64,000 bases of DNA from Spirogloea muscicola (taxonomy: Eukaryota; Streptophyta; Zygnematophyceae; Spirogloeales; Spirogloeaceae): NCBI GenBank assembly GCA_009602725.1, contig WELB01000053.1, positions 127,387 to 191,386 of the forward strand, given 5' to 3'. Shown one piece after another: positions 1 through 64,000 of this stretch. The notes under the pieces are model-generated. The model searched no databases. It was given only the letters and a program-made list of their open reading frames with translations, and was not told where the DNA came from. The position numbers and the translations under genes were made by a program. Within the stretch, counting starts at the first letter, position 1. Every line of letters begins with the position of its first letter.

Positions 1-1334
1 AGCCTCCTTACCCATGTCAGTTGTTTTATTCATTTCCTTTCACTGGTCCTAAGCTTTCTGCTGTGCTTTGCTTTAGGATCTGGTGCAAGTTGCACTCTCA
101 GCCAATGAAACTCCATGTTATGTCCGCTCCAATGACAGGAGATGTTGTGGTTCCCTGTTGCATTGGCTGTCGACTGGTGCCTGTATAGATTGACTGAAGA
201 GAGCAAGAGTTCAGATGGAAACTGGCCCCTAGTACCTATACTAAGTAAGATTCGCCAAGACCACCGATGCAAGAGGACATTTGTGCAGTGACATAGCACG
301 CTGTACCATGTGAGACGTGCCAGACTCCTTGGATTGGTCCTGATATCTGGCATCCTCCTCAATGTCTTGCGACGCTCATCCTCAACTGCAGCAAGGAGTC
401 TGGCCTGTGCCCCTTTGTCGGATGCTTGGGCAAGCGCTGAGAAGGGAGTGACGAGGGGTTGCAGGGAGGGGGATGAGCAGGTTGCTAACTCGCAGATGCT
501 CCTCAATTGCACTTCGAACGTCAAGGAGTCTTCCTCGGCCTCGGCTGCAGGGCCAGCCAGACAAGGGAAGCGCAAGGGGAGAAGGGAGGCAACCTGGTGC
601 CAGCAACCGAGAAAGGCTGCCTGTGCAGTTTTGTTCAAGTGACCGGCAGCCCAGGCCGCCCATTCGTGTGGGAAGGGATGCCTGCAGGGAGGATGAAGGT
701 GAGGGGAAGGATGGGTGTTGTATCAGGGAAGCCAGGGATTGCAGGAGGGAGGCGTCGAATTCCTTGTACAGCTCGCCCACCATATCCGTTGGGGCGACTG
801 TCCGCTGCAGGTAGCCTGCTCGTCGGCCAAAGCAGCGAGTGAGGAGTGCCTGCGCCAGCTGCGGATCTCCGAGGAGAGGAAGGGAGGGAAGGGGGACAAG
901 GTGTTGCTGCAGTTGTTCACGGAAGTCCTCGGCTAGGTGAGATGGTGTGCCAAGGGGAACCTTGAGAACAGCCAGCCCATTGGCAGGGGTCTGGCAGCCT
1001 GGTGGGAGCTGGAGGTTGGTTGGGAGACCACGTGGTGACCATGCCAGTTCTTGGTTGGGCAAACCCGTAGGCCCATTGTGCTCAGGTCGTGTACGAGTAA
1101 GGGATAAGCCGCCATGACTTCTGACGGTGGGCCGACGATATGTGTGTAGTCGGCGTAGGAGGGGAAGAGGAGGTTGGGGTGCAGGCTCCAGGTGCGACGT
1201 AGTGCCCGGGAATGTGCCAAGGCGAAAAGTATGGGGCTGAGGGGATCTCCCTGGCGCGTGCCAGTTGTGGACCATAAGGTCGTCCAAGACTCCTCCGCAC
1301 GCCACAGCAGCCGCCCTGGCCGGCCATAGGCCAT
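1..1334 (-). pseudogene. LINE reverse transcriptase remnant
   Basis: On the minus strand an open frame near 1334-933 carries the RT block 4 motif RQGDPLSPILFAL (about 1215-1255) and, about 30 residues on, SYADYTHIVGP, the catalytic YADD box with its second aspartate changed to tyrosine. A second frame (to about 382) continues with the post-RT region containing RCFGRRAGYLQR and an MGGLG motif, and a third frame (to about 30) with a basic ERRKTLRRMPD stretch. The three pieces are collinear but in different frames, so at least two frameshifts separate them. This fits a dead non-LTR retrotransposon copy. The 5' part of the RT is missing; at 1345 the sequence passes into LINE material on the opposite strand. 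Assignment to the same family as the copies at 1345 and 59480 is inferred. Confidence 0.8.
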
Positions 1335-1344
1335 GAGGAAATAG

Positions 1345-1713
1345 GGGATTAAGACGGGGAAGTGATCACGCAGCCACTCTCACCAGATCGGCAACGACTG
1401 CAGGGCACGCGGTCGGCCTGGCGGCCCGGGCAAAAGAGCGCAAATACGCCGATCACCCTGTTAGTGATGAATTCGCGGCCCTGGCGATCGACGTACACGA
1501 GGCTTTCGGCAGCCGCTGGCTGGATCTCCTCCAGCGGCTTGCCCGTCAGGCCATTGATCGGCGGCCAGGTTTGCCAGGGGCGGTGCCCGGCTTCAACGCC
1601 GCCGGTTCGCTCGCCCAGGTATTCCGCATGCGCCTGGCGGTCTCGTTTCAACGCTCCCTAGCCCACGCCGTCCACACGCGAGCAGGCCGTGCTATGGCTG
1701 CTGCCTTCTCACA
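1345..1713 (+). mobile_element. LINE ORF C-terminal fragment
   Basis: An open plus-strand frame of about 120 codons reads AGHAVGLAARAKERKYADHP, then EFAALAIDVHEAFGSRWLDL, then RMRLAVSFQRSLAHAVHTRA. It matches the C-terminal part of the better copy at 59669-60436 (AGHAVGSAEQRKLQHYSDYP ... AAIDIFGCLGPRF ... RRRVSACLQRAQA). The N-terminal RT and the normal C-terminal tail are missing. At about 1700 the frame passes directly into a hairpin-family repeat (TTCTCACAGCCC), so this is a chimeric, truncated copy. Confidence 0.7.
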
Positions 1714-1888
1714 GCCCTTGCCCCCATTGGGAGAGCCACTTCTTCTTTGGGTCTCGGCGGAGTGCCTCTTTCCCTGCAGCGAGCTACTCTGACTTAATGT
1801 CGCTCACTCGCGGGTACTGAGCTTCCCTCTGCATCATCTCGTGTTTTGTAGTGTAGTCCCTTCTTCGGCACCTTTTTCCTTGGATGTG

Positions 1889-1955
1889 GACATTGTCCAT
1901 TCTTTCTTTGGCTGGCTTTGCTAGCCCCCCTTCTCTCAGGGCGAGCACTTTCTTT
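1889..1955 (+). repeat. GGCTGG hairpin repeat, tail TGTCCATTC
   Basis: Contains TTGTCCATTCTTTCTTTGGC followed by GGCTGGCTTTGCTAGCC and a GGGCGAGCACTTT end. It is the same organisation as the copy at 3001-3100 and, reversed, at 53235-53310. Confidence 0.6.
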
Positions 1956-2166
1956 TTTTCTACATTGACAGGCGGCCGGGCCTGCCCGGCCGCCTGGGGC
2001 GCTGCCCGGGGCGCTGCCCGGCTTCCATGCCGCCGGTCTGCTCGCCCAGGTCTTCCTTATGCGCCTAGCGGTCTCGTTCCGACGCTCCCTTGCCTACGCC
2101 GTCCTTACGCGAGCAGGCCGTGCTGTGGCTGCTGCCTGAGTCTCGGCGGAGTGCCTCTTTCCCGGG

Positions 2167-2523
2167 GCTTTCTGCCTCGCGGGCTGGCCACGCTGCGGCG
2201 AAGGCCGCTCGCAGCAAGGCGGCCAAACACGCCGACCACCCGGCTGCCGATGAGTTCGTCCCCCTGGCTGTGGACGTGCACGGCGCTCTCAGGTCCCACT
2301 AGCTCGACCTGCCAGGCTTGCACGGCGCGTGGTGTCCTGCAGGCGCGGTGAGCCGGCTGACTTCAACGCCGCTGGCTCGTGGGCTCAGGTATATCGTATG
2401 CGACTGTCCGTCTCCCTTCAGCGGTCCATGGCCCACGCCTTGCATCTGCGTGCCTTTCGTCAGGGGGATAATTTTCCGGCAGCTAGTCTGTCGGATTTGA
2501 GGCTCCTCACTCGTAACTACTGA
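2167..2523 (+). mobile_element. LINE ORF C-terminal fragment, second copy
   Basis: Plus-strand frames give GHAAAKAARSKAAKHADHP and EFVPLAVDVHGALRSH, a stop at about 2298, and then in another frame FNAAGSWAQVYRMRLSVSLQ through GDNFPAASLSDLRLLTRNY and a terminal stop at 2521-2523. These are collinear with the copies at 1345 and 31915. The internal stop and frame change show it is not functional. The sequence just after the stop (2540-2668) is the presumed 3' region and contains a hairpin repeat. Confidence 0.75.
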
Positions 2524-2589
2524 GTGGTCCAGCCTCCCCCGTTCTGCCATAGCCTCTTCAGGCCCCGAAGTCGCTGCTTAGCTCGTAGT

Positions 2590-2668
2590 TTGGCCCCTTC
2601 GAACCTTGTCAATTCTTTTCGGGCTGGCTTCTCACAGCCCTTGCCCCCCTTGGGAGAGCCACTTCTTT
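2590..2668 (+). repeat. GGCTGG hairpin repeat
   Basis: TGGCCCCTTCGAACCTTGTC, AATTCTTTTC, then GGGCTGGCTTCTCACAGCCC and a TTGGGAGAGCCACTTCTT end. It lies directly 3' of a LINE ORF stop codon, and a near-identical copy is at 3738-3825. Confidence 0.65.
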
Positions 2669-2772
2669 CCCTGCAGCGAGCTACTCTGACTTGATGTTGC
2701 TCACTCGCGGGTACTGAGCTTCCCTCTGCAACGTCTCGTGTTTTGTGGTGTAGTCCTTTTCGGCACCTCTTC

Positions 2773-2884
2773 GCGGTCCATTTGCGCGCAGGCCGCGCTC
2801 TGGCGGCGGCCTCTGGCTTCCGTCAGGGCGACGTCTTTCCGCCTGCTAGCTATTCAGATTTGCATCTACTGACTAGAGCTTACT
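2773..2884 (+). mobile_element. LINE ORF extreme C-terminus, third copy
   Basis: One frame reads VHLRAGRALAAASGFRQGDV then FPPASYSDLHLLTRAY and a stop, matching the tail of the copy ending at 2523. Only the last 35 or so codons are present. Downstream at 2885-2990 lie TGCTGTCTTAG and a hairpin repeat, as at 3370-3510. Confidence 0.6.
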
Positions 2885-2920
2885 GAGAGTCCGCTTGCTG
2901 CTGTCTTAGTCCTTAAACAC

Positions 2921-3000
2921 TCCGGCCCCTTCAGACCTTGTCCATCCCTGTGGGCTGGCCTCTCCCAGCCACCAGTTAATATGGCTGTGCTTGCTCTTTC
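2921..3000 (+). repeat. GGCTGG hairpin repeat, CCACCAGTTAAT type
   Basis: TCCGGCCCCTTCAGACCTTG, TCCATCC, GGGCTGGCCTCTCCCAGCC, ACCAGTTAATATGGCTGTGC and TTGCTCTTTC. This subtype is the one found with target-site duplications at 51862-51937. Confidence 0.7.
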
Positions 3001-3100
3001 TTTCTTTGGCTGTGGACATTGTCCATAGCCAAAGAATTCTTTTTGGACTGGCTTTGCCAGCCCTCCTCTATGGGCGAGCAATTTCTTCTTTCTTCTTCCA
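3001..3100 (+). repeat. GGCTGG hairpin repeat with GGGCGAGC end
   Basis: Contains TGGACATTGTCCATAGCCAA, ACTGGCTTTGCCAGCCC, ATGGGCGAGCAATTTCTTC and a TTCTTCCAGTGG end. The stem here is TGGCTTTGCCA, perfect. Confidence 0.65.
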
Positions 3101-3217
3101 GTGGAGAACGAACAGCGCTTCCAATGGAGACCGACGGCTGGAATTGGCCAGCCCAGTAAAAGGGCTGAACAGAAACCGGGCTGAGTTTTCCAGGGGGAAG
3201 CCCCGACACTTCGCACG

Positions 3218-3292
3218 AAGCAAGCGCGGCCAGATTAACTGGTGGCTGGGAGAGGCCAGCCCAAAAGAATGGACAAGGTCTGATGGAGTCGG
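3218..3292 (-). repeat. GGCTGG hairpin repeat, CCACCAGTTAAT type, inverted
   Basis: Plus strand reads AAGCAAGCGCGGCCAGATTA, ACTGGTGGCTGGGAGAGGCC, AGCCCAAAAGAATGGACAAG. This is the reverse complement of the TSD-flanked copy at 51862-51937. Confidence 0.75.
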
Positions 3293-3447
3293 AGTGCTAA
3301 GGACTGAGACAGCAGTAAGCGAACTCTCAGTAACCTCTCGTCAGAAGATGCAAATCTGAGTAGCTAGCACTTACTGACTCTATGTTACTGAATGAGAGCT
3401 CCCCTTGCTGCCGTCTTTAGCAATTAGTATCTTGCTTTTTGCGCCAT

Positions 3448-3665
3448 CCGGCCCCTCCAGACCTTGTCCATTCTTCTGAGCTGGCCTCTCACAGCCACCA
3501 AGTCACTTCAGAAGAAAGCAAGCACGGCCAGATTAACTGGTGGCTGGGAGAAGAAAGGGCTCGCCCATTGAGGATAGGGGCTGGAAAAGCAGCGCTTTGG
3601 AAGCGCTTTGTCCATTATTTTGGGCTGGCCTCTCCCAGCCACCAGTTAATCTGGCCGCGCTTGCC
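3448..3665. repeat. Nested cluster of three hairpin repeats
   Basis: A plus copy (3455-3508: CAGACCTTGTCCATTCTTCT, GAGCTGGCCTCTCACAGCC) is followed by a minus copy (3514-3560: AAGCAAGCACGGCCAGATTA, ACTGGTGGCTGGGAG), a fragment of the 'TTGAGGATAGGGGCTGGAAA' subtype (3560-3592), and another plus copy (3600-3665). The breaks suggest insertions into insertions. Confidence 0.65.
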
Positions 3666-3737
3666 TTGCTTTACTAAGTGGTCCATCCTCCCCTGTTCTG
3701 CCATAGCCTCTTCAGGCCCCGCAGTCGCTGCTTAGCT

Positions 3738-3825
3738 CGTAGTTTGGCCCCTTCGAACCTTGTCAATTCTTTTCGGGCTGGCTTCTCACAGCCCTTGCCC
3801 CCCATTGGGAGAGCCACTTCTTCTT
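3738..3825 (+). repeat. GGCTGG hairpin repeat
   Basis: Nearly identical to 2590-2668: AGTTTGGCCCCTTCGAACCT, TGTCAATTCTTTTCGGGCTG, GCTTCTCACAGCCC, ATTGGGAGAGCCACTTCTT. The upstream sequence (CATCCTCCCC...CGTAGTTTGG) also matches that before 2590, so the duplicated unit is longer than the hairpin. Confidence 0.65.
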
Positions 3826-4448
3826 TGTCCGACACAGACGGCGGGAGTGGCGAGGGGTGGGGCCGCGCCGCGTGGCAAGGCGCCGACTGCGGCCCTGCGC
3901 CGACGGCGGCGGCACAAGGGGTTAACGGCTGCCTTGGCGGGCGAGCAAGACCGCCGGATCATCATCTACGGCTGCGCTAGCCCACGGCAAAGCGGCCGCG
4001 GCGCAGTCAACACGTGGCGGCAGCCGCGCGCGCCGCCGCAAGATGCGGGCTTTTGGCGCGGGCGGCGCTGCGTCACGTGCCAGGCCCGCCTGGAAGTTAT
4101 CGGCGAGTTAGCGCGAGTTATCGGCCGCCGGGACGCGCTCCCGGCGCCTGTGGCCGGGCCGCCGGCGGTCAGGGCCGCCGTCAGTGAGGGACCGGGCCCC
4201 CGACAGGTAAGAGGGAGCGCCCAGCACGGGGCCGGGGCGGCGGGAAAGCGACACGGGCGGGCCCCGGCTGGCCGCCCCTCCCTCCTCCCGCGGAAGAGCT
4301 CCTGGTAAGCGGATTCAGTGCCACTTGGGGAGGGGGGGACGCGCAGCCGGCAGCAGCACTAATAAGACCCCGGGAGGAGGAGCTTGAGGGAGGCCAGTCG
4401 GAGCTCGGGCGCCGCCGCGGCTAGGGCTTGCGCCGCGCGGCGGCCGCC
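3826..4448 (+). promoter_or_regulatory. GC-rich 5' flank of the GAUT gene
   Basis: A GC-rich, CpG-rich stretch between the repeat cluster and the GAUT start codon. I see no other gene here. It presumably holds the promoter and 5' UTR; no TATA box is convincing. Confidence 0.4.
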
Positions 4449-7400
4449 ATGGCGAGCCTCAAGGCCGGGGGCGGCGGCGGCGGCGNGGCGCGCTGCACCA
4501 GCTCCTGCCGCGCCGCTTCGCCGCGCCCGCCGCCGGGCGCGACGTCTACTGCTCCGCCTGCCTCCTGCTCGTCGCCGCCATCGCCGTCCTCTCCCTCGCC
4601 ACGCCCATCTTCTGGACCATCAAGGCCAGCAGCTGGCACATCTACGTCCGCGAAGCCGACGCCAAGGACGGTGCGCTGAGACTGCCTCGCTGCCTGGCAC
4701 CGGCGCCCTCGTGATGCCTGCTTTGCCCTGCAAGACGGCGTTGCAGTGCAGTGATGCCTCCACGTCTCTCCTCAGTTGGGGTGTTCACGTCTCACACGAT
4801 CCTGCCGAACAGCAGCTTCAAGCTGACACACGAGCTGATCAGGGTGTAGGTGTCCCCGTGCTCTTCTTAGATCCCTGGCAAATCACACAAGAACCTGCTA
4901 CATCATTGCAGATAGTATGGTATGCCACTCACAGGCCCTTTCTGGGTTAGTGCCTGACTTGTTTTTCGTTCTGCTCTTTGCAGTCCCCTTCAGAATACAG
5001 GGCAGGAGCTACTCGGTCATGAACTACATCCATAACATAGCACAAGTAACAACACCACACACTACAAACCTTTTCACAGCAGTCTCGCGTTACGTGCAAT
5101 GTTGGTCAAGCCTGAGCAAGCGACCCTATGTAAAACTTTGACAGCTATCACGCATGCCCTCTACAAATCTAGGGTTGAACAGCCGTTTGGCAGCTGTGCT
5201 GCCCTGACCAGTGTTCTGCACCGTACAGGACGAAGTGGAGGACGGCGTCTATGGGGGAAAGGGTAGACTCATGCCTTTGCGGCTGTCAAGACAGAGCAGC
5301 CAGACTTCAAGCTTAGAGGAAGAAGAGGAGGAAAACCCTGGTGATGAGGCTGCTCCTGGTGGAGAGGAGGTTGCCCGTGGGGAAGGGCTGGAGAGCGTCT
5401 CATCATCGTCAAAGGTACCTTCTATTGCATCAGAATTGCCCGGACCTGGTATACCGGCATGGTCACAGCCTTGCGCTTAGTTAGTTGGGCTGTCAGGGTA
5501 GCTCTTGTCTTATCCCAGTGGTGCACTATGCAGAGTATCCATAAGGTTCACAGGCTCATTGTCCAAAAAGCATCTCTCAAAGCTGGAACATGCCAAGATG
5601 GGTCGTGTCATTGTTTTTGTGAAGATGCGTCGATGCATTCCTGCTCCCCAGCCCTTCCTTAGACGTTTTGCAGGCTGGCCTTCCTAACCAGAGGCTCTAT
5701 CTCTCTAATCTGCTAGCAGGTCTCATTGACATGTCACTCTCATGGCTGACTTCGTATGTGCAGGACACTGACGAGAAAGACAGGGGCAGCACTGACAATG
5801 CAGGTAGCAATAAATGCCTTGCACCAGTCATTGTATCTTTACTTAAACTGATCAGATTGCTATACTCAACAATAGGCCTGAGACGTGCATTGGACTGGTC
5901 ATGGAGCAGCTGCCCGTCTCCGGTGTTCTAGCTGAGTGGCCCAGCAAGTCGTTGTGCCTTGAGCTGATGGCACAGGTTGATCATTAAAGAGAACTAGGCC
6001 GCGCTTGGGTTGCCCAGAAGCCCAAAGTCCCTGTCTGACCGAAACCCTGGCAGACACAATTAATCATGACGAAGTCAAAGATTAGTGTGTTTTGCAGCTC
6101 TAGCAGATGCACTGCGCAACATACTCATACTTGACCTTTACATAGCTAGCTGCCAGGGGGCAAGTCAGGAAGGAGGAGGGTGCTCTGGGCAGTTGAGGCA
6201 GTCGTCTAGTGTTCTGCTTGATGTTCATTAGAACGCATAACCTCAGGGTGCTACGTTATGATCATTTGACTGCATCATCAAGCATGCCCTGCTTCAGAAG
6301 TGGTCAGCACACGTGTCAAGGTCTTGGGGGAGTCATGAATTACTGCATGCAGACGTCAGGAATGCTAATATATCTGCTTTTCACCTGGCAGATCGTATCG
6401 CTTCTATGAGGAGCCTCCTACGAGGACAGCTCAATCTTGCTAAGCAGCACGCAACGAATGTGAATGTGTTCCAGAACAAGCATCTGTCAAGGCACCTAAG
6501 CGTGTTGATAGCAAGGGCAGAGGACCTTGTGGCTCAACTAGATGGCGAGCAGGCAGTCTGGAGTGACGCAGATGTCTTCCCCAGCACCTTACAGCTGCTG
6601 GAAGTAACAAATGCCAGGTCAGCTCCTGCATTAACCTGCTTGCCATGCAAACCCTTCTGCTGCATAAGCTGGCTCTGTGTATACCTTGTTTGGAACTCTG
6701 TCAGAAGGTTTTGTTATATCTGGCTCTGTAGTACTCCTTGGCTAGGAAGGTGCATGTCCTTCCTGTACAGACCAATCTAAAGGTGAGCATTTCCCCTGCT
6801 ATTGTGGTGGTGTTGAATAGGGCTAAGGAATGGCAAGGCAATCTCCTCAATATGAGGAAGCTGAAGGCAAGCATTGCCAAAGGCAAGGAACGGTTGCTGC
6901 GACTGCGACGGGAGCGTAACATGCTTGACCTGGCTGCTGCCAAAGCACTACCCAAGGCCTTGCACTGTGTCAGCCTACGTTTAACCATTGAGCTCAATAA
7001 GGATGAGCGACTCAAGCAGGTGCGCATGCAGACAGTCTTGTCAGCCTAATGCCCAGAAAATATCTTGCCCTTCACATGACAAGGATCGATCAGGACAGGC
7101 TCCTCCTGCTGTTTGCTCTCTGTTAACGACTGCATCTTTCTTGAGTGAGATTGTTGTTAAAATCATGTTGCGCTGCCTCATGCTGCATTCCCTCAAGATA
7201 CAAATCGTTAAAAGAAGTTGTTGCGCCTTGTCTTGATCTGTGGTTGTTGATGTTGCCTATGTGAAGAAAGTTGCTGTAGTGGTCATGGCTTCTACTGAAG
7301 GTTACGTACTAAACTGCTGAGGTTGTGTGAACGTTTCAGAGCTTAGCAGCCCGCCTTGAGGCAGACAAGGATAGGCTGCAGGATGGCGAGCTCAACCACT

Positions 7401-9250
7401 ATGCACTTTTCTCCGACAATGTCCTTGCGGCCTCGGTGGTTGTGGCTTCCCTCGTGAGGGCAGCCAAGAACCCCAAGAGACAGATCATCCACATTGTCAC
7501 GGATGAAGTGAACAGACCCGCCATGGAGGCGTGGTTTGCCATACACCCGCCAGCACCTGCTGCACTGGAGATCCAGACCCTGAGTGATTACCCCTGGCTG
7601 AATGCCAGCTACTGCCCAGTCCTTCAACAGCTGGCATCCGCGGCATCAAAGAGCTACTATTTCAGTCAGTCCGCAGAAGGTTAGTGAATAAATGTTTCCA
7701 TCTATGATGCCATCATGAAATGCTGCAGGCATGCATGTACAGATGTAGACTTGCTACTGAGTGAAGCATGTGATAGCTTATCTTTACTCCGGAGAGTGCA
7801 GATGCAGGTCTCAGAAAGTCTAAGCTCTTCAGTGGCTGGTACTTCAGTGGCTGGTACTTACAATTGTTTCTGGCCTTATGTGTCGCTGGTATGTCAAAAG
7901 GAGTATTCCCACAGGCTTCAGATAAGGCCTTTACATATGACTTATTCCATGCTCAATGATGGCAGGTACATTGCCGCAATCTTCGAATGCTGATATTGAT
8001 ACTTCTGATATCTCTGGCGCCAAGCAGCCCAAGTATCGGAACCCTAAATATCTGTCAATGCTCAATCATCTGCGATTCTACCTTCCGGAGGTAAGAGCCA
8101 ACCCAGTCCATGCATAAGCATCTGGGCAGGCTTTCTCTGCAGTTGTGAATTGTTTGCCTATGTAGCCCACCATGCATTGGCACCAGGAGGCATCGACGCA
8201 ATGTTGTTGCAGCCCAGCACAAGGAAAATATAGAATCTTAGCAGTGTCTGCAACCATTAGACTTTGCAGAAGTGAATTACTACCATACTACCAAACCTGG
8301 TGCCTGTCCTTGACATTGGATAGTGATATTGATATAGTGATAGGAGTGGTCTGAGAGAAACACATCACCCACACAGAAATCCGACATTTCTTCTTTGCCA
8401 TTCCTTCTGGGGTACGGCCTTTAAGGTCAACATTGGCAATTGCTCAGTGTTCATTGAAAATTTCTCTATCTGCTCACCCTTCCTTCCTGCGTGCTGAGCA
8501 GATGTTCCCTAGTCTGGACAAGATTGTGTTCCTGGATGACGACATTGTGGTCCAGAAAGACTTGGCTCCCTTATGGGACATACCTCTGCACGGCAACGTC
8601 AATGGAGCAGTATTTACCTGCACTGGGAAATTCCATCGGCTTCACCAGTACCTCAACTTCTCAAACCCATTGATATCTGATCACGTCGACCCCAGTGGCT
8701 GCGGCTGGGCTTACGGCATGAACGTGTTTGACCTCAAGGCCTGGCGGGAGAGGGGCCTGACGGCTGTGTACCACAGATGGCAGAGTCAGGTACAGGAAGA
8801 GGAAGGATCGAGATGCTTCCATGCTCCAGTGCATAGAAGCTACGGTTGACAAATGACTGATCCAACTAGAGTGCACATGGTGCGTGCAGTATCTTTCTTA
8901 AGCCTGTTTGAGTATGTGCAAGTTTGGAAAGGCTCAATCTGATGAGTCTTCCTGTCTTGTGGACCATGCAGAATGCTGATCGTCAACTGTGGCGGCTAGG
9001 TACACTTCCCCCCGGCTTGTTGACTTTTTACAACCTCACGAGAGGTCTAGACCCCTCATGGCACGTCCTGGGTCTGGGCTACGAGTCCAAGACGACACTA
9101 GCGGAGGTCGAGCAGGCGGCTGTGGTACACTGGAATGGCAATCGGAAGCCGTGGCTGGACACCGCCATCCCACAATTCCGCCAGCGCTGGCTCCAGCATG
9201 TTGCCAAAGATGACCGTATCCTCTCTGACTGCAACTTCGACATCCAATGA
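4449..9250 (+). CDS. Galacturonosyltransferase, GAUT-type (GT8)
   Basis: Ten exons with consistent phases: 4449-4670, 4776-4843, 5229-5414, 5764-5803, 6392-6617, 6821-7019, 7340-7679, 7966-8090, 8502-8789, 8972-9250; about 655 aa. It predicts a type II Golgi membrane protein. Exon 1 encodes a signal anchor (CSACLLLVAAIAVLSLATPI), followed by an acidic variable stem. The GT8 domain starts near SDNVLAASVVVASLVRAAK, with HIVTDEVNRPAM, RNPKYLSMLNHLRFYLPE, the metal-binding DDD of FLDDDIVVQKDL, CGWAYGMNVFDL and the C-terminal LPPGLLTFYNLT and HWNGNRKPWL. GAUTs transfer galacturonate from UDP-GalA in pectin synthesis. ATG 4449 has a strong context (GCCGCCATGG). The N at 4486 must hide a length error: the frame after it is shifted relative to the ATG. 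A non-pectin GT8 acceptor in an alga cannot be excluded. Confidence 0.93.
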
Positions 9251-10584
9251 CGTCAAGGCAGTTGACCATGGTGTCAGCTTCCCTGCGATTGGCAGGGTCG
9301 GTGACAACAGTGTCGCCACTGTATACCTTATTGGTAGAGCAGATTGCAGCACATGCTGCTTCCACTTGTGCTGTACATGATCCAGCTTTTGCCTGGAGGA
9401 GGCCGGGAGGAGCCATTGCACTCCAGCTTAGAAATTGCTTTGCAGCACCTTCAATCACTCTTCCTGCCATATGCAGGTCGAAATTGTATCTCTGACATTT
9501 AGCTGTGCTCACAACTAGTGGCTATTATGGCCTCACGTGAAAAGTAAAATTCTATGAACCCTGCTGAACACTGCATCTAGCTTTTGCCAAAGTTCATCTT
9601 GCAGCGACTGAGAGTTGCTTGTCACTTTGCCTCTCTTTGCCAACTTTGCTATGGATGTTTGAGAGACATTCCTCACTATTCAAGGAATACAAGCGACCTG
9701 CAGAGGCTTCATGTTTTTGTGCAAGTGATGGTGCCACAGGCGTCTTCAATACACACGAGCCAATTATGGTAGTTTTGAGTCACTGAGATTGACATTCTCG
9801 TCGTTGTTTACCATCTAAATGCATCCACTGATGAAAATCAAGGGATCACATTGCCTACCTTAACTATCAAGATGACAACAGCAAATTTTACTGATTCGTA
9901 CACAAGCTTTTTCCCCACCTAAAAGTCCATCTGTGCAGCTACATGTCTAATGAGATACAACCGTGTTGAGGCAGTTGATTGAGCTTAATTAATTAGTGTA
10001 TGTCAATACAATGTGTGCTGCAATATGCTAATGTTGGATTGGTTATTATCTGCCAAAAGTGATCATGAACATAAGTTTATGCATCCATGTGCAACAAGCA
10101 GCAACTCTGATCTATGTTCCCACCACTAATGCGTAGACAACCATGTCATGCAGTAGCTTGTGCACCAACATTACGACGTGCCACAACAACAAACCCATGT
10201 CAAACAGCATAGTTGTGCAGCCAATGCTCTCACCCCATGCACGAAGTCTGAGAGATTTGGACTTTGGCATTATGACCAGACGACAGATTCATGAGCACGC
10301 CAAAACCCCCTGGTAAAGTGACTGTGACCACCACTTGCTTGACTTGCCAATAAGCACTGCTGATTGCTCGGCAGTGCAATTTGGCAGCCCAAAATTGGTC
10401 CATATTACATATGTACTCTAAGAGGACATTGGCACGTGCATCCTTGTCAATCTCAACATCTATGGCTGGTACATATCCTCCTGGGTACTCCAGATTCGTA
10501 CATCCAATAATGGTTGAGCAGCTCCTGTCAACTCCGCAACCATTTCCTGCCCGCCTCTGAACAATTTCAGAATGGGGTCAATGC
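9251..10584. other. Intergenic, no gene seen
   Basis: Less GC-rich sequence between the GAUT stop and the small minus-strand gene. It must contain the two convergent 3' UTRs. No ORF, RNA gene or repeat of this window's families is evident. Confidence 0.4.
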
Positions 10585-11028
10585 CTAGTAGTTCTTTGCC
10601 CGGTTCTCTGCCCGGTTGGCAGAGTCTTTGAAATCATTCTTCACATCCTCTGCCGTGTCCTTTGCCCTCTCCTTGTACTCGCCAGCCTTGTTCTTCGTGT
10701 CCTCAGCCCAGTTGCGGCCCTTGTCAAGAGTTTCCTGCTCATTCACCAAGTGAAGCCTCAGATTAGAAGACCTATCCACACACCCCAAATCATTGCCTAC
10801 TTACACCTCCAAGGCCCTAGACACATCTCAAACGTCCGCATTCTATTGAACGGCACAGCAAATGGCCATGCATTGATCATGACGTCCACACTAGGGCGAG
10901 GATACACATTGACTGACCTGGGCCTCCCTATTGCCCTTGTCGGTTCCAAGGACATAGTACAAGACTCCGCCAATGGCAGCAATGCCAATAGCCGTGAGCA
11001 GGTTGTCCCTGTTGATTTCGATACCCAT
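10585..11028 (-). CDS. Small membrane-anchored LEA-like protein
   Basis: Two exons, 11028-10918 and 10734-10585, joined in phase 0 by a GT-AG intron; 86 aa. The first exon, starting MGIEINRDNLLTA, encodes one hydrophobic helix (AIGIAAIGGVLYYVLG, about residues 13-28). The second is a charged amphipathic helix rich in K, E, D, A and N (NKAGEYKERAKDTAEDVKND, ending RAENRAKNY). The 11-residue periodicity of K/E/A resembles group 3 LEA and other stress-induced helical proteins, and the anchor suggests plastid, mitochondrial or ER membrane attachment. The domain is too short and generic for a firm family assignment. The start is the first ATG of the hydrophobic frame, and exon joining is supported by frame continuity only. 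Confidence 0.7.
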
Positions 11029-11414
11029 GACTGCGTTCCTAAGACAATCGGGGGAGACACAACACCACAGCAGCGTGCAGCTGTCAACTACAAAAGTGCA
11101 TGCACGCAATGTGGATAGACCTGACAGTCTTCTCGAGACAGCCCGTCACTCAGACCAGCGAAGCAGCTGGGGACGCAGAGTAAAGTAAGACGACTTGCAC
11201 AAGGGCGACTGCGTGAGAAGGAGCAACTGCGACCACCGGACGACTTGCGCACAGGAGTGTTATGCCAAGCAGCGCAGGGGGCGAGCGACGAGGGAAACAG
11301 GGGCCCAGCAAACGCCATCCTAGAGAGGAGGCCCCAGCATGCCATCTCAGCGGAGGCAGCGGCTCGGTGGTGGGTAAGGAGCGGCAGCGTACTGGGCAAG
11401 GGCCGAGGGTTTAG

Positions 11415-11452
<38 letters not shown>

Positions 11453-11830
11453 GGCGGCGGCGGCGGTGGTGGAGGGTGTCTGGAGCAGCAAATCAGGAGA
11501 TAAACAAGTGGCGGGGTCGGGGGGGGGTAAGGGGAGTGGGGGGGGGGAGGACGGAGGGGGTGGGGCAGGGGGCGCGCGTGGCGGTCGGGGCGGGGGCCCT
11601 CCCAGCATGCGCGCTAGGAGTCCGCCACGTGGCAGAGGCTTGGCGGCGTGGCAGGCTGACATTGGCCTCTCTCCGCGCGTCCCTATCCGGAGGGCACTCC
11701 GGCTGGGCGCCACGTGGGCCAATGACGTGGATTGACGCTGACGTGGTATCTCGCGGCAGTCAGCGTGAAGCCAGGCGGGGTGCCTATTCAGCGCGGTAAA
11801 ACCCAATTTCACTTGCACGTAAGTGTGGGA
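11029..11830. other. GC-rich region with G tracts, possible promoter
   Basis: Upstream of the small LEA-like gene. Contains a CGG microsatellite (11413-11470) and long G runs (11519-11580). Open frames here encode only low-complexity R/G/A-rich peptides and are not credible genes. Confidence 0.4.
11413..11470 (+). repeat. (CGG)n microsatellite
   Basis: About 58 bases of GGC repeats with three GGT interruptions. Confidence 0.9.
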
Positions 11831-13013
11831 CTCTTTTAATATGAGCCCTAGCGCAATCGTAGCCTACTTTTCGGCACTAAGTTTCTGCCTGAACAATGTA
11901 TCGGTTTGGATTGGCCACCCTTTTCAGTTCATGCGCGCCTTCTCTCTCTTTCAGTAGGCGGCGTCGGCTGTAACTGGTCGGCCCAGAAAAAGAAGTGAAC
12001 CGAAACTGAAGGGGCCAGAAAGAAGAAGTGGCTGGGAAAGGGCCAAGGCATACAGCGACTCAATCCGCCAATGTGGGTGCTCAATAACCACCTAATGAGC
12101 AGCCGCAGGTCAGAGAAACTATTCTCCAACGCAGAGGAAAAGACGCTTCCAGTAGAGGGCGGTGGCTGTGAGATGGCCAGCCCAACGTAGAACTAGCTCC
12201 CCCGAAGGAACAACTTGGCTGTAAAGCAGAACGGCTAGCCCTCCCCCTTACTGTCGCAAACAGTGGAACATTGGTACTAGGGTAGGTGTCTTTCAAAGGC
12301 AGTCCCGGTGGACCAGCGTGCTGCGGCAACGGCGCGCGGAGCGCTACAACCGTGCCAGCAGCTATAAGTCACTGACAAGAGCCAACGAGCTAGGGTGCTT
12401 GAGGCAACGAGCGGCACGAAAGCTTCACCGCCTGGGGGCCTTGGTTGCGAGTAGCTACATTGACGAGCAGACTGGCTTGCAGGCTGAAGACAGGTGGAGT
12501 GCGGTGCTCTGTGAGCATTCAGTTTCTCGTGACTAATCCGTGGCCAATTTGAAAGCCACGGATCGTGCCGAAGCACACAACCTGATAAAGCAAAGGTAGC
12601 TACAGGAGCAACGGTGTCGTAGTTTCAGATATCATGACGTTCATCTGCCAAGGAGGAATGTTGCAGTGAAATCAAGAGAATCTCAGATGCTCGGAAAAGA
12701 GCACGACAAGACTGTGTATCAAAGGGCTCCTCCAAAGCGAACCAGGTGTGACACTAGGCAGCATTCATAGTGCATACCGTGAATATCCACTTGCTGACAA
12801 AGTGGAATACAGGCATGTGTCCCAAAATATGTATTACACTGCCGTGGATGTGACTGGTAGCAACTCATAGTAGCTAGCAATTTACATCACAACTGATGGG
12901 AAGTCAAGTTTGGCACTTGTTGCTTCCAACACAGCCCTAAAATAGAGAGCTGTAAACTCTAGCATAATTTCGAGTTATGAGTAACAGGCCCATCTAGGAC
13001 CGTACATTCCCAC
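11831..13013. other. Spacer with degenerate repeat
   Basis: No recognisable gene. A hairpin-family copy lies at 12140-12190. The rest gives no coherent coding signal. Confidence 0.35.
12140..12190 (-). repeat. GGCTGG hairpin repeat, CTTCCAGTAGAGGGCG type
   Basis: Plus strand CTTCCAGTAGAGGGCGGTGG, CTGTGAGATGGCCAGCCCAA. Same subtype as 17755, 32552 and 50965. Confidence 0.65.
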
Positions 13014-13379
13014 ATGCATACAAAAAAGATGAAGTGCGGAGCCCATAAGCTAAGGATGCGCAGAGGCCAAAGGGCGAAGCCGTCGGAAGCTGGCCACTGC
13101 ACGCAAGGAGGCTCGGAAACGAAGTGTTCCCTTCTCGGGATGAGAAAGAAAGGGAAATGGCTGCGGGAGGTTGTGGCTGGGGACCACAAGTACAAGGCGA
13201 AGTATGAGGTCGACTTTGTGCCGCAAGAGCTGGACAGGAACGAGAGGAAGCGGCTGCCTTGGGCTGCTATAAACTGCGCCCTCCATGACTTGGAGCTTGC
13301 AAAGTCGATCTTGAAGGAAGGCGTTCCAAGCTCTTGGGAAGCCACTCATCTTCGCGCCATTATGGGAAGGGCTGTGTGA
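13014..13379 (+). CDS. Orphan ORF, 121 aa
   Basis: An intronless ATG-started frame ending in TGA, with a basic N-terminal third and a more ordinary C-terminal half (KYKAKYEVDFVPQELDRNER, then LPWAAINCALHDLELAKSIL). I recognise no domain. It lies in a repeat-bearing spacer just downstream of the convergent MORN gene, so it could be a transposon-derived fragment or a real lineage-specific gene. The amino-acid composition is not low-complexity, which is the main reason to list it. Confidence 0.35.
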   Translation: MHTKKMKCGAHKLRMRRGQRAKPSEAGHCTQGGSETKCSLLGMRKKGKWLREVVAGDHKYKAKYEVDFVPQELDRNERKRLPWAAINCALHDLELAKSILKEGVPSSWEATHLRAIMGRAV

Positions 13380-13480
13380 CCACACCTCTGCATCGACTAT
13401 GTGCTCCCTTGCCCGATGAGGACTGGAAAAGTCCGAGCGGAGGGGCTGCCGTATCTCGCGGTCAGTGGCCTGTCATCCTC

Positions 13481-14652
13481 TCATCGTGATTGGGCATGGG
13501 CCTCCCGACGCACAGGCCGGCTGCCCAGGCTCTCCTCGAGCTTCACGGCGCGGCCGCCTGCCGCCCGCGCAAGCTGCGCAGCGCGCGTACCAGCGGCAAC
13601 AGAGCGGCTGACCTGCTCGTCGACCCGCAGCACCTCCTCGGCGTGACGGGCTGCCCGCCAAGCCTCCTGTAAAGCATGGAGCACGCGCTGATGGCTCACA
13701 GGAGGCGGAGAGGCAGCTTGGGCGCTTGAGGATGGGGTTGAAGGTGGCGAGCCCTCTGATTGTGGCGCAGACTGCGGCAGCCGTGGCGAGGAGCTGCTCC
13801 TGCGCTCGAGCACCCCACGGTGCCAGTAGCCGGCACGCGTTTCGCCATTGCGAAACGTGTACAGCCCGAGGCCCTGCTTGCGGCCCTCGTGCCATGCGCC
13901 CTCGTAGCGTTGCCCATTGGCGAACTGATATATGCCGTAACCATGCATGCGGTCTGCAAAGTACTCCCCTGCATACGAGTCCCCATTCCTGATGGCAATT
14001 ACATGAAACAGAATTAGTCCCCAAATGGACTCGAACTCGGAGATAAAAGTAGAGCCCAGACAAGCAAGAGCAGAAGCCCTATGTCACCGTTGTGACAGCA
14101 TGCCTACGTCAATACGATACTTGTATGCAAATGCATCTGCTGATCAAGGCAAACTTGAGCTATGCTTTTCCAACGTGCCTGAGTATTGTGCCCATACCTG
14201 AAGAGGTACTTGCCGCAGCCGTGCTTGGCGCCCCATGCGAACTCGCCCGCGTACCGGCTGCCATCGGCGCACGTCTGGACACCGGCACCATGGCTCTGGC
14301 CACGCAGCCATTGCCCCGCATACACATCGCCCGTATAGAAGCGGTAGACACCAAAACCCGAACGAAGGCCCTGGGCATAGTGTCCGCGGTAACGGCTGCC
14401 ACGTGTCCAGGTCTCAATGCCGTGACCGTCGTATTTACCATCACGCCACTCGCCCTCGTACCGCCCGCCGGTGGCTGCAAATATGTAGACGCCAACGCCA
14501 GCTGGACGGCCGCCCTGGTACTCGCCGTCGTACCTATCGCCATTGTCATAGCGATGCGAACCTAGCGGCATTGTCGCGGGCGACCGCAGTGACGTTGATG
14601 TCGCCACCACCACGTCCAAAGGCGCCAGCGTCCAGTGACCAGAGGTGGACAT
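13481..14652 (-). CDS. MORN-repeat protein
   Basis: Two exons, 14652-14198 and 13988-13481, joined in phase 2 by a GT-AG intron; about 320 aa. Seven tandem MORN repeats plus an eighth partial one run across the junction, each of the form RYxGxWxxGxxxGxGxYxxxxG, for example RYEGEWRDGKYDGHGIETW and RYEGAWHEGRKQGLGLYTF. The C-terminus (about 120 residues) is an A/R/E-rich predicted helix after a Ser/Pro linker. MORN arrays bind phospholipids or scaffold proteins at membranes and, in algae, flagellar or plastid-division structures; which applies here is unknown. The start is the first in-frame ATG, but the same frame stays open upstream to about 14754 behind a possible acceptor, so an upstream exon may exist. 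Confidence 0.85.
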
Positions 14653-14819
14653 GGGTTCGCCTCCCGCATCGGGGGCCGCAACAACCACACTCCGTAAGAG
14701 CTGTTTCTGCTGGGGCGCTGCAGGAGGGGCAATGGCTGCTACATCTTCAGCCACTGCTTGTGCTTAACTGCGAATGCATACTGGCAGCAAAATTGGCAAA
14801 CATCTGAAGTTTCTGGTTG

Positions 14820-16616
14820 TCATTCCTTTATTGTGCTTGGAGTCCAGCCACCACGCTTACCCGCTGTGGAAAGCGCAGCAGGCGTGCACTTGTTGCTGGC
14901 ACTGTCCCTTGTCACAGGCAGCAGGAATCGCCGCGGACTGACCAGCCGACCGTCGGCACCATCCTGCGGCCATGGCCAGATTCGTGGTGTGTCAGGCGAC
15001 GCCCCCCTGCTGCGTGCAGGGCACAAGAGGGTGCCAGGAGGGGAGGTGGGGCCAACGACGCTGCCAGCATTTGGCACCGCCCAGCCTGAGACAAGTAACG
15101 TGCATACCTCGGCATGCCATGGAAGCACCGACGGCAGCAGCCACACGTGGACGGCTGCCCACGACCCGGCGATGAGGCGGGCAACGGCGACGGCGAGGAC
15201 CGCCAGCGCCACAGCGGCGGCGACGGTTTCTGCCCACGTCAGCGGCGGGGGGCGGAGCAGAGGCAGGAGCGGCAGCGCGGAGTGCATGGTCGATCGCATG
15301 TCCGGCAGCATCCGGAGCAGCAGGCCGCCCAGGCCAACAGCAATGAGCGCCAGCGGCAGCAGCGTCGGCTGCAACCAGAAAGGACGGTCATCAATATCGT
15401 CATTAACGTCATTATCGTCATGATTGTCGTTGTCATCTTATCGTTATTGTCGTCATCGTCGTCATTAGCCAAGGTGGCTCGACACACACTGCAGAGGCAG
15501 CGGGCTGTCGAGGCGCGGGAGCTGGAGCTGGCGGACGTACGTGGAAGCCAAAGCGCTTCAGCCCGACAGCTGTCGACGACAACGACGGAGGCGGCGGCCC
15601 TAGTGGCGGCCGGGAGATGGCCACCGCCGGGCCGACGAGGGCGTCCAGGCTGCCCGGTACGGTGGGTGTGCGCAGCATCGAAGGGTTCCGAGAGAGGCCC
15701 ATGGCGGCGCCGCCGCTGGCGAGGGGGGTGTCGCCTCCGCCGCCGCCGCCGCCGCCGCCGCCGGGCCGCCAGTCGNCACAGCGGCGGCGACGGACTCTGC
15801 CCACGTCAGCGGCGAGGCGCGGAGCAGAGGCAGGAGCGGCAGCGCGGCGTGCATGGTCGACCGCATGTCCGGCAGCATCCGGAGCAGCAGACCGCCCAAG
15901 CCGACGGCAATGAACGCCAGCGGCAGCAGCGTCGGCTGCAACCAGATAGAGGCATCTTAGTATTATTTGTTTTGAGATATTCTTCGGTCTCTTTCTTGTT
16001 TTGCTTTTGCTAACTGGAAAGTTGGGGCCACACTCGTCATTAGCCACTAAGGCGCAACACACGTTGCAGACAGAGGCAGCGAGATGTCAAGAGGCACGAG
16101 AACTGGAGCTGGCGGACGTAAGTGGAAGCCAAAGCGCTTCAGCCCAATAGCAGTCAACGACAACGACGGAGGCGGCGACGCTAATGGCGGCCGGGAGATG
16201 GCCACCGCCGGGCCCGCGAGGGCGTCCAGGCTGCCCGGCACGGTGGGGGTTCGCAGCATCGAGGGATTCCGCGAGAGGCCCATGGCGGCGCCGCCGCTGG
16301 CGAGGGGAGTATCGCCTCCGCCGTCGCTGCCGCCGCCGCCGCCGCCGGGCCGCCAGTCGTAGCGCGGCGAGGGCGGCGGCGGCGGCTGCTGGTGGTGGTA
16401 GTGGCGGTGCTGCGGGGCGGTGAGGGCGGGGAGGATGTCCAGGACGGCGTGCGGCGCGCGCTTCTTGGGCGTGCAGGGCAAGCGCAGCGGCACGCAGGCG
16501 TACGCCGAGCTGACGCCCTCCGCGGCCGCCTCCTCCTGCTGCTGCTGCTGCGGCTGCTGGGCCTTCGGCAGCAGCGCGGCGGCGGCGGCGGCGGCGGCGG
16601 AGGTGCCCAAATGCAT
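14820..16616 (-). CDS. Unknown membrane protein, duplicated segment
   Basis: Not recognised. The N-terminal exon (16616-16063) starts MHLGTS and encodes poly-Ala, a Q-run, a Pro-rich stretch and a conserved-looking block (MGLSRNPSMLRTPTVPGSLD, later GLKRFGFHLRPPAP). The next exon (from 15935) encodes a hydrophobic segment, TLLPLAFIAVGLGGLLLRML, and runs into a single N at 15776. To the left of the N the same two segments occur again: a partial copy of the first exon (15775-15490), an intron, and the hydrophobic exon (15368-14820), which continues through a second membrane segment (VALAVLAVAVARLIAGSWAA) to a TGA. Probably one gene of the form exon 1, exon 2, C-terminus. The two copies differ by small indels; the right-hand exon 1 is out of phase with its exon 2, the left-hand one is in phase. 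Confidence 0.55.
15391..15468 (+). repeat. ATCGTC/ATTGTC-type microsatellite in intron
   Basis: Imperfect tandem GTCATTATC/GTCATCGTC units within the left-copy intron of the membrane-protein gene. The right-copy intron lacks it. Confidence 0.75.
15490..16361. repeat. Direct duplication of about 580 bp around an N
   Basis: The segment 15225-15775 (hydrophobic exon, intron, Pro/Gly-rich exon) is repeated at 15777-16361. The exonic parts are closely similar and the introns largely different. The junction is a single N (15776). See findings for the artefact and tandem-duplication readings. Confidence 0.8.
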
Positions 16617-16889
16617 GTCACGGCGGCGCCTCCCTTCCGCGCCGCCACGGCCGCCGTCAGTGGCAAGCCGAGGGCCGTCTGGGGAGGACTGACGGGGGCG
16701 ACATCGGCGGGGGAGGCCCGGAGGTGGGTGGGCGGGGGACGGTGGTGAGAGCTACAGTTCCCGCGGCCATGGAGGGTGTGGGCGCTGGGCGCACGCCGGC
16801 GGCCCGCCCGGCTCCGCGGGCGACGGGGTGGGGAGCGGGCGGTTGGTGGTGGCTCCAACAGGGCCTCTCAGTGGCTCTCCTTGTACATT

Positions 16890-16925
16890 CCCTTGTGGGC
16901 TGGCCTCTCACAGCCATTGCCTAGA
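16890..16925 (+). repeat. GGCTGG hairpin repeat, short
   Basis: ATTCCCTTGTGGGCTGGCCT, CTCACAGCCATTGCC. A related, more diverged copy is at 17105-17140 (TTTGGGCTGGCCTTTC). Confidence 0.6.
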
Positions 16926-17339
16926 ATGTTGGAAAGTGCTGTTTCTCCCAGTGGCTAAACTTCGCAGTGGAATGATGTCGCGGAGGCCCACCGCCGCCGA
17001 CGTCGCGAGCCCAACCGGTTGGGGATTCTGAGCGCCATTCGTCGTGGCCACTTTGTCTAAAGTCTCCTGGGTTTTACGCTTGTCTGGCCCCCTCGGAAGG
17101 ACTCGGCAATTTTTGCTTTTTGGGCTGGCCTTTCTACAGAATCAAGCTCTTCCCCAGGACAAAGGTTCTAAGGGGCCAAATGACGGAGGGGCCTAAAAAG
17201 CGCTAAGCAGCTACGAAGGGGCCTGAAGATGGGGCTTCCACAGGGGGCAGAGGCTAGTTCTTGTTCAACAGGAGAAGTAGCTATGTCACGAGGGGCGAGG
17301 GCTGCAAAGATGGGGGAGCTCTTTGAGCTGCAAAGAGAG

Positions 17340-17405
17340 ACGGGCTCGCCTATTGAGGATAGGGGCTGGAAAAAGCCAGCCCAGAAAAGAATGAACAAAG
17401 GGCCA
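17340..17405 (-). repeat. GGCTGG hairpin repeat, TTGAGGATAGG type
   Basis: GCTCGCCTATTGAGGATAGG, GGCTGGAAAAAGCCAGCCCA, GAAAAGAATGAACAAAGGGC. Perfect stem GGCTGG/CCAGCC; the reverse-oriented relative is at 49920-49985. Confidence 0.7.
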
Positions 17406-17754
17406 GTCCACAGAAAAATGACGAATCCAGGAGGAGGACCACAGCCGTCGCCCCCATCTGTAAATGAACGACTCTCACGTTGGGGCGCTGTTATTCTGCC
17501 CCGTCGGCCGGTCGTCCGCGAAGGGCAGGAGAAAAAAGCGGGCCCGGCCCTGCCCGGCCGCGCCTCGGGCGGGGAAGCGCCGCTGACGGGCAGCGCGGGA
17601 AAAGCACAGCCGGGTCGTGGCGGACGATGCCCCTCCCGCCCACCCCCCCCCGAGTGTCGGGAAGGGAGCTCCCCGCCGCCGCAAGGGTTTGGGGTTTATC
17701 CAAAAGCCCCTAGTGGCGGCAGGGGCCCACAACCCGCCCTGGCCCATGTGATCA

Positions 17755-17915
17755 AGTAGAGGGCGATGGCTGTGATTGGCCAGCCCAGAACAAGGCATGT
17801 ACAAACTTCGAAGGGGCCATGTGGCTCCGGCAGCGCGCCAGGCCACCGCTCTGACATTCGTTTGGGCTGGCCTCTCCCAGCCACCAGTTAATCTGGCCGC
17901 ACTTGCTTTCTGACC
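17755..17915. repeat. Two opposed hairpin repeats
   Basis: A minus copy at 17755-17825 (GTAGAGGGCGATGGCTGTGA, TTGGCCAGCCCAGAACAAGG) and a plus copy at 17855-17915 (TTTGGGCTGGCCTCTCCCAG, CCACCAGTTAATCTGGCCGC). Confidence 0.65.
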
Positions 17916-18049
17916 GCGCCGGCTGCTCACTGCTTCGCTGCTGACCAGTGGTTACTGTAAAGAAGTGGCTCTCTCAGGGGGTGTGCAAAGTTGAGACTCT
18001 TCCAGTGCTATGATCGACCCTAAACGTAAATCTAAACCCCAAGAATGAT

Positions 18050-18085
18050 ATTGCGCGCCCGTAGAGAAGAGGGGCTGGCAGAAAA
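18050..18085 (-). repeat. GGCTGG hairpin repeat, GAGAAGAGGGG type
   Basis: GCGCGCCCGTAGAGAAGAGG, GGCTGGCAGAAAAAG. It directly abuts the LINE 3' fragment at 18086. Confidence 0.55.
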
Positions 18086-18307
18086 AGATTTCGTATATTT
18101 GAAACAAACGAAGGCCAAATGGCCAAGTACAAAGGCACGCACATCTTAAGACCTACATAACCTACAGTAGATTGACCCGCTGAGAAACCACGGGTCAAAA
18201 CATAAAGGTCGCTAACCGATGCCTGGATACTAGATGGCAGATACGAAGCCCTTCTGCTACCAACTAGAGCTCGCCCAGCTTTCTGGTGCAAAGCATTAGC
18301 CTGAGCG
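18086..18307 (-). mobile_element. 5'-truncated LINE copy (3' UTR only)
   Basis: About 220 bases closely match 59498-59727, the 3' UTR and end of the LINE ORF on the minus strand. Shared landmarks include GAAGGCCAAATGGCCAAGTA, ACATCTTAAGACCTACATAA and ACCACGGGTCAAAACATAAA. The similarity stops abruptly at the GCCTGAGC position, as expected of a 5'-truncated retrocopy. Confidence 0.85.
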
Positions 18308-18785
18308 GCAGAACAGGAATGAAGGCGAGGGCTGTGAACAGCTAGCCCGAAGAAGCTCACAGCCGTTGCCCATACTCCGAAGTGCAATTCTATCCAAAGA
18401 GCGGCACTGCAATCACAGCCATCGCCCTCCTTCTGCAGAGAAACGACGCTTCCAGGAGAGGGCGGTGGCGGTGGCCAGCCCATAGATAAAGAGAATTGGA
18501 GGAGTCTTTCTTCTGAAGGCGGCGAGAGCTGTGCAAAAGCTGTGACGCATTCCACTGGGGACGCATACCAAGAGTCTTTCTCTCAGTGGAAGAAGCTCGC
18601 CCAATTTAAGAAGGTGGCTGGGAAAGGCCAGGCCAGGAATATTGGACAAGGTTCAAAGAGCCAAAATGCCTAAACCACACAGCTATGCACGAGACTACAG
18701 CGGAGGGGAGCTAAGTATCCCAGTAATTCATTGGGGAAACCCTGTCCATTCGTTCTGGGCTGGCTTTTCACAGCCCCCACCCATT
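18300..18785. repeat. Four hairpin repeats, diverged
   Basis: Copies at about 18312-18345 (GCGAGGGCTGTGAACAGCTA), 18440-18490 (CTTCCAGGAGAGGGCGGTGG), 18605-18660 (GGTGGCTGGGAAAGGCCAGG, ATTGGACAAGG) and 18745-18785 (plus; TGTCCATTCGTTCTGGGCTG). Confidence 0.5.
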
Positions 18786-19512
18786 TCCATTCTTCTATCT
18801 GGAAGATCTCATGGCATTAGGGGCACACACGCCGACTGTGCTGGCTGGCGGCAATCCATGCGGATATAAAGAGCGGCACTGCAAGGATCAACTCCGGGGA
18901 GACCCCTTTGATTCATGCGATATGAACATCTATGGCGGCTATGGTATGGGCTAGTCATTACTCCACTGCTTGAACCAGCTGGTAGGCGCACGTTGTTGTA
19001 GTCAGGCCGGTGGCTTGGGGCATAATAGAGTCCCGCATTAAGTGCGAGCTACTGTATACGGCTGTTGCTTGCTTTGCATCGTTCCCCCAGGCTCTAGCCG
19101 TACACTAGGGTGCTAGGCGCACACTGAGCGAAGCCACTGGCGAGCGTGGTGGACTTAGGCTCTCAGATTAGTCTGTCGGATATGTTTGTGCTTATCGTGG
19201 GTATAAGTGTATCTCTTCAATTGTGTTCTTCAATCGGTTACCTTAGCCTATCTTACATTTTTCGATGATCTTTCCACAAAAGGCGTACTGGTGTTGTTTG
19301 GCCTCCTGTTCGCGCTTTAGCTGCAGCCTCTGAATGCTCGTTCATGCCGAGCTGGCCACAATGTGCAATCGCGACAGGTTGCACTGGCCGCTCGTTGCCC
19401 TATCGACAGGGGACGTGTTACCCGCTAAGCAGTTCCTCTGACCTGCGGCAGCTCAACAGGGAATATCAAGCACACAGTGGCCATTTGAGTCGCCGTGTGC
19501 TTTAGTGCTTTC

Positions 19513-19570
19513 TGGCCCCTTTGAACTTTGTTCATTCCTCTTTCCTAGGCTGGCCATACCATTGCCGTTC
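19513..19570 (+). repeat. GGCTGG hairpin repeat, diverged
   Basis: TCTGGCCCCTTTGAACTTTG, TTCATTCCTC, GGCTGGCCATACC. The 3' half of the stem is lost. Confidence 0.45.
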
Positions 19571-19749
19571 TTGAAGTGCCCTGAAGCGAGCCTCCTTTCT
19601 GAAAGTTTTCTTGCTCTGCCTGCTCTTGTCTACGTTCAGCAACCTGTACCTGCTGTTCACGTTCTGCAGTCTGTACCTGTCTTTCACGTCCTACAGCCGT
19701 CACTTCCTGTCGTGATATAGGAGGACCAGCAGACCGTCCTTGTCTCGGC

Positions 19750-20030
19750 GCAGATGCAGACGCAGACGCAGACGCAAATCCATGGTCACACAGAGTTCAG
19801 AGTAGCACAAAGACTTGCCTGGTCACGCACAGAGCCGGCGAGCACTCAGCTCCACCTGGCCGCACACAGAGCTGGCAAGCGCACAACGCCGCCTCGCCGC
19901 ACACAGAGCCGCCGCGCACACAGCGCCGCCTAGCCGCACACACAGCCGCCGTGCACACAGCGCCGCCTAGCCGCACACAGAGCCGCCGCGCGCACAGCGC
20001 TGCCTAACCGCACACAGAGCCAGCGAGAAA
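19750..20030 (+). repeat. Minisatellite, CGCACACAG-rich units of about 37 bp
   Basis: From about 19850 the motif GCCGCACACAGAGCCGCCGC plus GCACACAGCGCCGCCTA repeats about five times with small changes. A short GCAGAC 6-mer repeat precedes it at 19751-19780. No ORF uses it convincingly. Confidence 0.75.
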
Positions 20031-21214
20031 GCTCGGGCCAACTATGCGATATGCCGAGGCCTCCCTTATCTAGGGAGACTCTCATCGGCCCAGCAGGACG
20101 AGCGGGATGGGTGACTATCCCGGCCCACTGATTCATCGTATTACTACATTCAACCCTTTCTCCCTTGCACATTGCCGTCCCATATCCCTACAATGGATGT
20201 TGACCCCAATCTGCTGACCTGTAATTACTAACCGGGACAGGCTTAGCAGCAGGTGATGAAGTCTCTGGATATGCTTGCCTAAGTTACTTGGCCACTTTGA
20301 CTACACCACTCAAGACACGCCTATATCCCGCCCTAAAAGTGTCTTGCACGGAGGATGGGCAGCCATCTTTCGCCCGAGGGGCTTTTGAATATCCGCCTAT
20401 CTGAATGCACCAGCGTGCCATGCTAGGCAGCAAGCTGCAATTGGCAGACCTTTGTTACGATTACGGCGGTCTACTTGTGCACAGGGTGGTGCTTCTGATG
20501 ATCTTGGAGATCCTTGTCCTTACAGAGTTTCATTGCACACAGACTTCTCTTTTTCACTGTCCACTTGAAGTATTGCTGACCAGTAGACTTACACATGCTA
20601 TCACAACATAAACAGCAAAACATATTGATAATCCCAAGCTTCAGATGCTGACGAGCTGCAAGCTCTCACAAAGTGATCTGTGGAGCATCAAGGGCGCCCT
20701 CAATGGAGCTTGACAGGATTCCCCATACTTCTTTACTGATCAACAGGCTGAGAAAGTTGCAGAGTTCTGAAGTCACGCAACCTGCAAGCATGCTGTCCCA
20801 GAAGAAATGGTTATTCTCCCATGCCAAATCTGGCAAGCAGCTGCTCCTAACCTTTCTCTGCTACAAATATCACTGCATTTTCAGTGGCGCAATTACCTAA
20901 GGCAGGGATCTAGATGAGGGATGTCAAAAGTGGAAGTGACTGCATAGTCATCGCATCTAGGGTTCAAGCTCTTCAGCCTACCACCGGATGCTCAGACAGA
21001 CCTGCAGCCAGAATGTGCATAAAGGGATACTGATGAGAAATGGGTGGGGGCGCCCAGGGAAGGAGAGGGACAGCCCAAAAATGAGCCGACGATGCGCCAG
21101 CCCACAGAACGAAGGTCGCTGCCCTGGCATGGTGCTCCACGTAGAGGAGCAACCCCCCAGAGCCGCGGGCAGAGGGTCCTCGCATGCCTATCTAAGAGCA
21201 ATCATGCAAGCTCT
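20031..21214. other. Spacer, no gene seen
   Basis: Between the minisatellite and the 3' end of the SWIB-protein gene. Short ORFs only; the right end should include the 3' UTR of that gene. Confidence 0.35.
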
Positions 21215-23096
21215 TCAAAGCTCGTCAGCACCCTCCTCCCCAACATCATCATCAATGCCACCTCCATGCTCATTCAAGTCTTCCTGCCCTTCCTCATCCA
21301 AGCTGCCCACTTCGCCCTCACCATCGCCCTCCAATTCGCCCTCAAGTTCGCCTTCAACTTCACCCTCACCCTCGCCCTCACCTTCACCCTCGCCCTCAAT
21401 TTCGCCCTCTACCAGAGGAGCGATGGCAATCTCCTCCTCCTCTGTTGGCTCGGCCTTTATGAAGTGCGGAACGAGGAGCTTGGTCATGCTGAAGCCAACG
21501 AACTCATCAACGCCAAATAGCTTCTTCAACTTCTCATCAGACAGTATCTTACGCTTATCGGAAGGATCCTGCAATTTCCAGGTTGGCTTCAAGCCTAATC
21601 AGCATAAAAACCACACTTGCCGCTGTGCTTGCTAATCAGAATGCACGGAGCCTCCCGCTACTTGCAGGATGACCAGTATGGCTGTCTGATAGACCAAAAG
21701 GCTTGCTGACGAGAAGGTGGAAGGTTGTAATCTCTTATAAGTTTAGAAAGTAATCTTATGGAGTTTGCCTATGTCAAGAGGCGAAAGGGCAAGAGGACAC
21801 TATTACCTGCAGATTGTTCTCTTTGATGTGCCCCCACAGCCGCTTCACAATCTCTGAGCGACTGAGGTGTGTCTCCCCAGTGCCGATGAACTCAACAAGA
21901 GGCTCAGAGAGCTGCAGAGGAGCAGAGAAGGCTGACCCTCTGCCGGCTCCAGGGTTAAGAGGCTTCTTAGGCTTGGGCTTGCCTGCACATGATCAGACAT
22001 GATGCTGGATCTCAAAGGGGCCTATGCCATTCTGTTGAACGCACAAACGGCAAGGCCAACACTTCCGAGTCTATATATCCAATCTCAAACACAGCCCAAC
22101 ACTCAGAGACACACAGCTAGGCGAGACGAAATTTGGAAAAAGCAGCTCGCACCATCGTCTATTGTAAAAATGTGCTGAGAGAGGAGCTTGTTCATCTGCA
22201 GCATATCGGTGTGCTCGACACCAAATAAGCTCCTCAGCGTCGTATCACAAAGAATCTGCCTCTTGTTTTCCTGATTCTGGAGGTTGTTCGCCTTGATGTA
22301 GTCCCAGACGCTTTTAACCACCTGATGGCCGACCAGAAGCCATCCCTATCAGGATAGTTGCAGGGCATGCAGGCAACGCCCTGGTCGCTGACTTGCTCAG
22401 GTAGCCACTGACAGCTCAGGACCAGACAAGGCCTTGTTCTGATAATTCAATATGGCACTTAATGAAGTATGCGACCATGTGCTGCTAATGAAGAGGCTCT
22501 GGCAGAAGTGACTGCCGCTGGAAAGGCTGGAGTGCTCTTCTGACCAATGGCAACTAGCATGGTGCGTCAGCCTGCTTGCCTGAGTTCGGGGCAGCTGCGT
22601 GTGGCCAACAATGGCTGCCAGCTCCGGAGAGAGGTTGCAAATCTTGGTCAGACCGCCCCCTCCACCGCCCTCCCTCTTCTTCCGTACCTTCTTCCCTTTC
22701 CTGCACGGTTTGCCCGAGTGGTAGCGAGTCAGAGGCGAGACGGCACGGGGAATGTCCTATCTGATCACCAACCAGTCAGTGTGTCAGGCTGTCAGCAGCT
22801 GACACACTGGTGTTTAGGGCCAAGAAGGCCACGCACTTGTCCTCCTTCGTCTTCCTCCTCCTCTTTTTCGCGGGCTGCGGCTCGTCATCATCGTCGTCGT
22901 CGTCCTCGTCGGCGTCCTGGCGAGCCTTCAGGTACTTTTCAACCTCCTGCCGGATGAAGGCCTTCTTGTCCGAGAGGTCAACGCCCCCGAGCGACTGCTC
23001 CAGTTGTATCCTGACAGACCGCTCAGTGGTGGTGTTGAGGTCGGCGCCAGCCAATATCTTCCGGAGGCCCCGCGAGATGTCCACATCGGCGACCAT
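21215..23096 (-). CDS. DEK_C and double SWIB/MDM2 domain protein
   Basis: Five exons, 23096-22837, 22700-22580, 22321-22153, 21982-21807, 21568-21215; all phases agree; 359 aa. Order: an N-terminal DEK_C domain (residues about 5-60; GADLNTTTERSVRIQLEQSL, KKAFIRQEVEKYL), an acidic run of Asp followed by basic KKRRRK, the first SWIB domain (LSPELAAIVGHTQLPRTQ, VVKSVWDYIKANNLQ, LCDTTLRSLFG), the second SWIB domain (KRLWGHIKENNLQ, DPSDKRKILSDEKLKKLFG), and an acidic (EGEG)n tail of about 60 residues. SWIB domains are found in SWI/SNF BAF60 subunits and in the plant UAF30-like proteins that this most resembles, so a nuclear chromatin role is likely. The intron between exons 2 and 3 begins CAG|GCAAGC, a GC-AG intron. 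The gene is divergent from SMC2. Confidence 0.93.
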
Positions 23097-24230
23097 TGTG
23101 GCCCGCAGGCCGGCCGCCCTGGCAGCCGCCCGTGCCTAGGGCACCATCCCTCGATGGCGAAGCAGCTCCGAGCGGCCAGGCGCCGGGGCTTCCGCGGGCG
23201 GGGCCCCCTGCCGCGCGCACGTCTCCACGTCTTGGCCGCGCGCGGCGCCAGCCGCGGCCCGTTCCTCGGCGTCGTCGCCGCTCCTCAGCCGGCTGCCCTG
23301 CCCGTCGTCTGCGCTCCCGCCAGTCCCGGCGCTGCCTCGGGCGTGGTTTTTTTTTTTTTTTTTTTTTGCGNGGGGCGGGGAGGAGGGAGGGGGGGTGAGA
23401 AAGAGAGGTAGCCGATAAGGTCACCTTTTGCGTGTGAAGAGGGAGGGAGGGCTGAGGGAGGCCTAGGCGCCGCCCCCGCGGCTAAGTCCCCCGCCGCCGC
23501 CCCCACCCACCTTCCTCCTACGGGGGCCCCCCCGCAGCGCACGGCCCGTGAGGGGCCCCGGCGCACCATACAAACATAGTGTACAAAATCAATGCAGAGT
23601 AAAATGACATTAAATCATAAGGTCGCAAAAAATACTTCAGGTCGTGGCTGTGGGGATGGGGGGCCCATCGAAACCACCCCCCCCCACCCTTGTATTTCTT
23701 GACCCTTCCTTAATGCTTAGCTTATCGAGTAAGAGAACAGTTTGTCTTAATTTCTATGTAACCTTAGCCCCCCGTAAGTTACTGTTTGTTGTTCCATGCA
23801 TACAGGCGTGCTTTGGCCTCCCTCACATTACTTACGCTTCGCACCGCGCGGCTTCTCTCTTTATCATCGAGGTCTCTTTAACCTTCGATAGTAATTGGCT
23901 CCTCAGCAAACGGCGACATTCCAGTGGCCACCGTCTCGCCGTTAGGTTTTGCTTGGCCCGCGCGCGCACTCCCCGATTCAAACGTCCGAAGGGGCAGCAC
24001 GCCCTCAGCTCCTGACCCTAGGCCCCCGCCGCCGCCGCTGCTGCCGCCACCGCCGTCGCTGCTGCCGCCGAGCCGACGAACTCGTTTACTCGGCCTCGGA
24101 GCGGTGCACAGCGCGAAAAGTCGACGCTGTGTATTCGAGGCGCTGCTGCAGTGAGTGGTGTGGGAGCTGCACAGGGCGACAGGGTGAGCTCCCGCAGAAT
24201 TTCAGCGCTCTTGAGGGCAGCCGTCGCATC
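23097..24230. promoter_or_regulatory. Divergent promoter region, SWIB protein and SMC2
   Basis: A 1.1-kb spacer between head-to-head start codons, with a poly-T run (23347-23367), a single N at 23371 and GC-rich flanks. It must contain both promoters and 5' UTRs. The open frames inside it are low-complexity. Confidence 0.5.
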
Positions 24231-27200
24231 ATGTACCTCGAGGACATCAGCATCGACGGCTTCAAGTCGTACGCGCGCCGCACGACGGTCTCGGGCTTCG
24301 ACCCCCACTTTAATGCCATCACAGGCCTCAATGGCTCTGGCAAATCCAACATCCTCGACGCCATCTGCTTCAACCTCGGCATCACAAACCTTCAGCACGT
24401 GCGAGCCCAGACGCTGCAGGAGCTGGTGTACAAGCAGGGTCAGGCCGGCGTGACCAAGGCTACTGTCTCCATCACCTTCAACAATGCCGATCGTGTCAGC
24501 AGCCCCGTTGGCTATGAGGACTGTCGGCAGATCATTGTCACGCGACAGGTGGGATCTCTTTTAGCCGTCCTGTGCTGCTGACGACGTGGCGTATGCTACA
24601 CCTTCACACAACTTGAAGGAAGGCTGCTCACTGTTTCCAAGGTACATGCAGATTGTGCTTGGAGGAAGGCACAAGTACACCATCAATGGCATGGCAGCTC
24701 TGCCTAGCCGTGTCCAGAATCTCTTCCATTCCGTGCAGCTGAATGTCAACAATCCTCACTTCCTCATCATGCAAGGACGGGTAACCAAGGTACGCCACTG
24801 CTCCTGGTGACTGCAGGCATGTCAATAGGTTGAAGTAGCTGCCGTATGTGCTAAGAGATAGCATCCAATGCCTGGCGAAGGTGCTCAACATGCGGCCAAT
24901 GGAGACACTGTCAATGCTGGAGGAGGCAGCGGGCACCAGGATGTACGAGATGAAGAAGGAGGGCGCATTGAAGATGTTAGAGAAGAAACAGGCCAAAGTG
25001 GATGAGATCCAGAAGGTGCAAGCTTGTGGTCAAGCACTAAAGCGTCTCTGGTGCTGCTAGCTGAAGGTCTTGTGTAAGGCACATTACGCGAAGCAGCTAT
25101 TGGCATCAAGTGTGAGTCTGGGCGAGCTTGGATGAAGCTTTGGATCTCAAAGCTCTCTGCTCCTTTTCCAACAGGTTCTAGGAGAAGAGATAGTACCAAA
25201 GCTGGAATCCCTGAGGAAGGAAAAGTCTGCATACATGCAGTGGCGTGATGGAGTTGCAAGTCTGGAAAACCTCAAACGCTTCTGCATAGCGCACGAGTTT
25301 GTGGAGGCAGAGCGCGCCAGCATGCAAGCTGCCGACGAGGCAGAGCAGGTCCACGAAAGGGTAGAGTTGCTGAAAAGGGAGAAGGTGGCCGCTGAGGAAA
25401 GCATGGCGGACCTACGAGAGAGAATCGCAAACCTGATGGCAGAGAAGGAGAAACGTATGGGGGCTGAGCTGGCAGGCCTGGTCGATATTGTGGACGTCCT
25501 TTCCAAGGACCTTGTCAAGGACACATCCATGTGGAGCAACACTAATGAAGCGCTAGCAGCCGAACAGACTGTCCTTGAAAGCATGACGGTTCAGCAAGCA
25601 GAGCTGCAGACTGCAGTCAAGGCAAAGAGGGATGCTGTTTGTAGGACTGAAGAGGAGATGGAGTCCACCCATCGAGAGGTGCAGACTCTCTCAGATGAGC
25701 TGTCGCGGGCAGAGCAGGAGCACCAGGCTGTGCTGGCAGGCAAGAGTGGTGCACAGGGTGATGATAAGAGCATGACAGACATTCTACGTGAGCTGAAGGT
25801 GGCCGTTGAGGGCGCCTCATCCGAGGCCAAGCAGGCAAGTGTCCGGATGCAGTACCTCCAGGCTGAGCTGGTGGCCAGGACCGAGGCCCTCGGCTCAAAG
25901 CAGGAAGAAGCCACCAAACTTGAGCAGGAGCTTGCTGCGGTGGAAGCAGCTGTCAAACGCTACCAGACAGAGCTCTCAGCCCTTGGCTTTGATCCTGCTC
26001 ATCTTGAACGACTTCAGAATGTGCACATCCTATCCTATGGCTTAAGCTCGTGCCTGCCTTGCAATGCCGCTACCAGGAGACTTTGCTGTCCTTGTAATGC
26101 CTTGAAAGCATGGAGGGGTTTGTACCATCTGGATACATGTGCTGAATCGGTCCTTCAGCTACATTGTCGAGCAGCTAGCTTCAATATGCTATCCTTTATA
26201 TGTGCTTTGAAGGTCAAGAAGGAGGAGACTGAAACAGTGAAGATGCTGAAGGCCACTGTGGATGTGGTCACAATTGAGACTCAGTCCAACGTGGTATACA
26301 GTGACCCTGTGCCCGGCTTTGACCGGTCACGAGTCAAAGGGACTGTGGGGCGACTGTTCTCCGTGAAGGAAACCTCCGCCATGCTTGCCCTGGAGGTCTC
26401 TGCTTGCTGTCCCTTTCTGAATGACTGTAACCCAGATCCACTTGCTCTTCATAGTACTGCAACCATTCATGTGGCACTAATGCTGACCCGTCAATCACAA
26501 TGTGCGACTTGATTGCACTTATAAGCCATGACTGGATTGAGTAGACTGAGAGCAAGGAAGTACATCTTGATTGCAGGTTGCTGCAGGGAGCAAGGTCCAT
26601 AATCTTGTCACAGATACTGCAGAGACTGGTAAGCTGCTGTTCAGCAAAGCAGCTGCCCTGAAGAGGAGGGTGACTGTACTACCACTTGACAAGATTGAGC
26701 ACCACCAACTAAACGAGCGCCAGCTTGCTGCAGCAAACACTGTGGTAAGACTGCAGCTGTCCATATCTTGTCTTGCTCATAAATTGCTATTGACACTCCT
26801 ATTCAGACTGTAGCTACTTCAGGAGAGCTTTCTTAGCAAGTGAGCTGCAAAACTATCACCATAACAATCATATGTGGTTGACACTCTGGCAGGTAGGCAT
26901 GCACAATGCAAGACCTGCACTTTCCCTGATTGAATGCAGCTCGCATGTCAAGGTATGAATGACCTGATTGGTCGTGGCCCGGACTACTCTCCAAAGTGAC
27001 TTCGGCAGCAGATTACAATTGCAAGACATTGCCACAATTTTACTAACATCTGGTACGATGTGAGCTTGATGCAATTTCAGCCTGCCATGGAGTTTGTCTT
27101 TGGCAGCACTTTCATTTGCAAGGATATAGCCACTGCCAACAAGGTGAACAGCAGATTTTCTCTTGGCTTGATCGGGCTGTATGGTGGTATCATGACTAAA

Positions 27201-30200
27201 ATACCTACAAGTTGCTAAAAGGAAGGGCTTCAATCTCATCCCTGTTGTCTTTCCCTATCTGATGAGGTGGCTTAGATCATCAAGAGCCAAACTTCAGAGT
27301 ATCTGACATTCCAACGTACTGGTGTCGGTCACCAAGGTGGCATTTCATCCAGATATACGAGCAACATGTGTTACTCTCGAGGGAGACATCCTGCAACCGT
27401 CAGGTGTCTTGACTGGTGGATCCCGTAGGTCAGCTTCCAGCAGTAACCTATTTCGTAGCTTCTTGTACCATCTCAATGATAGCTACAAGTGTCACAAGAG
27501 TGATATATATGTTGAATGGATGATTTTGTGCCCCTTTGCTACTTGTGCTGAGCGATCTTGACTTTGACCTGGCAATGTGCACTGCAGCAAAGGAGGTTCA
27601 CAGCTGAGGAAGCTGGCAGAACTCTCACAAGCCGAAAGGGATCTCTGTGATCATCAACAAGTTCTGGAACAAACAGGAAACGAGGTAGAATCATTCTTCC
27701 TTTTACTACTTCTCTCAATAGATGCTGACTATCATCTCTATGCGGTCTTAGATGCAGCCACATGGAGAAGCACAAGAAGGGTCTGCTCCCAGATTTTTTC
27801 TCCTTTGCAACGTGAACCCCTCAAGTGCATTGCTGCCATACTCAGCTGCACAAGAACACCGTCCATTAATATCTTGCTGCAACTCATTGGACATCTTTGA
27901 GCAGATTCTTGTTGTCTGTGCAGCTTAACCGACTAGAGAGCATCAAGAAGGAGCACAAGCGACTTGAGGCTGATCTTGGCCTAAAGGTTCACCAACTATC
28001 GCTCTTGAAGGAAAGAGTTGCACAGAGCGGGTATCACCAGGTACACCAACCAATATTTCCTGATCTGACATCCTGATGTTCATTCCAAGTCGGAAGAGTT
28101 TCCCTTGTTAACCAGTGACGATTGCTTAGGTCAGTCTCCTGAGCTGGGACTTGCATCTGACATATGGCGCTTAACATCTTCATGGCTTGGTAGCTGCTTG
28201 AGGAAGTGAAAAGCTTGGAGGTGGAGCTGACACTCGTTAAGAAAGAGTTGAGAGAGGCCGAGGAACGCAGGGACGCTTGTCAGGATAGAGTTACAAGCTG
28301 GGAGAGGAAACTTGTGGAACATGGCAAGCACCGAGAAAGACGTCTACAAAGCATTCAGGTCCTTTTGAGAAGCACCAACGAGAGACTGGGACATGCAACA
28401 AGGGAAGCAAAGGTGGGGCACAGTCTTCATAAGCAAGTACATCCTTGGCTTTGATGCGATCATGGGCAACAGAGCAGGTTCTTGCTGTGAGAATGGTAGT
28501 TGATGGCTTCTCAATGCAGCAATTCCTGCAATTGAAGGTGTTCTTCTTGACCAGACACAGCTGCCAATAGTGCTGGAGGCTGTGCCTGCAGCTCCACAGA
28601 TGCATGGTGTGCCAGTGAGCTAATCCAGTGCTTGTATGCTGCAGGCCAAGGAGCAAGCCAAACAGGAGCTTCTGCTGGAAGCAGATGCACTGAAAAGAGA
28701 GCTGCAGGTCCTTGAAGACCAGATCATTTCCACGCAGCTTCAAGCAAGCAAGCTTGCAGAAAAGGTGGCCGTTCTTGCAGCGCAGGTGAAAACCCCTCTG
28801 TCACTCCTCCCTTCACAGCCTTACAGTGATAAGCAAGCATGCAAGCATGTTATCTTATCTGCTATACTTGCCTTATGTTTCAAAGTGTGATGGAGAGCAC
28901 CTAAACGTGGATCATCTCAGCAAGATGAATAGGATGAAGCAGGACACTTAGCTACACGATATCCCAGCATCTCTTATCAGCATGTATGCTTAACGTCAGG
29001 TTGCTCGAAAGAAGGCTGAGCACGACATTGCACAAGAAACCCTAGATGAGAAAAAAGCTCGTCTCGAGGAATGCGACCTAGACATCGCTACAATGAGCAG
29101 GGAACAAGAGAGACATAGGGAGCAATTGACATCAATTAAGCTTTCACTGAAAGCGGGAGAGCATCAGGTATATGTGTCCAAACAGGAATGCGTAATTATT
29201 ATACGCCTTCATCCAGCTTCACTTGCCTGCTGCTCTACCCTAGTGTAAACATACCCGTCAATGATGGTGCCACAGCAGTTAAGGGGCAGTCATTACTGAA
29301 AAGTGTCAACTAGACTGAAGATCATACCCTTTGCACACTCTACAGATCAAGCGCATTAATGCAAAGCAGCATGAGGCTGCAAAGTTGGTTGACATGCTCT
29401 TGGAGAAGCACATGTGGATCAGAGCCGAGAGGGATCAGTTCAGGCGGACTGGCTCGGCATATGACTTTGAGGCACAAGATCCAGAGGACGCGCATCGAGC
29501 ACTTCTGCTGCAGCAAAATCAGTTATCAAGGTAATGAATCTGGATCTTTATTCAGCTGAAGATTCTAGCCAAGCAAACTGCTTCCTTCTGTCCGTGCCTT
29601 GATGCTCCTGTTGCCATTGGAGATTGGAATGTGTTGTCTTGAAGGCTCTTGCTCTCTTCATTGTTCCAATTTTCCCTGCAAGGCTTGCCGATTTGTAAGC
29701 TTGCTATGCTTGGTCTGGCTCTGAAAGGTGATAAGACTTATTTGCAGCCTTGAAAAAACCATCAACAAGAAGGTGATGGTAATGATGGAGCAAGCAGAAG
29801 AAGAGTATTGCAAGCTGATTCAGAAAAGAGAGATTGTAAAAACAGATAAGACAAAGATCCAGCAGGTCATTGCAGAGCTGGATGACAAGAAAAGAAAGGC
29901 CCTACTTGTCACATGGCAGAAGGTCAATAAGTAAGCAAGGACTCCCATGGCAGATGTCTGCAGTTCCAATTGACAGCTCTCTTAATCTGATTAAAGTCCA
30001 GCCGGCAACAGGCAAGCTGTTAAGCTGACACTCTGCTCCTTGGAACTAGTCTATAGCTGCTCCTAAATTGACATATACTGGAGGTGGCCTTATGCAGGGA
30101 CTTTGGCTCAATCTTTTCTACTCTTCTGCCTGGTACATCTGCAAAGCTGGATCCTGCAGGAGCATCATTTCTTGAAGGCCTAGAAGTGAAGGTTGCATTT

Positions 30201-30913
30201 GGTGGTGTATGGAAGCAGTCACTTTCAGAGCTTTCCGGTGGACAACGTTCTCTGCTGGCCCTATCGCTCATTCTCTCCCTTCTCCTTTTCAAACCGGCCC
30301 CCCTTTACATACTTGATGAGGTAAGCAGATAAAGCACAGGCAATGATTAACAACGGGTATGTACTGAGGAAATTTAACTTTGGGGGTTAGAGTTAGGTCC
30401 TTAGAGTCTCTTTTGTCAACATCATCTTATGGTTCACTGGTTATTCACCTGCTCTGCAATGTTGCACAATGAAGGTCATGTAGTGCAGTAAGAGTCTGAA
30501 TTGACCTATAATATTGACTCATTGCACATGTCTTGCGAGGGAATCATGCAGGTTGATGCTGCTCTGGACCTTAGCCATACACAAAACATAGGCCGCATGA
30601 TAAAGATGTACTTCCCTCAATCCCAGGTACAAGAATATGTGATTCCAAGTCCTATCTTAGAGCATGAGCTTAGTGTACTTGCAGATCTGCAAACCTGATA
30701 TTAGGCTGATTTCTGCCATTGCATGTGGTGCAGTTCATTGTGGTATCTCTGAAGGAAGGTATGTTCAACAATGCCAATGTGGTCTTCCGGACCAAGTTTG
30801 TGGATGGCATATCCACAGTCACGCGAACAGTGCAGCAGCAATTGGAAGGACATGAGGCAGGCAAAGAGATCCCAATCAAGGCCGCTTCCAAAAAGGCACT
30901 ATATTCCCAATAA
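24231..30913 (+). CDS. SMC2: Condensin subunit SMC2
   Basis: Nineteen exons in consistent phase: 24231-24548, 24652-24789, 24881-25015, 25175-26020, 26213-26395, 26577-26744, 26893-26952, 27081-27143, 27337-27428, 27588-27684, 27924-28040, 28194-28412, 28645-28785, 29000-29167, 29346-29530, 29748-29930, 30098-30320, 30552-30626, 30734-30913; 1196 aa, a normal SMC2 length. It begins [18 protein letters not shown], with Walker A GLNGSGKS at 32-39, coiled coils to about 480, the hinge ([32 protein letters not shown]), the return coil, the SMC2-typical WIRAERDQF and YDF block, the signature LSGGQ at 1083-1087 and Walker B LYILDEVDAALD. With SMC4 it forms the ATPase core of condensin, which compacts mitotic chromosomes. 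The exact end of exon 12 is uncertain by 18 codons (28358 or 28412, both in phase). Confidence 0.98.
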
Positions 30914-31914
30914 ATTTGTGAGACTCTCTCATGGAGGTGTTTATGTTCCCTAGCTTCGCCTGCCTTCATCTTGGGTAGCAACGGATCTGCAAGAAACACC
31001 GCAAGTACGTCCTGCAAATGGGGCCTCAGGCGCCCAGTGACCAAGCAATTGCAAAGGACAGCCATGTTGATACGAATATACAGGCAGGCGAAGCTCGGCA
31101 ACATAAATCTCTCTGAACCCACCAAGTTCACCTTCTGTCTGCTCCAATATATGGTACTGGCAGATACTTATCCCCTTGTAAAACAGAAATCATTGGACCA
31201 TTGGCTTGCCTGCTTAGCTTGTCGTTCCGAAACAAGATGCTATACTTTCTACGTTAACAAACAAAAATGCTGGACATTATTGGGGTGTCCAATCACAGCT
31301 ACTCCTGCCATATGCCCCTCGCAAAGAACTGCCTTTGAGAACTCATGTCAAGCACCTAGGCAGCTTCTCGATCTGCTCATAGTAGCACCGTATGCGTCCT
31401 CCAGAAGGGCTCTACGTGACGGAGAGGCAAAGGTTGCACTGTAAAGGGATAGGAGCCGCAACGGGCGGCCCAGCCTTTGAGAAATCCAGACGTGGTGATG
31501 AGCTCGCTAAAAACAGCTCGAGAAGACAGGTCGCTCACAGGCATTGCTATTGTTGGCCAGCCCACGAGGTTCTAGGAGGAGGGAGACCGCGACCGCCTGA
31601 AGGGTGCAAGCCCTATTGCTGCCTTGAATGGCGAGCTCTGGCAGTAAGGTATTGAACGGAACGAAGAGGTGGAGGCCGTTAATTGCAGCACAGGGGGAGG
31701 GTACACATAGTGATCATGGGGAAGGTCAGCGCAGCTACCTGCCACAGCCACCCGAGGCCAGGTCCGCCTGCCAACTGGGAAAAGCCGGTCCTTGCTGCAG
31801 ATCAGAGAAGAAGCTCCTCCATAGGGGGTGATGGGTGTGAAAGCAGCTCTGCCAGGCCAGCCTCTCTCGACTGCTCCAACCAGGTCATCTCGTCCTCAAA
31901 AGAAGGACATGCAG
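30914..31914. other. Spacer after SMC2
   Basis: The SMC2 3' UTR, then sequence with short hairpin-like traces (31538-31575: TTGTTGGCCAGCCCACGAGG). No gene recognised. Confidence 0.35.
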
Positions 31915-32299
31915 TGGCCAGTGCTACCCGAGGCAAAGGAAGCAAGGTATGCTACTCTTGCGGTGGAGGACGTATTTGTTCCCCTCGTCACCGATGTCCA
32001 TGTGTCCTTTTGGCTCGGTGGCTCGACCAACTGCACCGGCTTGCGCGACAAGCGGTGTCCTGCTGGCGGCATGGGGAGCAGGCTGAGGTCAACGCCACAG
32101 GCTCTCTGGCCCTGGTGCACTGCACGCAGCTTTCCACCTCCCTGCAGCGCTTTTTGGCTCACGCCCTTGCATGTGCATGCAGGCCGTTCCATGGCTGCCA
32201 CCTCCGACTATCAGCAAGGGCACTGCCTTTTGGTTGCTAGTACTTCCGACTTGCGGTTGCTAAGGTGGGGGTATCGAGCGACTATGCTCAGTGTGTGAC
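31915..32299 (+). mobile_element. LINE ORF C-terminal fragment, degenerate
   Basis: Frames read VEDVFVPLVTDVHVSFWLGG, then VNATGSLALVHCTQLSTSLQ, then ALHVHAGRSMAAT and STSDLRLLRWGY. They are collinear with the copies at 1345 and 2167 but spread over three frames. Confidence 0.7.
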
Positions 32300-32551
32300 T
32301 CCTTGTTTTCCTGAGCGCAAACCGCTTTCCGTCTATTCTGGACCTTCAGTCATTGTTAGGTGGTCTGGCCCTCTGCAGCAGCAGAAGAGAGATAGCGACT
32401 CTTCCAGTAGAGAGAAGGCGCGCGGTGCGCATGAGATTAAAAGGGAGGCCAATTCTAGCCTTACAAATGACCTGTTAACTGGGTAATGAGCTGGCTAAGG
32501 GGGATACTAATAACCCCGAGTGAGCACATGCATATCTGACAAGCTATACTG

Positions 32552-32620
32552 AGGCGCCAGTAGAGGGTGATGGCTGGAATTGGCCAGCCTAGAACAAGTA
32601 TGAGCAAAGCTCGTAAGGCA
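32552..32620 (-). repeat. GGCTGG hairpin repeat, CCAGTAGAGGG type
   Basis: GCGCCAGTAGAGGGTGATGG, CTGGAATTGGCCAGCCTAGA, ACAAGTATGAGCAAAGC. Close to the copy at 17755. Confidence 0.65.
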
Positions 32621-32824
32621 GAAGAGGCAGCCCTCGCTCCACTGGGCAGAGCATCTTCAGCAGAAAGTATGGAGTGGAACGAGGTCCGGATGGGTGCAGG
32701 AAAGCGGCAAGCCGCGCAGCTACGCCAGTGGGGGAAGCGGAACAGAAGGTACGAGGCGGCTCAATGGCCGTCACCTCCTGGCGGGCGGCCACCACTTGGC
32801 CGCTAGGCCGACAGCTGGGGCGGG

Positions 32825-34836
32825 GTGCCGAGTCGCCGCACCACTGGGCCGGCACGGCACTCGGCGCCCGCCCCAGGCACGTCAGGGCGCGACGGGCGAG
32901 CCGGCTCGGCCTCCCATCTATTCGGTGGCCAGCGAGACGGCGGAGGGGCCCACTCCCCAACCCACACTACCTACCTGCAGCCATCGCCCCGCCGCCGCCG
33001 CTGCCGCCGCCGCCGCCTCCGCCGCTGCAAGCCGCCGGCGGGGGGGGCGACGGCATCGGCAGGCGAGGACGAGGCCGCCGCCGCTGCCGCCGCCGCCGAC
33101 TCCGCCGCCGTCGCCGCCGGGAGCGGCCAGGTGACGCCAGAGGGCGGCGAGTCCGAGGAGGACGAGGAGGAGGAGGGGGAGGAGGGCCCGGCCGAGGACG
33201 AGCCGGACGCCGAGGCGGAGGCGGAGGACGGGCATCCCGCGCCCAGCTTCCAGGTCACGCCCGCCGTCGCGCTCAAGGAGCAGCTCGAGCTCGACAAGGT
33301 GCGCCACCTGGGGCTCTCCAATGCATGGCTGGCCAGGCGCTGCCGAGGCCTGCCAAGGCATGTCATGCGAACGCTAGCGGCCTTCCGCTGGGAGGAGCTG
33401 CAGCAGCGGCGATGGTCTCGTGGCAAATTGCGTCGGCAGACGAGCTCCCAGCACCCCGTTGCAGCTGACAAGCAGACTCTGGCTGGAGTCACTTGGTCAT
33501 GCGACCAGAACGGGCGAGCAGTACCCGAGCTGCTGCTCAGTGTTAGGATGTTGCGGGCCTTAGTAGTCGCGCGTCGCGCTCACCAGCACAATTGCGGCGC
33601 ACACCTGCGCAGGACGACGAGAGCCTGCGCCGATGGAAGGAGCAGCTGCTGGGCAGCGTCGAGCCGCTCTGCGAAGGTCAGAGAGACATGCAGCGCTGCC
33701 CTGCAGCACGGCCAGGTCACTGGGAGATTGTCAGCCAAGGCCAAGGGCTTCTGGCTGCCATGGCTTGGCCGCCGCTCGGCTTCTGCTCCAGCCGGCGGGC
33801 CGGCAGTGACAGCTAGCCTGCCTGGCCTGCAGGCACTGTGGAGCCTGAGGTGGACTTCCGGACATTGCGCATCCTTGTCGACGGTCGGAAAGACATTGAG
33901 CTGCCCCTCCCGAGCAAAGGCGCGCCTGAGGTAGCCAAGGAGGCAGCCGCCAAGGCGTCATTCGTGCTGAAGGAGCGGTCCAAATTTCGGCTGCAGTTTG
34001 CTTTCCATGTGCACAAGGAGCTCGTTGTCGGCCTCAAATACAACAACACCGTCTGGAAGAAGGGCCTGAAAGGTCGCCACCATTCTCCACATAATACCTT
34101 GCTAGTCTTGCTTCCTCCTCCATACTGCTGACCTTGATTGAGCTCCTCAGTTTATGATGCTTCTTCTCGGGACCCTAGCGTTGCACTTCGGTCGCAGTTG
34201 CAGCTCTCATGAGGGTGCTAGAGTGACTATGTTGGGTTGCTGTTGCAGTGGACAGCCACAAGGAGATGCTCGGCGTATTCAGCCCGCAGGAGGCGCCATA
34301 CACACATGTAACAGAAGAGGAGCTGACTCCCCACGGGCTGCTTGCACGCGGCACCTACTCGGCCAAAACCACTGTGCGTCTGCCAGCAGCTATCTTACTG
34401 CTGCCTGATACTGTGTGTCGGTCAGGATGGGGCAGTCATTGTGGGCTTTCATGCACCTTATGAGTCGTCTTCATGTGCATGAGAGTATGATATAGATGCG
34501 TGAGGTTTCCACGGGGGATGCAGGTGGGCACCCACAGGAGACACTTAGTTGCATTGCCTCTTCTGCAGACTTGCACTACCTCCTGTCCCACTTGGAATGG
34601 CATAGTTGCCTTGTGCCTGCGAGCAATTTGGCTGAAGCGGGTGGCCACAGGCTCTTAATTGTCAATGTGTCAGCTTCGTGCGTCAAGTCGTCACTTTTCA
34701 GAGGGCACATACAGATGGCTTCCTGACATTTTCCTGCTTTGTGCAGTTTACGGATGACGATGGGCGGTGCTATTTGTCCTATTCCTACACGTTCAAGATC
34801 AAGAAGCAGTGGCCCGAAGACGCACCGGCCTCTTAA
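32825..34836 (+). CDS. Rho GDP-dissociation inhibitor (5' end unresolved)
   Basis: Five exons: open frame to 33298, then 33613-33676, 33833-34072, 34249-34373, 34747-34836. After an Ala-rich and very acidic N-terminus (EEDEEEEGEEGPAEDEPDAE) comes the N-terminal arm, VALKEQLELDK then DDESLRRWKEQLLGS, and the immunoglobulin-like fold that takes up the prenyl group (FRLQFAFHVHKELVVGLKY, MLGVFSPQEAPYTHVTEEEL, LLARGTYSAKTTFTDDDGR, ending PEDAPAS). RhoGDIs extract Rho/ROP GTPases from membranes and keep them GDP-bound in the cytosol. The first exon's frame has no ATG: the listed left limit is only where the frame opens. Either an upstream exon supplies the start or an indel in the G run at 33040-33047 breaks the frame. 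Confidence 0.92.
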
Positions 34837-35459
34837 TTTCCTTAGCATCCGGGCCCAACGTTTCCTTCCCTTTCTTTCTTAAGCGCTAGGCTCCCGTGCA
34901 CTTAGTCAGCATCTTACAAAGTCCACAGAGAATCTTGAGTGCAGGCACTGATTGTATATCCGTGCCTCGCTTCTGTCCCCTGCTTGCACCATCACCAATG
35001 CCTGTTGCTATCTGACAGCTTTAGTTGTCGAGTTCGGCAGATAGCAGGTGCAGAGCAGGTGCCTGGCAAATCTGTTGCTGCAATGCCGGCGGGCATCACG
35101 AGGAACACTGCTGCATACTGCCAGAGCACTTGTAGAGATTCGTAGGACTGCAAATGCTCGGGGATGAGGAGCTGACAGGGGAAGTTCAAAGTCTTTGCTG
35201 ATGATGGTGTTTTGAGTTGGAAAAACACCGAAAGATTCGAATGAATTGACCTCACTATTTCTGTCAAGAAAATGGCGCCTCATGTAGCCCAAGTGTGTCC
35301 TGGGAAAGGTCAATATGAATCATTTGATTGCCTGCATTATGGCAGCAAGGAGCCAACTACTTGGGTCGTTCATAGACCTGTACATACTATTTGTGAAGGT
35401 GGCCAGCTGCGTGCAAGGAGGTGGTCCTGCTGGAGGTAGTCTGTGACACGATTGGGCTT
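34837..35459. other. Convergent 3' UTR spacer
   Basis: Between the stops of RhoGDI (+) and the TBL gene (-). No other feature seen. Confidence 0.4.
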
Positions 35460-37375
35460 TCACAAGCTTGGCTCGTGCTGCAGCATGTTGTACACAATTT
35501 GCATCCATGTGTCAGTGACACCTACAAAATTCATCATGTGCACACGCTGGATTAGGATGGTTAACAGTTGGAGTAAGTGCAAGCGAGGCATGTGGGCAAG
35601 TACATGCTCTACTTTGTATCAGCCTCACCGTGAGGAGGCATAACCGCGGGCGTGTAGATTGCACCAAAGGGTGTTCACACCCTGGATCTAGTGACTCGTC
35701 AAAGAGTAGGCTATGCAGTTGCTCAAGGAGCCTGCCTAGCAAGCAACAGGAGACAGACACCTGCAGGGCACCAGTGCGTGCAGTCGTCCTGCTGGCCGCG
35801 GGGCAGGCGGCCGCCCTTGACACCCCAGTTTGCAACATGCGAATCCGGACGGTACAGTGAGAGGTACGTGATATCGGCGAGGCGTAGTATGGACCCGCTC
35901 TTGGTGACCTCCTTCTGGACTGCCAGCAACTTCTGCAAGCCGGCGACCTTCCAGAATGCCGCAGTCTGCAAACACGGCGCGCACCGCGACAATCAGTGGT
36001 TAAGCTACTGAACTACTACTAGTCAGCAAGTTTACTGTCAACATCAGCACACTTTGATACATGACTGCTGTGCGGGGGTTGAGGGTCGTGCCTGCTTGCC
36101 ATTGAGCGGCTCACTGCGTTCGCACACAGAGCCCTTGGCGCTGTAGGCACCAGCGAGGCCGCGATGCGAAGGCGAGACACTGAGCAGGATGGGCACGCCC
36201 CGGAACCGCTTGGCCGTTAGGTACGCCTTCACAGTGTTCAGCGCCATGCTGTACGCGGTGAGGCTATCGAGGTTGGGCCGGTAGTGCCGCTTGACGTAGT
36301 AACGCACGTACGGCGCTGGCAGGAACCAGTTCGACGCCTGGAAGATCATGACGCTGGCACGCGGGACGAAGAAGGTCCAGAGGGAGTCGGGCCGAGTGAC
36401 GTCGGTGGCCGCCGTGACCGAGGCCGGGTGCGAGAGCTGCTGCGTGAGAAAGTTGGAGAAGACTGACACCACGCGCATGTTGTACTTCTTGCTCTGCGCA
36501 CGGCGACGGACAGGACGCGCATCAGCTTCCGCCTCCGCGAACGCCATTAGACAGTCACCACCCAGCAACAGCGCGCAGTCAGGCGTGTGCGAGTCGCCCA
36601 CCGCTCACCATCACGCCGCTGTAGGAGTGGCCGTTGATGCTCCCGGTGAACGCAGTGAGGGGCACGCGGGCGTTCACCATGCACACCAGCGATGTGCTGA
36701 AGTCCTTGGACACCGAGTCGCCGACGACCACGATCAGCTGCCACGCAGGAGCGCCGCCACTATTGTGTTGACTATGCCTAAGCCTACTCAAGCTAAGAGA
36801 CAGGATGTATTCCAGCAAACCTCAGTAGGTTTACAATCACTGCTAACGGAATACGCCAAGTGCAGCCAAGCGCCCAGTCACGCAGCCTTCCCACTCGTCA
36901 AGATTGCAGGCCCTGTCATGCCAGCGCCATCACGGCCAGCCGGCGGCACCTCGGGCTCCGCAAGGGCATACCTTGTTACGCATGCGCTCCGCGAATGCAA
37001 TGGGATTGAACTGCGACAGCTCGCACTTGGTGGGCTGCGCAGCACGCCGCACCACGAGCCGTCGTCAGCGACGAAGCGAGAGCGGCAGCGCAGGCGCTGC
37101 GCCCACATCAGCGCCAAGCCAAGTGGGCGAAGCTGCCCCGCTCGTCGGGCGGTCGCTTCTGGGCGCCCAGCAGACCTGCCACTCCTGGCGCTGGTACTGG
37201 GTGTCGGGGCGGCCATGGCGGTCGCAGTTCTCGGTGCTGCGCACGAAGGGGCAGGTGAAGCCCGTGTAGAGCGGCCGCGCGGACGTGGCCCGCCACTCGC
37301 CGGCCGTGTAGTCGCACAGCGCCGCGCCCGCGGCGGCGGCGCCTGCCGGCAGCGCCAGCAGCGCCGCCAGGAGCG
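35460..37375 (-). CDS. Trichome-birefringence-like (PC-esterase) protein, partial
   Basis: Six exons from the gap edge: 37375-37176 (5' incomplete), 37034-36972, 36737-36609, 36493 to 36053 or 36092, 35965-35761, 35521-35460. It starts inside a hydrophobic signal anchor (LLAALLALPAGAAAAG). The TBL domain follows, CDYTAGEWRATSARPLYTGF, CPF, GRPDTQYQRQEWQ, CELSQFNPIAFAERMRNK. The PMR5/PC-esterase part has the GDS motif (VVVGDSVSKDF) and the DxxH motif (DDCTHWCPAGVTDTW). Plant TBLs O-acetylate Golgi polysaccharides using this Ser-His-Asp set. Exon 4 can end at GT (36053) or at a GC donor (GGCAAGCAG|GCACG, 36092); both keep phase. The last exon is only 62 nt, and the join restores the normal PAGVTDTW context. 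The N-terminus and promoter lie in the N gap. Confidence 0.9.
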
Positions 37376-38099
37376 NNNNNNNNNNNNNNNNNNNNNNNNN
37401 NNNNNNNNNNNNNNNNNNNNNNNNNNNNNNNNNNNNNNNNNNNNNNNNNNNNNNNNNNNNNNNNNNNNNNNNNNNNNNNNNNNNNNNNNNNNNNNNNNNN
37501 NNNNNNNNNNNNNNNNNNNNNNNNNNNNNNNNNNNNNNNNNNNNNNNNNNNNNNNNNNNNNNNNNNNNNNNNNNNNNNNNNNNNNNNNNNNNNNNNNNNN
37601 NNNNNNNNNNNNNNNNNNNNNNNNNNNNNNNNNNNNNNNNNNNNNNNNNNNNNNNNNNNNNNNNNNNNNNNNNNNNNNNNNNNNNNNNNNNNNNNNNNNN
37701 NNNNNNNNNNNNNNNNNNNNNNNNNNNNNNNNNNNNNNNNNNNNNNNNNNNNNNNNNNNNNNNNNNNNNNNNNNNNNNNNNNNNNNNNNNNNNNNNNNNN
37801 NNNNNNNNNNNNNNNNNNNNNNNNNNNNNNNNNNNNNNNNNNNNNNNNNNNNNNNNNNNNNNNNNNNNNNNNNNNNNNNNNNNNNNNNNNNNNNNNNNNN
37901 NNNNNNNNNNNNNNNNNNNNNNNNNNNNNNNNNNNNNNNNNNNNNNNNNNNNNNNNNNNNNNNNNNNNNNNNNNNNNNNNNNNNNNNNNNNNNNNNNNNN
38001 NNNNNNNNNNNNNNNNNNNNNNNNNNNNNNNNNNNNNNNNNNNNNNNNNNNNNNNNNNNNNNNNNNNNNNNNNNNNNNNNNNNNNNNNNNNNNNNNNNN
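37376..38099. other. Assembly gap, 724 N
   Basis: The run of N separates two head-to-head genes, both of which lose their first exon in it. ORFs predicted across this stretch are meaningless. Confidence 0.99.
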
Positions 38100-38165
38100 C
38101 GCGGCCGGGCGCCGCCGCCGGCAGAGCCGCCGTGACGGGCGCCGGGTGCTGCGGTGCGCGGGCAG

Positions 38166-40081
38166 GCCGGCTGTACGCGCTGGAGGAGGGGATGCGCATC
38201 GAACCACGGGCGCGTACCAAGGACACCGGCGCGCTCCTCCGCTCCCTCGTCGCCCAGCTTGAGAAGGTGGGCTGCCGCCGCCCATGGCGGGCCCCGCCAC
38301 GACGGCTGCGCTCGACGCCGCGGCGAGGGCCTGTGCCCGCGGCTCGACGTTTGTGGGCGGTCGTGGCTCAGAGGCCAGCGGCAGCCCAACTCGCCGCCCC
38401 GCGCAGTGCCGGCAAGGACTGGCAACGTCCGTCGAGGCTGTGCCGGGGTGACTCACGGAGGCTGCGCGACTCCCGCCGCGTGTGCGTGTGTTGCGTGCGG
38501 GCGGCCAGGACAAGAAGTTGGTGAAGCTGGGCGGCGACGACGGCAAGTACATGCAGGGCTTCGCGGAGCAGGTCTTCGCCAAGGCCGACAAGCAGGACCG
38601 CGACGGCCGCGCCGACCTGTGCGGGGCACCCACCATTCCCGCCTCGCTTTGGTGGAGTTGCTGCTCAGTTGCCGGTCTTTGGCAAAGGAATGCGATGCTC
38701 AATGCTTACTGACGTAGCCCAGCTGCCAGCTTTCCTAAATATAATAGCTAATTAGTAGTCGTAGCTTAATTGCTAGTTGATGCAGCTATCTAGCTGGCAT
38801 CTGGTTGCAGGACCACCGCCAAGACGTTCAAGGCAGCCAGCACCTTCATGGACGTGCTGCGACAGTTCGGGCCGCTCTCCACTGAAGTTCGTCTCTCTCC
38901 CTTCCTCGCCGCGCTTGGCATTGCCGTCCAAGGCCAGATCACTCCATGATGAAGCACAGTGGGTTTGCGACTCTGCTACAGATTGAGCAGAAGCGCAAAT
39001 ACGCCGTGTGGAAGGCGGCGGACATCTTCAAGGCCATTGGCGAGGGCCGACGGCCAGTGGCAGGGCCGCCGCCGCTGGCGGATGGCATGGACGATGCCAC
39101 GCTCCTCTCCGAGCTGGTCAGCCACATGCTCTTCGCCCTCGTCAAGCGCTCTTCTGTCAGCAGCACTACCGACTGAAGACTGAGCAATGCTGAGTGTTGT
39201 GTGCTGAGTGATGTCCGCAGGAGCTGCCGCCAGACACATTTGCACAGCCGGTCCAGCCGCCAGGCGGCAGCCTTGAGCAAGCAGGCGATGCGCGCGCACC
39301 AGACCCAAATCGGGGGCAGTCGCCGACAGTCGACGAGCCGCCTGCGACCAGACCGCAGGCGATGCTGCGGCCTGGCACGCCACCAGGAGGCGACGACATC
39401 GACCTGCCGTCAGCACCGACGTTCGCTTGGCAATCTCCTAGCCATGCAACCCTGCACCCTCCAACATACGGCCACAACTTGCAGCCGCCGCCCGGCTCCA
39501 TGGACCACGCCGCACAGCCGTCATCCCAGCCACAGACAAGCCCTTCCTTAGCAGCGTCGTCGCTGCACCCGTCATCCTACGCACGGCCATCGTCGACGGT
39601 TTCCCCACCACTGACCTCGATCTATCCTCCCGCGGGGTTCCCCACGGGCGGCTATCCGAGCTTTGCTCAGTCTCCCCACTCTCCTTCACCTCTGCCACCG
39701 TCGGCCTTCCAGCCATCAGCGCCGGGGTATCCAGAGTCGCCGTCGTTGTCGTTCTCCTACCTCGTCCAGAGTTCGCAAGGCACCTCCGCAACCCAGATGA
39801 GCAGCCCGTCCCCTGCTGCGGCTCCTTTGCATTTGCGGGCTGCCAGCATGCCAAGCACGGCTGCGAGGGTGGCCGCCGGAGCAGCGATGCATGCCAATGG
39901 GGGCACCAGCGGCCTGCCGCCTATTGCAGCGTACGATAGCTCATATCAGCCGCCCCCTGAGAAGGTCGTGGATGCGCACAAGGCCGCTAGGTTTGCAGTA
40001 AGCGCACTCGCCTTTGATGACATCCCCACTGCTGTGGCATACTTGCAGCAGTCCTTGGAGCTGCTCACCAGGCCCACGTAG
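38166..40081 (+). CDS. VTA1/LIP5-like ESCRT regulator, 5' partial
   Basis: Exons 38166-38266, 38509-38618, 38811-38886, 38982-39116, 39221-40081, with at least one more in the N gap. The first visible codon completes the usual C of the 'YYCRLYA' motif (RLYALEEGMRIEP). The N-terminal MIT-like domain continues with KYMQGFAEQVFAKADKQDRD, TTAKTFKAASTFMDVLRQFG and KYAVWKAADIFKAIGEGRRP. A Pro/Ser-rich linker of some 230 residues leads to the C-terminal VSL domain (KVVDAHKAARFAVSALAFDD, AYLQQSLELLTRP). VTA1/LIP5 binds Vps4 through VSL and ESCRT-III proteins through the N-terminal domain, stimulating Vps4 in endosomal sorting. The linker is long but ordinary for plant and algal members. Confidence 0.94.
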
Positions 40082-40624
40082 TAGCAGTACTTTGACATGT
40101 AGCAGCTGCTGCAGCAGTCAAGTCTATACTCTACAATGCATCAAGCACGCGGACACAAAACGTGTGTCTGCTTGTTGCATTTTGCACAGGGATGTTGACC
40201 TTCTATTGAGCCTCATCAGCCAGCCGTTGATGGCCAAGACGTGAGAGTTTGGCAGCAATTGGCAGGTTACCACATTCTGTCTCATATATTTGCAGTGCTG
40301 GATGAGCTCCTTGTTCTTGCTTGAAGGTCATGCAACTTCCCCGTGGAAGCAGCTATGTACAACGTCATACCAAGGGTGTGCAGTAATCAATGAAGCTATT
40401 GTTTCTAGTGGCATGCACGGCCAGCTTCAAGACCTCAGTCAGCCTTTCATTCAAGTTGTCGCATGCAGGCAGTCTTACTGACGGCCATCGTCAAGTATAT
40501 ATCGCTGGCTGCGGGAACCAGTGGTAGAACCTTAGGTGCACAAGCGTCACAAAGAATAGTCAACTTTCCACTCTGAGCTTGCAATTAGCCTAGTTGAGCT
40601 GCACTACCTCAAGGAAATCTTCAA
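40082..40624. other. Convergent 3' UTR spacer
   Basis: Between LIP5 (+) and PheRS (-); nothing else seen. Confidence 0.4.
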
Positions 40625-43600
40625 TCAATCTGCAGCCTCCTCTCGAACTTTGTCCTACAAGCAATCAAAGCAGGTCATCAACAAGCAAGCAAGTGCACAC
40701 TAAGTAATCTGAGAAAGAGATGCACTCAAGGAAGTGGCCCCAGGCAGTTGTTGAGGGCTCTCACAAGGCCCTATCTTTGCTTCTTTGATCTTTGCCTGAA
40801 ATTTATCTTCTGGAAGCCCTCACCTGCATTGCGTTGACCTCCTCGTCAGTGAGAGAGCGCTCCATGGATCTGTAGGTTATCCTGTAGCAATGGCTTGTCA
40901 TGCCCTTCTTGTTGGTGAAGTCATCAATCAGCTTCACCTGCGAGAAGGAATTCTCTGCTACACATAAGCCCACCATAGAGCACCAATATATGCTGCGGGC
41001 AGTATGTAAAATAAACTTGAGAGCAGAATGTGGAGAGCAACAGTAAGACAGTGAGACAACAGCGCAGCTTGTACTAGCGTCAGATGAAGTCACCTGCTCA
41101 ACAAGATCGCCAGCAACACCCCTGACAACCTCGCAGAGATTGTTTTCAGTAAAGGCATCACTTATCCAGAAGCTCATATCCTTGTAACAGGGTGGGTACT
41201 GCGTCCAGATAAGCAAGCGGGACAATTTAGGAGCTGCCAGGTCCACTTCGAGTGGCAATTGCAATCTGTGATGCAGTCACTGACCACATTCTTCAGATGG
41301 CAGCGCACGCAAGAGTGGGGTGCATGGCTATCTTATTGGCATCATTGACATCATGTTGCTTGACTGTGTCACTTCCTGGGTACATATGCTTGACCTGCTA
41401 ATTACTCTACTTTCATCACGACCACTTGTGAGGCAGTGTCTGCTATCAGCCGATGGAGGTCTAAGTTGAAAAGAGACTCCTGCCACGCTCTGAGGCACTA
41501 TGTAGATGAAGTAGAACTGCTTATGGACCTCAGCTGAGGCTGCATGAAACCTAATGATCATTTGATCTTTTGAGCATAATTTTCAAGGATCTAAGCTACC
41601 TGCGACTTGGCCATTTCAAGAGTTGACCAACTGCATCATCAGTGCTATGATACATCATTAAGTATGCGTTTCTCTCCTTGAAGTGGGAAGCGGACCTTGG
41701 AAAAAGGCTTGAACTTGGAGACCGCTTGTCCAACCTTAAACTGTGCAAGCAAGGAGACGATGCAGCCATTTTAGAATATAAGCAAGGGCAGGGATCAGAC
41801 ATTCAAGCCTGCGTGAACCCTTATCTTATGACTTATTTTGAGCTCTCGATATGCAAGACAAATAGCGGATGCATACCTGGCTTGTGAAACGCTTATCATT
41901 TGACCAGAACAGACGAATATCCGGAATGTCAAAAAGAACCATGGCCAGTCTCTCCAAGCCAAGCCCAAACGCCCACGCGATCTCGTTGTTCCTGCCACAG
42001 TTGGCCATGATAGCCTGCTCTGTGACCCCACATCCAAGAACTTCCAGCCACTCTCCCTGTGAGCAAAGCAAGCGAGCCAGGAACATAAGATCTGCATGTA
42101 TCGTGAACTCAAGAGTCTACATGTCCAAACTTCCAGATTCCAGATTTGTGATACCATACCCACACAGGAGATTGACTACTTATGACTATGGGGCATATTG
42201 CCAAAACCTCCAGTGTATGCTAAGACCACATGCCTCCTTTTGCAAGCGACCTAGATACGGGCACGTTGCTAAATCTTTTACTGTAAACGAGAACCATATG
42301 CCTCCTTTTTGCAAATGACCCAGGTACACAACTACTTTGTTGTGGAAGCAAGTCAAGGCATGACGCCTACTCATACCTGGAAGAAGATCTCAAGCTCATA
42401 CGAAGGATTTGTGAATGGAAAGTAACAATCTACCCACCGAAGCTCCACATCACCTGCAATGGGTAAGGAATAGAAAATTAGATTGTCAATGCTGCCTGGT
42501 GCAGCCCTCTAGACAGACCAGTAGCCAGACCAGCAACTGCTCCAAACAGCTTCAAAGGACTTCAGCTTCGAAGGCTTAGGCTTACACAAACAGGCACCGC
42601 TCTGCACTAAAGCAGTGGCAAGTTTCTTGCATATACATTGCTGCATTTGTCATTGTACGTCATTGTATGCTATTCCACTCCTTAGCCACGTTTCCAATTG
42701 CCTTGAATACATGGAGATTCATAGAGCAAGCAAGAACTATCTGATGTGGAAGTACTAAGCAATGAGGAAGACGCCTGCTAAGGCAAAATATGTATACCAA
42801 AGAGATGTCGAGCGAGTCCCTCAAGGGTCCGCTTGAGGTCGGCCGAGGCCATTGCAACCGCGTCTCCACCTTCTGCACTCCACTTGTCTAATTTGCGTAC
42901 ACGGAAACCCTCCATCTGCACAGACATATGCATTAGCTATTGACATCTACAAGCTGATCCCTAACAGCGAAATTTTAGAATTTTAATGGATCCCACAAGT
43001 GCTGCGGAAGCCTACAGAGAGGGATTTGAATAGAGACTACTACTGACTTGATGAAATACAGGGTAATGGGTTGCATCAATTGCATCCCGGCGATAGACGT
43101 CTCCAGTGATTAGGAAGTTCGTGTGGCCCTCTCGAAGCATCTGGGTCTGATGAGCACTGGTGTGGCAGCGCAGGACTGTGTCCTTGCTGACATAGTATGT
43201 GTCATTGTAGCTCCTGCTGACGTGATCCTCAGGCACAAGCACCTCATCAAAATTCTGCAACCAGATATTGCAGGTATTGCAATCATAAGTAAGGACCATC
43301 AAATAGTATATTTCCACAAACCCCACAGTGTTAAAATGATGCGCCATGCAGCTAAGTGCACTTTGCCAAGCTGCCGTTGGGTCCAGCAACTTACATACCG
43401 CCTTGACCGAGACAAGCGGGCTGAGGTTGTCGAACTTGAGATACTTGCCCGGGAACGCCTCGTCGAAGTACCGGTAAATCTCATTCTTGAGGATGGCCAG
43501 CGGGTGGTCCTCCCGCTGGTGCAGCTGCATGCCTATCTTGGAGAAGATGGTGTCCGAGACGTTGTTCGCGGGATCCTCCTCCCGCACGACCTCTGTACGC

Positions 43601-44111
43601 AATGGACAAAGCATTTGACTGAGCTTAGCGACCGATAAGCAATCAAGCAACCGTTTGACGAGTGGCTGACCTGATGTGCTTCTCCATGCCAAAGCTGAGC
43701 ACCAATGGCCGCCTCAGCCAGTGTGGCCGGCAGTGGCCTGAGAGACCGAACAAAGTCAGCGGCTTGTGCACTTGGAAGGATCTCTATCTCACCGTCTCGG
43801 GACAGCGTTACTGCGGCAGGGGCGGCCGTGGCTGCCGAGGTGTGCGCGGCCTGTTGCACGAAACTCCGCCTCGGCGCTATCCGGTGGAATCGAACGCCGG
43901 CCGCAAGTGGCACAGAAATCTTGAGGCTCTGAAGTGTAGGTTGCAGTGACGGCGCCTTCCTGCCGTCGGGCGCGGCGGCGGCGGCGGCGGCGCCAGCGCC
44001 AAGGATGCGGTCGCGGCGCCACTTCCGGTGGCCGGCTCCGACGACCAGCAGCTCTCGCGCCCGGCAGGCCGCCATCGCGAGCGCGGCNCGGCCGAGCTCA
44101 GCGGCGGCCAT
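40625..44111 (-). CDS. Phenylalanyl-tRNA synthetase, organellar
   Basis: Ten exons: 44111-43772, 43592-43399, 43254-43048, 42915-42798, 42453-42377, 42056-41877, 41740-41696, 41198-41094, 40937-40824, 40654-40625; 469 aa, all phases agree. The N-terminus (about 90 residues, rich in A, R and S, few acidic) looks like a plastid or mitochondrial transit peptide. The catalytic class II core has [20 protein letters not shown], motif 2 with [40 protein letters not shown] and motif 3 [19 protein letters not shown]. The C-terminal anticodon-binding (FDX-ACB) domain has [14 protein letters not shown] and ends [15 protein letters not shown] plus a last exon of 9 codons. This is the monomeric organelle type, charging tRNA-Phe. 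The N at 44088 falls in a CGN codon and does not disturb phase, so here it stands for exactly one base. Confidence 0.97.
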
Positions 44112-45425
44112 GGGGCGTGGCCATGGCAGTGGCGGGCGCGACGTCGGGCTGCCAGGTCCCTGGCGCCGTCGGGTGACGGCACACGACCCCACTGAACGAG
44201 ACGGGCACAGAAGGCTTTGGGCGACGCTCTCCCAAGTGGGACGGCGGGTCGACCACCCCGTCGGCTGGCGAGCGGCCAGCCACGACGGCTTAACGAGCTG
44301 GGGCGCCTCACAGTCGCTTCGCAGAACCGGGCCGCAGTGCCCTCGACTGGTAGCACGCCTGTGAAGGCCGGCCTAGGCGCACCTAGATGGTGGGAGGTGG
44401 GTGCTCGTGATACACCATCGAAGCCTCCGGCCGAGAGATGCCATGCCCAGCAGCTGAGTTTAGCCTCTCAAGCCATCGGCCGCTTGCTGCTTACGCTGGC
44501 CGCCTTGCTCACTCTTACAAACTTCTGCCGACAATGGCGGCCTTGAGAGCTGCTGCTTCTCCGCCTCTCGGGCTACTCCTTGATGGTCAGCCGAAGGCTT
44601 TGATCTAGCAGAGGCTGCCATGTCGATAGATGTTCTCATCTCGGAGGTGCTTACATGCTTGCAATGCTCTAAGTCACCGCCCACAATGCCTACTCTGAGA
44701 TTCACCCGCATTGTGCAGAGTGAGGCGTTGTGGACTTCATCTCACTCTTGGCACCTGAACCCAGTGCTGAAGTTCAGCGGTCGGGTTACAAGCATCTCCA
44801 CCACAAGTATTTGTAATTGGTGTGTCACTGTCTCCAGCCAACCCACCAGCCACAGCAACACGAAATGTCTACTAGTAACTCACTACTCCTGCCTACCACA
44901 GCTTCATGTCTCTTAGACTTGACCATGATTCAGAACTCTGTACTCGGAAAAAGATCATAGCGTGCGCTTGCAGCAAATTTAGCCTTTGCACACTGCTCTA
45001 GCAACGACCTGGACTGTACGTTGCAAGAAGCACACACATCTATACCTCTGGAGGGTCCACCATCCCACGAGCACCAAGACAATTTGTCTATGAATGATGT
45101 CAATGGGTCTGCAATACCCAGTGAAAAGGGGGGACAGCGGCCCTTGGCAGTGGATAGTAGAGCAAGGACTAATTTGCAAAGGATCAGCCAAAAAAGAGCT
45201 GGTTTGGTACTCTTGTCAGCTCTGTTGCCATGGTGGCGGCTAAAAGCCACTGCCACCTTGAAGTGCTTCGAAGCGGCTGATTTCAGTAAGTGTGCACCAG
45301 CAAATGGCGGACCATCAAATCCGTCCAATAAAAATGGGCACATGCCTATGCCGTGTGGGCCTAATCTATCAAATTCCCTCTTACAGACTATGACACAAGA
45401 TGCCATGTATGTTGTGGAACAGCCA
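44112..45425. other. Spacer upstream of PheRS
   Basis: GC-rich near 44112-44300 (promoter side of PheRS), then the 3' UTR side of the DUF547 gene. No further gene recognised. Confidence 0.4.
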
Positions 45426-48400
45426 TCAGTCATAGAATTCCAGCTTAAGTCTGGCTGGTTCTTCTTTGAGCAGCTGTAGAAGCTCCCTTTGCAGGCCAGC
45501 CTCAAGATACTGCACCAGCCACCGCAGCACACTCACTTGATCGGGTGCTCCAACATTGGCACTGCACAAAAAGCAGCGGAGTTTTGGACAGAGTCAGACA
45601 AATGAAAGTAATTCACCATTAACAAGCCACTCTAAGAAAAGTGAATGCAGTATGCTGCATCCTACAATGCTCCTCATATTTTGCAAGTCGGGCTGCAGAT
45701 GGTAAAGACAGAGGAAAACATGCCAGCTCATGTGAGCAAGCGCATATCTCTAGGTGTACATAGGTCAGGTACAGATGATTGTTACCAGTCAAAATATCTC
45801 GAGACAGCTACTGTCTTGGTCCTTGGTGTGATCAGGATGCCCCCATTCTCGAAGTACAATGTTGCCGCTAATCGCAGCTGCTCATCCACGCTTTCGGCTT
45901 TGAATGGCTTTGTTGAGAGGCTTGACTTGACCCCCGAGAACAGTGCACAGTGAATGAGCGGATCTTCATCAACAAGAATGAGCTGTCACACCCAGGTCAC
46001 CATCTGTTATTATTCTAGTAGTAGCTACAGTGAAGACACATCAAAGCACAATAAGTGACAGCAATACACAGTCACTCATGCTGCTGTGTATGAACTGCAT
46101 AGATGCAAAGCAGAGCGAGGAGGACAGATGTGCAGCTAGTCAAAGCCGCTGAAACATTGCTGAGCTGCTTTGATTAGGACTTACCTCCACCCGAGGGTCC
46201 TTGGAACCAAATGGTTTGGTGCTTCCATAGGGGGAGCATTTATTGCCCAAAAGGAGTCCATACTCAAGGTCATTGAGACTATATGCAGCACCCCCAATGA
46301 TGTAACAGTACTGTGTTTCAAATGCCTCCAGCTCTGCAGCTGTCTCTGGAAACCTTCCCAGTAAAGCTGTGGCGTGTAAGGCAAGTACGTTGTATATGTT
46401 GACGAGGAATGCCATCTTCTCATTTCTTGACAGAGACTCTAGTGATAGTCGTTGTAGCTCCTCTGTACTTCGCACGAATCTGTTTCACCCCTAAGAAACA
46501 GCTCAGAGGCAGGTACTCACAAGTATAGCTTCAAGAAACATTACAGGACCCACACCTTCCAGCAATTCATGGAAACGTTCTGTCTTTCAAGTAGCTTACC
46601 ACAAAGTGTACTAGTGATTATTTCCAGACAGCCTGCACTTACCGACGAAAAGCTTCACTGGCTGCCATGGTATTGTAGTTTACCCTTCGTCCCCCTTTTG
46701 AGTGCTCGTCATAAATTGCCAAGATAAGGCGCCGCAGCCCACACCCCAGCTGTTCTGCAGTTCGACACTGTAGTGGGCTGATCAAGCCATTGAAATTGAT
46801 GCAATGTTTTCCAGCTGGTAAATTGTGCTCTAGAAAGCGATAAAGTGAGTTGCCATCCCTCAGACCGTGCTCCCTGCACCAAACAATCTTGTCCCAGCGG
46901 AGTCAACTACAACAATTCAAATCTTACACCACAACCTCTCACTGACCAATTCCTTCTACCAGATGTCGTCCTCATGCCCAAAGAAACGTCAAGTTGGATA
47001 CATACTGCATGCATCTGAAGCAGATTTTGGCACGCAAGCATGTGGAATAGTGGCACATATGCCTCCATGATCCTCGCTCTGCAGACTAGAAATACGATTC
47101 CTTATCCAAACCTAACAAAATCTATCTCTTGTCCAAGTTCAACAAGTTTTCAAGCTACACTTACCGTAGCACATGGTGAAAGAAGTGCCTAGAGATCATG
47201 TCATTTCCCTTTGCAACAGCCTGCAAAATGAATTGGTCCAACAACCAACATTCAGCTTTGTTTGAAAAGCCAGAGTCTGCGTAGCCTAATTGTACAGGAT
47301 GTAATCCACAGCAGAAATACACGTACCAATTTCACCAGACACACATGTGATGCATGCTCAAGCTCAGGGTTGTCAGCTATACCTGTGCTCTACTACATTT
47401 TTGTGAAGCAGATAACCATTCCACACAGTCAGAGCCAAGGAAGCAATTTCTGTAAAGACGGAACTTGTGCCATCTGTCCTTGATCTTGACCACCTGCCTT
47501 AGCTCCCTGGCAAGCTCTGCAAGGTCGTCCTGTCTCCCAGAATCCAGGCTGGCTGTCCTTGGCAAGGGGATGGCGGGAGCCGTCGGCGGCACTGGTGTAT
47601 TGAAGACTGCACTGATTTTGGCATCCAGCTCATTCCTGGCCTTCAAGGCTTGTATGGCATCATAACCACCAATCAAGTCATCATTGAAGAAAACCTGCAC
47701 CCAGCAACAACAGATCAGCAACAGAGCAGGCGAGGTGCCTGTGCCAGCATTTGTACAACTGATCCTGGATGAAGAGATTGGCCTGCATGACAATAATCAA
47801 TGCTGACCAAAGTAGGACATGCCACCGTCCTTCTCTTGCAGTAGAGGAGTGGTCTTCACCTGTGGTAGGCTCATCTTCCCATACCGCCTTTGGAGCTCAA
47901 CTATACTCTCAGGATGGTGATCCACATTGACCTCAATGATTGTGGCACCCTTCTTCTTCAAGATGGACGAAATGGCTCGGCCCTGAGGGCAGTCGGTGGT
48001 GGAAAAGAGAGTAATCCGCCCCTGCACAGAAGCCCAACCTTGAAACCTCTTCAGCAACAGCAAGAGCTGATGACAGTATTGATGATACCTCGGGTATGTC
48101 ACCTTGCACAACATTACCGCTGCATTTTGCACAAGATCAAGGCACTCTGTCCGACGAATCATCACCTTCATGAGCGCGCTGGCAGGTCCGAAGGAGTCTT
48201 CTCTCTTGTACGACTTTGCCATGGACCATCCCCTACTTGAGCCTCTGTCACTTGACTGGGAGTGCGTGCTGTTGCAGGACTCTCCACTCTTGCTGTTGCT
48301 TTGCGGCCCTGTGTCCCCACTGTCACCAGGAGAAGCCTTGTCCTTGGGCGGGGACGTCGCTCCAACCGGCTCGCCCCGCTCACAGGCCATGCCGACTGCC

Positions 48401-48678
48401 CCTGTTGCAGAACCAACCTGGCCAGTGGCGCTCTGCTTCTTCTTCGCGGACCTGCCAATCCTCTTCAGAGAGTCCATGCGGACGAATGCCACGGAGGGAG
48501 CCAGGGGGTCCTGGTCGATGGCCAGGGAGATGACCTTCGCCTTCTTCGACTCATCCGCGGGTGGAAGTGGCAGCAGCGACAGCGCCTGCTGCGGCTCCGG
48601 CGCGGCGGCGAGGGCCGATGCTATGCCATCGGCGGCGGGCGCCTCCGCCGGCTCCGGTACGGCCATGGCCGCGTGCAT
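45426..48678 (-). CDS. Glutaredoxin-DEP-DUF547 protein
   Basis: Eight exons: 48678-48166, 48021-47860, 47694-47383, 47220-47165, 46873-46643, 46479-46185, 45982-45786, 45561-45426; 633 aa, all phases agree. After a Ser/Lys-rich N-terminus of about 170 residues comes a glutaredoxin-like domain (GRITLFSTTDCPQGRAISSI, IIEVNVDHHPESIVEL, FFNDDLIGGYDAI), then a DEP domain (KDRWHKFRLYRNCFLGSDCV) and DUF547 (KMAFLVNIYNVLALHATALL, YIIGGAAYSLNDLEYGLLLG, DEDPLIHCALFSGVKSSLS, ESVDEQLRLAATLYFENG). This order is known from plants, algae and stramenopiles; its biochemical role is not established. The CxxC position reads CPQG, so the second thiol is absent. Start: the first in-frame ATG (48678); a second with stronger context lies at 48666. 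Confidence 0.93.
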
Positions 48679-49919
48679 GGAGCGGGCCGGCCGCGGCGGA
48701 GGCCGGGGGCCCCGCCGGCCGTCAGAGCGGTGGCGCTCTCCTTCTTCTCCAAGGACCTGCCAGTCTCTGAGCGCCGGAGCCTGCACGACGGCTCATGCCT
48801 GAAGGACAAGCGAGCGGCGGCGGCGGCGAGGAGTGGCCGGCGTCGATCCGGCGGCCGCCGCGGCGTTGAAGGCGACGGATCTGCGCTGGCGGCGGCGGCG
48901 GCGGAGGGCCGTGCCTGCCTGGCGCGCGGCGCCTCGGGCTGTTGGCCGCACCTGCGGCACGGCAAGCTATGGACTAGGCGGTGAAGCAAGAGCGAAAGTT
49001 GCCCTCCCAAAGGGGGCTGCCAGCCCGGAAAGAAATTGACGGGGTCCCAAGGGGCCGAGAAGCGTCATGGAATGGAGTGTTGAATTGATGATGGAGGGGC
49101 CTGAAGGAGGGGGCTATGCCATGGTGGGCCGGGGGGCGGGGCGGCCGGCGATGGCGCGAGCGGGGCTCCCCGCCACGACGCGGGTCACGATGGGGAGGTG
49201 GGAAGGCGCAGTGAACGGTCCCGCAGATCCGCTGACGGGCCGCCGTCAAGCGCCGCCAGGGGCCGGGCCGGGCGGCGCGGCCATGTGAGCGGCGCGGTCG
49301 GGAGGCCCCTGGGCGGGCGACGCGTGGCGCGGGCACGACGTGGCCGCCCCGCAATCATAGCGCCCGGATCCGGGCCATGCGCGCGCGTGCCGGGTTAGGA
49401 GGGGCGACGTCCCACGCGATCCGGGCCTGCCAGTGATCGGACGGCGCCCATAGAGCCACGTGGAGATCTCGCATTTCAAACCGTCGGGGGGGCCCGCCAA
49501 AAGCAGGGCTGGCGACGCCGCCNGGGGCCGCCCCACCGTCTGGGGTGGGGCCACCTGGGCCCGAGCTGCGACGCTGACGCGCGGCGGACGGCGTGTTCCG
49601 TGCCGCTCCCGGGAGAGACCGGCGGCAGGCAGCCCGCCCCGCGCCCGCCCAAGACGCGCTGCCACACGCTACAAGCTGCCTGACACGAGCATCCGGGCTT
49701 GACCGCCCGCCTTCGAGAAACACCACCGGAAGAGAAGTGATCTATCTGTTTTCAAAAGCGGCCGATGGCTACGACGCTTGGCCTGCCAAAAAAAGACTTA
49801 ACAAGGAAAGGCCAGGCCCAAAATAGAACGGACGTGGCCACTCGCCATGCATATTAAACACCAACCCCTGTGGTGTGTCTTTGAGGCAGCTCTTCCGGAA
49901 AGAGACCAAGAAAACCCTA
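48679..49919. other. GC-rich spacer
   Basis: Promoter side of the DUF547 gene, then GC-rich sequence with a single N at 49523. Open frames are low-complexity, R/A/G/P-rich and unsupported. Confidence 0.4.
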
Positions 49920-49985
49920 GTCACCATTCTTTTTGTTGGGCTGGCCTTTCCCAGCCCCTATCCTCCATGGGCGAGCACTTCTCCA
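49920..49985 (+). repeat. GGCTGG hairpin repeat, CTATCCTCCATGGGCGAGC type
   Basis: TTCTTTTTGTTGGGCTGGCC, TTTCCCAGCCCCTATCCTCC, ATGGGCGAGCACTTCT; the reverse of the subtype at 17340. Confidence 0.7.
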
Positions 49986-50460
49986 GAAGCGGACGCAGAA
50001 GCGGACGCAGGACGGATCAACACGGCCCCCGTCGGCACGGCTCCCCCCGCTCCGTGGCACTCCCAGCCCTCCTCCGCCCCCCTGCCATTCTTCCTGCTGC
50101 GGCTGCTGCTTCCCACTCCTCTAGCAGCTCCATAGGCAGACGCAGGACGGGTCGCCAAGGCCCCCATCGGCATCCTTGGCCCTCCTTTCCACTCCCTCCA
50201 TCCTTCCTCCCACTGCTGCTGCCTCCCACTCCTCTTTTCTCTAGCAGCTCCTGCAACGGACGTAGGCCAGGTCGACAAGGCCTCATCGGCACTTCCGGCC
50301 GTCCTTCCCTCCCATGCCATCCCTCCTGCCACTGCTGCTGCCTCACTCCTCTAGCATCTCCAGAAGCGGACGCAGGAAAGGCCCCCAGGGGCTCTGCGGC
50401 CCTCCTATCCCCCCCAATCCCTTCGCCTCCCACTGCTGCTGCCCCACTTCTCTAGCAGCT
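49982..50460 (+). repeat. Tandem repeat, four units of about 100-147 bp
   Basis: Units start near 49982, 50129, 50250 and 50360. Each contains a GCGGACGCAGGA-like head, a C/T-rich middle with CACTGCTGCTGCC, and a CTCTAGCAGCTC end. One minus frame is open through most of it (ELLEEWEAAAAAGR-type repeats), but I judge it non-coding. Confidence 0.75.
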
Positions 50461-50504
50461 CCAGTAGCTGCTAGATGCTAGCAGTGCTACGTCATTTGAT
50501 GTGC

Positions 50505-50562
50505 TTTGCCTTTGTACTTGGCCAATTTGGCCTTCCATTGTTCCAAATACACGAAATCGTCC
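50505..50562 (+). mobile_element. LINE 3' UTR fragment
   Basis: TTTGTACTTGGCCAATTTGG, CCTTCCATTGTTCCAAATAC and ACGAAATC match the reverse complement of 59495-59550. It keeps the palindrome with a different centre (GGCCAATTTGGCC). Confidence 0.75.
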
Positions 50563-50964
50563 TTCTTCTAGTCACCAAGTGCAGGTCAGATTAGCAAGAC
50601 GAGAGAAATTTTGTATATGTGCAGGTCTGCTGGGCCAGGTGCTGGTCTGCAGGTCTGCTTACCTGGTGGTGAGGCTATGCAGGCAGGCCACTACTGGCTA
50701 ACAAAGCAGAGTCCTGGCCTGTAGGCGGGGCTTCAGGTGTGGTACTTCGACGCGCAGTGAGCGCTATACGGGCAGGCACGACGACAGAGTTATTGAGTGT
50801 TTCCGTAGCTGCTTAATTCCATGTCTGCCGAAGGACACCTTACCACGCCTTCAAAGAAGATAGTGCCTTGAGGGCAGCCTTGAGCTGATGATCGTGCAAA
50901 GCATCTGGCATGCGCACACGGCATTGGCAGCAAAAGGAAACAGCTTATCTGAAGGACGCAGACT

Positions 50965-51185
50965 CTTCCAGTAGAGGGCGATGGCTGTGATTGGCCAGCC
51001 CAGGAAAACAGAAAACAAAGGGGACGAGGAGATGGGCAACGAGCACAGCTAGTCCAATGCCTATCAAAAGCCTGTGCACAAAGAATGAACAAGGTCCCAG
51101 AAAATAACCACAGCTCTTTCAATGGAAGGCAAATGGCTGTGAGAGGCCAGCCCAAAAACATCATTAGAAAGCCTGAAGGAGCCGG
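50965..51185 (-). repeat. Two hairpin repeats
   Basis: 50965-51010: CTTCCAGTAGAGGGCGATGG, CTGTGATTGGCCAGCCCAGG. 51120-51185: CAATGGAAGGCAAATGGCTG, TGAGAGGCCAGCCCAAAAAC. Confidence 0.65.
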
Positions 51186-51703
51186 AAAAGACATGGAGAC
51201 TAATAAGGGCCATTCACAGCCACTGCCTTATACTGGAAGAGCTACTTGACTAAGGGTGCCTGCCCTGTGACCCCTAGTGCAGCCGACTGTTGTAGAAAGT
51301 AGCAGCAGGGAAGGAGTCGCCCCGCCTCGAGCTGGAGGCGGCAAAGGTCCGGCGAGCTAGCCATTGGAGCGAACAGTGTTACTAGGTGTCGGCATAGGAG
51401 GGTGGCTGCAGTATGGCGTAGGGGGGGCCTTCAAGGCAATGACGAGGCATGTATTCCGTGACAGCAGCGGATGCTCGAGGTCTGTTCCTGAGCCTGCCTC
51501 GAGCAATGAGCAGGACATCAATCCTCGCAGCGATGGGACCGGTCGACAGGCTCAAGGTCGTTGACAAGCATGGGCCGTCCAGAGATTAACATTCAATTCT
51601 ACATGGCCAAGGTAGAATGCAATATGACGAAAGGAAAATTGCGTGCCTACTAGCCTACTCCAAGTTGTGCCAATGTCCTTTGAAGCACTTTTAGATAAGA
51701 TGC

Positions 51704-52127
51704 ATGGTACAAGGGGGCTCAGAGCATCTCAGAATTCGGCTGAAGGCTGTCGATTGCACATTTGCCTACCACTCGCAACTGAATGTGCTAAAGCATACCG
51801 TCGAGGACAGAGAGATGAGGTTGAGTCATCAGGACCTTCCCTGCCCCTACACCATTGAGGTCAGACCTTCAGACCTTGTCCATTCTTTTGGGCTGGCCTC
51901 TCCCAGCCACCAGTTAATCTGGCCGCGCTTGCTTCTTCTACACCATTGAGGTGCTCAAGGAGAAAGTCTCTCACTGGGCATACCTGAAGGCCCATCAAGG
52001 TTATCTTAAAGGTGGGCGGCTTTTGAAGAAATGGTCGAAGTCTGCACTTCGCGACTGGCCAAAGATGCGTCTCCACTACACTGCTCATGCAAGAGATGCC
52101 AAGGAAAGGTGGACCCTCCGAATTTGA
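51704..52127 (+). pseudogene. Unrecognised ORF broken by a 76-bp insertion
   Basis: A frame from 51704 (HLRIRLKAVDCTFAYHSQL, NVLKHTVEDREMRLSHQ) reaches PYTIEV at 51861. There the inserted repeat begins and ends the frame at about 51949. On the far side of the insert, after the second copy of the target site, the same frame resumes (LKEKVSHWAYLKAHQGYLKG, RDWPKMRLHYTAHARDAKER) and stops at about 52127. Before the insertion it was a continuous ORF of at least 110 codons. No domain recognised; it may itself be an older transposon gene. Confidence 0.6.
51862..51937 (+). mobile_element. 76-bp hairpin element with 15-bp target-site duplication
   Basis: The insert CAGACCTTCAGACCTTGTCC, ATTCTTTTGGGCTGGCCTCT, CCCAGCCACCAGTTAATCTG, GCCGCGCTTGCTTCTT is bounded by identical copies of CTACACCATTGAGGT (51847-51861 and 51938-51952). 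That is direct evidence that this repeat is, or recently was, mobile. Confidence 0.9.
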
Positions 52128-53234
52128 GGCTGGGAGCTTTAAGTACACAGCTTGACGGAAAGTGATTGAGCTGGTTGCCGTGGACATCACAGGGTCATTC
52201 AAAGATAGGCCGAGCCATAAGTACACTTTCCTGGCTAAAATGCTACCTCATCTTTTGCATAGGTTGAAGCGGGCTTCTTCTCGAAACGAACGCGACGCAG
52301 GTGGTTTCGTACGTTCTTCAGGACAAGATATGTCAGGATCCATATGCACAATGAGGTCTGAAGTCAATCTGAACCACTTTGCTACAGCACATCCTTGCCA
52401 TCCTTTGCTGAAGCTGGGAGTGTGCCACAGCTTCGCTGCTCCCATATCACCCACACACAGCCGGCCTGGTAAAGATTGTTGGCTTAGACCATCAAGGAGA
52501 TGCTCACAAAGTATGTCAGCCTACTGCAAGAAGACCGAGACGAGTACCAAAATCTCGTGCTGGCGGGATGCGATTGGTCCTCAAGCAAGTCCTTGGGACC
52601 ACTCTCTTTTGGCTACAATTTCGAAGAGGACAGAATCTCTCTGGCATTGAACTGACCAGTCAAGGACAACCCACCCAGTGGTGGGAGTGGGAGGCGACAA
52701 ATCACACAATATGGCTATGATCTGAAAAATGGCGAATATCAGAGCAGAGCAAATACCAGAGGCGGAAGATGATTGTTGACCGCTTCCTGACTCATACAAT
52801 AGGAGCCTTATCGACTTCTTCAGCAAGAATATTGGGCTCTGCTAAGAGCCTTCAGAATAAGCATCTGGCAATGAGAGCCAGTGTTATACAAATGTCCGCA
52901 GCTGGTGCCTCAAAGTTACTAGAGACGTCCTCCATCTACATCTCTGGGCATGAGCCATATGTGGTGCGCGACGCAAGCCTCTCATAAACAACAATAGAAA
53001 ATGGGCGGAGTGGTATTACAGACGTGCCATTATGTGACTTAAGCCAGACCAGTATCAGGTAGAGTGCACCCTAGCCTAGACGGATGTCTCTTGAAGATCA
53101 TTAATATATATGTCGCAAGTGCACGTCTATCAGAATGTCGCGAGGAGCGCAGGTGCATTGCGGCTCACCCGGCCAAGCTGCTGACGGTGGAGACGCTACC
53201 TCCCACACGTCAAGGGGGTCGTCCAAAGAGAAGT
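52128..53234. other. Repeat-derived or degenerate sequence
   Basis: Open stretches without a recognisable domain (for example 52162-52650). Possibly the rest of the element carrying the ORF at 51704. No supported gene. Confidence 0.3.
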
Positions 53235-53310
53235 GCGCGCCCATAGAGAAGAGGGGCTGGCAAAGCCAGCCCAAAAAAGAATGGACAATGTCCAAAGCCA
53301 AAGAAAGTGG
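53235..53310 (-). repeat. GGCTGG hairpin repeat, GAGAAGAGGGG type
   Basis: GCGCGCCCATAGAGAAGAGG, GGCTGGCAAAGCCAGCCCAA, AAAAGAATGGACAATGTCCA. Perfect stem; reverse of 3001-3100. Confidence 0.7.
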
Positions 53311-53454
53311 AGCCGGGAAAAGGACTACACTACAAAACATTGCAGACCACATAGACGATGCAGAGGGAAGCTCAGTATCCAAAGGACAAGCGGGCTCCCA
53401 GTGTATGCAGACCCATGTCCACGCGGCCCCACCCACTGATGCAAGGAAAAGGTT

Positions 53455-53515
53455 CCACAGAAGGGGGCGAGGGCTGTAAGAAGCCAGCCTTGAAGATGGA
53501 CAAGGGTCAAAGGGC
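53455..53515 (-). repeat. GGCTGG-type hairpin repeat, diverged
   Basis: AAGGGGGCGAGGGCTGTAAG, AAGCCAGCCTTGAAGATGGA, CAAGGGTCAAAGGGCC. Confidence 0.5.
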
Positions 53516-53599
53516 CGCAAGGCGCTCAACCCACACAGACATCGAATTGGTTACAGCGACGGGGAGCTCTACAAGCCCAACTCAGCAGCCGTAAGTCGG

Positions 53600-54904
53600 A
53601 GTCAATTTTGCTGCTGGAAAAGAGTCACCCCGACGAGTTTGGCTGCAGCCAAAGCAGGCCCTCGTCCCGTCCCCACCGACGACGCCGACGTCCGGCCAGG
53701 CCCAGTCGTCCCGTTACTAAGCGGTGGCGTGGCGGGGACCGAGCCCCCGGGTGCGGCGCCACATGCTTGCCACGCGTCCAGTTGCTCCCGGGCGCCAACT
53801 CGTTGTCACAAGGCCCGCCGCCGCCGCCTCCGCCGTCGCCGCCACCGCCGCCGCACCGCCGCCGCCGCAGCCGCTGACGCCGCCGCCGCCGCCGGCTTGG
53901 CTCGCCGGGCCTCGCTCGGCTAGCTTGTCTCGAGGCCCGCGGCGGAGGCGCCTCGGAGCTCGCCGTGGCACCCTTCTGCTCCTGCGCAGTCACCGCCTCC
54001 TGCTGGAAGGCCTTCTCGCTCCCGGCGCCGTAGAACGAGCTCCAGGTGCGGCATGGTCCCTCTTGCCACGCTTGACCAGCGAGTAATTTTCTCAGCCAAC
54101 GGCGTAATCCGGAGCGGAGGCACAGGCTGTGCTCCTCCGTAGCTGAAGCGAGTGGGATAATCAGGATTGCACACGATTCCAGAGAAGCTTCATTCCATTG
54201 CCATCAGAGCTTGAACTACTGGTGTAATGACGCGGGCTTTGTCAAGCCTAATTAATGTTCGTGTGGCTGGAATCAAGCAGAGGAATGCTGATGCATGACC
54301 AGCTGTTGATGAGATGCATGTTGGCGGCTGCAGGTTATAAGAGACCTCCCTTGTCCAGCCATCAGAGCCATGGGGGATGACACGCAAGCAGCCAAGACGT
54401 CCAAAGCCCGCGGAACTTCTGGACCTCCCAATCTAGGGAAGCTATCATCTCAAGTGGTGCCTCACATTGTAAACATGTGAGGCACACAGACCCAAGTCGT
54501 GATGCTACACGTAGCTGCTCAGCGGTGGTGATGTGGTGAAAGGGTGATTGGGATCCTACATGCAGCTAGTCCCCATGAGCACCTCGACGCTTAGCATGTC
54601 ACGCTGCCTGCCTTTTGAGCATTATTGAACGTGCTACCACATTTGCCTGAAAGTCATCAGCTACCGTCAGCACTCTTTGCACGCTGGTGGACAAATCAAG
54701 TAGCCTTGGCCTTGTTTCCTTGCCTTGGTGGGTCATCCATTGTGATATCATAAAGCCATCTATCCTTGTCCTCCAGGGATACTTGCTTGTAGACTTTATC
54801 CAAGACAGAAACTGTGTAGGCAGCACCTGACAAACAGTACTGACGCTTGCATATGGATTGCCCTGCTACCCTCTCCAGCTACAATTGCACCTCGACGCCT
54901 GCAG
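53600..54904 (+). other. GC-rich 5' flank of the NTF2-like gene, early exons unresolved
   Basis: Contains a (CCG)n-type low-complexity stretch (53815-53900) and an ATG at 54370 starting MGDDTQAAKTSKARGTSGPP, a possible first exon. No donor from it gives the phase 1 needed by the exon at 54905, so at least one small exon is missing from my model. Confidence 0.4.
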
Positions 54905-55925
54905 ATTTTGCAGTCTATGCTCCCAATGCAACCTTTGAGGATCCCCTCATGCGTGCTCATGGGTGAGCCACAGTTGTTGAGGTTGACAAGCTTGTGCATT
55001 TTGTCGGCCACCTTCTTTACTTGGTTCACTATGTGATTATGGATTACAGTCTTGCACGCAATGCTTACAAGTTGGAAAATCATGTTGTGATGGCTTTGGC
55101 AGGGTGGACCAGATCAAGTCAGCCTTCTACTCGCTTCCTAAGGTGATTGTCTGTCTGCATTGCTACATTGTTGGACACACTATCACAAACTGTGGTGGTT
55201 AATTGTGATGTAATTCAGATGGAAAAGTTCCTGATCAATCTACACATTGTTGTGATGAAATGTGAAAGTGATTGATGTTATGCTATCTGATTGATAACCA
55301 ACTTGATTACGTGTTCATTTAACATCTTACAGAAGCAATGCTCGGCTGCATGTGAAGTGCTAATCTTGACTCAATCTCTATTTGTCCTGTTGAACAGCTG
55401 TTCAGAGAATCTCGAATTGCTGATTACACAGTGGAGGAGGTTGAGAGTGATCCTAATTGTGGCGAGGTAAGTGCTCTAGTTGTCCCCCGTGCGTTAGGTC
55501 TTTCTTGATAGGTGGACTTGGCGGAAAATGGTTCCTGCAATTGGAGAACTGGTGCACAATTTCAGCTGATGTTACTGTCACATTGTGCAGATAAAAATTG
55601 ACAACACCCAACATTACAATGCTTTTGGCAAAGAGTTCGACATGCCCTCTATCATCACACTCAAAGTAAACAACACAATCACAAGCCTGCTGAAGTGTCT
55701 CGTCTGTGTTGAACTTACCAACTGGTAGCTCGTGCCAGCTGAATCTTGCTTGGCTTTCACGTGTGTGCTAGTTAAACACAAGGCCTGGACCAAGTACAGC
55801 TTTTGTTGTTCATGATTGCAAAGACATATGTAAAGCAATCAACATAATTCCTCCCTTGCTTTTACATGGTGGACTTGCAGATTGTGGATGGCAAAGTGGT
55901 TTCCCACGAGGATTGGTATGCTTGA
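54905..55925 (+). CDS. NTF2/SnoaL-like fold protein, 5' partial
   Basis: Five exons in consistent phase: 54905-54962, 55103-55142, 55398-55466, 55591-55665, 55881-55925. The peptide reads FAVYAPNATFEDPLMRAHG, VDQIKSAFYSLPK, LFRESRIADYTVEEVESDPN, then IKIDNTQHYNAFGKEFDMPS, IITLK and IVDGKVVSHEDWYA with a stop. The YAxxATFEDPL opening, the LPKLF helix and the closing 'DGKVVSHEDW' strand are typical of SnoaL-like NTF2-fold proteins, which are small ligand-binding or enzyme domains with many different functions. The C-terminus is complete; at least one upstream exon ending in phase 1 is not identified. Substrate unknown. Confidence 0.72.
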
Positions 55926-56815
55926 TCTGCCTCGGCCACAAGATACAGTGCATGAATAGTCTTCTCTGCCTGTGCATGGGTTGCAGATAGATGCAATTAC
56001 TCTTTCCAGTGCACAAGTACAGCAGTTGCTATTTAGGCCTGCATCGCTGGAAGGCGTGAGCATGACACAGCATCCATCTTTTACCACAGACATCAATGAG
56101 TTAGCAAGTAAGGTATTGCAGTCAGGTGCAGTGCTGACTTCATGTTTCTGGCATTTTCATATTGAGCAGGTGGAATAAGAGGCCCTTCTGGTCCAGGGAA
56201 ACTGTGCCCCTGCCTCTAGTCGGCAGAGCTGCCACAGGGTGGCGTCGCATGAACATGCTTTTTACCCATGCCATGATGGGGTTTGGTAAAGATCCAAAGT
56301 GAAGCTCCTACACCCTCAGCCATTAAGAGCTGCAGATAGTATCCTGCAGTCATAGAGCTGACTCCTTCGTCTTTCACACCAGCATTTTGAGTCCCACAGC
56401 ACTCATGCCTAGATAGATGTCACTGCATGCATTTACATCTGTACAGTGTTGCTTCATTGACAATGATCTGCACCTTTGTGCTTGGGCTTCTAGTCCGTGA
56501 CCTTTTGTAGTGGAGCATGCTTTCAAAACTGTCGCATTAATTTGGCTAAGTGGCAAATGAGCTAGCAACTTCTGGAGCTGCACTCCATCAGCTGCTTATG
56601 TGATGTGCTGTAATCACTCAGAAGTCATGATTGAAGTCTGTAGCTGCACCAGCTGCCAATAAAGTCTGTAGCTGCACCATCTGCCAATAGGCTTCATGCA
56701 ACAGCATCATACTAGTACATCAACTTAAGCAGGGGTATCCATAACCTAATCAAAGTCAAATCCCGATGCGTAGGCAGCACCCGCTTGTAGTTTCGCATCT
56801 GCTGAGTAGCTTCTC
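55926..56815. other. Convergent spacer with a 28-bp tandem duplication
   Basis: Between the NTF2-like stop and the GPATCH11-like stop. At 56633-56690 the motif AAGTCTGTAGCTGCACCAGC plus TGCCAATA occurs twice in tandem. Confidence 0.5.
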
Positions 56816-58976
56816 TCAGTGGTCCTCGTCGCTCAGCCCGGGGCATTCATCGTTCATTTGTTGGAAGCTTGGATACTGCAATGAAGGCAGGCATTTAGAG
56901 AGCTTACTTGCAGTAAATCAGTAATTTAAGGCTATGCAAAATTGAAAGTGACAGCTCTCTTTGCCACAGCAAGGCTGTAAGTGTTCAAGCTAAGGTCAGA
57001 GTGTAAAGGTCCACCTGGAAGCCACAGTATAGGCAGAAGAAGTACTGTGACCGCAGCCTTTCCAGAAGCTCATGAAGGATCTATTGAAATCAAGAAAATG
57101 ATTCTTAGGGTATTTGCAGCTACCTCACCTGAATACCTGAAAATCTGTATGACTTAGATAATACAAGATACATGTGCGCACTGTAATTTGTGGCCTGCTT
57201 GATAGCAGGTGCAAGTAAGCTCAGATATATCACCTGTTCTCTGACCCACAAGGCAGAGGACTCTGCTTGGCATGCATTTGAACCGCCAAGACAGCTGACC
57301 TTTATGAAATGCTTCAAGTAGTATAACTTCCGTACCTCGGGTGTGAATAGTTCCTCATCTTCCTCCTCCCCAGTTGCTGCTTTTGGCGGGCTACTCTCCA
57401 CATCTGCCAAGCCGCCCTCTCTGCGTCGGAAGACTGCAAGGGGTTCCAGCTTCTCTTCCTCCCTCGCCTCTGCCTCACCCAACGCCCGGGGAACGACCTC
57501 GGCTGCAAGTTGCGCATCATCGCCGAAACTGGCCAGGCTGGCCCGCGCTCGGCTGATGTCGGCACGGAGCTTCCGCCCCTCCCACCTTCCCCGGCTGCGA
57601 GTCTGAAAGCCCTTCCGAATGTCCTCAAGCTCCACTTGTGCCTGTGATGCACAGCTACACGAAATTGTTTCTGCTTTGTGACTCCCTTCAAGGTCAGATG
57701 AAATATGGCTGCTTTATCCAAGTTTCATTGCAGCTCTAGACACTCAGACACATAGGTACTATGTAGTCCTGATATTCTCGCACATAGCCCAAAGGGGATG
57801 ATAATACATCCCTCAGTGTACAATTTAAAGAAGATGTCAGCCACCAGGTATTACTGCATACACTTCGCTTGTATCAGGTCAGACTAGGTGCATAAACACT
57901 CACTTTGCATACGCCCTGCAGAAGATTGTAAGTCAGACTAAGTGGAGGCCAGATTGGCAGGCGAGTAGAAGCGACAATTGAACCTTCAGCTGCTGCCGGG
58001 AAGCTTCCTCCTCTCGCTTGTGCTTAAGCTCACGCTGCAGCTCGTCCACACCAAGGCCCGTGCGTCCGCGCTTCAGGTCAAGGCCCAGGGGCTCCACCCT
58101 CCCCTGCCCCGCCCTGCCTTCCCTTCCCACAGATGTTGTCATGTTTAAAGCAAGTCCTGCTAATGCTACTACTAGGTTAGTTGCACACTGACGCTCTCAA
58201 GAAGTTGCAGCTCTAAGCCCCACTTTCCTGGCAGTAACTGTGACTGTTGGGTTCAGGTGTGTACCAATGGCCTGGCCAGCCTGGTAGCCCATCTGCTGCA
58301 GCAGCTTGAAGCCGATATTTGAGGACGGAATGCTCGTGCTCATGCCCGCCTCCCGCAACTCGTGCTCCTTCTCTTTTGGCTTGAAGGGCTTCGGCGGTAC
58401 TTCAGCCACAGGCCGCGCTGAGCTCGGCTGCTGAGAAGGAGATAGCGGTAGTGAGAGAGCAGTAAATTTGCAAGACAACTGCATTGCAGACAGTGCTTGC
58501 CAGTATGCCTTCTGGCTTAGGGAGAGATGCCACACTCGGGACCAGCAGTCGCTACCTCTGCAGTAAGAGCAGGCCCAGAGCCAGTTACTATAACCCCAGT
58601 CGATTAATTCCTGGAGTCCCTGAACTAATCAACCTGATCTGCTGCCGTGCCTCGCTTGCCGCTGCTAGAGACAGGCTGCTGACAGCGGCTGAGGCCGCCT
58701 TCTCCACACTACTCGAGCCCAGAGAAACATCGGGCAACCCATTGCGCCTCCTTCCGACGCCTCATCGTTGAGCCTAAGATTCTAAGCCCAAGTCCTGGAC
58801 TGCACGTTGGCACTTCTGCTCGTAAGTACTGGGCGAGCTGCATTGAGTACCTTGCGCCCGCCGCTGTCGGCCGGCAGGAAGAGGCTGAGGTCCGCCATGT
58901 AGTCCGGCTCCTCCTCAGCCCCGGCGCTGGCTGCCGGCGGCTCCATCCTGGCCCTGGCGCCCCTGCCGCCGGCCAT
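56816..58976 (-). CDS. G-patch protein, GPATCH11-like
   Basis: Six exons: 58976-58851, 58430-58265, 58117-57984, 57641-57336, 57080-57015, 56875-56816; 285 aa, all phases agree. The N-terminal acidic EEEPDYMADLSLF motif is followed by a G-patch split by an intron (NIGFKLLQQMGYQAGQAIG, then RAGQGRVEPLGLDLKRGRTG). A helical KHKREEEAS stretch follows, then the DUF4187-type C-terminus with its CxxC (ILHELLERLRSQYFFCLYCG, FQ, then NDECPGLSDEDH as the last residues). The order DYM, G-patch, DUF4187 matches GPATCH11/CCDC75, and G-patch proteins usually activate DEAH helicases in RNA processing. The start could be either ATG at 58976 or the one 30 bases on (MEPP). Confidence 0.94.
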
Positions 58977-59479
58977 CGACCCCCTTGCGCGAGCACAGCT
59001 CAGGACTCTGGGCTGTCCATGGCGGTCTTGGCAGCGGCCTAGTCCCACAAAGGCCGCGGGCCACAACCCAAAGCCAAGTGTTCTCTAATGCGCAGCTTTC
59101 CCCGTCTAGGCTGTCTCCGCAAACGGCATGAGCAAAGCCTGGCCGGACCCTAGCACACGTCGTGCGGATGGCTCAGATGCTAAAGCCCAAGCCGCCGCCG
59201 CCGCCACCGTCACCGCCGTCGTCGTCGCCACCGCCCAGCAGCAGCCACGGAGGGTGGGCTGAGGCCGCTGATCCCTGCTCTGTGAGAGCTGCCTGCAGGC
59301 AGACATGAAGCTCTCCTGGAAGAAGGCACGAGGTGCGCGTAGAGTGAGAGGGAAGGCCCGCGGTGCGTATGTCATGAGAGGGTGGCCAACACACCGTTCA
59401 GGCAAAAGGAGATGGGAAATGGAGATTGTGTTGAGTGATAGAGGGCCTGAGCTGAGCAAACGTCCGGAACCTTCCACTT
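58977..59479. other. GC-rich spacer with CCG/CCA repeats
   Basis: Promoter side of the GPATCH11-like gene. A (GCC)n(ACC)n run lies at 59186-59240. No gene. Confidence 0.4.
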
Positions 59480-59494
59480 ATAAAGCAGTAGGAG

Positions 59495-60436
59495 GAAAAT
59501 TTCGTGTATTTGAAACGAACAACAAACGAAGGCCAAATGGCCAAGTACAAAGGCAAGCACATCTTAAGACCTACATAACCTACAGTAGATTGACCCGCTC
59601 AGTAACCACGGGTCAAAACATAAAGGTCGCTAACCGATGCCTGGATACTAGCTGGCAGATACGAAGCCCTACTGCCACCAACTAGAGCTCGCCCAGCTTT
59701 CTGCTGCAAAGCATTTAGCCTGAGCACGCTGCAAATAGGCCGAAACTCGTCGTCGCAAGAACGGCAGGTATGCAGCATGAGGGGGTTTGGAATTAGTTTT
59801 CAACCAGCAATTGACGCGTCTCGGATAAACCTCGTGAACTGCGTCATTACCCCAAGCGCTGAGCACGCTGCAAACAGCCTGAGCACGCTGCAAACAGGCC
59901 GAAACTCGTCGTCGCAACAACGACAGATAAGCAGCTGGCAAGCCCATCTCAGCCGGGAACACATCTGCATGTCGTGTGCAGCCTAGATTGGCTATGTTTT
60001 GAAGGAGAGTAAGGAAACGAGGACCTAAGCAGCCAAAGATGTCGATTGCCGCTGGCAAGAGCTGATCACATCGGGGGTAATCGGAGTAGTGCTGCAACTT
60101 TCTTTGTTCAGCACTGCCCACTGCGTGGCCAGCGATGTGTGTCGATGCTGGACCTTTATAGGCCTCCGTAACCACAGAATCGACCAAAGCCCTTGGTCCT
60201 CCACCAGGTTGCACGCCCACAATGTCAAGTGTGCGGCGATGATGACGTCCCTGGGCATCCGTGGTGATAGGCATGATGTTGTTCACTTCCACGACAGCAC
60301 GGTACCCGGCGTCGCACATCAAACCCGCCAGAGCATCACGGAGGAGGTTGTGGATGCCCACCACTTCTGGTCCAGTGGGGCATCGCAGCAAAGGAGGGAG
60401 GAGGGAGGCCAAGCCAGTACACAGCGATAGAAGCAC
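59495..60436 (-). mobile_element. LINE 3' end: endonuclease-like C-terminus and 3' UTR
   Basis: A minus-strand frame (60436-59669, 255 codons) reads HNLLRDALAGLMCDAGYRAV, EVNN, RRTLDIVGVQPGGGPRALVD, SVVTEAYKG, then AGHAVGSAEQRKLQHYSDYP, AAIDIFGCLGPRF and RRRVSACLQRAQA, and ends SWASSSWWQ. The two aspartates in 'LDIVGV...ALVDSV' are 14 residues apart, compatible with the (P)D-x12-14-D pattern of restriction-like endonucleases of LINEs. The RT part is missing, so the copy is 5'-truncated. The 3' UTR (59668-59495) contains GGCCAAATGGCC and ends near CAAATACACGAAATT. Within the ORF a segment of about 145 bp around RRRVSAxLQRAQA is duplicated (59723-59935). Confidence 0.85.
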
Positions 60437-62170
60437 AAAGATGATGAATAGTAGACCAGGGGCTAAGGTAATGGAGTCTGCGGGAGGCTACTCACCACGT
60501 GGAGTGGGCTAATGATGAGCGGACCACTGATGTCTTTTACGATTCATTTTTTTCCTCTGGTTATAGCGCAATAGCGACATAGAGTTGCCTCTCCAAAGAG
60601 GTCTGCCCAGGACGACGGAAGACAAGGTGGCACCTTGGTGGTTATTTGACGTGGCCTCTGCCAGTTATGAATTCATCATCGACTTGTGTGGGCGGTGGAG
60701 GCAGTACGTTCCGCAGTGGAGGCAGTAAGTTATCCTGCTATTCTCGTTGCCATGCAAATTCATTGCCCATCAATCTGCTACTTCCTCTACTCGCACATCA
60801 GGTATCCACCAATTGAGAGCGTCCCATGTGTAGTGATTTACAATAGAGACAGTTGACGGCATGAAGTCCACTGCTTCCGCGGGCTTCTAGCAGCTAGCTA
60901 CAAAGGCTGTAAGATCTGGCTACAAGGATCTTTGACATGTAAGAGTGATGCGAACCTATACTGCACATATTCCCTTTTGTTTGCAGGCTGTCACTATGAG
61001 CAAGCGCCAGTGGCTGGTGGGGCCCGCAACAGATGGCTGAGAAGGAAAGGCCTGCTTTCGCAGTGCTGAGGAGCAGGCTTGATGCATAGCACGCTGAAGA
61101 GGCCATCCTTTCTTAGAACCCCTGCAAACTCTCTCTCGAGCAACTCAACCCTATGCTTGCGCCACGCGCAATGCGCTTGAGCATAAGGGAAAGGAGCGCA
61201 GTACGCTTGGAATGAAGTGATACGTATGTGAGCCAATTTCTCTGCTTTCAAAAGCAAAGGAAGTGCACTCGGACTACACAAAAAGATATTCTTCAGGGGA
61301 AGAGGGCAGAAAGAAGGAGGGGCACATGACCTTTCAGGCAAGTCTGCAAGAAAGTAAACTTGGCTTCGGGAGAAGGAGCCACCGTGCAGCTCCTAATAGA
61401 CTGGATGCAAGCTGGCCAAGGACGTAAGCCCAGCCCACTGCGCCCAACCTCTACCCTCTCAATGCCGCTGACTGATGCTCACCCAGCATATACCATGGCA
61501 TTGGCGTGCAGATCGACGGCAAGCTGCGTGGCTCAAGCTACATCCATTTGTGTCCGGCTCACACACTTGCAACTGGGCATGAAGGCCTGATGCTACAGAG
61601 CAACGCTGATATGCCAGGAAGACCAAGGTAAGCCACCTCGCTTAGAGGATCCTTCTGTCAGTGATGATACTTGGCTGTCTGGTTGAGATTAACGATTGAA
61701 TTGCTAGTTGAAATCTGTCGGGTCTTGATCTTTATTTATGATGTGTGAGCAATCAAGACCAGAACTCGTCCACTTGCACTGAGCACCTGCTCTTGAAAGT
61801 AGGTGACTGACAAGCTACGAGAAGAAATTGAGCACAAGCTTGTCATAGCACTCGAGCCTTTTGCAATGCCTTCGCAAGGCCTTCTTGCAACTGGCTAGCC
61901 GGCGTATTGGCCTCAGAAGGCCCCGCCCATGTATCACTATGAAGCCCGCTCAGCACCATGATCAAGTCCGAGGGATTGATCCTGCCTCGTGCTTACATGG
62001 CGCCTGCACTCGCTGGGGCAGCTGGCCTCTGCATCATTTGCACTGGCGGTGCAACGCCGTCTGTCTTCATGTTCTTGGCTGGAGCAGGGGCTCCAGCACC
62101 AGTGCCTTTGACACCAGTGAATGGGATTGTCTGCACCCACAAGCTCCCAGGCAGAGGCGCAGTATCAGCT
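60437..62170. other. Spacer, no supported gene
   Basis: Open frames here (such as 61360-61590) lack an ATG or recognisable motif. The stretch 61993-62125 (minus: TIPFTGVKGTGAGAPAPAKN) could be a 3' exon of the adjoining PLAC8 gene. Confidence 0.35.
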
Positions 62171-63266
62171 TCAAGACAATGTCGTCTTGCCCATGGCAAG
62201 GACAGAAGGAAATCCAGCAGGAATGCGACCACACATGCTCTCATTTTGTTCAATAAGCTCAGCAACAGGCTTCCCATGCTCGCTCACATAGGTGGGATCG
62301 GAGTAGCCAAGCTGGCGGCCTTGCTGGCACTGAAGGAAGCAGCCGCAGCAGCAGGCGAGGATGCAGTCGGTGGTGTCATTGCCCTGCAGGAAACATCTTC
62401 TCTTATGAGAGGTACACAAAACCTTGCAATTCGTCTCAGATGGCTTGCTGATGCTTGCTTGCTGATGCTTTGGAGCAACACATCACTACTGCATGTAGAG
62501 CAAGTTTGAACCAGCCACCTTGAGGTTATATTTCTGGCGGAGGACGCTGCGCTGGGCGGTGAAGTAACAGGGACCAAGGCAGATGCAGCCCATGATGAGC
62601 TGCTGAATGCAGTGGCCCTCGCATGAAATCTCGGGCTCAATCTGGTGCGCGTTACGGCAGCTCATCCAGCATGGGCAGCAGTAGCCCCAGATGAGGCCTG
62701 CAAGTCACGCATGGGTTGCAAGGGAGGATCCAAGGAACGGATGATGAGGCTTGACAGCATGGCACTCATGGCTGCCTGCCAATTACAACTTGCGCTAAGA
62801 AAAACCTGAGCCAATCGCTGGCGGGCTGAGAGCACAGAGCAGCAGCTTACACAGGGGGATGTCTTCCCAGAAGGCGAATGGGCCAGTGTTCCACTCATTC
62901 GTCCCAGTCTGGAAGCCACAGGAAAGGCCAGGATAACCGCAAGGTCAGGTGTGCTCGGCAGCTCAGCCTTGATGGAGTACACAGCTATGCTCCGGGGCAG
63001 GCTGGTCACATATATTTGTGCATCCCGTCCGCAACTAGAATGCACAGCTGTTTACTATTAGGAGGTTCAAGTCGGTAAGCCTCTTGCAGCATGTAGCGCG
63101 GGAAGCACGTCAGGCATATACCCACCTCGTCGGACTTGCCGAGGTTCTTGAGGACTGCAATGCTCTTTCGTATACTCGGGCCGAGCGTGTCCAGGCCATC
63201 CTTGATCTTTCCGAAGTCCGGTACCAGCCATGCGTTGAGGTCGTTGGGAGGCGCTGCAGCGCCCAT
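62171..63266 (-). CDS. PLAC8-type Cys-rich protein
   Basis: Four exons: 63266-63126, 62908-62851, 62697-62519, 62383-62171; 196 aa with phases agreeing. The first exon, MGAAAPPNDLNAWLVPDFGK, ends SDE. Then comes TGTNEWNTGPFAFWEDIPLC, the Cys-rich PLAC8 core with GYCCPCWMSCRNAHQIEPEI, IMGCICLGPCYFTAQRSVLR, and ILACCCGCFLQCQQGRQLGY. PLAC8 proteins include plant FW2.2/CNR size regulators and metal transporters (PCR), usually membrane-bound, and Cys-cluster acylation is possible. The Cys pattern is clear but the subfamily is not. The listed stop (62171) assumes exon 4 is read through; a weak donor inside it could join the downstream segment at 62125-61993 instead. Confidence 0.78.
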
Positions 63267-63599
63267 TGTTGACTCACCGAGCGAACCTGGCCGGGTGCGC
63301 AGCAATGCGGGCTTCGTGTCACGGCAGGTTGGACAGCCACTACCAGCAGTCTCAGCCCCAGAGCGGCCCCCTAGACAGCCGACTGCGATGCAAGACCTGC
63401 CACGGCGGTATTTACCTCAGAGTCCTGTTCTGATGTTGCTGCTCGAGCGGAAGGGGGAGCTCCGCAAGTGCTACTTGCAGCGACGGCAATGGGCAGGAGG
63501 AGTGGGGCAATGGGGACAAAGGCAAGTAAGTGGAGCCCAAGGCAGCTCTGGGCGCGCAGCTTGGGGGCGCCAAGGGGCCGGAGGGAGGTGCGGAGGTGC

Positions 63600-63875
63600 G
63601 GAGGTGCGGAGGGATGTGGGCGGAAGGAACTGGGCTTCACCAACTTCGGTCCGCAGGAGGAGAAGGCAGGGGGTGTGGGGGGCGGGCACGACGCTTGGGC
63701 TGGCGTATGGGCGGCGAAGGGGGGGAGGAGGGAGGAGCGCCCATGTGGAGGGAGAGAGAGGGGGAGAGGGGGAGCGAGAGAGAGAGAGAGAGGGAGAGAG
63801 AGAGAGAGATAATGTGAGTAGAGGGAGAGAAATAGCGAGGGAGAGTGAGAGTGTGTGAGAGAGAGAGAGAGAAGG
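63600..63875 (+). repeat. Purine-rich region with (GA)n microsatellite
   Basis: GTGCGGAG triplicate at 63591-63614, then G/A tracts leading to GAGAGAGAGA runs at 63770-63871. Predicted S/L-rich or R/E-rich peptides are artefacts of this composition. Confidence 0.9.
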
Positions 63876-63892
63876 GGGAGGGTAATGCGTGT

Positions 63893-64000
63893 GACGAAAA
63901 GTTGGAAGGCCAAAGTGGCCAAACACAGCGGTAAGCACGTCTGACGACTTAGATTACCAATCGAAAGGGAGAGGAGGGGGGGGAGGGGTAAAGGAGGGGC
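63893..64000 (-). mobile_element. LINE 3' UTR copy running off the window
   Basis: AAGTTGGAAGGCCAAAGTGG, CCAAACACAGCGGTAAGCAC and GTCTGACGACTTAGATTACC correspond to 59515-59580, with the palindrome centre changed (GGCCAAAGTGGCC). Same orientation as the copy at 59495; the rest lies beyond 64000 or is replaced by a G-rich tract. Confidence 0.65.

Follow-up and report, generated by a model that had tools for sequence, protein, structure and literature searches.

Short dispersed hairpin elements of Spirogloea muscicola as the 3' ends of a LINE group

Main finding

The short hairpin elements scattered over the 64-kb stretch of Spirogloea muscicola DNA analyzed here (the window) derive from the 3' ends of a single group of LINEs (non-LTR retrotransposons) that comprises several subfamilies. 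We consider it likely that the hairpin elements of this genome are the 3' ends of this one group, with the hairpin as its proposed recognition handle. Analogy with stringent-type LINEs points to a probable role: the hairpin would let the LINE's own reverse transcriptase (RT) recognize its RNA.

Census of the hairpin and its tail family

The window contains 11 exact matches to GGCTGG-N3..12-CCAGCC, against a mean of 0.29 and a largest value of 2 in shuffled sequence. Ten of the 11 fall within tails matched by R1, a sequence-only tail profile whose source was 70 tails chosen partly by their stem, and so belong to one tail family; the sole exact stem outside R1 tails lies at 44263-44281. At E<=0.001, R1 gave 33 matches in the window (8 of them weak pieces, below 22 bits), clustered at 1.7-3.8, 12.1, 16.9-19.6, 31.8-32.6 and 49.0-53.5 kb. 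A sequence-only reading of this DNA had proposed at least 25 copies, in similar blocks, sharing a GGCTGG/CCAGCC stem; its copy number and block coordinates agree with the 33 matches (8 weak), and the common stem is real, with 10 of 11 exact sites in one tail family. The window also holds one U4 match (Rfam). A PMR5N domain, also detected, suggests a green plant or alga. The features are as follows.

1388..1705, +: LINE C-terminal coding fragment, aa 1211-1314 of P0001 (tblastn, 65% identity)
1701..1748, +: LINE 3' tail, subtype D, truncated within the hairpin (R1 model 29-76)
1887..1959, +: LINE 3' tail, subtype C (R1, 50.7 bits; in the tail alignment)
2023..2103, +: LINE C-terminal coding fragment, aa 1277-1303 (tblastn, 67%, E 4e-4)
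2234..2523, +: LINE C-terminal coding fragment up to the conserved stop, hairpin at 2622, 98 nt on (tblastn, 58-61%)
2597..2670, +: LINE 3' tail, subtype D (R1, 66.6 bits)
2785..2886, +: LINE C-terminal codons, 33 plus stop, preceding a subtype A tail (translation)
2929..3003, +: LINE 3' tail, subtype A (R1)
3013..3091, +: LINE 3' tail, subtype C (R1)
3105..3177, -: LINE 3' tail, diverged (R1)
3217..3283, -: LINE 3' tail, subtype A (R1)
3455..3500, +: LINE 3' tail, subtype A, without 3' end (R1 model 2-48)
3549..3589, -: LINE 3' tail, subtype B, begins in the loop, without 5' arm (R1 model 33-74)
3605..3671, +: LINE 3' tail, subtype A (R1)
3751..3826, +: LINE 3' tail, subtype D (R1)
12134..12185, -: LINE 3' tail, diverged, start near stem base (R1 model 24-74)
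16879..16929, +: LINE 3' tail, subtype F-like (R1)
17116..17134, +: possible LINE 3' tail piece, weak (R1, 15.3 bits, E 7e-4)
17333..17400, -: LINE 3' tail, subtype B (R1)
17756..17813, -: LINE 3' tail, subtype E (R1)
17855..17911, +: LINE 3' tail, subtype A (R1)
18042..18082, -: LINE 3' tail piece, weak, without 5' arm (R1, 21.5 bits, model 35-75)
18319..18353, -: LINE 3' tail piece, weak (R1, 16.9 bits)
18437..18489, -: LINE 3' tail piece, weak (R1, 15.9 bits)
18587..18657, -: LINE 3' tail, diverged (R1)
18738..18784, +: LINE 3' tail, diverged (R1)
19519..19556, +: LINE 3' tail piece, weak (R1, 17.5 bits)
31804..31843, -: LINE 3' tail piece, weak (R1, 17.9 bits)
32554..32615, -: LINE 3' tail, subtype E (R1)
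48991..49051, -: LINE 3' tail piece, weak (R1, 20.6 bits)
49925..49982, +: LINE 3' tail, subtype B/C (R1)
50960..51020, -: LINE 3' tail, subtype E (R1)
51117..51160, -: LINE 3' tail, subtype F (R1)
51208..51241, +: LINE 3' tail piece, weak (R1, 18.4 bits)
51847..51861, no strand: target-site duplication, 5' copy, CTACACCATTGAGGT (15 bp; flank comparison)
51862..51937, +: LINE copy, subtype A, 5'-truncated, 76 nt, just hairpin and 3' end (R1)
51938..51952, no strand: target-site duplication, 3' copy (15 bp; flank comparison)
53225..53296, -: LINE 3' tail, subtype C (R1, 65.0 bits)
53442..53512, -: LINE 3' tail, diverged (R1)

The genome-wide count that the earlier reading had called for gives 14,998 exact stems in 153 Mb, against 50 for a reversed control pattern. 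In arbitrarily placed sequence totaling 110 kb, R1 found 48 matches; extrapolation from these and from the 33 matches per 64 kb of the window yields roughly 67,000-79,000 tails and tail pieces per 153 Mb. Prokaryotic and viral collections returned 1 and 2 matches to the stem pattern, none of which is a tail by R1, and a LINE protein search of the same collections gave nothing better than E 0.68. Searches of an open-access literature library showed no description of this LINE-tail family.

The hairpin lies behind the coding end of a LINE

At one locus (L031), 1,338 codons form an open frame that includes a reverse transcriptase (RVT_1, 8.5e-16, 58.7 bits). Read in the coding sense, the LINE frame and its stop lead into a short 3' UTR; this contains the hairpin, and some 14 nt further on come GGNNGAGC and TTTCTTC. 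The sequence-only reading had viewed the elements from the opposite strand: the neighboring "tail" that it named, CCCAAAAGAATGGACAAG, exists and is the antisense of CTTGTCCATTCTTTTGGG, which lies upstream of the stem. The outer ends that it took to be unrelated are homologous: an alignment of 70 tails extends from roughly 25 nt ahead of the stem through the 3' end.

Among 18 C-termini of the first lineage, collected by protein similarity and including the query itself, 16 are followed by the hairpin pattern, at a stop-to-hairpin distance of 43-109 nt in 14 of the 16; one of the two misses has the hairpin with one base changed. Nine of these 18 rows come from stretches chosen by their hairpin and one from the window, and the pattern is present in all eight rows from stretches chosen otherwise. 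No GGCTGG stem was seen by eye after the stop in a second lineage (five rows, 29-43% identical to the query). Each of the subfamilies B (L031), A (L035) and D (L030, L020) has a distinct coding end followed by a distinct tail type, and so has C (L032), in which the stem has one changed base. The subtypes distinguished at the outset, as far as they were traced (A-D), are LINE subfamilies, each with its own coding end; for E and F no coding region was traced.

Over the best 151 matches listed, RT identity to subfamily B falls as low as 70%. The matches listed include 18 copies, on 18 contigs, whose RT stretch is identical and whose open frames span 1,142-1,403 codons; these copies suggest that the group has moved recently.

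Truncation and target-site duplications

Most sampled copies are 5'-truncated, often to little beyond the hairpin and the 3' end. With L031 left out, alignments to the LINE frame grow more numerous toward its C-terminal end: none below aa 700, 31 at aa 1250. Aligned lengths run from 33 to 972 nt (median 75 nt; 121 of 150 tails) and are at most 100 nt in 80 of the 121. Start points are scattered through tail, 3' UTR and coding region, the pattern of 5' truncation with a fixed 3' end, and no class with a fixed 5' end was seen in the 121 copies.

Could most of the short copies instead be a separate non-autonomous SINE that borrows the LINE tail and has its own transcription? The tails are indeed abundant and short (48 matches per 110 kb; median 75 nt over 121 copies), and subtypes E and F lack a traced coding region. 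However, we judge this quite unlikely: the start points of the 121 copies are spread, with no fixed 5' end, the window contains no tRNA and, bar the U4 match, no Rfam RNA, and a LINE coding end sits upstream of the A-D tails. A search by Rfam for a SINE head in five loci found none.

Taken as a set, the copies carry target-site duplications of variable length in excess of chance, as judged from flank words of at least 8 nt common to both sides in 21 of 66 copies, against a mean of 3.5 in 20 mispairings; the other 45 copies had no common flank word of 8 nt. The end of a DNA transposon, MITE or Helitron would also yield short, numerous, hairpin-ended elements, but we give that origin almost no credence, given the one-sided truncation, a tail contiguous with a reverse-transcriptase frame and the varied length of the duplications.

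Stem, loop and folding

The stem is the best-kept part of the tail, and the loops are subfamily-specific. When the consensus tails of six subfamilies are compared, 11 of 12 stem columns are identical and 13 of 61 columns outside the stem; for subfamilies A-D alone the figures are 11 of 12 and 26 of 60. This comparison leaves out 6 unassigned rows of 70, and the choice of copies by their stem biases the stem count. In the 70-tail alignment, loop sequence and length vary while both arms persist.

Pairing itself is less well marked. The covariation check proposed in the sequence-only reading found a both-sided change in none of the six named stem pairs, in 70 tails and in 148 distinct tails, and the sixth pair is broken in 28 of 70 and 61 of 142 tails. 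For the stem as named, this absence of covariation is the outcome that the sequence-only reading had set as counting against it. With no compensatory change and these sixth-pair failures, RNA pairing is unproven, and a sequence-specific signal fits too. RNAalifold on A1 returned one hairpin of 7 pairs (-1.69 kcal/mol) with both-sided changes in 2 of the 7; the three outermost pairs are not those of the named stem. One representative of each subtype was folded against shuffles: B (z -4.8), C (z -3.4) and E (z -3.0) fold clearly better, and A (z -0.3), D (z -0.5) and F (z -0.2) do not; in the F representative the named stem is absent from the best fold. A conserved stem-loop near the 3' end is therefore present as sequence, with fold support for some subtypes only.

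Two further pairings were considered and rejected. For a second small hairpin after the stem (CCAG..CTGG, subtype A), columns 79/91 of the sequence-only alignment show both-sided changes in 26 cells and are unpaired in 63, which confines it to some subfamilies at most. An outer stem of TTGTCCAT (upstream) and ATGGGCGA (downstream) is part of the best fold of both B and C; over 116 copies, halves taken from the same copy (-7.89 kcal/mol) pair better than shuffled ones (-6.23) and no better than halves swapped between copies (-7.91, sd 0.20), so that it was dropped as a covarying structure.

These data bear on whether the palindrome is kept for its sequence, at the DNA or RNA level, with the fold incidental; a site in the LINE transcript for protein binding or for 3'-end processing would be an example. 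The arms vary little and never by compensation, pair 6 is dispensable, and half of the subtype representatives fold no better than shuffles. Nevertheless, a simple linear site leaves unexplained why loop sequence and length change between kept arms, and stem-loops are common in stringent-type LINE tails (PMC3747384; PMC4176376). We hold such a motif to be fairly unlikely. The early guess of an RT signal has partial support: it fits the position of the hairpin behind LINE coding ends (16 of 18), and it lacks the stem covariation that pairing would predict (0 of 6 pairs).

A proposed mechanism

If the hairpin is the RT handle, the LINE protein would bind the 3' UTR hairpin of its own RNA, and reverse transcription would start at a nicked target (target-primed reverse transcription), where the UUCUUC end may anneal at CTTC-like sites. 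Synthesis would usually stop early, so that tail fragments make up most insertions. The constant stem could serve as a common handle, with the loop as the subfamily-specific part. Only tentatively do we extend this to a picture of several live LINE subfamilies, R2-like and with dispersed insertion, in which the invariant stem is the common handle and the loop a private address.

How a LINE protein chooses its own RNA is known from few elements. Here, one genome contains four or more subfamilies that have a common stem, different loops, long open frames and very many insertions, which makes a division of labor between stem and loop directly testable; if the picture is true, tens of thousands of natural insertions would record stem and loop recognition, together with the extent of cross-mobilization between subfamilies. 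Annotators who meet short "hairpin repeats" of this kind should treat them as LINE tails.

Comparison with known LINEs

Among solved structures, the best matches of the RT are R2 proteins (7.5e-7 for a single sequence, 4.4e-9 for a profile), and the LINE resembles the R2 group in its one long frame. Possible further likenesses are C2H2-like fingers ahead of the RT, which score under the Pfam cut-offs, and motif-like CxC..H..C and DLV..DVV after it, seen by eye; the C-terminal domain matched no Pfam family and no solved structure, profiles gave no restriction-like endonuclease, and no L1-type apurinic-type endonuclease before the RT was matched in Pfam at E<=1. The target of R2 is 28S rDNA, whereas the Spirogloea family is dispersed, on at least 18 contigs among the matches listed and with varied flanks. 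Insertion into rDNA is also mentioned for PMC12203849. Utopia, NeSL and HERO are other LINEs with a restriction-like endonuclease, HERO having many non-specific members (PMC4640811), and we liken the Spirogloea LINE to them by description rather than by sequence.

Monocot L1 LINEs and their SINEs have a 3' hairpin with a conserved CGAG just 3' of it, and tails B and C likewise carry GCGAGC about 14 nt past the stem. In the monocot elements the stem varies with compensation and the loop is kept, the reverse of the Spirogloea tails (PMC3747384).

UnaL2, ZfL2-1 and ZfL2-2 similarly have a stem-loop near the 3' end, which in their case is recognized by the element's protein, as tested in cells and in vitro; the Spirogloea tails are known from sequence alone, and the solved structures closest to their RT are R2 proteins. 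For zebrafish L2 LINEs a bipartite recognition has been proposed, general for the stem and specific for the loop (PMC4176376).

Stem, tail and LINE frame

In coding sense, which is opposite to the orientation of the sequence-only reading, the tail reads ...TTGTCCATTCTTTTGGGCTGG-loop-CCAGCC-(about 14 nt)-GGNNGAGC-NNTTTCTTC, and upstream of it lies a LINE coding end. The stretch L031 of the same genome holds a 1,338-codon open frame with a reverse transcriptase domain (RVT_1, 8.5e-16), and the hairpin starts 77 nt past its stop. Among solved structures this frame best matches R2 proteins (7.5e-7; by profile, 4.4e-9); it gave no match to an apurinic-type endonuclease, and its C-terminal domain was without a match. 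A tblastn search with the frame against the window and stretches L009-L031 returned 23 rows reaching the C-terminus, with the query included as one. Five belong to a second lineage with its own tail, lacking the GGCTGG stem, and the hairpins further 3' of these are parts of other tails. Behind the remaining 18 rows, the search pattern found the hairpin in 16. Fourteen of these hairpins lie 43-109 nt from the stop, the one in L016 at 187 nt and the one in L019:8442 at 327 nt; in the last of these, the coding end has become fused to a B tail preceding the next stop. The pattern missed two rows: in L015:2986-2675 the 3' UTR continues into a further LINE piece, and in L015:3692-3931 a hairpin with one changed base is present. 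Nine of the 18 rows lie in stretches chosen for their hairpins and one in the window; outside these, the hairpin is present in 8/8. By the features tested, the element group is a LINE.

The sequence-only reading had counted at least 25 short elements with a common GGCTGG/CCAGCC stem and varying loops, and this held: R1, a sequence-only profile of the tail built from 70 copies selected out of 106, gave 33 matches within the window at E<=0.001. R1 is biased to consensus-like stems because its source copies were picked partly by stem. At the same threshold it found 48 matches across eleven 10-kb stretches positioned independently of the hairpin, three of which had none (the nine hairpin-chosen stretches, L009-L017, are left out of these density figures), and at E<=0.01 it found 187 over 270.5 kb. 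Exact stem-loops number 11 in the window against 0.29 expected; genome-wide, 14,998 sites carry the exact stem. Three pairs of genome counts by strand at <=1 mismatch (2,876/2,929, 927/922 and 1,813/1,835; reversed controls 0) revealed no strand preference.

Subfamilies, truncation and insertion

Tail subtypes A-D are LINE subfamilies, represented as follows.

LINE subfamilies and their coding regions
Subfamily A: L035, hairpin 79 nt past the stop
Subfamily B: L031
Subfamily C: L032, own stem with one changed base
Subfamily D: L020, L030 and the window at 2314

In L033 and L034 a broken frame is followed by C-type tails. Compared with B, the C-terminal protein is 65% identical in C, 64% in A and 71% in D, where fewer than 100 residues were compared. 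Subtypes E and F look older than the others, and a search for their coding region found no link. The subtypes had been described as having unrelated outer ends; this is contradicted by the R1 alignment A1, in which 70/70 tails align over their whole length. The opposite strand of subtype E tails (e.g. window 50960-51020) reads CCAGTAGAGGGCGATGGCTG, a resemblance to the vertebrate CTCF core motif that we take to be probably coincidence.

Of the best 150 tails, 121 matched a subfamily reference (the four references themselves included), with aligned lengths of 33-972 nt (median 75; 80/121 at most 100 nt); the comparison stopped near 970 nt, and lengths for diverged copies are lower bounds. Across the stretches examined, L031 excluded, the number of alignments covering the frame climbs from 0 (below aa 700) to 31 (aa 1250), with 29 at aa 1300. 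Loose genome candidates number 18,561 when the query is the final 53 aa, 2,687 with 61 aa taken from further inside the frame and 1,188 with 166 aa from the reverse transcriptase; as the queries differ in length, these counts are indicative only.

Target-site duplications were sought in the 66 of 121 copies whose 3' end could be recognised and whose flanks were usable; copies lacking these, containing N or beginning where the reference begins were dropped. Between the two flanks, the longest common word reached at least 8 nt in 21/66 (mean 3.5 in 20 mispairing rounds) and at least 10 nt in 7/66 (0.7 in mispairings); the top two resemble local repeats. Within the window, the clearest case is the 76-nt copy spanning 51862-51937, flanked on both sides by CTACACCATTGAGGT. 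Many shared words start with CTT or TTC, resembling the element's 3' end, which annealing of the RNA 3' end at the target would suit, although an overlap of element and target can produce the same picture.

R1 matches reaching position 60 or beyond, tallied by eye in the loci examined, start at the stem base (23-26; n=8), in the loop or first 3'-arm base (33-38; n=13) or inside the 5' arm (n=3). This clustering could mark reverse transcription stop sites or be a local-alignment effect.

Second lineage and other features

Further features in the window and other stretches
Window 18091-18327, strand -: second LINE lineage
Window 59502-59715, strand -: second LINE lineage
Window 50490-50554, strand +: second LINE lineage
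L010, L012-L015, L020, L026, L027: second LINE lineage, other loci
Window 381-1379, strand -: decayed LINE coding, 30-52% identical to L031 protein
Window 31863-32274, strand +: decayed LINE coding, 30-52% identical to L031 protein
Window 19768-20021: direct repeats, 37-bp period
L029:3039-7610, strand -: 1,524-codon frame, Ty3-like retrotransposon by eye

The second lineage shows about 40% C-terminal protein identity and a short tail hairpin of its own, mostly TTGGCCATTTGGCC; its 3' end is ATACACGA in place of the GGCTGG stem. Part of window 381-1379 is 63% identical to it. The sole Rfam match in the window, U4 snRNA (59702-59865, 63.9 bits), does not look like a gene: this 5' U4 piece sits inside a copy of the second lineage (window 59602-60391, strand -), bounded by two 60-nt LINE stretches that are 92% identical, as if it arose by template switching. 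Three of the five U4 matches in the genome score 100 bits. Close to its N-terminus, the Ty3-like frame contains an extended tract of the five-residue repeat HAHEG.

Possible role of the hairpin

The hairpin had been proposed to act as RNA, as a LINE signal. The stem does follow LINE coding ends, but compensatory change did not appear: in both A1 (70 tails) and A2 (148 distinct tails in a structure-free alignment) 0/6 stem pairs changed on both sides, leaving the covariation test of the stem without support, and the sixth pair is unpaired in 28/70 and 61/142, respectively. For the full structure, including a second helix, the cells paired and the covariation score exceed all 500 shuffles, a result that related sequences can give even without structure. 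Changes on both sides fall entirely within the second helix, and the number of pairs showing them is not above shuffles (reached by 296 and 406 of 500). Folding one representative each, B, C and E beat shuffles; A, D and F do not.

Stem columns are identical in 11/12 cases versus 13/61 elsewhere across the A-F consensus tails (Fisher 7e-6), and in 11/12 versus 26/60 across A-D (0.003), a contrast inflated by stem-based selection and excluding 6/70 unassigned rows. Because both arms persist while loop sequence and length change, and because the position matches the recognition stem-loop of stringent LINEs, we infer that recognition by the LINE reverse transcriptase is the best explanation of the hairpin. 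For zebrafish L2 elements, recognition is described that can be bipartite, with a general stem and a specific loop (PMC4176376); the constant stem and subfamily-specific loops of the present tails would fit such a scheme.

Comparison with known systems

Our search of the open-access literature found no paper on this tail family, which may already be catalogued in Repbase or in subscription journals. The tail looks like those of stringent-type LINEs, and R2 proteins are nearest to its reverse transcriptase among solved structures. Monocot L1 tails conserve the loop and a flanking CGAG while the stem varies with compensation (PMC3747384); the kept and varying parts are reversed relative to the present tails.
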